A stretch of DNA of 35,773 nt from IMG/VR virus record IMGVR_UViG_3300008259_004935, positions 1 to 35,773 of that record, one strand, 5' to 3'. The DNA comes from a virus. Of this stretch, positions 1 through 35,773 are shown one piece after another (position 1 is the stretch's first letter; each line of letters starts with the position of its first letter). Made by a program: the position numbers and the translations under genes. The notes beneath the pieces were generated by a model, which was not told the DNA's origin, ran no database searches, and saw only the letters and a list, made by a program, of their open reading frames with translations.

Positions 1-10
1 CTCGGTGCGG
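1..10. repeat. 10-bp terminal direct repeat, left copy
   Basis: The first ten bases, CTCGGTGCGG, are identical to the last ten bases of the window. Joining the ends with one copy removed keeps the large-terminase reading frame open, so the repeat is best read as the overlap of a circular or circularly permuted molecule. Ten bases is too short to be a typical packaged terminal redundancy, so it says nothing about the packaging mode. Confidence 0.8.
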
Positions 11-1035
11 CCGTCGCCTTGGTAGTGCCCGAGCGCGTAGACGCGGGCGTGCAGGCCGTGGCCGGAGACGGCGGAGAGGGTCGCGCGCTGGCGGCCCGGG
101 GCTGAGCCGTGGTCAATGCCGACCGCGAGACGTGCGCCAGGGCTGCCCCTGGTCGGCGCTACGAGGTGCGGGCCCCAGGCGCTGAAGTAGGCGCAATCGA
201 GGCGGGGGTGGCGCGAGCGGCCGAGGCGCATATCCGCCTCCATCGCGCTGAGGCCGGCCACCTGCTCCTCGATCTCGGTGGTGGTGATCCACGGCAGGTC
301 GGGCAGGAGCGAGCCGGGCGGGCGGCGGGGCGTCACGTTGTCGAGGGTCAGCTCGCCCTGGATCTCGCCGCAGAAGGGCACGGTTGGGTCGTCTACGAGC
401 TTCCAGAGGTAGCCCAGGTCTGCCTCTGTCCCGAGCGTGGGGGTGAAAGTCTGGTATAGGCGGCCGGCGCGGCCAAGGAGGCGCGGCCAAAGCTCGTTGT
501 ACACGTCTTCGGGGAGGGGCTCGTCTGTGATGACGACCTCGGCGCGGGGGCCGGCGAGGTTTTCCGCCCGGAAGGTGCCGCAGCGGAGCTCGCCGCCGCG
601 GCCCGGGCCGGCGATGATGTCGAAGACGGCGAGGCGCTGCCCCATCACGCGGCCACCCTCAAAGCGTAGGCCAGCACGGAACCAGCGCTTGTCAACGAAG
701 CGCCAGAGGTAGGCGAGAGTACTGCCGAGCTGCTGCCATGTGTTGCCTACGAGCATCACGGTTCGAGGCCCGGCGCCGCGCTGCCAGTGCAGTTGACCGG
801 CCAGGGCTCGGCGCGTGATCTCGGCGATCACGAGGCTCTTTCCGATGCCGTTCGCGCCCCATGCGACGGTGTGCTTGTAGGGCGAGGCAATGACCGACCG
901 CTGCCAGTCGGTCAGGTGCTCAGGGGGGTCGCCCCGGATGGCGAAGCGGCTGAGGCGCTGGTCTTCGAGGAGGGCGCGCAGGGGAGCCTCGTCCTCGCCG
1001 TCGTCGTGGTCGGCGGGCAGGGCGTCGGGGGTCAC
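1..1035 (-). CDS. terL: Terminase large subunit, N-terminal part (ATPase and start of nuclease); continues at the right end of the window
   Basis: This gene encodes the DNA-packaging motor ATPase/nuclease that cuts phage DNA and drives it into the prohead. The 345 residues here start at a GTG that overlaps the stop of the upstream gene (GTGA). A Walker A motif GANGIGKS is at residues 60-67 and a Walker B motif VVIT-DE at 167-172. The first acidic residue of the RNase-H-like nuclease is D308 in VGIDHG. The frame runs off the window open at position 1 and continues without a shift at 35763, giving 489 residues in total, a normal length for the family. The gene is split only by where the molecule was opened; it is not broken. 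It lies between the small-terminase candidate and the portal gene, the usual order. Confidence in the function is high. Confidence 0.93.
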   Translation of the reverse strand, partial: MTPDALPADHDDGEDEAPLRALLEDQRLSRFAIRGDPPEHLTDWQRSVIASPYKHTVAWGANGIGKSLVIAEITRRALAGQLHWQRGAGPRTVMLVGNTWQQLGSTLAYLWRFVDKRWFRAGLRFEGGRVMGQRLAVFDIIAGPGRGGELRCGTFRAENLAGPRAEVVITDEPLPEDVYNELWPRLLGRAGRLYQTFTPTLGTEADLGYLWKLVDDPTVPFCGEIQGELTLDNVTPRRPPGSLLPDLPWITTTEIEEQVAGLSAMEADMRLGRSRHPRLDCAYFSAWGPHLVAPTRGSPGARLAVGIDHGSAPGRQRATLSAVSGHGLHARVYALGHYQGDGRTE

Positions 1036-1598
1036 CGCTTGGCCTGCTCGATCGTGAGGCGGCCGGCGTCGTCACGGCCGAGGCGGTAGCCGGTGCGGCC
1101 GAGCCACTCCTCAACGTAGAGGTCGAGGTCGGGGAGGCGGGCGGCTCTCGCGTCGGCGATCACGCGCTGGCGCCACTCTTCGGGGCTCACGTCTTCGGGG
1201 CTGGCGCTCGCCATCGCGTTGCGGGCGGCCTCGGCTTCGAGCTCTGCCAGCTTGAGATCGTGCTCCATGTCGCGCACGGCGGTCCAGCTCGCATCGGCGC
1301 GGGCCAGGGCGATCGTGATGCGGAGCCGGTCGATCCGGCTGGCGCCGGGCGGGATCGCGGCCAGGGCCTGGACGCGGGCCAGGTCCGCCTGCAGGCGGAG
1401 GATGGTTGAGACGAACTTGTGGGCGCTGGCCAGGTCGCCCACAGATTGGGCGTCGGCGAGCTGCTCCTCGCAGACGGCGATGTCGATGGCCAGACGCTCG
1501 GCGGGGGGCATGGCGCAGCGGCGGAGGGCTCTGGCGGCCTTCTTGGCGACCAAGTCAGGATCTGGCGGCGGCAGCGGCTTCTTCGGCGGCCTCGGCAT
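1032..1598 (-). CDS. Probable terminase small subunit or packaging-associated protein
   Basis: A 188-residue protein directly upstream of terL, sharing a GTGA overlap with it. The start chosen is ATG at 1598, with GAGGA about nine bases upstream; earlier in-frame starts lack a ribosome site. The N-terminus is rich in proline and lysine (MPRPPKKPLPPPDPD). The middle is a long helical, Ala/Glu/Arg-rich segment, and the C-terminal part has EEWL and basic residues. No helix-turn-helix could be assigned by eye. The call of small terminase rests mainly on position and size, since small terminases usually precede terL. It is the first gene of the long leftward late operon, so its upstream region should hold the late promoter. 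It could instead be an unrelated early-late protein. Confidence 0.5.
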   Translation of the reverse strand: MPRPPKKPLPPPDPDLVAKKAARALRRCAMPPAERLAIDIAVCEEQLADAQSVGDLASAHKFVSTILRLQADLARVQALAAIPPGASRIDRLRITIALARADASWTAVRDMEHDLKLAELEAEAARNAMASASPEDVSPEEWRQRVIADARAARLPDLDLYVEEWLGRTGYRLGRDDAGRLTIEQAKR

Positions 1599-1727
1599 GG
1601 GCGGTGTCCTCGGCGAGCAGGATAGCCCGAATTTGCCTTTCCTACCCTTTGGGGGGTGCGCAAGGCGACAACAACACACCTACCCACCCCACCCCACCCC
1701 CGGGGGGGGCATCAAAAGGCCGAACCC
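1599..1727. promoter_or_regulatory. Divergent intergenic region between late operon and lipoprotein gene
   Basis: This 129-bp spacer separates the first gene of the leftward late operon from a rightward lipoprotein gene, so it must hold promoters for both directions. It contains TTGCCTTTCC (1633-1642), which recurs exactly at 13700-13709 upstream of the other leftward operon, followed by CTACCC (1642-1647), also repeated there. A C-rich run grading into G-rich (1684-1710) follows. No clear sigma-70 boxes were found in either direction, so an activator-dependent or phage-specific promoter is possible. Confidence 0.35.
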
Positions 1728-1991
1728 ATGCGAACCCTCACCCTCATCCTCGCTCTTACCTCTTGCGCACCCGCGACAGACAGCGCCGACACCATCGACC
1801 AGCCCAACGCCTACCCTCTCGTCGTCATCTACCCCGACACCATCGAAGCCCCCGTGCTTCCTCCCTGCACCGTGCTGATCTGCTACGCCAACCAGTGCAG
1901 CCCCTCGCTTGACTACACTATCTCCACGGCCGGCCTCCTCACCGTCACCCCGCCCGACTCCTCTACGGCTCAGGTGTGGTGCATCGAATAG
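1728..1991 (+). CDS. Small cysteine-containing lipoprotein
   Basis: The 87-residue product starts with a short signal sequence (MRTLTLILAL) ending in the lipobox LTSC, so Cys13 would be lipidated and the protein anchored to a membrane facing outward. The mature part is acidic to neutral, with proline- and threonine-rich stretches and four more cysteines (about 47, 52, 57 and 85) that could form two disulfides. The ATG at 1728 was chosen because it begins the signal peptide; an upstream in-frame ATG would bury it. No strong ribosome site is visible. The gene stands alone, flanked by a divergent promoter region and its own terminator, as is typical of a phage moron. It could be a superinfection-exclusion lipoprotein or an outer-membrane spanin; sequence alone does not decide. 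Confidence 0.7.
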   Translation: MRTLTLILALTSCAPATDSADTIDQPNAYPLVVIYPDTIEAPVLPPCTVLICYANQCSPSLDYTISTAGLLTVTPPDSSTAQVWCIE

Positions 1992-2016
1992 CCACCCAAC
2001 CACACCCCGCAGAATC

Positions 2017-2052
2017 GCCCAGCTTGCCACGCGCAACGCTGGGCATTTTTTT
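2017..2052 (+). terminator. Rho-independent terminator after the lipoprotein gene
   Basis: GCCCAGC (2017-2023) pairs with GCTGGGC (2038-2044). The stem is extended inward by TTGC (2024-2027) with GCAA (2033-2036) across a single bulged C, leaving a 5-base loop. Seven T residues follow at 2046-2052. This is a textbook intrinsic terminator 26 bases past the lipoprotein stop and makes that gene a separate transcript. Confidence 0.9.
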
Positions 2053-2319
2053 ACAGTCGCACCTTGACCTTCCCTGAGAAGCTGCACAACGCCGCCACAC
2101 CTCTCCGCCCACGAATGCCAGACTCCTAAACGAAGCAGGGCAGCGCTGGCCAACTCTCGGCGTACCACCTGCGTTCTAATGTCGACTCGCCTTACTACTC
2201 TTATAATTTCTCTCGCATGGGATAGGATTAAAACTTGTATCTACGTTCAAAGCCTGCTATACCTTCTCACCCTATCGGCCAGACCGATTACCCCCTCAAC
2301 ACCACCAAAGGAGGCCCCA
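2053..2319 (+). promoter_or_regulatory. Early promoter region with operator-like palindrome, upstream of HTH gene
   Basis: This 267-bp spacer is visibly richer in A and T than its surroundings. The best promoter is TTGTAT (2235-2240), 17 bp, then TATACC (2258-2263). Just downstream lies a palindrome, ATCGG-5-CCGAT (2274-2278 / 2284-2288), well placed for repression by a dimeric regulator. A second possible -10 box, TATAAT (2202-2207), has no good -35. The downstream gene has an ideal AAAGGAGG ribosome site and encodes an HTH protein, so autoregulation is plausible. The first 100 bases hold nothing I recognise. Confidence 0.5.
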
Positions 2320-2997
2320 ATGCCACCGACAACGAAGTGGCCACCGGACAAACCGACGAACACGGCAGGCCGCACAGCTCTTGACGTTGCGGTCTCATCC
2401 GACACCACAGGGCTGCCCGGCCTCAAGGCCCAGGTAGCCAGGGCTGCCGGGGTGCAGCCCACCCAGCTCTCCCTCGCCTTGCGTGGAGGTCGCCCCCTCA
2501 CCAACGCCCAATACTTGGCGATCGGGCTGTACTTCACCCGCGCCAAGGGCATCCCCTGGGCAAACGGCCCGTTCTTCCTCATGGACCGCAGCCGCCTCTC
2601 AGGCTGCGGGATCGCCGTGGAGCACGTCGGCGGAGACCACCCGGACCTCGCCACCCACATCGCGGTGCAACTCGCCGCCCTCCCTGTCGACGGCCGCACC
2701 GCAGAGGCAGTCCTGGCCGCCGTTCACGCCGGCCTCTACGCCTACCGTGGCGAATGGCACGCTTGGCACCCCAGCTCACCCCCCATCGTAGCCGCTGCAA
2801 TCGCCGAGCTTGCTCAGGCCATGGGCTACCTACACACCGCCCACGCCGCCAAGACCGCCGAGCGGCTCGTGCACCTCTTCATAGCCGCACACAAGCCCAG
2901 CACCTGGGCCGAGCTGCGCGGCCTCTTCGAGCGAGCCATCGACCGCTTCGAGCACCCCACCCAAAGCCACCGCCAGGACCAGGAGCCCACCCCATGA
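2320..2997 (+). CDS. Helix-turn-helix protein, possible phage regulator
   Basis: A 225-residue protein starting at ATG 2320, five bases after AAAGGAGG. Residues about 34-60 (LKAQVARAAGVQPTQLSLAL) read as a Cro/C1-type helix-turn-helix: helix, AGV turn, QPTQLSLAL recognition helix. The rest (residues 80-225) is mainly helical and has no recognised domain. It lacks a visible LexA/CI-type peptidase motif. It opens a rightward set of four genes joined by ATGA overlaps, and the palindrome upstream at 2274-2288 could be its own operator. It may control early or late timing; with no integrase in the genome, a lysogeny role is not supported. DNA binding is inferred from one motif, so the role is uncertain. 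Confidence 0.65.
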   Translation: MPPTTKWPPDKPTNTAGRTALDVAVSSDTTGLPGLKAQVARAAGVQPTQLSLALRGGRPLTNAQYLAIGLYFTRAKGIPWANGPFFLMDRSRLSGCGIAVEHVGGDHPDLATHIAVQLAALPVDGRTAEAVLAAVHAGLYAYRGEWHAWHPSSPPIVAAAIAELAQAMGYLHTAHAAKTAERLVHLFIAAHKPSTWAELRGLFERAIDRFEHPTQSHRQDQEPTP

Positions 2998-3476
2998 CCC
3001 GCCCGCTTCGCGCCCTCACCCTCTGGCCCGAATGGGCCTGGGCGATCACCGCCCTGGGCAAAGACGTGGAGAACCGCGACTGGAAGCCCAGCCGCACCAT
3101 CCTGGCCCCCGGCGACTGGCTCGCCATTCACGCCGGCGCCGTCATGGGCGGCGGCAACCCGAGCCGCAAGGCCGCCGAGGCCGCGCTGCAAAAGGTCGCC
3201 GAGGCCTACTGCTTCGCTACGGGCTTCAAGCCCCTGCCCGAACTCACCACCAAGCCCACCCCTTCCGCGATCGTCGCCCTCGTCCGCTACACCGGCGCCG
3301 ACGGCGCCAACCCCAGCGGCTGGGCAGTCCCCGGCGCCTACCACTGGCGGTGGGACCGGATGCTCGTCCTGCCCACCCCCATCTCCTGCCGCGGCGAGCG
3401 CGACCTATGGCCCGTCCCCAAGGCCCTCGTCTCGCAGCTTGCGCCTCACCTGCCATCGAAGGAGCTTGCCCCATGA
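2994..3476 (+). CDS. ASCH-domain-like protein
   Basis: The 160-residue protein overlaps the previous gene by ATGA at 2994, with AGGAG ten bases upstream. Near the N-terminus it has the signature of ASCH/PUA-like folds: LTLWPEWAWAI (8-18), GKDVENRDW (22-30) and GDWLAIHAG (40-48). Later it has SAIVALVRYTG and WRWDRMLVL, the expected beta strands. ASCH proteins bind RNA or modified nucleotides; some act as nucleases or amidohydrolases and many are phage encoded. It may affect host RNA or modified bases, but no specific substrate can be read from the sequence. It lies in the middle of the early rightward operon. Confidence 0.7.
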   Translation: MTRPLRALTLWPEWAWAITALGKDVENRDWKPSRTILAPGDWLAIHAGAVMGGGNPSRKAAEAALQKVAEAYCFATGFKPLPELTTKPTPSAIVALVRYTGADGANPSGWAVPGAYHWRWDRMLVLPTPISCRGERDLWPVPKALVSQLAPHLPSKELAP

Positions 3477-3958
3477 ACCACGAACACACCGACGCCGCCC
3501 AGGCCGAAGCCCTCGGCCGCCTCCTCTCCGCCCGCACCGCCACCCCCATCCCGCCCGCCCGCCTCCTCTACCGCCCCGCCGCAGCCCCCAAAAGCCGCTG
3601 GGAGCTGCACCTCCCCAACGGCGCCGCCTACCCGCGCGCCACCTTCGCCGACGCCTTCGCGGTCGCCGCCGCCCTCGATCTCAACCTCGACCTCACCATG
3701 TCCCCGGCCGCCACCACCGCCGCCCGGACAGAGCTGGTCAACGCCACGCGCCTCGCCCACATCGACGAAGAGCCGGCCCGCTGGCTGGTTTCCACGCCTG
3801 CCCACGCGGACGCCTACACCCTGGACGCCGAGCAAGCCCTCCTGCACGCCGCCCAGCGTGGCGCCGCGGTCATCATGTCGCCGGAGACCGCGCTGGAGCT
3901 CTGGCGCGCCCTTGCGTTGACCCGCCTACCCAGCCTCACCTCGGAGCCCACCCCATGA
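3473..3958 (+). CDS. Hypothetical early-operon protein
   Basis: A 161-residue protein of unknown function, starting at ATG 3473 in an ATGA overlap with the ASCH gene and preceded by AAGGAG. It begins acidic and Ala-rich, has a segment KSRWELHLPNGAAYPRATFAD near residues 40-60, and ends in an Ala/Leu-rich helical region. No signal peptide, membrane segment, zinc site or catalytic motif is visible. Tight coupling to both neighbours shows it is expressed with the HTH and ASCH genes. Confidence 0.65.
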   Translation: MNHEHTDAAQAEALGRLLSARTATPIPPARLLYRPAAAPKSRWELHLPNGAAYPRATFADAFAVAAALDLNLDLTMSPAATTAARTELVNATRLAHIDEEPARWLVSTPAHADAYTLDAEQALLHAAQRGAAVIMSPETALELWRALALTRLPSLTSEPTP

Positions 3959-4290
3959 ACCCTCCCCAGCCCGAGCACCTCCTGCCCTTCCTGCTCCTGC
4001 TTCTGGCCGGCTGCCTGATCTTTCGGTTCGCCCACCGCCCCAACGAGGCCACCAGCCGCGACATCACGATCGACGTGCCCCGCTACGGCTCCGGCTTCAC
4101 GATCCGCGCCACCAACGCGCCGATCCGCCGTCACCAGGGCGCCGGCATCACCCAGATCTCGATCATCCTCGCCGCCATCGCCAACGCGCGCGAGAGCGGC
4201 GGCGAGGTCACCATCACCGAGGCCGCCGCAACCCGGCTGCGATTGACCGCGAGCCCGCACGTCCTGCGCCTGTTGGACATCGACCCCTAA
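3955..4290 (+). CDS. Small protein with one N-terminal membrane segment
   Basis: A 111-residue protein starting in an ATGA overlap at 3955. Residues 9-24 (LLPFLLLLLAGCLIFR) form a single hydrophobic membrane anchor, with HRPNEATSR behind it. The soluble part has beta-rich stretches (DITIDVPRYGSGFTIRATNA, then ISIILAAIANAR, GGEVTITEAAATRLRL). The segment LLAGC resembles a lipobox but lies deep in the hydrophobic run, so a plain anchor is more likely. It is the last gene of the early operon before the first copy of the repeated promoter. Function unknown. Confidence 0.6.
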   Translation: MNPPQPEHLLPFLLLLLAGCLIFRFAHRPNEATSRDITIDVPRYGSGFTIRATNAPIRRHQGAGITQISIILAAIANARESGGEVTITEAAATRLRLTASPHVLRLLDIDP

Positions 4291-4345
4291 CTATTCCCGG
4301 CCGGTGTGTTGACGGCGTGCATACCGGCCGATAATAGGAAAGCAC
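4291..4345 (+). promoter_or_regulatory. Repeated promoter-operator cassette, copy 1
   Basis: CTATT (4291-4295) is followed by CGGCCGG (4298-4304), -35 TTGACG (4309-4314), a 15-bp spacer, CCGGCCG (4324-4330) and -10 GATAAT (4330-4335), then AGGAAAGCACC. The two GC arms are exact reverse complements with 19 bp between them, so the -35 box lies inside the inverted repeat and the second arm touches the -10. The same arrangement occurs at 16142-16196 and 18696-18753. The 15-bp spacer is short for sigma-70, which suggests activator or repressor control through the arms. It drives the 66-residue gene at 4362. Confidence 0.85.
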
Positions 4346-4361
4346 CAACTGGAGCCACACC

Positions 4362-4562
4362 ATGACCCCCGATCCCGCCCTTGTCGCCGCGTGGTTTGCC
4401 CGCCCCGCCGCCGTCCGCGACTACTTCGCCGAGAACGTCGCCGACACCATCGGAGAGACCGAAGCCGAGCGCATCGGCTACGGCTCCGATGATCCCGCCC
4501 TCGTCGCCGCTTGGGCGGCCTACTGCGAAGCCGACGTGCGCGACAACGGGGCCGCCCAATGA
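4362..4562 (+). CDS. Small orphan protein behind promoter cassette 1, with internal duplication
   Basis: A 66-residue acidic protein starting at ATG 4362, with GGAG ten bases upstream. The peptide DPALVAAW occurs at residues 4-11 and again at 44-51. The DNA of the two copies (4371-4394 and 4491-4514) differs at only two of 24 positions, so the protein arose by a fairly recent internal duplication. No domain, membrane segment or cysteine pair is seen. It is the first of three similarly sized, otherwise unrelated proteins (66, 68 and 72 residues) each placed right behind the repeated promoter, so it probably acts early in infection. It is coupled to the next gene by ATGA. Confidence 0.75.
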   Translation: MTPDPALVAAWFARPAAVRDYFAENVADTIGETEAERIGYGSDDPALVAAWAAYCEADVRDNGAAQ

Positions 4563-4954
4563 GCGCCCCGCTCGCCCACCTCTCCGAGGCCGCCCTGAAG
4601 CTCTACGCCCGCCTCAACGGCCCGGAGGTCTGCACCACGTCCTCAGCGAAGCGCCACCGCGCGCTCTGGGCCATCGGTCAGACGCCCGACCCAGTGCTGC
4701 TGCGCCTCCTCGTGCTGCACCACGCCGAGCCCGCCCACCTCGCCCTCCTGACCACCCCGGCCGACGCCCTCACCCACTGGGCCGCCGACCCCATCACCGG
4801 AAGGCAGGGCCGCAGGCTCAGCGAGCAGGCCCTGCTGCTGCTGCAAGGCCTGCACATGATTGGCGCCACAGAGCAGCCCCTGCACACATTACCGCTCGTG
4901 TACCAGCCAGATCCGCCCCCGGTCTACTCCGACGCCCCGCTGCCCAACCTGTAA
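4559..4954 (+). CDS. Hypothetical protein, Leu/Ala-rich
   Basis: A 131-residue protein starting at ATG 4559, in an ATGA overlap with the previous gene. It is mostly helical by composition (LSEAALKLYARL, DPVLLRLLVLHHAEPAHLALL, LSEQALLLLQGLHMIG) and has a proline-rich tail (YQPDPPPVYSDAPLPNL). The residues LYARLNGPEVCTTSSAKRH may form a small DNA-binding winged region, but this is a guess. Its stop codon lies inside a perfect 11-bp hairpin, and an intrinsic terminator follows. No family recognised. Confidence 0.65.
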   Translation: MSAPLAHLSEAALKLYARLNGPEVCTTSSAKRHRALWAIGQTPDPVLLRLLVLHHAEPAHLALLTTPADALTHWAADPITGRQGRRLSEQALLLLQGLHMIGATEQPLHTLPLVYQPDPPPVYSDAPLPNL

Positions 4955-4970
4955 GCAGGGCTTACAGGTT
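4946..4970 (+). terminator. Perfect 11-bp hairpin over the stop codon
   Basis: AACCTGTAAGC (4946-4956) and GCTTACAGGTT (4960-4970) are exact reverse complements around a 3-base loop. The stop codon TAA (4952-4954) is inside the left arm. No T run follows, so it is not a canonical terminator by itself. It may protect the mRNA 3' end or act with the terminator 15 bases downstream. Confidence 0.5.
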
Positions 4971-4984
4971 CGCCCCAACGCAAA

Positions 4985-5012
4985 GAGCCCCGGACCTTCC
5001 GATCCGGGGCTC
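4985..5012. terminator. Bidirectional terminator between convergent operons
   Basis: GAGCCCCGGA (4985-4994) pairs perfectly with TCCGGGGCTC (5003-5012) around an 8-base loop. It separates the rightward early genes from the leftward endolysin gene, whose stop codon (5011-5013) overlaps the stem. An A run on the left (4982-4984) gives Us only for the leftward transcript; on the right there is no T run. It probably serves both directions, more weakly rightward. Confidence 0.7.
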
Positions 5013-5577
5013 AGCTACGTTCCCCCAACCACGCCGCGATCCCCCTCGCCACCGCCTGGCCCACTGAGTCGAGCTGGCCGAGGAAGGCGAGCCGGCGGGG
5101 CCCATCGAGGAAGTAGGGCTCCAGGCACAGCGCCACGGCGCGCACCCCGGCGATGGTGGCGAAGGCCTCGGAGAAGTCGCCGTCGCGGGGCGCCCCGTTG
5201 GTGTCCGGCCGACAGGCGATGTCACGCGCCGCCCAAGGCAGGGCCCGGGTCATCTCGCCGGCGACGGCGCGAGCCAGCGCCGCGCCCTTCGCCGACCGAT
5301 GATCGAAGAAGATGGCCGCGTAGTCGCCGCCTCCGGCGTTGACGTGGCAGTTGAGGTACACGTCGGCACCCCAGCCGTCAGCCAGCGCCCAGTGCTCCGC
5401 GTAGCCGCCGCCCATCAGGGGCAGGCACTCCACGCCCAGCCGGCGCAGCTCCTGGTCCATCGCCAGGACGTAGCGCGCGGCGACCTCGACCTCCTCCCGC
5501 CCGCCGAAGGCGGCCCCCCGATCGCCCGCTTTGCTCGGCCGACCCGCGTGTCCGATCGTCAGCGCGACCCTGGCCAT
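5011..5577 (-). CDS. Endolysin, N-acetylmuramoyl-L-alanine amidase (Amidase_3 type)
   Basis: This 188-residue protein should cut the amide bond between MurNAc and the stem peptide of peptidoglycan at the end of infection. The zinc ligands and catalytic residue of Amidase_3 enzymes are visible: H10 in LTIGHAG, a Glu near 28-31 in GREEVEV, H78 in YLNCHVNAGG and E153 in LCLEPYFLDG. There is no signal peptide and no separate cell-wall-binding domain, so release would depend on a holin. The start at 5577 has AGGAGG six bases before it; the ATG at 5595 would overlap that ribosome site. Unusually, the gene ends the replication operon and lies far from the membrane-peptide cluster at 20.2-20.6 kb. 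Confidence 0.88.
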   Translation of the reverse strand: MARVALTIGHAGRPSKAGDRGAAFGGREEVEVAARYVLAMDQELRRLGVECLPLMGGGYAEHWALADGWGADVYLNCHVNAGGGDYAAIFFDHRSAKGAALARAVAGEMTRALPWAARDIACRPDTNGAPRDGDFSEAFATIAGVRAVALCLEPYFLDGPRRLAFLGQLDSVGQAVARGIAAWLGERS

Positions 5578-5622
5578 GTGTGCCTCCTGGCGCACCCGCG
5601 CGGCGCCGATGCTGGCGGAGGT

Positions 5623-6021
5623 CTACCGGAGCGGCGCGGCCAGGTCAAGCCGCGCCAAGACCGCCTCCTCGCTCCCACCCTCGCACACCAGCACCGCCCT
5701 CCCGCCCCGCCACCGCAGCGCCTGCCACCGCCCATCATAGGCCGTCCGCCGCGCCACCGTGATTGCCCCAGGCAGGTACAGGCACGCCCCGACCCTGCGC
5801 CAACCAAGGGGCAGCTCTGGCCGCGCTTCGACCTTCTCCACCACGTCGCGGCAAGCGGGAGGCGGCGTCTGCGCTACCTTTTCGGCCTCGACAGCGACCG
5901 CAGCCGCCCTCGGTGGAGCCGCAGGTGGAGGAGCCGCCGCCCTCGGTGGAGGAGCGGCCGCCGCCCTCCTTTCCGGCGCCGCGGTCGACCGCGCCCCGAA
6001 GAGCGACCCCTGGCCGCTCAT
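5623..6021 (-). CDS. Small protein with N-terminal QGSLF peptide and Ala/Pro linker
   Basis: A 132-residue protein starting in an ATGA overlap with the methyltransferase gene. It opens with MSGQGSLFG, where QGSLF fits the QxxLF pattern of peptides that dock on the bacterial sliding clamp. An alanine/proline-rich linker follows (residues about 10-45), then a compact C-terminal part from about 65 onward (LPLGWRRVGACLYLPGAITVARR, WRGGRAVLVCEGGSEEAVLARL) that looks like a small beta-alpha fold. No enzyme motif is seen. The clamp idea is inference from a short motif; the remaining function is unknown. Confidence 0.65.
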   Translation of the reverse strand: MSGQGSLFGARSTAAPERRAAAAPPPRAAAPPPAAPPRAAAVAVEAEKVAQTPPPACRDVVEKVEARPELPLGWRRVGACLYLPGAITVARRTAYDGRWQALRWRGGRAVLVCEGGSEEAVLARLDLAAPLR

Positions 6022-6668
6022 CGGCCACCCGTGAAGAGCCCGACCTGCGAAAGCGGCTCAGGCTCCCAGCCCAGGATCGTCCGAGTATCCCCGTGCGCCG
6101 TCCGCTGCCCCCACAGGATGCCCGCGGCGCCGAAGTTGTCGACGCCCCCGAGCATGTCGCCGCCCGGGCCCTCCCATTCCATGCGCCGCGCCGTGGTCAG
6201 GGTGCGCTCTGGCACCGCTCGCCGCCAGATCGGCACGCGCTTCACCCCTTCCATCGTCGTGATCCTGCACAGCAGGACAACGGCGGACACCCGACCCTCA
6301 AGCCACGCATCGGTCATGGCCAGGATCGCCTCGTTCATCAACGCGAAGGGCGGGTTTGTGCAGATGGCAACCCCGCACGCCTCTCGGATGGCCGCGAGCC
6401 CGTCACCGAGCACGGCCCGCCCATCGAGCACAGCGGGCGCCCCCTCGTCAAGGTCGACCCCGCGCGCAGACGTGGCCCCGACGGTCAGCGCGGCCCGGAG
6501 CCACACCCCGCCGCCGGCGAAGGGGTCGAGCACGTCGCGCCCTTCGATGGCGTGGCGCCACTCCTGGCACACGCCCAGCGCCACCGGCCAAGGCGTGTAG
6601 TATCTGTCCATGGGGTCACGGGCGCTCTTTCGGCCGGACCCTGCCGGCACGGTGCTCTTAGCTGCCAT
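6018..6668 (-). CDS. DNA N6-adenine methyltransferase
   Basis: The 216-residue protein has the motifs of a phage Dam-like adenine methyltransferase. YYTPWPVA (23-30) begins the SAM-binding part, DPFAGGG (48-54) is motif I, VDLDEGA (71-77) is the acidic motif II, and NPPF (105-108) is the catalytic motif IV. It would transfer a methyl group from S-adenosylmethionine to adenine in DNA, for instance to protect phage DNA from restriction or to mark it. No restriction enzyme is present, so it is a solitary enzyme. The start at ATG 6668 overlaps the upstream gene by 11 bp; longer N-terminal extensions read as Arg/Ser-rich shadow sequence. The C-terminus carries SQVGLFTGG, a second QxxLF peptide next to the one in the following gene. 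Confidence 0.87.
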   Translation of the reverse strand: MAAKSTVPAGSGRKSARDPMDRYYTPWPVALGVCQEWRHAIEGRDVLDPFAGGGVWLRAALTVGATSARGVDLDEGAPAVLDGRAVLGDGLAAIREACGVAICTNPPFALMNEAILAMTDAWLEGRVSAVVLLCRITTMEGVKRVPIWRRAVPERTLTTARRMEWEGPGGDMLGGVDNFGAAGILWGQRTAHGDTRTILGWEPEPLSQVGLFTGGR

Positions 6669-7227
6669 GGGCCACCCCCAGCGCCGCGAGCTGCGCCCGC
6701 AGCTCAACCACCCGCCGCTGCTCAGCCAGGAGCCACGCGCGCAGCGGCTTTGCCCTCTCCTCGGTGAGCTGCTTCTGCAGCTCGGCCACCTTGCCAAGCA
6801 GCACGGGCAACCCCTCCGAGGCCCGGGCCGCATCCCCGATCGCCTGGTCTCGCTCAACCAGCGCCCGGCCGAGCGACGCCGCAAGCTGCCCCGCCCGCGC
6901 CTTCTCCTCAGCCGCAGCCCCCTTCAAGGCTTCGGCCTCGGCCAGGGCCGCCTGCAGCCGCTCAACCGTCGCCCGCTCCCGCTCAAGCAAAACGCCCCGC
7001 TCCTCGATCGCCCGAGCCCCTTCCGCCAGACAGGCCCCGCAGATCGGCAGCGGGCACATCGGCCCCGTCACCAGCACCGGCTCGACCCCCGGCCGGTCTG
7101 TCTCGGCGCGCATCCCGCACACCGACCCGTCCGCGGCCGGCCCGACAAGGCACACCGCGATCCCCTCGCCTTCCGGCCACCCATGCGCCCACCACGCGAT
7201 CAGCGTGGCCGCCCTCTTTGTCGTCAT
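6658..7227 (-). CDS. Coiled-coil protein with N-terminal cysteine cluster
   Basis: A 189-residue protein with GGGAGG eight bases before its ATG. The first 70 residues contain several cysteines, including a CPLPICGAC group near 58-66, which could bind zinc. From about residue 70 to 180 the sequence is a long Ala/Glu/Leu/Arg helix (RERATVERLQAALAEAEAL, KVAELQKQLTEERAK) that should form a coiled coil. It lies between the primase and the methyltransferase in the replication operon, so a DNA-metabolism scaffold role is possible. No family recognised. Confidence 0.7.
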   Translation of the reverse strand: MTTKRAATLIAWWAHGWPEGEGIAVCLVGPAADGSVCGMRAETDRPGVEPVLVTGPMCPLPICGACLAEGARAIEERGVLLERERATVERLQAALAEAEALKGAAAEEKARAGQLAASLGRALVERDQAIGDAARASEGLPVLLGKVAELQKQLTEERAKPLRAWLLAEQRRVVELRAQLAALGVAHGS

Positions 7228-7273
7228 GTCACCTCCCAGGCCGCCATAGCGGCCCGCCCTCTGTGTTTAGTCG

Positions 7274-9985
7274 TCACCGGCCACCCCGCCCGAAGTCGAG
7301 CACGGTCCCGCGCCCCACCGGCAGCCCGTCCCGCGTGGTCAGCGTCCAGCCCCCGCGCGAGCCGGCCGCGAGCTTGACCGGCCCGTTCGGCGTTGACCAG
7401 GTCTGCCCCGCCCTCTTACGCAGCGCCGCCGCCATCGCATGAGGCCCGGCGCCGTCGCCGAGCCCCACGTCCAAGGTCTGCTCCTTCACCACCGACAGGA
7501 TCGCCTCTGGCGTCCTGCGCTCGCCGCCGTCCTCGGCCCACTGGAGGATCAGCGAGCGCCACCCGACCTCTTGAGGACTGACCTCGTCTACCGGCCGCAG
7601 CCACCCGCGCGACAGCCCCATGAGCCGCAGCGCCGGCCGGACGATGCGCCCGATCTGCGCGTAGGTGGCATTGTGCAGCTCGTCTTCGCGCGCGTCCCCG
7701 TCGCCCGCGGCGAGGCCGGCCTCAATGATCCGAAAGCAGGCCGACTGAATCCGCCCGACGTTCGCCCGGGTCCATTCGAGCAGGTCGCGATCGAACCGGC
7801 GAAGGTCAGGCCGCTCCATCCCGCTGTCGAGCAGGCAGACCGCCATCCGGCGAGACGAATCGCGGCCCATGTCTGCCCCGTTGCCCGTAAGGACGATCAG
7901 CAGATCGTCAGTTGACGCCGTCGCCGAAACGTGGGTGTGCATGGTCCTGTACTTGATCTTGCCGCTCGTCATCAGCAACGCGAGCGTTTGATGGTCGACC
8001 CGAACCTGCACGTTGTCTACGAAGACGGGCTGCCCTCCGTTGATGGCGCTGATCAGCTCCTTCTTCAGCTCATCAGGGCTGCCCTCCCAGGCCATCGGCG
8101 CGACTGGCGCGCCGCACAGCGCGGTCAGCAGGGCTTGAGCGAGGTACGTTTTACCTTCGCCTTGCCGCGCCGCCCCGATGAACAGTCCGGGCAGCGGCGC
8201 GTTCACCAACCGCGCCGTAAAGCCGGCAAAGAGCCACCCGAAGACAGCGGCCTCATCCTGTCCGCCCTCGCCATCCTCGGCCCCGTGCGGCGGTCCGTGC
8301 TTCCACGACACCTCTCCGAGCCAGTCGGACCGCAGGAAGCCGACCGCCTCGGCCACGCTCATCGGCTCCCGCCGCGAGACTGGCCCCTGAAGCCAAAGCT
8401 GCCCCGCCGCGTGGTAGCCCGGCCGGTCCAGCAGCGTCGGCCGCCCGTCTGCCCCGCGGACGTAGCGCGGCGCCCCAACGATGCGGGTGAGCACAGGCAG
8501 CCCTGGCACCGGCTCGGCCCGCATCAGCCCCGCCAACCGGACGGGAACGGCGACGGCCTCGTAAAAGTTGCCCCCCTTCGAGATCTCGTTCCCCTTGGGC
8601 TGGCGCACGGTGACCCAGTCGGCCACCTTGCCGAGAATCCCCGTCAGGGCCTCGTTAGTAAGGGCCTCGATCCGCGCCGCCCCGTCGTCACCGTCGACGA
8701 TGCGCACAAGCTCACCGTCGCGCCGGTACACGCCGGCCCCAGCGGCAGCCAGGGCAGCCCAGGCGGCGCGGATCAGCTCCCGGTCCTGCACCTTGTTCAC
8801 CTGAATCATAGGGAGCCCCGCCGGCTCCTCCCAGCGCAGCCCCGGCGCCGGCCGGTCCTCCTCCTGGCCCACATCGGGCACGGGCGGCGCCTCCTGCGCC
8901 TCCTCCGGCTCCGCGTAGGGCAGCGACGGCACCACCGACAGATCGGGCACCGGCGCCAGGATCGACCCATCGCCGCCCCCGTAGCGACGGGCCTGGTCTT
9001 CGCGCGCCAGGTCAAGGGGTGCAGGCCGGTCGGGCACGGTCAGCGGCGACAGGGCCCCGTGCGCGAGCGCCCCGTCGATGGCCCGCTCGATCTCGGCGCG
9101 CTTGCCTTGATCCCCGCCGTATGCGTAGAGGCCCGCCTCAACCAGAGCCGCCCTCCCGTGCGCCGCATCGAGGGCCCACAGGAGCCCCCCGATCGTCTCC
9201 GCCGCCTTCAGGATCGCCCCGTGCCGCGCCCCGGCTGGCGACCGGACGATCTCCTGACAGCCGCGAACAAGGGCAGCCCTGGCCCAAGCTACCTCGTGAT
9301 CCCGAGCTCGCCCGGAGCCGCCCGCCTCGCCAACGCCCTGCCACGGCCCGGCCGGCACCGGCGCCGCCTTGGGGCGCACAAGCTCGATCAGCCACGCCGG
9401 CGCCTCTGCGACCTCCGCCGAGCCCTCCCAGGCGTAGGTCCCGCCCGAGTAGTGCCCCGACGGCGGAGCGACGACGTAGCCGCCCGTCCCCCGCACATCG
9501 AGGCCCGTCCGCTGCCCATCCCAGCGCAGCCGCCCCCGGTTTGTGATGTCGAGCCCGTCGCTCGGCATCCGCCACCACAGGTGAAGCCCGCCGCTCCCCG
9601 TCCGCGCCCGCAGCGTGGTGGGCAGCACGCCGTGCACCTCCTGCATCCGAGCCAGCGCCGCCGGGCCCGCGATTCCCTCGCTACCCCCTGGCCGCTCTGG
9701 CCCAGGAGCAGCAAGGTCAACGTCAAGCACCCACACCCCCGACGGCCGCCCCGTCGCCACGCCCACCCAGGAGCCCGGCCGCGTCGCCCACAGCGCCCGC
9801 ACGCCCGCCTCCTGCGACGTGGCAGCCTCTCGCCAGCCGTCGATCGCAGGGTGCTTCCCGCGGCTCTTTCCGTCACAGGCCGCCCCAGCCGGGCAGCCAC
9901 AGGACCCCGCCACCATCGGCCACAGGGGCAGCACAGCCCACCCGCGCCGAGCCAGGCCAAGCGCGGCCTCGAGGTAGTTACTCAT
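7274..9985 (-). CDS. Primase-polymerase fused to an AAA+ type helicase/ATPase
   Basis: This 903-residue protein should start and perhaps extend phage DNA synthesis. The N-terminal part is an archaeo-eukaryotic type primase-polymerase: a CGCPAGAAC...GKHP cysteine entry (30-46), the metal-binding pair D88/D90 in VLDVDLA, SGGLHLWW with H135, and a GLDVRGTGGYVVAPPSGH strand near 161-178. A Pro/Ala/Glu-rich linker (about 310-390) follows. The C-terminal part is an ATPase: Walker A GAARQGEGKT (604-613), Walker B PVFVDNVQ (653-660), a sensor-like LTGNGAD (699-705) and RDSSRR (708-713) as likely arginine finger. It starts in an ATGA overlap with the helicase gene. Since the genome seems complete and no family A, B or C DNA polymerase is seen, this enzyme may supply the main initiation activity while the host polymerase elongates. 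Confidence 0.88.
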   Translation of the reverse strand: MSNYLEAALGLARRGWAVLPLWPMVAGSCGCPAGAACDGKSRGKHPAIDGWREAATSQEAGVRALWATRPGSWVGVATGRPSGVWVLDVDLAAPGPERPGGSEGIAGPAALARMQEVHGVLPTTLRARTGSGGLHLWWRMPSDGLDITNRGRLRWDGQRTGLDVRGTGGYVVAPPSGHYSGGTYAWEGSAEVAEAPAWLIELVRPKAAPVPAGPWQGVGEAGGSGRARDHEVAWARAALVRGCQEIVRSPAGARHGAILKAAETIGGLLWALDAAHGRAALVEAGLYAYGGDQGKRAEIERAIDGALAHGALSPLTVPDRPAPLDLAREDQARRYGGGDGSILAPVPDLSVVPSLPYAEPEEAQEAPPVPDVGQEEDRPAPGLRWEEPAGLPMIQVNKVQDRELIRAAWAALAAAGAGVYRRDGELVRIVDGDDGAARIEALTNEALTGILGKVADWVTVRQPKGNEISKGGNFYEAVAVPVRLAGLMRAEPVPGLPVLTRIVGAPRYVRGADGRPTLLDRPGYHAAGQLWLQGPVSRREPMSVAEAVGFLRSDWLGEVSWKHGPPHGAEDGEGGQDEAAVFGWLFAGFTARLVNAPLPGLFIGAARQGEGKTYLAQALLTALCGAPVAPMAWEGSPDELKKELISAINGGQPVFVDNVQVRVDHQTLALLMTSGKIKYRTMHTHVSATASTDDLLIVLTGNGADMGRDSSRRMAVCLLDSGMERPDLRRFDRDLLEWTRANVGRIQSACFRIIEAGLAAGDGDAREDELHNATYAQIGRIVRPALRLMGLSRGWLRPVDEVSPQEVGWRSLILQWAEDGGERRTPEAILSVVKEQTLDVGLGDGAGPHAMAAALRKRAGQTWSTPNGPVKLAAGSRGGWTLTTRDGLPVGRGTVLDFGRGGR

Positions 9986-12147
9986 CCTTGCACCCCCAGC
10001 ATCTGCCCGACATCTCTCACCGCCTGTCCCGCGCCCCCAATGGCGCGGTCAATCTCCGCCCGAGCGACCCCGAGCTGCATCAGTCGCCGCCCCCACTCCG
10101 CCGTCGCCGCCGTATCGGTCCCGGCGCGCAGGTAGCCCGCCCAGGCCACCCGCAGATCCCGCAGCAGCGCCTCAACGCCCGCCACCGTCAGCGAGGCCGC
10201 CGGCACCAAGCCGAGCCGGGCCGACACGGCCGCCAGCTCTGCCCGCCTGCCCGCCTGGACCGCGCCCTTCGCCGCGATCGCGTGGTGCTTGTTGTTCGCC
10301 TTCATCGCCTCCGCCCTGGCCGCGCGAGCCATCAGCCCCCGCAGCAGCATCGACGCTACGCCCTGCGCCGCCGGCACCTCGGCCCCGAGCTTCCTCAGCG
10401 CCGCCGCGGTCGCAACCGAGGTCGGCTCAGTCGCCCAATCACCCGCCGCGCGCGGCGTCGCCCCAGCCCGCCCGAGCACGCCCTCTCCCGCCCGCATGGC
10501 CTCGATCCGCCGCGCGTACTCATCGACCCGCGCCGCCCGGACCTGATCCCCGGTCCGCTCGATCCGCCAGAGCACCCAGGAGCCGCCCGACAGCGGCGCG
10601 CAGAGCGCCGTGACATCATGCCCGCCGGTCAGTCGCCCGCCGGTCGACCAGCACGCCGCGTCTCCCATCCCCTCGCAGAACCATGGCCAGATCGAAGCCC
10701 CGCCCGCGCCGAACAGCAGGGTCACCTGCGCGTCTCCGCGCCGCTCGATCCGCACCGCCGCGAGCCCGTCGTCTTCCGCCGACACCAGCGCAAGCTCAGT
10801 CGCCTTGTGCGACGTGCGCATCCCAGCCCGAGGCCCAGCCCCGTCACCGCGCGGCCAGCGGATCGGCCACCGCCCGCGCTCAGGGTCGCCATCGACGACG
10901 CCCGCGGCCCACTCAGGCTCGGCCCGCAGCCGTACCCGCGCGCCCACTTCGAGCACGAGAGGCTTAGCCGCCTTGGAGTCGGCCGCCGTGCCTTCGCTCT
11001 CGGCCAACTCGGCCTCTTTGTCGAGCCCCCAGTCGCCCATCGCCCCGCCGGTCATGTCGATGCACACGCAGTCGACCTTGTCGGGCGCAGACCGCAGCCC
11101 GCGCCCCAGCGCCTGCCGCTTGTCGATCGGCGACTTCATGGCGCGGCACACCAGCAGGCAGGACGTAGCCGGCGCGTCGAAGCCCTCAAGCACCAGGGCC
11201 ACGCTGCACAGCACCCGGATCTTGCCGGCCCGGTATTCCGCCAGCTTGCGGGCGATCTCAGGCTTGGGGTCCGACCCGGCGACGGCTTCGGCCTCGACAC
11301 CCGCAGCCCGAAAAGCAGCAGCCAACAACCCAGCGTGACTAATGTTTGTACAGAACGCGATCGTCTGCCGGCCCACAGCCCGCGCGAGCCACTCCTGCAC
11401 CGCCGCGCTGATCCGCGCCGGGCTGCGCTGGTCTTTGTTGTCCGCCTCTGAGAGGCCGCCCACGCCGGTAAGTTTCGGCGTCACGAAGACGGGCTGCGCA
11501 AGTACGCCGTCGGCGATGGCGGCCTGCATCGAGTATTCATAGGCGACACAGTCAAACACCCGCCCAAGCCCGGCGTCATCGTGCCGAAACGCCGTAGCGG
11601 TCAGCCCCAAGATCGGCATCGCCCGACCGCTGATCTTGGCTTTGCTGCGAAGGTCGGCCAGGACCGCCCCGTAGCTGTCCGCCGTCGCGTGGTGGGCCTC
11701 GTCAACCATCAGGATGCAGGCCCCCGCCGCAAGGTGCGCCAACCTCTCCGAAGACATCGACGCCACCGAGCACACCAGGGCCGGCGCCGTGGCGTCACAG
11801 CGCGTGCCCATGATGATCCCGACCTCGATACCGTGCATCGCGCCGACAACCTCGGCCCGCGCGTGCAGGTCGCGCACCAGCTCCTGCCGATGCACGATCA
11901 CCACCGCCGGCCGCGGCTCGAGGCCCTTCTGTCGCGCCCGCCAGTGCTCCAAGACCGCGGCGCGAACGAGGAGGGCGGCGATAAAGTCGCCTTTACCCGC
12001 GCCGGTGCAGACGTTGATCACCGGCGACTGACCAGCCACCCAGGCCGGCCGCGCGGCGAGGAGGGCCTCAAGTTGCCAGCGCCGCGGCGTGAAGCCCGGC
12101 CGCAGGGGCAGCTCTGGCAGTTCGCGGGGCAGCGTCACGGTTCCCAC
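9982..12147 (-). CDS. SF2 DNA/RNA helicase
   Basis: A 721-residue superfamily 2 helicase of the SSL2/UvsW kind. Its motifs, numbered from the chosen start, are: Q-region FTPRRWQLEAL, motif I NVCTGAGKGD (45-54), motif II VDEAHH (148-153), motif III LTATAF, and motif VI QALGRGLR. In motif I the Thr/Ser after the lysine is replaced by Gly, a variant that should be noted because that residue normally helps bind magnesium. The C-terminal 300 residues are an extra domain of unknown function with Trp- and Ala-rich stretches. The GTG at 12147 lies five bases after GGGGAGG and three bases past the resolvase stop; a second GTG at 12138 is also possible. It could unwind recombination or replication forks. 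Confidence 0.88.
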   Translation of the reverse strand: MGTVTLPRELPELPLRPGFTPRRWQLEALLAARPAWVAGQSPVINVCTGAGKGDFIAALLVRAAVLEHWRARQKGLEPRPAVVIVHRQELVRDLHARAEVVGAMHGIEVGIIMGTRCDATAPALVCSVASMSSERLAHLAAGACILMVDEAHHATADSYGAVLADLRSKAKISGRAMPILGLTATAFRHDDAGLGRVFDCVAYEYSMQAAIADGVLAQPVFVTPKLTGVGGLSEADNKDQRSPARISAAVQEWLARAVGRQTIAFCTNISHAGLLAAAFRAAGVEAEAVAGSDPKPEIARKLAEYRAGKIRVLCSVALVLEGFDAPATSCLLVCRAMKSPIDKRQALGRGLRSAPDKVDCVCIDMTGGAMGDWGLDKEAELAESEGTAADSKAAKPLVLEVGARVRLRAEPEWAAGVVDGDPERGRWPIRWPRGDGAGPRAGMRTSHKATELALVSAEDDGLAAVRIERRGDAQVTLLFGAGGASIWPWFCEGMGDAACWSTGGRLTGGHDVTALCAPLSGGSWVLWRIERTGDQVRAARVDEYARRIEAMRAGEGVLGRAGATPRAAGDWATEPTSVATAAALRKLGAEVPAAQGVASMLLRGLMARAARAEAMKANNKHHAIAAKGAVQAGRRAELAAVSARLGLVPAASLTVAGVEALLRDLRVAWAGYLRAGTDTAATAEWGRRLMQLGVARAEIDRAIGGAGQAVRDVGQMLGVQG

Positions 12148-12148
12148 C

Positions 12149-12952
12149 TCAGCCTCCCCAGGCCTTGAAGGCCTCGTCGCCGGCCTTGCCCAGCGAGGCG
12201 AGCCAGGAGAAGGCGAGCGGCGTTGCGGTGGCCCACCCGCGAGCCCCAGCCCACCGCCCACGCGCCGTCACGGTCGCGAGCATCGCCTTGGTAGGCCTCT
12301 CGGTGCGCACCGCCTGCACGAAGGGCTGCACCTCGCTGCCGGGGCCCACAACCCGCGCCTCCTCGCCGAAGATGTCGAGCCACCACCGCCGCGACGAAGC
12401 CCCAGGCCCCCGAAGCCCCGCCGCCCACAGCGCCAGGAGCGACGCATCGGCCGCCCCATCGTGCGCCACCCGCCCCCGCGGCGGGATCAGGTGGGGCTCG
12501 GCTCCTGGCACGCTGTCGAGCAGCCGGGCGACGTGCACCGCCTTCACGTCGTCGTCGCCGTCCGCCAAGCACGACAGATCGGCCAGCCATTCCTGCGGCC
12601 GCGGCGTGCTCAGCGTGGCCTCTGGGCACAGGGTCAGGAGCGCCCCCATCGCCGCCCCGGCGGACACCGCGAGCTTGTCTCCGCCGGACTGCCGAGCCCG
12701 CAGCCCTGGCCACTCTACTGCGACGGCCCGCACCGCGAGATCGTTCATGCCGACCGCCGCCCGCACCATCTCGGCCGCCACCTCGGCCGGCGTGACGCTC
12801 TTCGCCGCCCGCATGAACCCCACGCGCAGCAGCCTCAGCCCGGTCGCGCCGCTGTCGGTCCTGTACCGCTCCACTGCGGCGACGGCCCCGTCCGCGCCAG
12901 GATCGACCCCGACGTACAGCCCGAGCATCCGCTCTTCGAGCGCGGGCCGCAT
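12149..12952 (-). CDS. RuvC-like Holliday junction resolvase
   Basis: The 267-residue protein has the RuvC/RNase-H pattern of acidic residues: D17 in YVGVDPGADGAVA, E80 in VAVEWPG and the pair D165/D169 in HDGAADASLLA. It should resolve branched DNA before packaging. At about 270 residues it is longer than bacterial RuvC (about 170), because of a C-terminal extension rich in Trp, Arg and Ala. The ATG at 12952 overlaps the upstream stop as TGATG; an ATG at 12928 (MLGLYVG) would still retain D17 and is the alternative start. It sits next to the SF2 helicase, as recombination genes often do. Confidence 0.85.
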   Translation of the reverse strand: MRPALEERMLGLYVGVDPGADGAVAAVERYRTDSGATGLRLLRVGFMRAAKSVTPAEVAAEMVRAAVGMNDLAVRAVAVEWPGLRARQSGGDKLAVSAGAAMGALLTLCPEATLSTPRPQEWLADLSCLADGDDDVKAVHVARLLDSVPGAEPHLIPPRGRVAHDGAADASLLALWAAGLRGPGASSRRWWLDIFGEEARVVGPGSEVQPFVQAVRTERPTKAMLATVTARGRWAGARGWATATPLAFSWLASLGKAGDEAFKAWGG

Positions 12953-13626
12953 CACCAGCCCCCAAACATGCGGCGCTGCCTGGACTTCTCGATCTCCTCA
13001 TCGGTGGCCTTGCGCCGCCCGACCTCTTCGCCGGTCTCCCGCAGGAAGACCACCACCTCGCCGCCGATCACCCGCTCATCGACCTCCGCGAGCCGCCGCT
13101 CGAACCCCTGCGCCACGTCCTTGCGCCGAGCGGCAAGGTCGGCCTCGGCGTCGGCCATGGCGTCCTTCTCGTCTTTGTGGCGCGCCACCATCTCCTTCTT
13201 CCTGTCGGCCAGCTCGTCTTCCTGCAACAGGAAGAGGTGACGCGCCCGGATGGCCACGTCCGGCGCCATCGGCAGCCGCAGCATCTTCTCGCCGCGGAAG
13301 ATCAGCCCCTCGTCTCGCTCTTCATCGCGCGCCACCTTGGCGCGGTCGGCCAGGTCGCGCCGGATCACCGTGGCCCGCTCTTCGATGGCTGCCCGGACCT
13401 CGCCGGGCTGGCACAGCCGCGCCGCCTCATCAAGGAGCCCGACCTCATCCTCGCCGTAGATCGCCAGCTCATCGAGCCGGCCCCGCACATCGAGCCGCGC
13501 CAACCGCGCAGGCAGCGCGATCGCCGACACATGCGGCCGCACCATCACCTCAGCGGGCGGCAACGTCTCGCCGCCCTCATCGCTCTTCTTGCCTCGCCGC
13601 GCGGGGCTGCGTTCCGTTCCGGCCAT
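12952..13626 (-). CDS. Highly charged helical protein, first gene of the replication operon
   Basis: A 224-residue protein with AGGAGG eight bases before its ATG. It begins with a basic, Ser/Gly-rich tail (MAGTERSPARRGKKSDEGGE). From about residue 75 on it is almost entirely Glu/Asp/Arg/Lys/Ala helix, including ADRKKEMVARHKDEKDAMADAEADLAARRK near 145-175, and ends RRKATDEEIEKSRQRRMFGGW. No domain is recognised. Its place at the head of the leftward replication operon, behind a set of direct repeats, suggests a role in starting replication or in nucleic-acid binding, but this is only position. Confidence 0.7.
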   Translation of the reverse strand: MAGTERSPARRGKKSDEGGETLPPAEVMVRPHVSAIALPARLARLDVRGRLDELAIYGEDEVGLLDEAARLCQPGEVRAAIEERATVIRRDLADRAKVARDEERDEGLIFRGEKMLRLPMAPDVAIRARHLFLLQEDELADRKKEMVARHKDEKDAMADAEADLAARRKDVAQGFERRLAEVDERVIGGEVVVFLRETGEEVGRRKATDEEIEKSRQRRMFGGW

Positions 13627-13744
13627 TTGGCACCTCCTGCCCGAAGGCTACCCCGCGGCGCTACCCCCGCGCTACCCCTTTTCTACCCTATTTTTTCCCT
13701 TGCCTTTCCCTCCCTGCCCGTTAGCCATGGTGCAGGAGGCAAGA
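13627..13744. promoter_or_regulatory. Divergent replication promoter region with direct CTACCC repeats
   Basis: This spacer separates the leftward replication operon from the rightward recombination block. CTACCC occurs four times in the same direction at 13648, 13661, 13672 and 13683, so the copies are 13, 11 and 11 bp apart, about one helical turn, and would face the same side of the DNA. They are followed by a T-rich run (13690-13697) and by TTGCCTTTCC (13700-13709), also found at 1633-1642. Iteron-like repeats beside an AT-richer tract next to primase and helicase genes suggest an origin or a cooperative operator. No convincing sigma-70 boxes were found. Confidence 0.5.
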
Positions 13745-14140
13745 ATGCCCGACGCCGATCAGGTAGCGCGAGAGCGCGCCATCACCGCCCTTCTCGGCCC
13801 GATCGCCCGCTGCGATCTGGCCATCCCCATCGACAGCCACGTTCGCCACGACTGGATCGGCGCGCTGTCTCACCTGCGCTCGGCTCACCGCGCCCAGGCC
13901 CTCTTCGCCTCCTCGCTGGACGGCTACTTGGAGGGCTACGCCATGCCCGCCAAGACCGAGCGCGCCATCGAGCGCGGCCGGTGCGCCGTGTGCCTCGTCA
14001 GGGTGGCCGCCCTGCACCTCGCCGACGTGGCCCCCGTCGCGGCCGCTCTCGCCGACGTGTGGGGCAAGTCCGACCCCGCGACGGCCAGCCTCCTCGCCAT
14101 CTCGGCCAGGGCCGCCATCGGCCAGCCGGTGACCGAGTGA
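13745..14140 (+). CDS. Hypothetical protein upstream of the exonuclease
   Basis: A 131-residue, mostly helical protein whose ATG at 13745 lies five bases after AGGAGG. An ATG at 13727 is in frame but has no ribosome site. Near the N-terminus it reads ERAITALLGPIARCDLAIPID; the middle has two nearby cysteines in RGRCAVCLVRV (about 79-86), possibly a metal or redox pair. No family is recognised. It is joined to the exonuclease gene by a GTGA overlap, so it probably serves in the same recombination step. Confidence 0.65.
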   Translation: MPDADQVARERAITALLGPIARCDLAIPIDSHVRHDWIGALSHLRSAHRAQALFASSLDGYLEGYAMPAKTERAIERGRCAVCLVRVAALHLADVAPVAAALADVWGKSDPATASLLAISARAAIGQPVTE

Positions 14141-14982
14141 CCGCCAAGGTTTACCAGGGGCTGCGCTTCGAGGAGTACGGCGCAATCCGCGCCGTCAACG
14201 CGAGTCTTCTCAAGCGCGTTGCGGGCGGCTCCCCGCTGCACGGTCTGCACTACCTGCGAGAAGGGGGCGGGCCGGACACGCACAGCCGGATGGAGCTCCG
14301 CGCGACTCACACACTGGCCCTGGAAGGCAAGGCCGCTTTCCGTCGGGGCTATGCGGTCTGGGAGGGTTCGCGAAGGGGGCAGCTCTGGACCGACTTCGAG
14401 ACCCAGCAGCTCGCCGCGGGCCGCACCGTGCTCACCAGCGCCGAGCGGGCGCGAGTGCAGGCCAGGGCCGCCGCTCTCCTCGCCCACCCGGTAGCCGGGC
14501 CGCTCCTGGCCCACGCCGACGCGCTTCCCGAGATCACCGTCACCTGGACCGACGAAGTCACAGGCCTGCCCTGCAAGGCCCGTCTGGACCTCTGGGTAGA
14601 CGCCGAGGAGGCCATCGACGTGATCGACCTCAAGACGTGGCCCAGCACAGATCCTCGGATCGTCCTGCGCCAGATCGTGTCACAGCAGGTGCACCTACAG
14701 CTCGCCCACTACCGCGCCGCCGTGCGCGCCGTGGTTGGCGATGACGTGCCGATCCGCTGCGCCGTCATGGTCGCAGAGGACGCCGCGCCGCATGACGTAG
14801 GGGTCTACGTTCTCGACGAGGCCCTCCTGCTCCTGGGCGACGAAGCCCGGCGCGCGGCGCTGATCACCTGGGCGGACGCGGTCAAGCGCGGAGAGTACCC
14901 GGGCCGCGCGCCCAAACTGTGCACAATCGAAGCACCCGGATGGATGGTAGACGCCGCCGAAGACGCGGTGGAGGTGACGTAA
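14137..14982 (+). CDS. PD-(D/E)XK exonuclease (RecE/exonuclease VIII-like)
   Basis: The 281-residue protein begins at GTG 14137 in a GTGA overlap. The C-terminal half has the PD-(D/E)XK core seen in RecE-type phage exonucleases: PEITVTW with E132, the segment GLPCKARLDLWV with D151, and the metal-binding DLK of VIDLKTW (D164, K166), followed by a helix with QQVHLQLAHYRAAV. Such enzymes degrade one strand of double-stranded DNA to make single strands for annealing. The next gene is its usual companion, supporting a phage recombination pair. No Redbeta, RecT or Erf annealing protein was recognised. Confidence 0.85.
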   Translation: MTAKVYQGLRFEEYGAIRAVNASLLKRVAGGSPLHGLHYLREGGGPDTHSRMELRATHTLALEGKAAFRRGYAVWEGSRRGQLWTDFETQQLAAGRTVLTSAERARVQARAAALLAHPVAGPLLAHADALPEITVTWTDEVTGLPCKARLDLWVDAEEAIDVIDLKTWPSTDPRIVLRQIVSQQVHLQLAHYRAAVRAVVGDDVPIRCAVMVAEDAAPHDVGVYVLDEALLLLGDEARRAALITWADAVKRGEYPGRAPKLCTIEAPGWMVDAAEDAVEVT

Positions 14983-15578
14983 TGGCTGACATTTCCAACA
15001 CCCTCGCAGCAAAGTCAAACCAACTCAACGCGGTGGACCTGCCCCGCCCGCGCGTCTTTCGCGTGCTGGCCGTCAAGGTCGGCGGCACCACCGAGCAGCC
15101 CATCGACGTGCAGATCGACGGCTGGCCGCACCCCTGGAAGCCCTGCAAGTCGATGCGGCGGGTCCTGGCCGCCGCGTGGGGGACCGAGTCTGACCAATGG
15201 CTCGGAAAGGCCGTAGAGCTCTACTGCGACCCTGACGTGCTCTGGGCCGGGGAGCGCGCCGGCGGCATCCGAATCTCCGCCCTGTCGGACATTTCCGCCG
15301 GCGGGCTCGAGGTTGTGCTCCGCGCAAGCTCGAAGAAGTCGGCCCCCGTCCGCTTCAAGCGCCTGGACACCACAGACCCCCTCCTGGCCGTCGCCGCCGA
15401 GCGCGGCGAAGACCTCGCCGCCACCGAGGCCGCCATCGCCGCAGCGCGCGGCGGCCGCCCATGCCCGACCGACCACGCCGGCCGCGAGAAGGCCGCGGCC
15501 TGGGCTCGAACCGAGAAGGGCCGCGCCGCCCTCGCCGCAGTGACCACCGGCGCCGACGCTCAGCAGCACGGCGACTGA
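14982..15578 (+). CDS. Exonuclease-associated protein, probable ssDNA-binding
   Basis: A 198-residue protein starting in a TAATG overlap with the exonuclease gene. Residues about 15-120 are beta-rich with the pattern FRVLAVKVGG, PIDVQIDG, KPCKSMRRVLAAAWG, GKAVELYCDPDVLWAGE, GGIRISALSDI. I have seen this pattern in proteins paired with phage exonucleases, where it is often left unnamed, and it suggests an OB-like fold. The tail is an Ala/Arg-rich helical region. A role as single-strand binding partner is inferred from fold impression and neighbourhood, not from a known motif. Confidence 0.65.
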   Translation: MADISNTLAAKSNQLNAVDLPRPRVFRVLAVKVGGTTEQPIDVQIDGWPHPWKPCKSMRRVLAAAWGTESDQWLGKAVELYCDPDVLWAGERAGGIRISALSDISAGGLEVVLRASSKKSAPVRFKRLDTTDPLLAVAAERGEDLAATEAAIAAARGGRPCPTDHAGREKAAAWARTEKGRAALAAVTTGADAQQHGD

Positions 15579-15587
15579 CCTCCCCCA

Positions 15588-15618
15588 CCGCGGGCAGACC
15601 TGGCCCACCTGCCCGCGG
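15588..15618 (+). terminator. Perfect 10-bp hairpin, possible terminator or attenuator
   Basis: CCGCGGGCAG (15588-15597) and CTGCCCGCGG (15609-15618) are exact reverse complements around an 11-base loop, ten bases past the stop of the exonuclease partner. No T run follows, so termination would be partial or would need a factor. It may lower expression of the following gene. Confidence 0.5.
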
Positions 15619-15655
15619 CTTCCGCGACTTCTCCCGGGCCGCTCTCCCCCTCAAC

Positions 15656-16135
15656 ATGGATGCCCTCATGCGAATTGCCGTGATCTTCTGCCTCGCCTCC
15701 GACCTGCCCGCCGTGCTCGCCGCCGGCCTGGGCCAGGCCCCGCCCTCCCCGATCCCGCCGCAGCCCGAGCCGGTGAAGCTCCCCGAGCCCGCCGTGGCTG
15801 CCGCGCAGCCTCAGCCCGAGCCCCCCAAGGCCGATGAGCAGCCGCCCGCGCCGGCCAACGCTGCCCCGGTGGCCACCGAGGAGCCGCCCAAGCGCCGCAC
15901 CCGGGGCGGCTCGGAGCGGCCCACCGTGCCCGAGATCAAGGCGCCCGCCGACGCCCTCATCCCGCCGCCCAAGCCGCTCGGCGACCCCCCGCCGCGCCAA
16001 GACCCCTACGGCGCCGCCACCGAAGAGAAGCCCACCGAGCGGCCCTTCCGCCAGCGGTCGGGCCCCGCCGCGCGTCTGGGCTCAAACGAACCGCCGAGCA
16101 TCAGCTTCGAGGACGAGATCCCTGCGAACCCCTGA
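15656..16135 (+). CDS. Proline-rich protein with possible N-terminal signal or anchor
   Basis: A 159-residue protein with start uncertain between ATG 15656 and ATG 15668; neither has a good ribosome site. After MDALMR comes a moderately hydrophobic stretch (IAVIFCLASDLPAVLAAGLG) that may be a signal peptide or anchor, though it contains an aspartate. The rest is disordered in appearance, dominated by Pro, Glu, Ala and Lys (PIPPQPEPVKLPEPA, EEPPKRRTRGGSERP) and ends acidic (ISFEDEIPANP). Proline-rich spacers of this type bridge the periplasm in some envelope proteins. No family recognised. Confidence 0.55.
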   Translation: MDALMRIAVIFCLASDLPAVLAAGLGQAPPSPIPPQPEPVKLPEPAVAAAQPQPEPPKADEQPPAPANAAPVATEEPPKRRTRGGSERPTVPEIKAPADALIPPPKPLGDPPPRQDPYGAATEEKPTERPFRQRSGPAARLGSNEPPSISFEDEIPANP

Positions 16136-16141
16136 TCCGCT

Positions 16142-16196
16142 ATTTTTCGGCCGGCCTGTTGACGCTCAGCGGGCCGGCCGATAATAGCTAATCACC
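16142..16196 (+). promoter_or_regulatory. Repeated promoter-operator cassette, copy 2
   Basis: CTATT begins just before this stretch (16140-16144), followed by CGGCCGG (16148-16154), -35 TTGACG (16159-16164), a 15-bp spacer, CCGGCCG (16174-16180) and -10 GATAAT (16180-16185). Arm spacing (19 bp) and all box positions equal those of copy 1. The tract continues as AGCTAATCACC, and the predicted mRNA begins close to a hairpin at 16195-16226. It drives the 68-residue gene at 16239. Confidence 0.85.
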
Positions 16197-16226
16197 AGGG
16201 CGGCACACCAACCACCGCCGCCCTGG
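16195..16226 (+). other. 5' leader hairpin behind promoter cassette 2
   Basis: CCAGGGCGG (16195-16203) pairs perfectly with CCGCCCTGG (16218-16226) around a 14-base loop. It lies at or within a few bases of the expected transcript start and directly before the GGGGGAG ribosome site. Such a 5'-terminal stem usually protects mRNA from decay. Copy 3 has an equivalent hairpin of different sequence. Confidence 0.65.
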
Positions 16227-16238
16227 GGGAGCCCCGCC

Positions 16239-16445
16239 ATGTCGCCCGCCAAGATCGCCGCCACCGAAGCCGCCCTCGACAAAGCCGGCCTTGAGATCGT
16301 CACCACCCGCAACGGCGCCGCCATCAGCGCGCAAACCTCCTGCCGCCACCTGCCCACCGTTGAGCGGCACCCGCTGAACGGAACCGCCTACAGCAGCGCG
16401 AACGAGGCCCGGAAGGCCGCCGCCGCTTTCTTTGCCCGCGCCTAA
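16239..16445 (+). CDS. Small orphan protein behind promoter cassette 2
   Basis: A 68-residue protein with GGGGGAG eight bases before its ATG. It begins with an Ala-rich helix (PAKIAATEAALDKAG), then a beta-like LEIVTTRNGAAISAQ, one cysteine (C35) and a helical tail (NEARKAAAAFFARA). It resembles nothing I recognise and is not similar to the products behind cassettes 1 and 3. Its small size and dedicated promoter fit an early host-takeover or regulatory role, which is inference. Confidence 0.7.
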   Translation: MSPAKIAATEAALDKAGLEIVTTRNGAAISAQTSCRHLPTVERHPLNGTAYSSANEARKAAAAFFARA

Positions 16446-16475
16446 TCGCGCCCACCCCTCTCCCAGGGGGTGACA

Positions 16476-16534
16476 GACACCGTCCCCGCCGCCCGACGCT
16501 TCGGCTCTGTGCGCCGATCCGCGGGGGCCGTGTC
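16476..16534 (+). other. Long stem-loop in the spacer before the membrane protein/Rad50-like pair
   Basis: GACACCGTCCCCGC (16476-16489) and GCGGGGGCCGTGTC (16521-16534) form a 14-bp stem with one mismatch and one G-T pair. The 31-base loop contains a smaller CCGA-cgct-TCGG hairpin. It fills most of a 110-bp spacer and ends about 12 bases before the AGGAG ribosome site. It may be a structured leader, a processing site or an attenuator. There is no T run. Confidence 0.5.
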
Positions 16535-16555
16535 TTCCACCACCAGGAGCCCCAG

Positions 16556-16801
16556 ATGTCCCTTATCCCACCCGACCCCTCCCAGCCCGAGCCCTCCCCG
16601 GCCGTCGTGCGCCTGCGCGACGCTTTGATCGGCGCCGTCGCCTGCGGCGCGCTCGTCGCCGTGTTTCTCGTGACCTACGCCGAGGCGAGCCTCGCCCTGG
16701 CCGATCAGCAGCTTTTCAAGGCGCAGGAGCTTGAGGTCCGCGCAAACGCGCTGATGGCCGACGCGCAGGCTATGCGCTCGCTTTGCGGGGGTGACGAATG
16801 A
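16556..16801 (+). CDS. Small single-pass membrane protein coupled to the Rad50-like gene
   Basis: An 81-residue protein with AGGAG eight bases before its ATG. Residues about 23-46 (DALIGAVACGALVAVFLVTYAEAS) form one membrane segment, followed by a helical tail (LFKAQELEVRANALMADAQAMRS). The start is proline-rich. It overlaps the Rad50-like gene by ATGA, so the two are made together, an odd pairing for a DNA-repair ATPase. It could anchor the ATPase at the membrane, but no direct evidence is visible. Confidence 0.65.
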   Translation: MSLIPPDPSQPEPSPAVVRLRDALIGAVACGALVAVFLVTYAEASLALADQQLFKAQELEVRANALMADAQAMRSLCGGDE

Positions 16802-18696
16802 AAACGATCGAGCTTGCGGGTATCGGCCCGCACGTCGGCACCACCCACCTGCCCCTCCCCAACGCCACCGAGGGCCGCGGCGCCCTGGTCATCGCCGGGC
16901 CGTCGCAGTCCGGCAAGAGCACCGTCGCCGCGGCGCTCTGCTACCTGCTCACTGGCGCAGCGCCTGACGGGTCGACCATTGACCCGGCGGTGCTCAGCGC
17001 CGATGCAGGCTCGGTGCGGGTCAGCGCCGACGACGGCCGGGTCTTCGAGCTGCGGATCAGCCGCAGCGGGCGGAAGGCCTGGAAGTGCGGCGAGGAGACA
17101 GTGAGCGCCGCCAAGGATCGGCACCGCGTGCTGGGCGTCCTGGGCCTGGATGCGGTCGCCTCCCTTGTCGCGGGCATCGTCTGCCCGCTGGCGCTGCTCA
17201 AACAGGCGGAGGACGGGCAGGGGCGGGGCTTGCGGGCCACACTCACCGCGGCGCTGCCCGAGCGCAGCTTGGCAGGCGCGTTCGCAGAGCTCCTCGGCAC
17301 CTCCGCCCCGGCGCTGCCCGGGGATGCCACGGACACCCGGGGGGCCGTCCAGGCGACCACGCGGGCCACCGCCGCGCGGGATCGGGCGCTGGGCGCCCTG
17401 GAAGGGGCGCAGGCCGCTCAGCAGCGCCACGAGGAGGCGGGGGCGCCGGTGGCACCCGATGGGGCAGCCACGGCTGCCGCTCGGGCCGTTGTCGACGCCG
17501 GAGAGGCCTGGGCAGCCTACCGGCGGGCGGGCGGAGCTGGCGAGCGCCGGGCAGCCCAGTTGGCAGCCCTGGCCGACTGGGAGAAGCGCCACGCGGCGAT
17601 CCCCCCGGCGGTGGCCTACGACGGCGCGCCCGCGCCGGTGCGGATCGACCTGAGGCCCTTCGAACGCAAGCTCGAGGCGGCCCGGGATGCGCTCGCCGCC
17701 ATCCCCGACTCGGCCGGCGGCGCTCTGTCCGGCATCTGGGAGAAGCGCAACGCGGCGGCGATCCGCTGGGCGTCGATGTCGACCGCGAGCTGCGAAGCCT
17801 GTATGCAGGTAGTCTCGAAAGAGCAGGCGGAGCGCATCAAGAAGAGCGCCGCGGTGCAGCTTGACGAAGAGCGGCGCCTGGCCAACGAAGGACTGGCGAA
17901 GAAGCGCGCCACGGCTCAGGCCGCTGTCGCCGAGGCCGAGAAGGCCTTGGCTTGGCAGGCCGAGAAGCGCGAAGCCGAAGAGGCCGGCATCCTGGCCTAC
18001 GAGGCCGAGCGCGCCCAGGCGAAGGAGCGCACCGCCGCGCTCGCCGCGTTGGGCCCCAAGCCCACGGTGGACCCGGAGCCGATCGGGTCGCCGGCCAGTC
18101 CTGCCGCGGTTGAGCCCACCGCCGAGGAGGTCGCCCAGGCCCGCGCCCTGCTCAGCCGCGCCGCCCAGGCCGCCGCCGATCTTCGGGCCTACGAGGCGCG
18201 CACCGTGACGCTCTCGGAGGACCTCGACCGCGCCGCCGACGCCCTCAAAGCCCGGGAGGCAGACCTGGCCCGAGCCCGCGCCGTGGAGCTGGCCCACAAG
18301 GGGGCGCCGGCCCGAGTCCTCGAGCAGCAGCTCGTCGACTGGCGCCCCGCCGCTCGGATGCTCGCCGGCCAGGGTATTGAGATCAGACTGCGCCCCGCCG
18401 GCGAGATCGACGGCCTCGACCTGATGATCGACGGCCTCCCCAGCTACCTCGCCAGCACCGGCCGGCGCGTGCACGCCGCCGCTCTCCTCGCCTTCGCGTT
18501 GCGCACCCTCGCAGCGCGGCGCTACCCGGCGACGGGCGGGATCGGGGGCTTCGCGGACCTGCCGATCTGTGTGGACGATGCGCAGGCGTGGAGCGGCGGC
18601 TGCTACCCGAGCCGCGGCCCGCTGCTCTGGCTCCTCACCGAGCCGAGCGCAGAGGCGGGCCCAACCGCGCTCACCGTGCGGTGGGAGCGGCTGTAA
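16798..18696 (+). CDS. Rad50/SMC-like ATPase with CxxC hook
   Basis: The 632-residue protein has the layout of Rad50/SbcC: Walker A GPSQSGKST (34-42) at the N-terminus, an Ala/Glu/Arg-rich helical region (about 180-320), a CEAC motif (332-335) at the centre of the chain that fits the zinc hook, a second helical arm (340-500), then an ABC-signature-like LASTGRR (551-557) and Walker B ICVDDAQ (590-596). Such ATPases usually work with an Mre11/SbcD nuclease on DNA ends; T4 gp46/gp47 is the phage example. No Mre11-like gene is present, so the partner may be the PD-(D/E)XK exonuclease at 14137, a host nuclease, or none. The arms are short compared with Rad50 (about 900-1300 residues). It starts in an ATGA overlap with the membrane protein gene. 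Confidence 0.82.
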   Translation: MKTIELAGIGPHVGTTHLPLPNATEGRGALVIAGPSQSGKSTVAAALCYLLTGAAPDGSTIDPAVLSADAGSVRVSADDGRVFELRISRSGRKAWKCGEETVSAAKDRHRVLGVLGLDAVASLVAGIVCPLALLKQAEDGQGRGLRATLTAALPERSLAGAFAELLGTSAPALPGDATDTRGAVQATTRATAARDRALGALEGAQAAQQRHEEAGAPVAPDGAATAAARAVVDAGEAWAAYRRAGGAGERRAAQLAALADWEKRHAAIPPAVAYDGAPAPVRIDLRPFERKLEAARDALAAIPDSAGGALSGIWEKRNAAAIRWASMSTASCEACMQVVSKEQAERIKKSAAVQLDEERRLANEGLAKKRATAQAAVAEAEKALAWQAEKREAEEAGILAYEAERAQAKERTAALAALGPKPTVDPEPIGSPASPAAVEPTAEEVAQARALLSRAAQAAADLRAYEARTVTLSEDLDRAADALKAREADLARARAVELAHKGAPARVLEQQLVDWRPAARMLAGQGIEIRLRPAGEIDGLDLMIDGLPSYLASTGRRVHAAALLAFALRTLAARRYPATGGIGGFADLPICVDDAQAWSGGCYPSRGPLLWLLTEPSAEAGPTALTVRWERL

Positions 18697-18753
18697 CTAT
18701 TTTCCGGCCGGTGTGTTGACGGTCAACGCGCCGGCCGATAATAGAAAAGCACC
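18696..18753 (+). promoter_or_regulatory. Repeated promoter-operator cassette, copy 3
   Basis: CTATT (18697-18701), CGGCCGG (18705-18711), -35 TTGACG (18716-18721), a 15-bp spacer, CCGGCCG (18731-18737) and -10 GATAAT (18737-18742) keep the same spacing as in copies 1 and 2. The tract continues as AGAAAAGCACC. Only this copy turns the -35 region into a further small palindrome, TTGAC-G-GTCAA. It begins at the stop codon of the Rad50-like gene and drives the 72-residue gene at 18790. Confidence 0.85.
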
Positions 18754-18774
18754 GGGGCGATGGACCAGCCCCGG
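18752..18774 (+). other. 5' leader hairpin behind promoter cassette 3
   Basis: CCGGGGC (18752-18758) pairs perfectly with GCCCCGG (18768-18774) around a 9-base loop. It lies at the predicted mRNA 5' end, and the AAGGAG ribosome site begins right after the stem. It has the same position as the hairpin of copy 2 but a different sequence, so the structure appears to be what is kept. Confidence 0.65.
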
Positions 18775-18789
18775 AAGGAGCCCGCCGCC

Positions 18790-19008
18790 ATGACCATTTC
18801 TACCGCCCTCAAGATCGCCCGCACCCAGATCGTCTGCACCGGGATCGCCATGCTGGACCGCGCCGGAGACCCGATGCCGCGCGAATGGGCCTACGATCCC
18901 GGCAACAAGCGCGCCCAGCTTGCCAGCGCCCGCGCCGGCCGCGCCGAAGCCATTCTGGAGGGCCTCGCGCCCACCCAGCGCTTCAACCGCAACGGCACCC
19001 GCGCCTGA
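18790..19008 (+). CDS. Small orphan protein behind promoter cassette 3
   Basis: A 72-residue protein starting at ATG 18790, nine bases after GGAAGGAG. An in-frame ATG at 18760 lies inside the leader hairpin and is less likely. The sequence is helical at the start (STALKIARTQIVCTGIAML), has a REWAYDPGNKRAQLASARAG middle part and a basic tail (TQRFNRNGTRA). No family is recognised and it is not similar to the other two cassette proteins. The basic character would allow nucleic-acid binding. Confidence 0.7.
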   Translation: MTISTALKIARTQIVCTGIAMLDRAGDPMPREWAYDPGNKRAQLASARAGRAEAILEGLAPTQRFNRNGTRA

Positions 19009-19016
19009 CCACCCAA

Positions 19017-19121
19017 GGAGGCGCAGTCAAGCGCGGCCAGACCGGCGCTCCCCAGGCGCCGGCCCGAGCGGGCCGCCAGAGACACCGCTCGGCCGCGGGT
19101 TCGAATCCCGCCGTCTCCGCC
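19017..19121 (+). tRNA. tRNA-Ser-like element: divergent tRNA or tRNA-derived attachment core
   Basis: The 3' half is clearly tRNA-like: T stem and loop GCGGG-TTCGAAT-CCCGC (19095-19111), acceptor strand CGTCTCC (19112-19118), discriminator G and CC, then five T. This fits the 3' end of a bacterial tRNA-Ser. A matching 5' acceptor GGAGGCG (19017-19023, one G-T pair), a 3-bp D stem GTC/GAC with a GG-containing loop, and a GGCGC/GCGCC arm with 7-base loop (19044-19060) can be drawn. Against a working tRNA: position 33 would be C instead of U, the anticodon would read CCC (not Ser), and the variable region is 34 bases, too long, with an 8-bp repeat CCGAGCGG/CCGCTCGG. The alternative is an attP core copied from a host tRNA, but no integrase was found. 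Confidence 0.4.
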
Positions 19122-19194
19122 TTTTTCAGTCAGCCGCCCGCCTCTCGCCCTGCACACCGGCGAGGGGCGGGCCTTCACCCAGGAGCTACCCACC

Positions 19195-19551
19195 ATGTCG
19201 AGTCCCGGGCGCAAGCCCTACGAGCGCGCCGCCGAAGCCCTGCGGCGGCTCACCCTCGCCGCCGATTGGGGCGCCTTCTCAGGGCAGGCCGCGAGCAACC
19301 TGCTCATCGAGGCCGGCTTCGAGGTCGGCCGCACCTCGGCCCAGACCATGCTCGCCGAGGTCGCCCGCACCCGGCCACCGATGCCGATGCGCGGCACCCG
19401 GGCCGATGCGGTCGCGGCGGCCATCGTCAGGTGCGGCGAGGTGCCGGATTACGCCCCGCCGCTGTCTCTGCGGGCCCTTCTGGCGGCCCTGGCTGAGCAG
19501 GGCCACGGCGAGGGGCTGGAGGTGTCGGTGCGGTGGCACCTGGGCCTCTAG
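19195..19551 (+). CDS. Hypothetical protein, last rightward gene before the late operon
   Basis: A 118-residue protein with AGGAG ten bases before its ATG. The N-terminal half is helical and basic, with GQAASNLLIEAGFEVGRTSAQTMLAEV (about 30-56) resembling a helix-turn-helix. The C-terminal half has LSLRALLAALAEQGHGEGLEVSVRWHLGL. It lies just after the tRNA-like element and ends tail to tail with the last late gene, both stops sharing one CTAG. A DNA-binding role is possible but weakly supported. Confidence 0.6.
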   Translation: MSSPGRKPYERAAEALRRLTLAADWGAFSGQAASNLLIEAGFEVGRTSAQTMLAEVARTRPPMPMRGTRADAVAAAIVRCGEVPDYAPPLSLRALLAALAEQGHGEGLEVSVRWHLGL

Positions 19552-19898
19552 TCGCCCGGGTAGTAGTCCCAGCCGCCCGGGCCCCGTGATCCGGGGTCGG
19601 CGTCTTCCCAGGCCGAGGAGGTAGCCAGCGCTGCCCCTCGGCTTTTGCCGCCATAGGCCGCCACCGTGACGTGCAGAGCCCCGTCGACGGTCACGGCGCG
19701 CACCCTCACCGGCCCGCACACGTCATGCGCCGCCAGGTCGCGGAGCCGGTCGGAGGCCTCGGCCCAGGGCACGGCGAGGAGCAGCTCGCCACAGCCCGGG
19801 CGGATGAGCGGACGGGCAGATCTGGCCAGCGCATCGACCTGCTCACCGAGCCCAACCAGATCGAGCCCGAGCGGCGCGTCCTCGCTGAGCCCGATCAC
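19548..19898 (-). CDS. Hypothetical protein at the end of the late operon
   Basis: A 116-residue protein. GTG 19898 was chosen as start because it overlaps the preceding stop (GTGA), as in the neighbouring genes; a GTG at 19916 is the alternative. The N-terminal half has Leu-rich helical parts (LDLVGLGEQVDALARSARPL), the middle is beta-like (GPVRVRAVTVDGALHVTVAAYG) and the tail is Gly/Asp/Tyr-rich (DPGSRGPGGWDYYPGD). No family is recognised. It closes the late operon, next to the membrane-peptide cluster. Confidence 0.6.
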   Translation of the reverse strand: MIGLSEDAPLGLDLVGLGEQVDALARSARPLIRPGCGELLLAVPWAEASDRLRDLAAHDVCGPVRVRAVTVDGALHVTVAAYGGKSRGAALATSSAWEDADPGSRGPGGWDYYPGD

Positions 19899-20239
19899 GG
19901 GTGGCCCCGAACCCACCCGGCGAGGCGATCGAGCCCGAGCCAGCCCGCGAGCCCGGTGGCGAGCGCGACCAGGGAGCGCAGCAGCCGCCGATCAGCCTCC
20001 AGGGCGCTCACCCGAGCCGTGAGGGCCTTGTGCTCGCTCTCCACGGTGGCCAGGGCCGCCGTCAAGGCCTCCAAGCGAGCGCAGATCTGCACCCCGGCCG
20101 CCTGCACCTCGGAGAGCCGCGCGTCAGTGCGGGCGCCCCGCTCCTGGCCCTCTGCCTGCCCCGCGCGCACGTCGGCGCGGGTGGCCGCGATCGAGGCCAG
20201 GACCTCACGCAGCAGCAGCTCCTCGTGAAGCTCGCTCAC
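19895..20239 (-). CDS. Coiled coil with C-terminal membrane segment (XhlA-like, possible lysis protein)
   Basis: The 114-residue protein starts at GTG 20239 in a GTGA overlap. Residues 1-80 are a heptad-rich helix (ELLLREVLASIAATRADVRAG, LEALTAALATVESEHKALTARVSALEAD), and residues about 85-107 (LRSLVALATGLAGWLGLDRLAGW) form a short membrane segment. This is the plan of XhlA-type holin-associated proteins. With three tiny membrane peptides directly upstream, a role in membrane permeabilisation at lysis is reasonable. Other coiled-coil membrane proteins of phages would look alike. Confidence 0.6.
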   Translation of the reverse strand: MSELHEELLLREVLASIAATRADVRAGQAEGQERGARTDARLSEVQAAGVQICARLEALTAALATVESEHKALTARVSALEADRRLLRSLVALATGLAGWLGLDRLAGWVRGHP

Positions 20240-20343
20240 GAGGCGAGCCAGCCGATCAGACTGATCAGGTCGGGCGCCACTGTCGCCAGCATGAAGGCGC
20301 CGACGATGACGACATCAAGCCAGACGGCGCGATCGTTCCTCAT
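20236..20343 (-). CDS. 35-residue membrane peptide (mini-holin candidate 3)
   Basis: This small gene starts at ATG 20343 (ATGA overlap with the gene before it) and ends in a GTGA overlap with the coiled-coil gene. The peptide MRNDRAVWLDVV...GWLAS has a basic start and one membrane segment (about residues 8-34). Its end, PDLISLIGWL, resembles the end of the peptide encoded next to it (PDLIGWL), so the two may be related by duplication. It could be a holin, an antiholin or a membrane anchor. Confidence 0.6.
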   Translation of the reverse strand: MRNDRAVWLDVVIVGAFMLATVAPDLISLIGWLAS

Positions 20344-20456
20344 TGTGACAGCCAGCCGATCAGATCGGGCAGCAGCACGGCCGCCCCGATGAGCGCCGCG
20401 GCGAGGAGGCCCAGGGCTCCCTCGCCGACCAGGTCGGGCGGGCGACCGGGGCTCAC
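20340..20456 (-). CDS. 38-residue membrane peptide (mini-holin candidate 2)
   Basis: The gene starts at GTG 20456 in a GTGA overlap with the preceding gene and ends in an ATGA overlap. The peptide begins MSPGRPPDLVGEG and continues with a membrane segment ALGLLAAALIGAAVLLPDLIGWL, ending SQ. The PDLIGWL end matches the downstream 35-residue peptide. It is too short for a standard search to call reliably, but the precise overlaps at both ends support translation. Confidence 0.6.
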   Translation of the reverse strand: MSPGRPPDLVGEGALGLLAAALIGAAVLLPDLIGWLSQ

Positions 20457-20578
20457 CACCACCCCATGACGAGACCCACCGCGGGGAGCGCCGCGGCGAG
20501 CCCAGCGCCGCCCACCACCCAGAGAGCGATGCCCGCGACGCGCGCGGGGTCGGGCTCAGAGTAGCGGACGTAGGCCAC
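20453..20578 (-). CDS. 41-residue membrane peptide (mini-holin candidate 1)
   Basis: The gene starts at GTG 20578, sharing one base with the TAG stop of the tail gene before it, and ends in a GTGA overlap. The peptide has a short charged start (MAYVRYSEPDPARV) and a membrane segment AGIALWVVGGAGLAAALPAVGLVMGWW rich in Gly, Ala and Trp. It is the first of three consecutive single-span peptides followed by the coiled-coil membrane protein, a plausible lysis set. Confidence 0.58.
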   Translation of the reverse strand: MAYVRYSEPDPARVAGIALWVVGGAGLAAALPAVGLVMGWW

Positions 20579-21252
20579 TACTGCGGGCCCCAGATGCCGG
20601 AGGCGATGTCGACGACTTCGAAGGTGTCGCCGATGGCGGCGAGGGTCTTCTGGGCGTCGGTGCTGAAGTCGTACCCGAGCTTCTCGCCGGTCGCCGGGGC
20701 GACCTTGCAGGTGTTCGACCCGGCCTTGAAGCGCAGCAGGACGCGCTTCATGCTGCCGGTCGCGGCGGGCAGGGTGATGGTCACGGCCGCGCTGGTCGTG
20801 TCGATGTCGCTCTCGCCGTAGTTGGCGAGGGTGCCGGTGCTGGTCAGCGCCGAAGCGTTGACCTTGGCGAGGCCGGCGGCCTGCATCGTGCTGGTCGTGC
20901 TGGCGCTGGCGATCGTGCCGAGCGTGGTGCTGCTGAGGTACATGCTGATGACCCTCCAGGGGGAGCCGCTGTCTGCGGCGAGGACCAGCGACTCCATCGA
21001 GGCGAGGGAGCGGCTGGAAGCGGTATCCGTCGGGCCGGTCGCGGTGGGCGACTCGATCCCGGCGGTCGAAGTGATGGTGCAGCCGGAGCCGGTCGCTTTG
21101 ACCGTGATCAGGCCGTAGGTTTCGGGCAGAGCCAACGCCACGCCCGGAGCCAGGAGCACCACCTCGCCGTCCAGCCATTCCGTCGGCGCGGTGCGGCTGG
21201 CGGAGACCGTGATCGGCCGGCGGCGCGTGGTGCTTGGGCTGGAGACGCTCAC
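20578..21252 (-). CDS. Distal tail or fibre-type protein
   Basis: A 224-residue protein starting at GTG 21252, in a GTGA overlap. It is rich in Ser, Thr, Ala and Gly with many short beta-like strands (EVVLLAPGVALALP, VTITLPAATGSMKRVLLRFKAG, DTFEVVDIASGIWGPQ). This composition is common in fibre and decoration proteins. It lies after the large tail proteins and before the membrane-peptide cluster, where receptor-binding or fibre genes often are. No specific family is recognised. Confidence 0.55.
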   Translation of the reverse strand: MSVSSPSTTRRRPITVSASRTAPTEWLDGEVVLLAPGVALALPETYGLITVKATGSGCTITSTAGIESPTATGPTDTASSRSLASMESLVLAADSGSPWRVISMYLSSTTLGTIASASTTSTMQAAGLAKVNASALTSTGTLANYGESDIDTTSAAVTITLPAATGSMKRVLLRFKAGSNTCKVAPATGEKLGYDFSTDAQKTLAAIGDTFEVVDIASGIWGPQ

Positions 21253-21677
21253 CGGGCAACCCAGCCGCCTACAAGCAGCAGCACGGCGTCGATCCGGGCG
21301 GTGCCGGCGTCGACGCCAGGGTGCAGGTAGAGCGGGCCGTCGGGGTGGACGGCAAAGGGGATCGGGGTCGCGTGGGCCTCGGAGGTCTGGGCGCCGTCTG
21401 CGATCGGGTCGAAGCTGGCGACGGTGGTAGCCAGACCCGGGGAGGCGTTGACGGTGGCCAGCACGGGGGCGGCCTCGGTGGCGCCGCCTGCGCCGGCGCT
21501 CACCTTCAGGGCCGTGAGCACAAGGCGGCCGGCGGGGTCCGGGCGGGCGCCGGTGTCGTCGTCGACCAGCTCGATCACGTCGGAGGGGCCTACGCCGGTC
21601 GCGGCCACCACGATCCGCCAGTGCGGCGGGGAGGAGGGGGGCAGGCGGGTCGCAGTGACAGAGGCGGACATGGCCAT
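21249..21677 (-). CDS. Small tail-region protein, beta-rich
   Basis: A 142-residue protein. ATG 21677 was chosen because AGGAG lies seven bases upstream; an ATG two codons later is possible. The sequence alternates short strands (WRIVVAATG, VIELVDDDTG, RLVLTALKVSAG, PIPFAVHPDGPLYLHPGV, RIDAVLLLVGGW). DGPLYLHPG near the C-terminus is typical of small phage attachment domains, though I cannot name one. It is coupled to the following gene by GTGA. Confidence 0.58.
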   Translation of the reverse strand: MAMSASVTATRLPPSSPPHWRIVVAATGVGPSDVIELVDDDTGARPDPAGRLVLTALKVSAGAGGATEAAPVLATVNASPGLATTVASFDPIADGAQTSEAHATPIPFAVHPDGPLYLHPGVDAGTARIDAVLLLVGGWVAR

Positions 21678-21699
21678 GGGCAGGCTCCTCGGAGGGGTG

Positions 21700-23244
21700 C
21701 TATCCCGGGGCGTCGTCGATGGCGAGGGTGAAGCGCCACGCGCCGTCAACCCAGGCGCGAGCAACCACCTGCCCCACCACGTCACGGCCGAGGGACTCGG
21801 AGGACAGGGCTGCCCAGTCGCCGAGGGCTACGCGGTGGTAGGCCGCGGCGGCCTCAAGGGTCACGACTTCGCGCTCAAGGGGGCGGGCCTGGACGGCGAG
21901 GAGGGCGACCTGCCATGCGCTGGCCTGGTCCCAGATGGCGGGGGCGTCGATGGTGATGGCCTCGCCGTCGGGGTCGATGTCCAGACCGAGGGCGGGGGTG
22001 TCGGCGTCGATGCGGACGGCGCGGGTGCGGGTGTCGGCGGCGTGGGAGGGGCCCCAGCGGACCTCGACAGAGGCGGGGGCGCGGAGGGTCTCCACGTCCA
22101 CGGGGCCGACGCGCTGCACGTCGATGCCGTCGACCAGGGCCCAGGGGCAGGCGGCGGGGACGGGCTGGGCGTGGGGGATGACGTAGAGACCAGCGGCGGA
22201 TCTGGCCAGCGTGCAGGGGTAGAGGGTGAGGAGGTCCTGCACCACCTCAAGGGGGCTGGCGTCGGCGTCTTGGATGACCAGCCCCACCTCGATCTCATCG
22301 AGGGCGGCGACGGCGGCGGCCATGCGCTGGCGGTCGACTGGGAGCGAGGAGCGGCCGAGGAGGGCAAGGGCGACGGAACCCAAGCCCGGCCGGGCAGAGG
22401 ACACCGCCAGCGAGCCCGGGCCCGTCGCCGAGGAGGAGGCCCACCACCACTGAGTACCGATCGCGCGGTCAAGGTGCGGCGTGGCGCCGGTGGCGATGCC
22501 GGTGGCGTCGACGGTGGGCCAGACGCGGCCGTCGGCGTCGGCGACGTGCTCCACAGCCTCAAGGCGCCACTCGCCGCTCCCATCGGTGATCCACACCTGC
22601 CCCTCTGCCAGCCGCTCGCAGGCCAGGACCAGCCGGGTAGCGACGGGGCCGAGGGCCCACTCCACGGGGTAGGCGGGGGCTGCGGCGACGGGGGCGCCGG
22701 CGATGAGCCCGGGGCGGCCGGCGATGAGGGCGGGCGCTTTGCCGGCGACGGAGGAGAGCGTCGGCGCCGACGATGGGGTGGCGAGGAGGGGCCAGGCGTC
22801 GGCGGAGAGCTCGGAGCCGGCGGGGAGGAGGCGGGCGGTGTCGGTGAGGCGGCCGGCGCGGATCTGGGCTCGGAGGGCGCCGGGCGGGGCGTCGGGGTCG
22901 CCGTACTCCACGGATTCGAGGCGACCGGCGACGAGCTCGATCGGGTCGCCTGGGATGCCATCGTCCACGATCACGAGGTAGAGCGCGGCGGTCGCGGTGC
23001 GCCAGCGGTGGCCGGCGGCACGGAGAGCAGCCCAGTCGGCGGCGGCGAAGTCGGCCTCGAATGATGCGCCGAGGTCGGGGCCGTCCAGGGAGAGGCGGGC
23101 GAGGCGCTCGGAGTAGCGCACGTCTGCACCACCATCGGCGGACACGTCGACGGCGTCGACGGTGGCATCCATCGGGATCGTCGACGCCCACCACTGGCGG
23201 CCGGCCCAGTCGACGCGGATCAGCCACTCGGCGGAGACGGTCAT
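21700..23244 (-). CDS. Tail hub or tip-associated protein
   Basis: A 514-residue protein beginning in an ATGA overlap with the giant sialidase-like gene. The N-terminal 150 residues are beta-rich (EWLIRVDWAGRQWWASTIP, ADVRYSERLARLSLDGPDLG, ELVAGRLESVEYGDPDAPP), as in proteins forming the tail-tip ring. The middle carries LDEIEVGLVIQDADASPLEVVQDLLTLYPCTLARSAAGLYVIP, typical of hub proteins that build on the tape-measure side, and the end is beta-rich again. The call rests on position between the large tail protein and the small distal proteins and on general features. Confidence 0.55.
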   Translation of the reverse strand: MTVSAEWLIRVDWAGRQWWASTIPMDATVDAVDVSADGGADVRYSERLARLSLDGPDLGASFEADFAAADWAALRAAGHRWRTATAALYLVIVDDGIPGDPIELVAGRLESVEYGDPDAPPGALRAQIRAGRLTDTARLLPAGSELSADAWPLLATPSSAPTLSSVAGKAPALIAGRPGLIAGAPVAAAPAYPVEWALGPVATRLVLACERLAEGQVWITDGSGEWRLEAVEHVADADGRVWPTVDATGIATGATPHLDRAIGTQWWWASSSATGPGSLAVSSARPGLGSVALALLGRSSLPVDRQRMAAAVAALDEIEVGLVIQDADASPLEVVQDLLTLYPCTLARSAAGLYVIPHAQPVPAACPWALVDGIDVQRVGPVDVETLRAPASVEVRWGPSHAADTRTRAVRIDADTPALGLDIDPDGEAITIDAPAIWDQASAWQVALLAVQARPLEREVVTLEAAAAYHRVALGDWAALSSESLGRDVVGQVVARAWVDGAWRFTLAIDDAPG

Positions 23245-26200
23245 GTGTCCTCGGAGACGGTGAGGGCGGCGAGGCGCTGCACCTGGGAGCGGGCGTAGTC
23301 GCCGACGACGCCCTCCAGCCGGTGCGGGCTGGTCAGGGTGCCCACCACGAGGTCGGCGCGGGCGGTGACGGTCTGCGGGGTCGTGTCGGCGACGGCGGAG
23401 ATCAGCGCCACGGGCTGGCCGTCGTGCTCACGGGTCAGCGAGCGCAGGCGCCGGAGCCACGCGGCGCGGGCGCTCACCGGGTCGGAGCCCCAGAGGAGCC
23501 ACGCGGGGGCGTCGCCGTCCAGGGCGCCGGACTCGTCTATGCCGTCGGTCCAGGCGAGGCTGATTTCACGGGCGGGCGGCGCGGAGCCGTAGACGACGGC
23601 GCTCCCATCGTCGCGGACACGGCGACGGCGGCCGGGGCTCAGCTCATCCTGGGTGGCCCAGTCGGGCAGGGCAGCGGCGGGCCACGCGGGACCGAGGAGC
23701 AGGGAGCCGATCTGAAGGTAGCCGTCTACGGTGGCCTGGGCGTCGATGACCAGCCGCCAGCCGCCAGCCGCGGCGGGGGCAGCGAAGAGGAACGCGGCGT
23801 CGGCGCGCCAGATGGCGGCGGTGCCGCTGGATGGGTCGGTCGGGGCGGCGCCAGACAGGGCCAAGACCGCCCGGGGGCCATCCCAGGAGGCCGAGCCCTC
23901 CCACGCGCCCTCTGCCTGGGCGATGATGCGGCGGCGGGTCGATCCGGCGGCCCAGGTGGCGCCGGCGAGCTCGCCCTCGAGGAGGTAGCCGGCGGACGTG
24001 GCCGACGAAGAGGGGCGGGCGGTGTCACCTGTGCGCGAGTAGGCGAGGGAGCCGAGCGGGCCGGCGAGGTCGATGGCGACGACATCAGACCACGCGGAGC
24101 CGGTCCAGCGTTGGAGCTTGCCGGTGCGCCAGTTGGCGCCGCGGATGACCAGGCCGAGGAGCGGGGAGAGGGAGGCGCCAGCGGCGAGGGTGGTGGGGGT
24201 CGCCGTGAGCCGCAGGGCGATCTGCTGCTCCTGCTCATCGGCGGAGCGCCACGGGGCCCGGGGAGAGCGGGAGCGGGCGGCGAAGAGGCGCTCGATCGGC
24301 CACTGGTAGGCCGTGGAGAGGGTCGCGGTGTCGCCGACAGCGGCGGGGCCGGTGCGGCCTCGGAGGGTGAGGCCGGCGGCGACGTAGCAGGGGGCCGTGG
24401 AGAGAGGCGCCCCCTGAAGGCCCACAGGGGCGGCGCTGGCATCCCATGCGTCCCAGCGCGACGGGCCCACACCGGCGGCGTGGTCTCCGCCCGAGTCGCC
24501 AGCGGACCACGCGACATGATGCCAGGAGGCGGCGACATTGGCGGCGCTGGCGAGGGCGCCCCAGGTGACGGCGGATGCGCCGCCCGCGCCGCTGTCGTCG
24601 GCGGGGGTGGCGCTGGCGGTCAGGGTCCAGTCGCGGGCCTCGTCCAGGGCGGCGTGGTCGCGGTGGTAGACGCGCAGGCCGGTGGCGGAGAGGCCGATCC
24701 GAACGGCGCGGGGGGCAGCGGAGAGGCCGGAGGCGGTGGCCACGGCGGCGCCGGCTACGAGGTCGTAGACGCGGATCGCGGTGGACGTGAAGCGCAGCTC
24801 GATCTCGGCGCCGTAGGTAGCGCCGTCGGAGACGCGCAGGCGGAGGGCGATGGCGGCGGAGAGGAGCGAGCCGCCGGCGGTGGCGGTGACGGCGGCCTCG
24901 GCGATCAGGTGGGTGGGGTCGCCGGAGAGGAAGGCGGGCTCGGTGTAGTAGCGCGAGCCGCTGGCGGCAGACGTGGTGATCTGGAGCGCGCCGCCGGAGA
25001 GGGCGGCGGCGGAGGTGCCCGACGTGGTGGTGGTGTAGGTGCTGGCCAGGTCGTCGGGGCGCTCGATCGGGGCCCAGGTGTGCCACCAAGAGGCCCGGTC
25101 GCCGAGGAGGGAGCCGCGGCGGGTCGGGGGGAGCGTGGTGGAGCTCCACCCGCCGAGCGTCCACACGTCGATCGAGAGGTCCAGCGAGGAGGCGGCGGCG
25201 GTGTGCGTGGCGGCGAGGAGCACGCGGCCGCGGTGGTAGCAGGTGGCGAGGCGGGTGGGGTAGGCGTCCGAGGAGGTGCCAGGGGGCGCTGAGGCCCACC
25301 AAGTCGTCGACTGCGCCGGGTCGGTGGGGTCGGTGGGGTCGACGCCGACGGGCTCGGTGGTGCGGCCGCCGTCGCCCGACACCACCACGCCGCACCGCTG
25401 GGCAGAGCCAGAGGCGGGATCGGCGTAGCGCCAGTGCAGCCACAGCAGGCCGGCGTCGTCTACGCAGGCGGCGAGGTCGGCGTCGACGATGGCCGAGGCG
25501 GTCACGTCGACGGCCTGCCCGTCCCAGGCTTCGCCGCCGTAGGTGTCGGCGGCGGCGATCGACTGGAAGGCGGAGCCGAGGCGGGCGCGGACCCAGGAGC
25601 CAGCGGCGCCGGAGCTGTCGGCGCGGGCCCAGACGGCGAGGAGGGCGCCGGAGACGGTGACGGCGGCGGGGTAGCCGCCGGAGTCGTCGTAGGTGGCGCC
25701 GGCTTGGGTGTAGACGACGGCGAAGGAGGCGCCGAGGTCGCCGCTGGCGTACTGGCGGATGGTGTCTTTGTAGGTGCCGCCGGGTCTGTACAGGTGTGCC
25801 AGCACGAGGAGCTGGCCGGCGTGGTAGGCGGCGGCGATGCGGCGGGGGCGGAGGGCGCCGAGGGTGGCGATGTCTGTCTCGGCGGTCGCGTAGGCGCCGA
25901 GGACTACCCAGGTCTGCCCCTCGTCATGGCTTACCCAGGTGCGCAGGTGCCACGTTGAGGCGTCGGCGGAGGCTACCCAGGCGATCAGCAGCACGGCGGC
26001 GCCGGCCACGGTGAGCACCGGGTACTGGCTCGCTACGTCGGCGGCGTCGTCGTGCACCAGCACGCGGGCGCCCCACTCGGTGTCACCAGGGGCGAGGCGG
26101 CGGACGGCGATCCCGTCGTCGCCGGTGCCAGCGACTGAGTAGGCGAGGAGAGCCACGCCAGAGGGGAGGGAGACGATCGAGGGGGTCGTAAAGGTCGCGG

Positions 26201-26543
26201 ACGCGCCGGTGGTGTCCTCGATCCGCTGCACGCCAGCCAGGGCGGATGGCAGGTCTTGGCCGCGCCAGGTGCCGCCGGTGACGCGGTGGGCGAAGGTGGC
26301 GGCCTTGGTGGTGCGGCCGGGCTGGCCGCCGCGGATGATCTGGACCTCTACGTCCTGGCCGGGCTCCTCGACGGTGCCGCCGGCCTCGACGGTGAGCAGG
26401 GCGCTCGACGTGTCAGCGACGGCTGGCACCGGGCCAGCCTGGGAGTAGCTCGACTGCGCAGCCCACAGCGCGGCGTCAGGGTCGCGCAGGCGGGGGTCGC
26501 CGACGATCAGCACGGGCGCGCGGGGGAGGGTGTAGCTGCTCAC
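23241..26543 (-). CDS. Large tail protein with sialidase-like Asp-box repeats
   Basis: At 1100 residues this is the longest gene. The N-terminal third looks like a beta-propeller of the sialidase/BNR kind: Asp-box motifs SHDEGQTW (205-212), SGDLGASF (267-274) and SGDGGRTT (389-396) stand between strands. The middle has lectin-like beta stretches with repeated Tyr, Trp and Thr, and the last 150 residues (REISLAWTDGIDESGALDGDAP, VARADLVVGTLTSPHRLEGVVGDYARSQVQRLAAL) resemble tail-tip attachment parts. The protein probably contacts or cuts cell-surface sugar at adsorption. The catalytic Arg triad of true sialidases could not be identified, so binding without cleavage is equally possible. ATGA-type overlaps occur at both ends. 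Confidence 0.68.
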   Translation of the reverse strand: MSSYTLPRAPVLIVGDPRLRDPDAALWAAQSSYSQAGPVPAVADTSSALLTVEAGGTVEEPGQDVEVQIIRGGQPGRTTKAATFAHRVTGGTWRGQDLPSALAGVQRIEDTTGASATFTTPSIVSLPSGVALLAYSVAGTGDDGIAVRRLAPGDTEWGARVLVHDDAADVASQYPVLTVAGAAVLLIAWVASADASTWHLRTWVSHDEGQTWVVLGAYATAETDIATLGALRPRRIAAAYHAGQLLVLAHLYRPGGTYKDTIRQYASGDLGASFAVVYTQAGATYDDSGGYPAAVTVSGALLAVWARADSSGAAGSWVRARLGSAFQSIAAADTYGGEAWDGQAVDVTASAIVDADLAACVDDAGLLWLHWRYADPASGSAQRCGVVVSGDGGRTTEPVGVDPTDPTDPAQSTTWWASAPPGTSSDAYPTRLATCYHRGRVLLAATHTAAASSLDLSIDVWTLGGWSSTTLPPTRRGSLLGDRASWWHTWAPIERPDDLASTYTTTTSGTSAAALSGGALQITTSAASGSRYYTEPAFLSGDPTHLIAEAAVTATAGGSLLSAAIALRLRVSDGATYGAEIELRFTSTAIRVYDLVAGAAVATASGLSAAPRAVRIGLSATGLRVYHRDHAALDEARDWTLTASATPADDSGAGGASAVTWGALASAANVAASWHHVAWSAGDSGGDHAAGVGPSRWDAWDASAAPVGLQGAPLSTAPCYVAAGLTLRGRTGPAAVGDTATLSTAYQWPIERLFAARSRSPRAPWRSADEQEQQIALRLTATPTTLAAGASLSPLLGLVIRGANWRTGKLQRWTGSAWSDVVAIDLAGPLGSLAYSRTGDTARPSSSATSAGYLLEGELAGATWAAGSTRRRIIAQAEGAWEGSASWDGPRAVLALSGAAPTDPSSGTAAIWRADAAFLFAAPAAAGGWRLVIDAQATVDGYLQIGSLLLGPAWPAAALPDWATQDELSPGRRRRVRDDGSAVVYGSAPPAREISLAWTDGIDESGALDGDAPAWLLWGSDPVSARAAWLRRLRSLTREHDGQPVALISAVADTTPQTVTARADLVVGTLTSPHRLEGVVGDYARSQVQRLAALTVSEDT

Positions 26544-28750
26544 CAGGACACCTTGGAGAGGTTGCGCGTAGCCCGGCGGGCCATGTCGCGCCCTTCGCGG
26601 GTGGCGACGGCGTCGCGAAACAGACGCGAAGGGGCGTCAGGGGGGACCAGGACCGCCACCGGGGCAGGGCTGGCTGCGGCCGGGGTGCCTCGGTTGAGCT
26701 GTGCCACGCCGTCGGGGCCGCCGACGTTGGCGACGCCCCGAGCGGTGAGCACGCCCTCGCCGCGGGTGAGCTTCGCCCGGACCTCGTCAGGGGCGGTCGG
26801 CGGGTCGCTCACCATTCCGCCGGTGTGGAAAGAAGGCTCGGTGGCGGCGATGGTGGCCACGCGGGCGGCGCCGGTGGCGTAGGCGGCGGCGGCGACGCCG
26901 ACAGAGAGCGGGAAGGGGTAGTCGCGGCCGGCGCGAGCTGCGGCGGCGAGGGCGTCGATCGTGGCCTGTGCGATGGCGAGGGCCTTGTAGGCCGTGAAGG
27001 CCCGGCGGGCGGCCGCCTCGGAGGAGGAGGCGGCGAGATCGGCGGCCATCTGGGCGGAGGAGGCGAGACCGCCGAACATCTGGGAGGCGCCTTGGATGGT
27101 CAGGGCGCGCACCTGCTCTACCCGCTGCATCTCTCGCTCAGCAGCAGCGGCGGCGCGGGATTCGCGCTCGGCTTCGATGGCGGCGAGCTCTACTGCGAGG
27201 CGGCGCTCGGCTTCGAGGCGCACGTCGGCCGAGGCCTGGGCGGCGAGGTCCAGGCGGCCAGAGGCGGCGGCCATGGCGTCGATCTGGGCGAGCTGCTCAT
27301 CGCGCTCTCGGATGATCCGGCCGATGCTGCTCTCTTCAAAGCGGCCGGCGCCCTCAATGACGCTGCGCAGGCCAGCGACAGCGGCGGCGCGCTCGTCTAC
27401 GCGGCGCTTGTAGTCGGCGTCACCCTCGGCGAGGCGGCGTAGGGCTTCGCGGGTGGCGTCCAGGGCGGCCGTGTGGCTGCGCTGGGCGTCGGCGGCGCGC
27501 TTCGCGGATTGGGCCTCTTCGGCCTGGGCCTCGGCGAGCGCGTAGGCGGCGAGGCCGGCCTGATCTTGCGCGCCGCGCATCTCGCCGAGCCGCGCGGTGG
27601 CGGCCTTGTGGGCGTCGCGCATCTCGCCGAGCACGCGGCTCGATTCGATGTCGGCGGACATCGTCAGGCGGCCGGAGATGCGGAGCTGCTCCTCGGCGGC
27701 GATGCGCTGGCCGATGCTCGCCACGAGGTCGGCCTGGGCTTTGATGGCGGCGTCGGCCTGCTTTCTGGCGGCGGCCTCGGCGCGCTCTGCCTCGATCCGC
27801 ACGCCGGACAGGCCGCCGATCTGCACCTGCACATCTTCAGAGGCTTCCCGGGTCGCCTGGGAGTAGGCGGCCCACTCACGGGCGAGGCCGGCCACCGACT
27901 GGCGGGCCCGGACGATGGCGGCGTCGGCCTTGACGATCCGCTCCTCGATTCGGCCGCTGGCGTCGGCGGCGGCGTCGGTGGCGTTGGCCCAGACCGAATA
28001 GGCGGCGGTGACGCCAGCCACCGCCACGGCGAGAGCGGCGATCAGGGGCGCGAGCGGGGCCAGGGCTGCCGCAAGGCCACCCACAGAGCCGGACGCCGCG
28101 AGCATCTGCTGCCCGACCTGGCTCCCCTGCTGGGTGAGCACCTGCAACGGGGGCGCGCCGGCGGAGAGCTGCGCGATCACGTCGGGCATCTGCATCGCGA
28201 CGGCCTGCAGCCCGCCCTGGAGCCCGCGCTGAGAGGCAGCGGCGGCCTGGCTGTGCCGGTCAAGGTCGGCGAGGGCCGCGGCGTAGGCCTGCATCGCCTT
28301 CGATGGCGCGGCGGTCTGCTGTACCGGCCCCTGCATCTCGCCGGACGTGGAGCCGGCCCGAGCGAGGTCGCCCTGCAACTGCCCGCGCCGGGCGGCGATC
28401 TGGCTCATCACCTGGGCGTCAACGTCTCCGAGCGCCCGAATCCGGGCCTCCAGGGCGTCAAGCTCACGGATCGCCTTGGTGGCGGCGAAGGCTTCGGGCC
28501 CGAGCCTGACACGCTCAAGCTCCTCGGCCACCTTTGCCGCCGCCGCGGAGACCGCCGCGGCCTCCTGCTGCCGAGCCACGGTGGCGGCCTTGGCGGCCGC
28601 CGCGGCGCCGCGGACCTGCTCAGCGTAGGAGCGGCGAAGGTCGGAGATCAGCGCGTTTGCAGCCTTCGCCGATGCGTTCTCCATGCCGGCGAGAGCCGCG
28701 CGGATCGGCGCGGTGTCGGCGATGAAGCTGATCGAGACGGAGGATGCCAT
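26540..28750 (-). CDS. Tape measure protein
   Basis: The 736-residue protein sets tail length and is later ejected. The N-terminus (SVSISFIADTAPIRAALAGMENASAKAANAL) and two long Ala/Glu/Arg-rich helical regions are typical. A hydrophobic stretch LAPLAPLIAALAVAVAGVTAAYSVW near residues 230-255 can insert into membranes. Near the C-terminus FHTGGMVSDPPTAPDEVRAKL followed by TRGEGVLTARGV is the conserved end of many tape measures. It follows the chaperone and gp10-like genes. If about 0.15 nm per residue holds, the tail would be near 110 nm. It starts in a TAATG overlap. Confidence 0.9.
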   Translation of the reverse strand: MASSVSISFIADTAPIRAALAGMENASAKAANALISDLRRSYAEQVRGAAAAAKAATVARQQEAAAVSAAAAKVAEELERVRLGPEAFAATKAIRELDALEARIRALGDVDAQVMSQIAARRGQLQGDLARAGSTSGEMQGPVQQTAAPSKAMQAYAAALADLDRHSQAAAASQRGLQGGLQAVAMQMPDVIAQLSAGAPPLQVLTQQGSQVGQQMLAASGSVGGLAAALAPLAPLIAALAVAVAGVTAAYSVWANATDAAADASGRIEERIVKADAAIVRARQSVAGLAREWAAYSQATREASEDVQVQIGGLSGVRIEAERAEAAARKQADAAIKAQADLVASIGQRIAAEEQLRISGRLTMSADIESSRVLGEMRDAHKAATARLGEMRGAQDQAGLAAYALAEAQAEEAQSAKRAADAQRSHTAALDATREALRRLAEGDADYKRRVDERAAAVAGLRSVIEGAGRFEESSIGRIIRERDEQLAQIDAMAAASGRLDLAAQASADVRLEAERRLAVELAAIEAERESRAAAAAEREMQRVEQVRALTIQGASQMFGGLASSAQMAADLAASSSEAAARRAFTAYKALAIAQATIDALAAAARAGRDYPFPLSVGVAAAAYATGAARVATIAATEPSFHTGGMVSDPPTAPDEVRAKLTRGEGVLTARGVANVGGPDGVAQLNRGTPAAASPAPVAVLVPPDAPSRLFRDAVATREGRDMARRATRNLSKVSW

Positions 28751-29271
28751 TAGGTCGCCCTAAGACGGGTGAGGGCGGTCTGCACCTCAGCGGCTACGGC
28801 GGGGGCGTGCGCCTTGACCGGCTTCGCGATCAGCACGTCCCAGGGGCGGAGCGAGGTGAAGCCCGGGGGCGCCCCCTTGCCGTGGCGGCGGTAGACGATG
28901 CGCCGGCCGTACTCGATCGCGGCGGCGCGTAGCTCAGGGCTCTTCGCCTTGTCGCCGTAGGCCTGCACCTTTTGCTCGATCTGCGCCGCCGTGAAGCGGC
29001 TCCACTTCACGAGGTAGCCGTAAGGCTTGCCCCCGCGGGCGGGCGTGGCGTCGTTCTCGATCACGACAGAGAGGCGGGTCTCCTCGATCCGCTCGGAGAC
29101 GGCGAGGGCATCACGAGAACGGCCCGAGCGGATCGGCCACATGGGGCGCGCGTCGGCCACGATCTGGCGGGCTTTGGCGCCGGCCACGCGAAAGAAGGTC
29201 TCGGAGGCGCCATCGGTGGCGGCTCCGACAGCGGCGCGCAGGGCGGAGAGGTCGATTCGTGCGGTGATCAT
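28750..29271 (-). CDS. HK97 gp10-like tail component
   Basis: A 173-residue protein starting in an ATGA overlap with the chaperone frameshift extension. The pattern MWPIRSGRSRDALAVSERIEETRLSVVIENDATPARGGKPYGYLVKW is that of gp10-like tail proteins, which have RTG/RSGRSRDSL, a beta strand and a Y-x-x-x-VEfG-like element. Such proteins act in joining tail and head or tail completion. Here it stands between the chaperone pair and the tape measure instead of upstream of the tail tube, which is slightly unusual. Confidence 0.65.
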   Translation of the reverse strand: MITARIDLSALRAAVGAATDGASETFFRVAGAKARQIVADARPMWPIRSGRSRDALAVSERIEETRLSVVIENDATPARGGKPYGYLVKWSRFTAAQIEQKVQAYGDKAKSPELRAAAIEYGRRIVYRRHGKGAPPGFTSLRPWDVLIAKPVKAHAPAVAAEVQTALTRLRAT

Positions 29272-29698
29272 CGCTTCGCCTCCTCTTCCGCGCGCATCTG
29301 CGCATCTGCGATCAGAACAGCCTGCTCAGCGGTGTCCAGGGCCGCCCACCACGCGGGGGGCTGTCCGTACTCCCTCGAAAGCCTCAGCCCCCAGCGGGTG
29401 GCGTTTCCGCCGGGGGCTCGGAGAAACTTTTTGCGGCGTTGACCTCGGCCTGGGTGACCTGTAGGCCAATGGCGAAGGCCCGCGCGGCGGCGGCGGCGTT
29501 GATGATCTCCTCCTCGGAGAGCCCGGCGCCGACCAGCCCGTCATAGATGCCGGCGCCCCAGTCTTCGACGCGGTGGGAGAGCTTGTACTCGCTGGGCGGG
29601 ATGCGGGCGGGCCACGCCACGCCAGAGGGCCAGCACATGCGCAGCGCGGCAACGACGGTGCCGAGCCACTGCCCGACGGGGGCGCCGGTGAGGTCCAC
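29268..29698 (-). CDS. Tail assembly chaperone, -1 frameshift fusion (G-T type)
   Basis: A second reading frame continues past the chaperone stop. After about residue 90, in the run GCAAAAAGT on the minus strand, a -1 shift gives KKFLRAPGGNATRWGLRLSR and then EYGQPPAWWAAL...RAEEEAKR, ending at 29268 with TGA overlapping the next ATG. The fused product would be 143 residues. The extension has no start codon of its own, encodes a sensible Trp- and Arg-rich tail assembly sequence, and lies where siphophages place the G/GT pair before the tape measure. The shift site is A_AAA_AGT, weaker than the classical A_AAA_AAG, so one-tRNA slippage is likely. Confidence 0.75.
29384..29698 (-). CDS. Tail assembly chaperone, unshifted form
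   Basis: The zero-frame product has 104 residues and starts at GTG 29698, with only a weak ribosome site. It reads MDLTGAPVGQWLGTVVAALR, then WGAGIYDGLVGAGLSEEEIINAAAAARAFAIGLQ, and ends in a Pro/Ala/Glu tail (SEPPAETPPAGG). Together with the frameshift product it should coat the tape measure before tube assembly. Its size and place, directly after the tail tube gene, fit lambda G-like proteins. Confidence 0.72.
   Translation of the reverse strand: MDLTGAPVGQWLGTVVAALRMCWPSGVAWPARIPPSEYKLSHRVEDWGAGIYDGLVGAGLSEEEIINAAAAARAFAIGLQVTQAEVNAAKSFSEPPAETPPAGG
29428..29432 (-). promoter_or_regulatory. Programmed frameshift slip site
   Basis: Five A residues (minus strand 29432 to 29428) in GCA-AAA-AGT. 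In the -1 frame the codons are AAA-AAG-TTT. Forty-two bases downstream the zero frame stops (TGA at 29386-29384), while the -1 frame stays open to 29268. A GC-rich stretch behind the slip site could form the stimulating structure; I did not fold it. Confidence 0.6.
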
Positions 29699-29720
29699 GC
29701 CGAGGATCTGGACGTGGACC

Positions 29721-30215
29721 TCAGCGGCTGGCGATGAGCGTCTCGCCGCCGATCACGACTGGGCCGTAGACGGTGAAGGTGAAGGAGGCGCGGTTGGGCT
29801 CGCCTTGCTCGATCTTGTAGCTCGTCAGCACACAGTCATCGAAGGTCGCGGTGCGGGTGTCCGTGCTGTAGTCGGCGCTCCATGACAGGTCGATCCCGGT
29901 GTCGTCGCCAATGTCGGCGATCACCGAAACAAAGCCGCCGGTCTGGCCGAAAGCCAGCTCGACAAAGGCGTTGGAGAGGGCTGCAACGTCGCCAGTGAAC
30001 GACAGCGTCGGGAACACCCGGCTGCCCTTGCGCAGCGCCCGGAGGCCTTCGGGGCCCTGGAAAGGCAGGGTCTCACGGCCGCCGGGCACGAGGCCGTCGA
30101 TGGCGAGGTCGCCGTTGTAGTAGGTGACCGTCGCGGAGTTCGGGGTGCCCGATTTGTCATCGGTGCCGGTCAGCGAGCCGTCGCGGAAGATTCCGAGGAT
30201 GTCGGAGAGGGCCAC
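29721..30215 (-). CDS. Major tail (tube) protein
   Basis: A 164-residue protein starting at GTG 30215, six bases after GGAGG. It has an alternating strand pattern (NSATVTYYNGDLAIDGLVPGG, FPTLSFTGDVAALSNAFVELAFGQTGG, ATFDDCVLTSYKIEQGEPNRASFTFTVYG), typical of tube proteins that share a beta-sandwich with the tail tip. It directly precedes the chaperone pair, the standard place for the major tail protein. The good ribosome site agrees with the high expression expected. Confidence 0.75.
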   Translation of the reverse strand: MALSDILGIFRDGSLTGTDDKSGTPNSATVTYYNGDLAIDGLVPGGRETLPFQGPEGLRALRKGSRVFPTLSFTGDVAALSNAFVELAFGQTGGFVSVIADIGDDTGIDLSWSADYSTDTRTATFDDCVLTSYKIEQGEPNRASFTFTVYGPVVIGGETLIASR

Positions 30216-30218
30216 GGG

Positions 30219-30674
30219 CTACCTCCAGGGGAGCAGCAGGGAGACAGAGAGCTCAACGCGCAGCCATCCGGCGGCGTCGGGTACGGAGAAGAGCTTGTAA
30301 CCGCCCGGGAGGGCACGCGCGCCGCTGGCGGCGTCTCCCCAGGCGTGGACGGCCCCAGCGGCGGCGAGGATGGCGGCGAGGGTCTGGGCCTGGGAGCCGA
30401 GATCGTCGCCCTGGCGCAGGCGCATGGGCCAGGAGAGGGTCAGGGAGTGCTCGAAGAGGCGCACACCTTGGCGGGGGCCGGTCGCGCCGTCGCCGAGGGC
30501 CAGGGAGACCTGCAGCGGGCGGTCGGCGAGGTCGGAGCCGCCGCCGTGACCCCGTGACGCGGTCCAGCCGGCGCCGGGGGTGTCGGTGTAGTCCGAGGCG
30601 TCCAGGCTCGTCACCGCGGCGAGCAGGGAGGCCAGGACCGCCTCCAAGGCGGCGCGGGTGAGCGGGGCGGCCAT
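30219..30674 (-). CDS. Tail completion or terminator-type protein
   Basis: A 151-residue protein beginning in a TGATG overlap at 30674. The N-terminus is helical (AAPLTRAALEAVLASLLAAVTSL), the middle has strands (DRPLQVSLALGDG, LFEHSLTLSWPMRLRQGDDLGSQAQTLAAILAAAG) and the end is WLRVELSVSLLLPWR. This resembles the small proteins between the connectors and the tube in siphophages (gpU or gpZ class). The call depends on position. Confidence 0.6.
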   Translation of the reverse strand: MAAPLTRAALEAVLASLLAAVTSLDASDYTDTPGAGWTASRGHGGGSDLADRPLQVSLALGDGATGPRQGVRLFEHSLTLSWPMRLRQGDDLGSQAQTLAAILAAAGAVHAWGDAASGARALPGGYKLFSVPDAAGWLRVELSVSLLLPWR

Positions 30675-31405
30675 CAGTAGGGGGCCCGGTAGGCGGGGGA
30701 GGTGCGGTAGACGCCGAGGCCGGCGCGGCTGGCGGCGGTGGGGCCGCTGGTGTCGCGGAGGATGCGCATCTGGGCCTGGGCGTCGCGGACCTTGTAGGCA
30801 GCCGCCTTGGCGTGCTCGGCCCAAGTCGAGTCGATCCCGCGGGGGATGGTTTCGACCGCGAGCTGGTAGGCGCGGGCGACCAGCCACGCGGAGTAGCCTT
30901 CGCAGCCGACGATCTCCCAAGGGCGCTGCCCAGCGTCGATCAGGGTCTGGAGCAGCTCGGCGTAGGCCGCATCGATCTGCGGCTGCCATCCGGTGCCGGC
31001 GGCGGCCTGGGCTTGGGGGATGCGGTAGGCGAGTTCAGGGAGCCGATCATACAGATCGGTCACGGTGCAGGAGCAGCGGGGTATCCACCGCACGACGTAG
31101 GCCGGGGCGCGGTGGTGCCAGGGGGCGCCGTCGATGGTCAGGACCCAGCGCAGCTCGTACCCGCTGCCGTAGTCCAGCGAGGAGGCGGGGGTGATCGTCG
31201 CGGTGGCGATCGAGCTGGCGACGGTGACAGAGCCGCTCGACAGCTCGGTGTCGTCCCGCTTGACGAAGGCCCAGGTGCCGCCAGAGGGGGCGACCAGGGC
31301 CGCCGCGCTGCCGTGGCGGAGGGGTAGCGCCACGCTGGCGGCCTCGCCGCGCACCAGCAGGTGCGGCAGACGAGACGCGGGGGCCAGCGTGGCGGGGGCG
31401 GCCAT
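30674..31405 (-). CDS. Head-tail connector-region protein
   Basis: A 243-residue protein starting at ATG 31405. The N-terminal half is beta-rich (GEAASVALPLRHGSAAALVAPSGGTWAFVKRDDTEL, YELRWVLTIDGAPWHHRAP) and resembles a small beta-sandwich. The C-terminal half is helical (IDAAYAELLQTLIDAGQRPWEIVG, SAWLVARAYQLAVETIPRG, AAAYKVRDAQAQMRILRD), as in adaptor proteins. It may link the portal-side connector to the tail, from position and make-up only. Confidence 0.55.
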   Translation of the reverse strand: MAAPATLAPASRLPHLLVRGEAASVALPLRHGSAAALVAPSGGTWAFVKRDDTELSSGSVTVASSIATATITPASSLDYGSGYELRWVLTIDGAPWHHRAPAYVVRWIPRCSCTVTDLYDRLPELAYRIPQAQAAAGTGWQPQIDAAYAELLQTLIDAGQRPWEIVGCEGYSAWLVARAYQLAVETIPRGIDSTWAEHAKAAAYKVRDAQAQMRILRDTSGPTAASRAGLGVYRTSPAYRAPY

Positions 31406-31674
31406 CAGGTGATCTCGGCGCCGAGCGCGGGGCCCTCAAGCCAAGTCGCGCCGCCGTCGGGGGTCCAGTAGGCGAGGATGTCGCCCTCGGCGGCGGCGGA
31501 GGTGTTGATCCTCAGCACGGGCTGGGCGGCACCGAAGGGCTGGCCGGTGGGGCTGGCGGTGTCGGTGCCGGGGGTGGGCTCACCGGCGGCGGCGACGATG
31601 AGCAGCTCGTCGTCAACGTGGGAGTTGGTAGAGGATCGAAGGGCCAGAACGAGGCCACGGAAGGCGGGGGTCAT
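31405..31674 (-). CDS. Small structural-region protein
   Basis: An 89-residue protein sharing ATGA-type overlaps with both neighbours. It has an N-terminal strand pair (FRGLVLALRSSTNSHVDDELLIVAAAG), a Pro/Gly/Thr-rich middle and AEGDILAYWTPDGGATWLEGPAL near the end. It could be a capsid decoration or connector protein. No family recognised. Confidence 0.58.
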   Translation of the reverse strand: MTPAFRGLVLALRSSTNSHVDDELLIVAAAGEPTPGTDTASPTGQPFGAAQPVLRINTSAAAEGDILAYWTPDGGATWLEGPALGAEIT

Positions 31675-32378
31675 TGTGCAGCCTCACGGAGCTTGGCGAG
31701 GAAGGGAAATTCCCGGGCGTATTGACGGATCACGGATTCCGGCATCTGAAGCGCGATCCGCTGGCGATCGGCCTCAGCGGCGGCGTTGGTGTTGCCGCTC
31801 ATCGCCCGGAGACAGTGAAGGAGGTTCTGGGCGGCGATCTCCACAATGGCGGGATCGTCGGGGTCCTCCTGGACGAGCAACTCCATCACGTCGGCCAGGA
31901 ACTTGAGGTAGCCGTCGTCATCGTGCGCCCACAGGATGCGCGAGCCCAGCGCGCGGGGGCGCTGCCATGCCGAGGAGTAGGTGAAGACGGGCGTCACGCC
32001 GTCGGCGTGAACCCCCTCCCACCGCTGAAGGTAGGTGGACGGGCTGGCGTCGACGCGAGCCACGCCGAATGCCACGACCTTGAAGTCGTGGGGCACCGGG
32101 CGCCAGCCCTTGGTGCCCATGTGCTGCGCCGCACCCTCACCGCGCCCCCTGATCTTGCCGTTGCCGTTGAGGCCGGGCTGGAAGCTCACGAGCGCCAGCC
32201 GGGGCACGATCATGCCGCCGCGACACTGGAGCACCGCGGGGTTGTACATGTAGTGCCAAGCGTCGGTCGGGTCGACGATGACGAGCTGATCGGGCGAGAC
32301 CTGACCAGACCGCGGGCGATGGTCCAAGGCGAAGGACTCGCCTTGGCTGCTTCGCGCGGCTTGCGGAATGGGGATCAT
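31671..32378 (-). CDS. Structural-region protein of unknown function
   Basis: A 235-residue protein whose ATG at 32378 is preceded by AGAGGA. The first half is rich in Gly, Pro and strands (VSPDQLVIVDPTDAWHYMYNPAVLQCRGGMIVPRLALVSFQPGL), and the second half is helical and acidic (DGYLKFLADVMELLVQEDPDDPAIVEIAAQNLLHCLRAMSG). It lies just after the major capsid gene, where head-completion or decoration proteins are found. It is not one of the common connector families as far as I can see. Confidence 0.58.
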   Translation of the reverse strand: MIPIPQAARSSQGESFALDHRPRSGQVSPDQLVIVDPTDAWHYMYNPAVLQCRGGMIVPRLALVSFQPGLNGNGKIRGRGEGAAQHMGTKGWRPVPHDFKVVAFGVARVDASPSTYLQRWEGVHADGVTPVFTYSSAWQRPRALGSRILWAHDDDGYLKFLADVMELLVQEDPDDPAIVEIAAQNLLHCLRAMSGNTNAAAEADRQRIALQMPESVIRQYAREFPFLAKLREAAQ

Positions 32379-32414
32379 GGTGGGGCGTCCTCTGCGGTGG
32401 TGCGGCGCTTAGGC

Positions 32415-33386
32415 TCAGGTGGTGGCGTAGGTGATCGCGGTGAGGCCCTTCGGATCAAGGATGCCCGTGGCCAGGTGGAACGCGATCTCGAAGGTGGTCA
32501 CGCCGCCAGCGCCGCGGATGGCCTCCATCGTCCAGAAGCCGGCGTTGGCGACGGCGATCGCGCCGACACCGAGGGCCACGGGCTGGTGCTTGGTGGCGAT
32601 GCCGGCCTCGGAGAAGAGCGGGGCGACGGTGTCGGAGCCGTCGGTGGCGACGCGGTCGGAGAGGTACAGGCGGAGCTGGCCGCCGAAGAACTCGCCGACG
32701 AAACCGCCCATGGCCGGCCCCTGCGCCATGAACTGCTGGAGCTGCCCGGACAGCGCAGCGGCGCCGCCCATGCTGATCGCGTCGTTGGTGAGGTCCAGCA
32801 AGCCCTTGCCGGTGATCACGCCGCAGATCCCGCCGCCGCCGACGCCGCCGCGGGCCTTGGCCTCGATGAGGGCCTGGGAGAGCGCCGCCCAGGTCAGGCG
32901 GCCGCCAGAGCTGCCGGCGGTGTAGGTGGCGGAGGTCGCCAGGGCGCACACGTCGCGGACGAGCGTGTTGCCGTAGACGCCCATGCCGTCCTCAATGATG
33001 ACCCCGACGTGCGAGGCGCCGAGCGATCCGTCGATGAGCGACTCGGTGAAGCTCAGGCCGAAGTCGCTGGCCTTGCGCGAAAAGGCGCGGCGGCTCGGCG
33101 ACAGATTGACCATGTCGACGGCGAGGTTGGTGGGCGTGCTGGCGCTGCCCTCGGAGACGGCGGCGGCCACGCCGCTGCCGATCTCGGCCAGACCGATCGA
33201 GATCCCGAGCGCGCCGACAAGCGCGCCGAGGCTGGCGTCACGGCCGAGGATTCCGCGCATGACCGGATCGGCCAGCACGAAGCGGTTGTTGTCGGCGGCG
33301 CTGATCTTGCGCTGGATCAGCCGCGTGGCGAGAGTTTGGTTGGCGTCGCCCCAACCGGAGCCGGAGAACCAGGGACCTGCGGACAT
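32415..33386 (-). CDS. Major capsid protein
   Basis: The 323-residue protein starts six bases after AGGAGG, the strong ribosome site expected for the most abundant phage protein. It begins MSAGPWFSGSGWGDANQTLATRLIQRK and has a long helical region LTWAALSQALIEAKARGGVGGGG, resembling the spine of HK97-type coats. Strands follow (GQLRLYLSDRVATDGSDTVAPLFSEAGIATKHQPVALGVGAIAVANAGF), and it ends with TFEIAFHLATGILDPKGLTAITYATT. Its place after a scaffold-like gene and before the connectors is standard. The HK97 fold is inferred; no sequence signature proves it. Confidence 0.8.
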   Translation of the reverse strand: MSAGPWFSGSGWGDANQTLATRLIQRKISAADNNRFVLADPVMRGILGRDASLGALVGALGISIGLAEIGSGVAAAVSEGSASTPTNLAVDMVNLSPSRRAFSRKASDFGLSFTESLIDGSLGASHVGVIIEDGMGVYGNTLVRDVCALATSATYTAGSSGGRLTWAALSQALIEAKARGGVGGGGICGVITGKGLLDLTNDAISMGGAAALSGQLQQFMAQGPAMGGFVGEFFGGQLRLYLSDRVATDGSDTVAPLFSEAGIATKHQPVALGVGAIAVANAGFWTMEAIRGAGGVTTFEIAFHLATGILDPKGLTAITYATT

Positions 33387-33395
33387 GGGAGCCTC

Positions 33396-33995
33396 CTATC
33401 GGTTGGCTTTGCGGTGCGCGTCTACGCGCTGGAGGTAGGCAGAGATAGACTCGCCGGGGAGCATGTCGGGATCGGCGCCAGCCTGACCCCGAGGAGAGGC
33501 GCCGCGGTCCACCGAAGCGGGGCCGCGCTGGCCGCCGAAGGGGGAGGCCGGGGCGGCGGGGGTCGCGGGGGTGACCGCGGGGAGGTAGGCCTGCACGGTG
33601 GGATGGATGTTCGGCTTGGGGGCCTTGTCGGGCGCCTCGGCGTGGGCCTTGTGGGCGGCGATCTGGCGGCCCCACCAATCGGCGACCCCACCTTCGCCAC
33701 GATCGGCCTTGGGGGTCGCATCAAAGGCGGCCAGGACCGCCGCGCGGCCGAGGGGATCGCGCACGCCGGCGTCGGAGAGGGCCAGGTCGCGCGCGTGGGT
33801 CGCCTGGACCTCGCCGAGGGCCTTCGCGAGCGTGGCCTTGTGGCCGGCGTCAATCTCGGCGAGGATCTGCGGGCGAAGCTCGGCGGTGAGTTGGGTGCGG
33901 ATGCTGGCGAGGTCGACCGAGGCCGGCGCGGGGGCGGCCTGAGCCTGGGCGGCGGGCTGGGTGGGCGTCTGGGCGGTGCCGGGGGCGTCAGGCAT
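33396..33995 (-). CDS. Scaffolding protein
   Basis: A 199-residue protein overlapping the portal gene by eight bases. It is highly charged and Ala/Pro-rich. Residues about 27-75 form a long helix (LASIRTQLTAELRPQILAEIDAGHKATLAKALGEVQATHARD), followed by a disordered Pro/Ala/Gly region and a C-terminal basic helix (SISAYLQRVDAHRKANR). Such a short basic helix binds the coat protein in many scaffolds. It lies between portal and major capsid protein, as scaffolds normally do, with no protease gene visible. Confidence 0.7.
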   Translation of the reverse strand: MPDAPGTAQTPTQPAAQAQAAPAPASVDLASIRTQLTAELRPQILAEIDAGHKATLAKALGEVQATHARDLALSDAGVRDPLGRAAVLAAFDATPKADRGEGGVADWWGRQIAAHKAHAEAPDKAPKPNIHPTVQAYLPAVTPATPAAPASPFGGQRGPASVDRGASPRGQAGADPDMLPGESISAYLQRVDAHRKANR

Positions 33996-35313
33996 CGGGG
34001 GTGTCCTCTGAGTCAGCGGGCGGCGCGGCGGCCGCTTTGGCGGCCTGGGCGAGGTCGAAGGCCTCGAGGGCGTCTTCTACCTCGTCTCCATACAGCACGC
34101 CCACAGAAAGCGCAACAGGGCGGCGGCCGGCCTCTACGGCGGCGTAGCTCTCGGCTACGGAGAGGATGGCCGCGTTCCACCGGCGCAGGGCAGGGTAGTG
34201 CAGCGCGGCGGCGCGCTCAGCGGCCTCCTCCTCGGCGACGGTGGGCTCGCCGCCGACGCTCGCCATGGGGAGGGGCAGGCCGAGGGACAGGGAGGCGGCG
34301 AGCTCGGCGGCGGCGATGGCCTCGCCGGTGATTTTGGGATCGTAGCCGGGGCCGAGCTGGCCAACGAGGCCGGGGCGCTCAGGGTCGACGTTGTCGAAGA
34401 CGTGGATCGCTTCGGGGCCGCCAGCGGCGCCGACTTGGCCGGAGCGCTCATCGGAGCCAGCGCCACGGGGGGCGGCGCCGATCGCGTACCGGAAGGGGTG
34501 GCCGGCGTCGATGATCGCGGCGCCCCAGTGTGACCAGAGGACGGGGAAGCGGAGCGCGGCCTCGACCAGGGCTGCCGTTGTGTATGGCTGGCCGGGCTGG
34601 CCCAGCACCACGATCCGGTGGTGAGGCCGGCCGTCAGCGTCGCGCCACTCAGGCAGCCACGCCTTGGCATCGGCGGGGGTCACGTCTTCGCCGTCGTCGA
34701 TGCGCTCGACCTTGTAGACCGGCCGCTCCTCGTCTGTGAGGTCGTAGATCTCACGGGTCTGGCAGAAGCGGTCGCCGTTCCACCGCTGGCGGTGGTGCAC
34801 AATCACCGTTGGCACGGTGGGATCGTCGCCGGCGTACTCGCAGGCGATGTCAGCGGGGGAAACGGGGGTGAAGGTGACGCGGCGGCGGCGAGAGGCCCAG
34901 CCAACCAGGATGGCGGAGTAGCCAGCGGCAAGGCGGTAGCCGAGGGCGTCGCGGGCGGCGGTCTGGAGGGTGGAAGGTAGAGGCAGGGCGCCGATCTGGC
35001 GGTAGCGGTCGATCAGCGTGGTGGCGCTGGCGTCGTCACAGGCGGCGAGGAGGGCCTCGGAGAGGCCAGAGCAGGCGGGCGGGCGCAGGTAGGCGCGGTT
35101 CACGCGGTCGACCTGGGCGCGCAGGGCGTTGCGGGTCACGTCGACAGGGCCGACGATGTTCCGGCGGTCGCCGAGCATGGTCTGGGCGCGCTGTTCGAGG
35201 TCGTTGTGGTGCCGGTTCTCATAGATCCGCACGGCCAAGGCGACCTGTTCGCGCTCGGTGCGCGGCTGCCAGCCGTTGAGTGACCACGGATTGAGCATGG
35301 TTTGGGCTACCAC
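33988..35313 (-). CDS. Portal protein
   Basis: The 441-residue protein forms the ring through which DNA enters the head. It begins MVAQTMLNPWSLNGWQPRTEREQVALAVRIYENRHHNDLEQRAQTM and includes VDVTRNALRAQVDRVNRAYLRPP. The middle has the beta-rich wing (DIACEYAGDDPTVPTVIVHHRQRW, TREIYDLTDEERPVYKVERIDDG), and a helix near 320-350 (ITGEAIAAAELAASLSLGLPLP) resembles the portal stem. The tail is Asp/Glu/Ala-rich. The GTG at 35313 was chosen; ATG 35298 is in frame, and neither has a good ribosome site. It follows terL after a 15-bp gap. Confidence 0.83.
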   Translation of the reverse strand: MVAQTMLNPWSLNGWQPRTEREQVALAVRIYENRHHNDLEQRAQTMLGDRRNIVGPVDVTRNALRAQVDRVNRAYLRPPACSGLSEALLAACDDASATTLIDRYRQIGALPLPSTLQTAARDALGYRLAAGYSAILVGWASRRRRVTFTPVSPADIACEYAGDDPTVPTVIVHHRQRWNGDRFCQTREIYDLTDEERPVYKVERIDDGEDVTPADAKAWLPEWRDADGRPHHRIVVLGQPGQPYTTAALVEAALRFPVLWSHWGAAIIDAGHPFRYAIGAAPRGAGSDERSGQVGAAGGPEAIHVFDNVDPERPGLVGQLGPGYDPKITGEAIAAAELAASLSLGLPLPMASVGGEPTVAEEEAAERAAALHYPALRRWNAAILSVAESYAAVEAGRRPVALSVGVLYGDEVEDALEAFDLAQAAKAAAAPPADSEDTPDA

Positions 35314-35328
35314 GCGCAGCGGGCGGCG

Positions 35329-35773
35329 TCAACGGCGCAGGGCTTGCTCCATGAGGCCGACGACGCCGTAGCGGAGGGAGTCGATCCCGTCTTTTTCGGG
35401 GGCGAGGCGGTCGCCTTGCCACCGCTCAATGTCGTGAATGAGGGGGGCGCAGGACGGATCGACGGTGATCCGCTTGGCCACCATCAAGCGGTGCAGGACC
35501 TCGGCGCCTTCGAGGTGCGATCTGGCGTACTTTCGGGGGGTCTCAATGTACTGGAGCGGCTTGGGCAGCTTGGCCATCCACCCGGGCGTGCGGGTGTCGT
35601 AGCCGAGGGCCTCGGCGATGGCGGCTTGCAGGCGCTGGTTGCTTTTGTACCCGCCGCGGCGGTCGCCGCCGTGGGCGCGGTCGCCTACCCAGAGGTCTAC
35701 GTCGCCGAGGGAGAGGCCGGCGGCGCGGAGCAGCTCCAAGATGCCGCGCGCGTCGTCCTGGCTCTCGGTGCGG
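35329..35773 (-). CDS. terL: Terminase large subunit, C-terminal part (nuclease); continues from the left end
   Basis: The frame is already open at the window edge and begins with R-T-E, the same three residues that end the left-hand part; removing one copy of the 10-bp repeat joins both in frame. In joined numbering the nuclease continues with DVDLWVGDRAHGG (D373) and KDGIDSLRYG (D473), which with D308 make the three metal-binding acids of the RNase-H-like fold. The C-terminus, YGVVGLMEQALRR, is normal. This 444-base part supplies the last 144 residues not shared with the left part, making 489 in all. Confidence 0.93.
   Translation of the reverse strand, partial: RTESQDDARGILELLRAAGLSLGDVDLWVGDRAHGGDRRGGYKSNQRLQAAIAEALGYDTRTPGWMAKLPKPLQYIETPRKYARSHLEGAEVLHRLMVAKRITVDPSCAPLIHDIERWQGDRLAPEKDGIDSLRYGVVGLMEQALRR
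35764..35773. repeat. 10-bp terminal direct repeat, right copy
   Basis: The last ten bases, CTCGGTGCGG, equal positions 1-10. The copy lies within codons of terL in the same frame as the left one (both encode R-T-E on the minus strand), which makes chance identity unlikely. Confidence 0.8.

Follow-up and report, generated by a model that had tools for sequence, protein, structure and literature searches.

The window analysed here, a whole 35.8-kb stretch of tailed-phage DNA, carries one element in three copies (4291-4337, 16140-16187 and 18697-18744, all on the + strand). Each copy is a 47-48 bp dyad that follows one gene and precedes a different small gene. The element is real and non-random, and it is conserved in one relative. 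With about even confidence, we read it as a regulated promoter held within a dyad, where a dimeric regulator would cover both promoter boxes and the three copies would be set together.

The element and the genes around it

The record is a complete or nearly complete circle; its final 10 bases repeat its initial 10, and the joint is spanned by the terminase gene, which shares 97% identity with its counterpart in a relative. Tail and replication genes belong to recognisable families. The stretches 1728-4954 and 13745-19551 hold rightward genes, most genes elsewhere point leftwards, and every copy of the element is flanked on both sides by rightward genes. The features are given below, with promoter boxes assigned from the sequence; G001 is a related phage, IMG/VR record IMGVR_UViG_3300042507_008319.

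4291..4337, + strand: element copy 1, a 47-bp dyad, CTATT...CGGCCGG-TGTGTTGACGG...CCGGCCGATAATAG, that abuts the TAA of the upstream gene
4309..4314, + strand: putative -35 box TTGACG of copy 1, invariant in six of six copies
4330..4335, + strand: putative -10 box GATAAT of copy 1, 15 bp from the -35 box; the alternative TAATAG (4332-4337) lies at 17 bp
4362..4562, + strand: orphan gene of 66 codons following copy 1; in G001 one more gene separates the homologue (50% identity over 40 aa) from the element
16140..16187, + strand: element copy 2, a 48-bp dyad with a hairpin of -35.2 kcal/mol
16159..16164, + strand: putative -35 box TTGACG of copy 2
16180..16185, + strand: putative -10 box GATAAT of copy 2
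16195..16226, + strand: second hairpin, from the element to the Shine-Dalgarno sequence of site 2; 10-bp stem, z -3.5 (G001 counterpart z -3.9)
16239..16445, + strand: 68-codon orphan gene behind copy 2, 96% identical in G001, with no family matches
18697..18744, + strand: element copy 3, a 48-bp dyad that abuts the TAA of an SbcC-like gene
18716..18721, + strand: putative -35 box TTGACG of copy 3
18737..18742, + strand: putative -10 box GATAAT of copy 3
18752..18774, + strand: second hairpin before the Shine-Dalgarno sequence of site 3; 7-bp stem, z -0.8, weak alone; the stem is kept in G001 and the loop changed
18790..19008, + strand: 72-codon orphan gene behind copy 3, with an unrelated 70-codon gene in its place in G001

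The initial annotation had noticed the same layout three times, and a pattern search agrees with it. CGGCCGG-N2..6-TTGAC-N8..14-CCGGCCG matches the + strand at 4298, 16148 and 18705 only and matches none of 100 shuffled sequences; for this three-part pattern, zero chance matches are expected. A matrix built from six sites likewise picks out three copies each in the window and in G001, and no more. The details noted earlier are present in the sequence as well: inverted GC arms 19 bp apart, the leading CTATT, and in each window copy TTGACG, 15 bases, GATAAT and then AG..AA.CACC. The copies start with CTATT-CC-CGGCCGG, CTATT-TTT-CGGCCGG and CTATT-TTC-CGGCCGG, respectively. The element begins 0, 4 and 0 nt after the upstream stop codon (copies 1, 2 and 3), and AATAG is followed after 24-51 nt by a start codon that a Shine-Dalgarno sequence precedes. 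The open reading frames of 66, 68 and 72 codons are all there and mutually unrelated.

The symmetry reaches beyond the GC arms noticed earlier. CTATT and AATAG are inverted repeats of each other, as are the inner TGTTGA and TCAACA in most copies, so the whole 47-48 bp reads as a palindrome, nearly unbroken and hairpin-like, in which the left arm includes TTGACG and GATAAT straddles the right edge. Because CGGCCG is a self-complementary 6-mer, it is no proof of dyad symmetry alone, whereas the neighbouring bases do prove it. The predicted hairpin has about 20 pairs and a 3-nt loop (9-nt in window copy 1), with folding energies of -27 to -38 kcal/mol over the six copies (-27 to -35 in the window) and z-scores of -5.3 to -7.9 against shuffles. 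On the left arm 2 or 3 nt separate CTATT from CGGCCG, while on the right arm the gap is constant, which is awkward for one rigid half-site and counts against the regulated-promoter reading.

A second, shorter hairpin stands directly before the Shine-Dalgarno sequence, about 7 bases after AATAG, at window sites 2 and 3 and at all three G001 sites. Taken alone, it is clearly significant at site 2 only, and it is absent at window site 1.

As for the small proteins, they match no family in Pfam, PHROGs, PADLOC or NCBIfam except for a meaningless transketolase fragment, and the suggestion that they are host-takeover genes is thus not borne out. A WxxVRxxLxxAW likeness between the G001 site-1 and site-3 proteins was rejected (34 of 500 shuffles score equally, and BLASTP gives no alignment). 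Of five models for the site-2 protein, one reached a pLDDT of 82 and the rest stayed at 44-52; neither PDB nor viral matches fell below E 0.001, and this fold was set aside.

Conservation in a related phage

G001 (38,325 bp) matches the window at 85-91% identity through most of the genome, in a circularly permuted arrangement. Absence of the arrangement from all related phages would have spoken against it; we checked, and G001 carries exactly three copies, in the same three gaps and none elsewhere. Copies 2 and 3 are nearly identical to their window counterparts. Copy 1 has diverged (CTATTTCCGGCCGCCATGTTGACGATCAACAGGGCGGCCGTTAATAG), with its left and right arms altered together (GGCGGCCG vs CGGCCGCC) and its inner arms a perfect TGTTGA/TCAACA.

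At site 1 of G001, the element is followed first by a 68-codon gene and only then by the counterpart of the 66-codon gene of the window; the 68-codon gene was either lost from the window or gained by G001. At site 3, element and downstream gene are shared by both phages, but the gene enclosed by them is one of 72 codons in the window and an unrelated one of 70 codons in G001. Genes at sites 1 and 3 have therefore been exchanged with the element kept, and the element outlasts the genes behind it.

Beyond this relative, loose patterns retrieved 77, 36 and 5 stretches from viral contigs, where the element occurred only in stretches from G001. The element was found in none of the 84,980 genomes searched, nor was a terminase relative found there, and neither the element nor the site-2 protein has a match among sequenced phages. 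Three further contigs that share the terminase are fragments, and no copy was found in those fragments.

Conservation and covariation were scored over the six related copies, three from each phage. Eleven arm pairs, those of CTATT/AATAG and of CGGCCG in either arm, do not vary among the six, which is what sequence-specific binding would lead one to expect. Inside these, four pairs do vary, and three of the four show compensatory two-sided changes (alignment columns 19-21); one varying pair takes only the forms U-A, U-G and C-G. At columns 22 and 24, one-sided changes preserve pairing. The covariation score is higher than in any of 500 shuffles or any slid register. For six related sequences, this supports a selected dyad, without telling action as DNA from action as RNA.

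The two arms are not conserved alike. All six copies have the same GTTGACG, while only three keep its mirror image intact; two carry it in altered form and one (window copy 1) has lost it. The two bases preceding AATAG are also more constant than their left-arm mirror. This asymmetry implies a directional function added to the dyad. A fixed GTTGACG with a variable mirror is expected if GTTGACG doubles as a -35 box, and the asymmetry is best read, most simply, as putative -35 and -10 boxes.

Promoter, regulator and competing readings

The initial annotation had proposed a shared promoter-plus-dyad cassette before unrelated small genes. Conservation in G001 and the asymmetry just described favour the cassette; promoter activity, regulator, co-regulation and start site are all putative. 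We propose that each copy would act as the intergenic promoter of the accessory gene that follows at once, with TTGACG and GATAAT recognised by the principal sigma factor of the host. The promoter would be embedded in the 47-48 bp inverted repeat, with the -35 box in the left arm and the right arm entering the -10 box. The dyad is most likely bound by a dimeric regulator, coded by phage or host, that would cover both boxes, and sharing this regulator would set the three copies jointly. The transcript would start a few nucleotides beyond AATAG, near the conserved CACC. With such a start, the second hairpin would sit right at the 5′ terminus of the message, and transcripts from sites 2 and 3 would open with this short hairpin, followed by the Shine-Dalgarno sequence.

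A spacer of 15 bp is short for a sigma-70 type promoter. At this spacing, the -35 and -10 hexamers each match the type at five of six positions. The claim that the spacer is unusually short stands for GATAAT, but it depends on this reading, as TAATAG at 17 bp is an alternative -10 box. GATAAT is the better hexamer at the worse distance; TAATAG, which misses the final T, is the reverse. In G001 copy 1 the box reads GTTAAT, without the important A, and this weakens the GATAAT reading. The three + strand sites are missing from the output of a promoter scanner that requires a spacing of 16-18 bp and, in the -10 box, A as the second and T as the sixth base.

A single DNA-binding regulator common to the three copies is plausible. 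The helix-turn-helix (HTH)-like protein encoded at 2320-2997, which the initial annotation named for binding tests, is a weak candidate; it has a weak match to a DNA-binding family (E 0.004), and its fold model (pLDDT 55) was not used. Upstream of its gene, in a region kept in G001, lies a small dyad at 2274-2288, ATCGGCCAGACCGAT, which has TATCGGCC in common with the right edge of the elements. Of the five occurrences of this 8-mer in the window, three belong to the elements, and since base composition predicts about one by chance, the sharing is a lead only. The HTH-like gene has no copy of the element upstream, which counts against the proposed regulated-promoter reading.

Another explanation, which we hold to be possible and rather doubtful, is that the dyad acts chiefly as RNA. 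Read-through transcripts would form a hairpin of about 20 pairs right behind the upstream stop codon, and this would protect or define the 3′ end of the upstream message, or be cut by a nuclease specific for double strands, e.g. RNase III, that parts the upstream message from the small gene; a promoter may coexist with it. All six copies fold far better than shuffles, the compensatory changes at three pairs and the one-sided changes keep the pairing, with covariation above 500 of 500 shuffles, and the element sets in 0-4 nt past the stop codon. Against this, pairing alone leaves the invariance of 11 pairs unexplained, and the message of the small gene, if begun at the predicted start, would not include the hairpin. 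Neither side of the element has a U-tract, whereas an ordinary U-tract terminator is present in this phage at about 2020-2052 (kept in G001), as is a terminator-like hairpin at 4985-5012. An intrinsic terminator was rejected, as the hairpin is followed by AUAAUAG with no U-tract and the scanner lists none on the + direction palindromes. Rfam models gave no gathering-level match within the window.

The kind of mismatch in the arms also bears on this question. A pure DNA site would take transitions on either strand and so collect G-T and A-C departures alike, while in an RNA of the + strand only G-U still pairs. Among the 12 imperfect arm positions, eight are G-T, one is A-C and three are other, which suits an RNA hairpin better than a DNA site. 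As a yardstick we extracted seven extended start-associated sequences (ESAS), promoter-bearing repeats, from the mycobacteriophage Adephagia; their departures are three G-T, seven A-C and five other (Fisher p ~0.02, for copies that are not independent). In agreement with these counts, the authors who described ESAS in 2011 held that the departures in them do not support RNA pairing (PMC3203893). The contrast is a hint only, because the copies share ancestry and there are only about five independent G-T events, and it hints that an RNA hairpin in a read-through transcript may also matter.

Rather less likely again is a dual role, with the DNA serving as the regulated promoter of a swappable small gene and the RNA as a sealed hairpin at which the upstream message ends or is processed. 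Such a self-insulating cassette port would, if real, let phages exchange accessory genes without disturbing the operon.

We think it improbable that the element is a DNA structure site (a cruciform, a methylation or nuclease target, or a replication signal) with an incidental likeness to a promoter. CGGCCG is self-complementary, the phage encodes a methyltransferase-like protein, and an SbcC-like protein encoded between sites 2 and 3 might act on the element. However, CGGCCG is neither rare nor enriched (89 observed vs 98 expected), counts that reject it as an enriched or avoided methylation site, and such a site explains neither the constant position directly before a small gene nor the fixed TTGACG. 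Slightly more improbable still is a recombination or mobility site, with element and small gene inserted as a cassette by a recombinase of the site-specific or single-strand type. Behind sites 1 and 3, the genes do differ between phages otherwise 85-91% identical while the element is kept, but ordinary homologous recombination at shared boundaries explains this exchange, the copies sit at the same three places in both phages, no cassette has a second copy at its far end, and nothing beside the elements was recognised as a candidate recombinase.

Comparison with known repeats

The regulated-promoter reading invites comparison with the morons of temperate phages. These are small accessory genes with their own promoter, inserted in an operon and exchanged between relatives, and they usually have a terminator behind the gene. 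In contrast, no terminator was found directly behind the small genes described here, and the same promoter recurs three times.

Repeated dyads are also known from Cluster O mycobacteriophages (17-bp repeats) and from Microbacterium Cluster EG phages, whose 18-bp repeats lie in short intergenic regions just 5′ of start codons (PMC4351075; PMC7302621). These are short palindromes in 8 to more than 30 copies, with no promoter reported within the repeat, and in Cluster O copies also occur inside genes. Their likeness to our element is more distant than that of ESAS.

The ESAS of Cluster K mycobacteriophages are 46-47 bp intergenic promoters in inverted repeats. The repeats are imperfect, 17 bp long and 4-13 bp apart, with a TGTTGACATGCATACAG-like consensus and SigA-like -35 and -10 boxes spaced by 17-18 bp (PMC3203893; PMC11373665). 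Both ESAS and our element occur in several copies per genome, in intergenic positions before non-structural genes of different families; here there are three, before mutually unrelated genes, in each of the two phages. In both, the left arm holds GTTGAC, the right arm overlaps the -10 box (a putative one here), and the repeat is kept while the surrounding genes change. Its function is putative in both; the ESAS authors propose a regulator acting on the inverted repeat, and this regulator is itself only proposed (PMC11373665). The shared plan speaks for the regulated-promoter reading, and it is by this analogy that one regulator for our three copies is plausible.

The differences are equally plain. 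Our phage is unrelated to Cluster K, and its arms (CTATT..CGGCCGG..TGTTGA) do not follow the ESAS consensus, which in Adephagia reads TGTTGACATGCATACAG-N12-CTGTATGCATGTCAACA. TTGAC sits at the outer end of the arm in ESAS and at the inner end here; the loop is about 12 nt in ESAS and 3 nt here; the boxes are 17-18 bp apart in ESAS and the putative boxes 15 bp here (17 if TAATAG is the -10 box); and arm departures are mostly A-C in ESAS and mostly G-T here. The full 13-bp start-associated sequence, GGGATAGGAGCCC, is absent at our three sites, which have only the core AGGAGCCC or GGAGCC, e.g. GGAAGGAGCCC before 18790. Given these differences in sequence, spacer and start-associated sequence, the present element is not a member of ESAS.

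The ESAS plan, a multi-copy promoter in a long inverted repeat before exchangeable small genes, thus exists outside Cluster K in unrelated sequence, and this suggests that high-GC phages have come to such a solution more than once. An element of this kind is also a usable signpost: the genes that follow it immediately are candidates for accessory genes with expression of their own. Furthermore, covariation and the G-T bias offer a testable contrast between a DNA-site and an RNA-hairpin role. Among known kinds of repeat, ESAS are the closest to the element described here, which, as far as its anatomy tells, may work in a similar way.

Circularity of the record

The record is circular and its position 1 arbitrary, since the 10 bases at 1-10 recur at 35764-35773 and the terminase reading frame continues across the joint of the two ends.

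Conserved promoter-like regions

Ahead of the HTH-like gene (2320-2997), a weak candidate regulator of the dyad elements, lies a stretch (2160-2290) that is almost identical in the related phage G001 (IMGVR_UViG_3300042507_008319). This is probably an early promoter region; it contains a TATAAT box, with GTCGAC located 15 bp upstream of it, and a small dyad at 2274-2288. In G001 (L119:9342) an ATT stands where the gene has ATG in the window, therefore the true start codon may be at another position. Between divergent genes, the strongly conserved intergenic region at 13660-13735 hosts repeated GCTACCCC and CTACCC motifs, and is a probable leftward promoter region.

Neighbours of element copies 2 and 3

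Shortly past the 72-codon orphan gene behind element copy 3, the window carries a stretch similar to a tRNA 3′ end (19050-19121, GGGTTCGAATCCCGCCGTCTCCGCC), which is missing in G001. ARAGORN identified no tRNA in the window, and the Rfam matches, tmRNA among them, are all sub-threshold. It is possibly a captured tRNA end or the remnant of an attachment site.

Element copies 2 and 3, each a dyad with a putative promoter, flank an SbcC-like ATPase gene (16798-18696), the product of which shares 72% identity with its G001 counterpart. Hairpins and palindromes are substrates of SbcC-type proteins.
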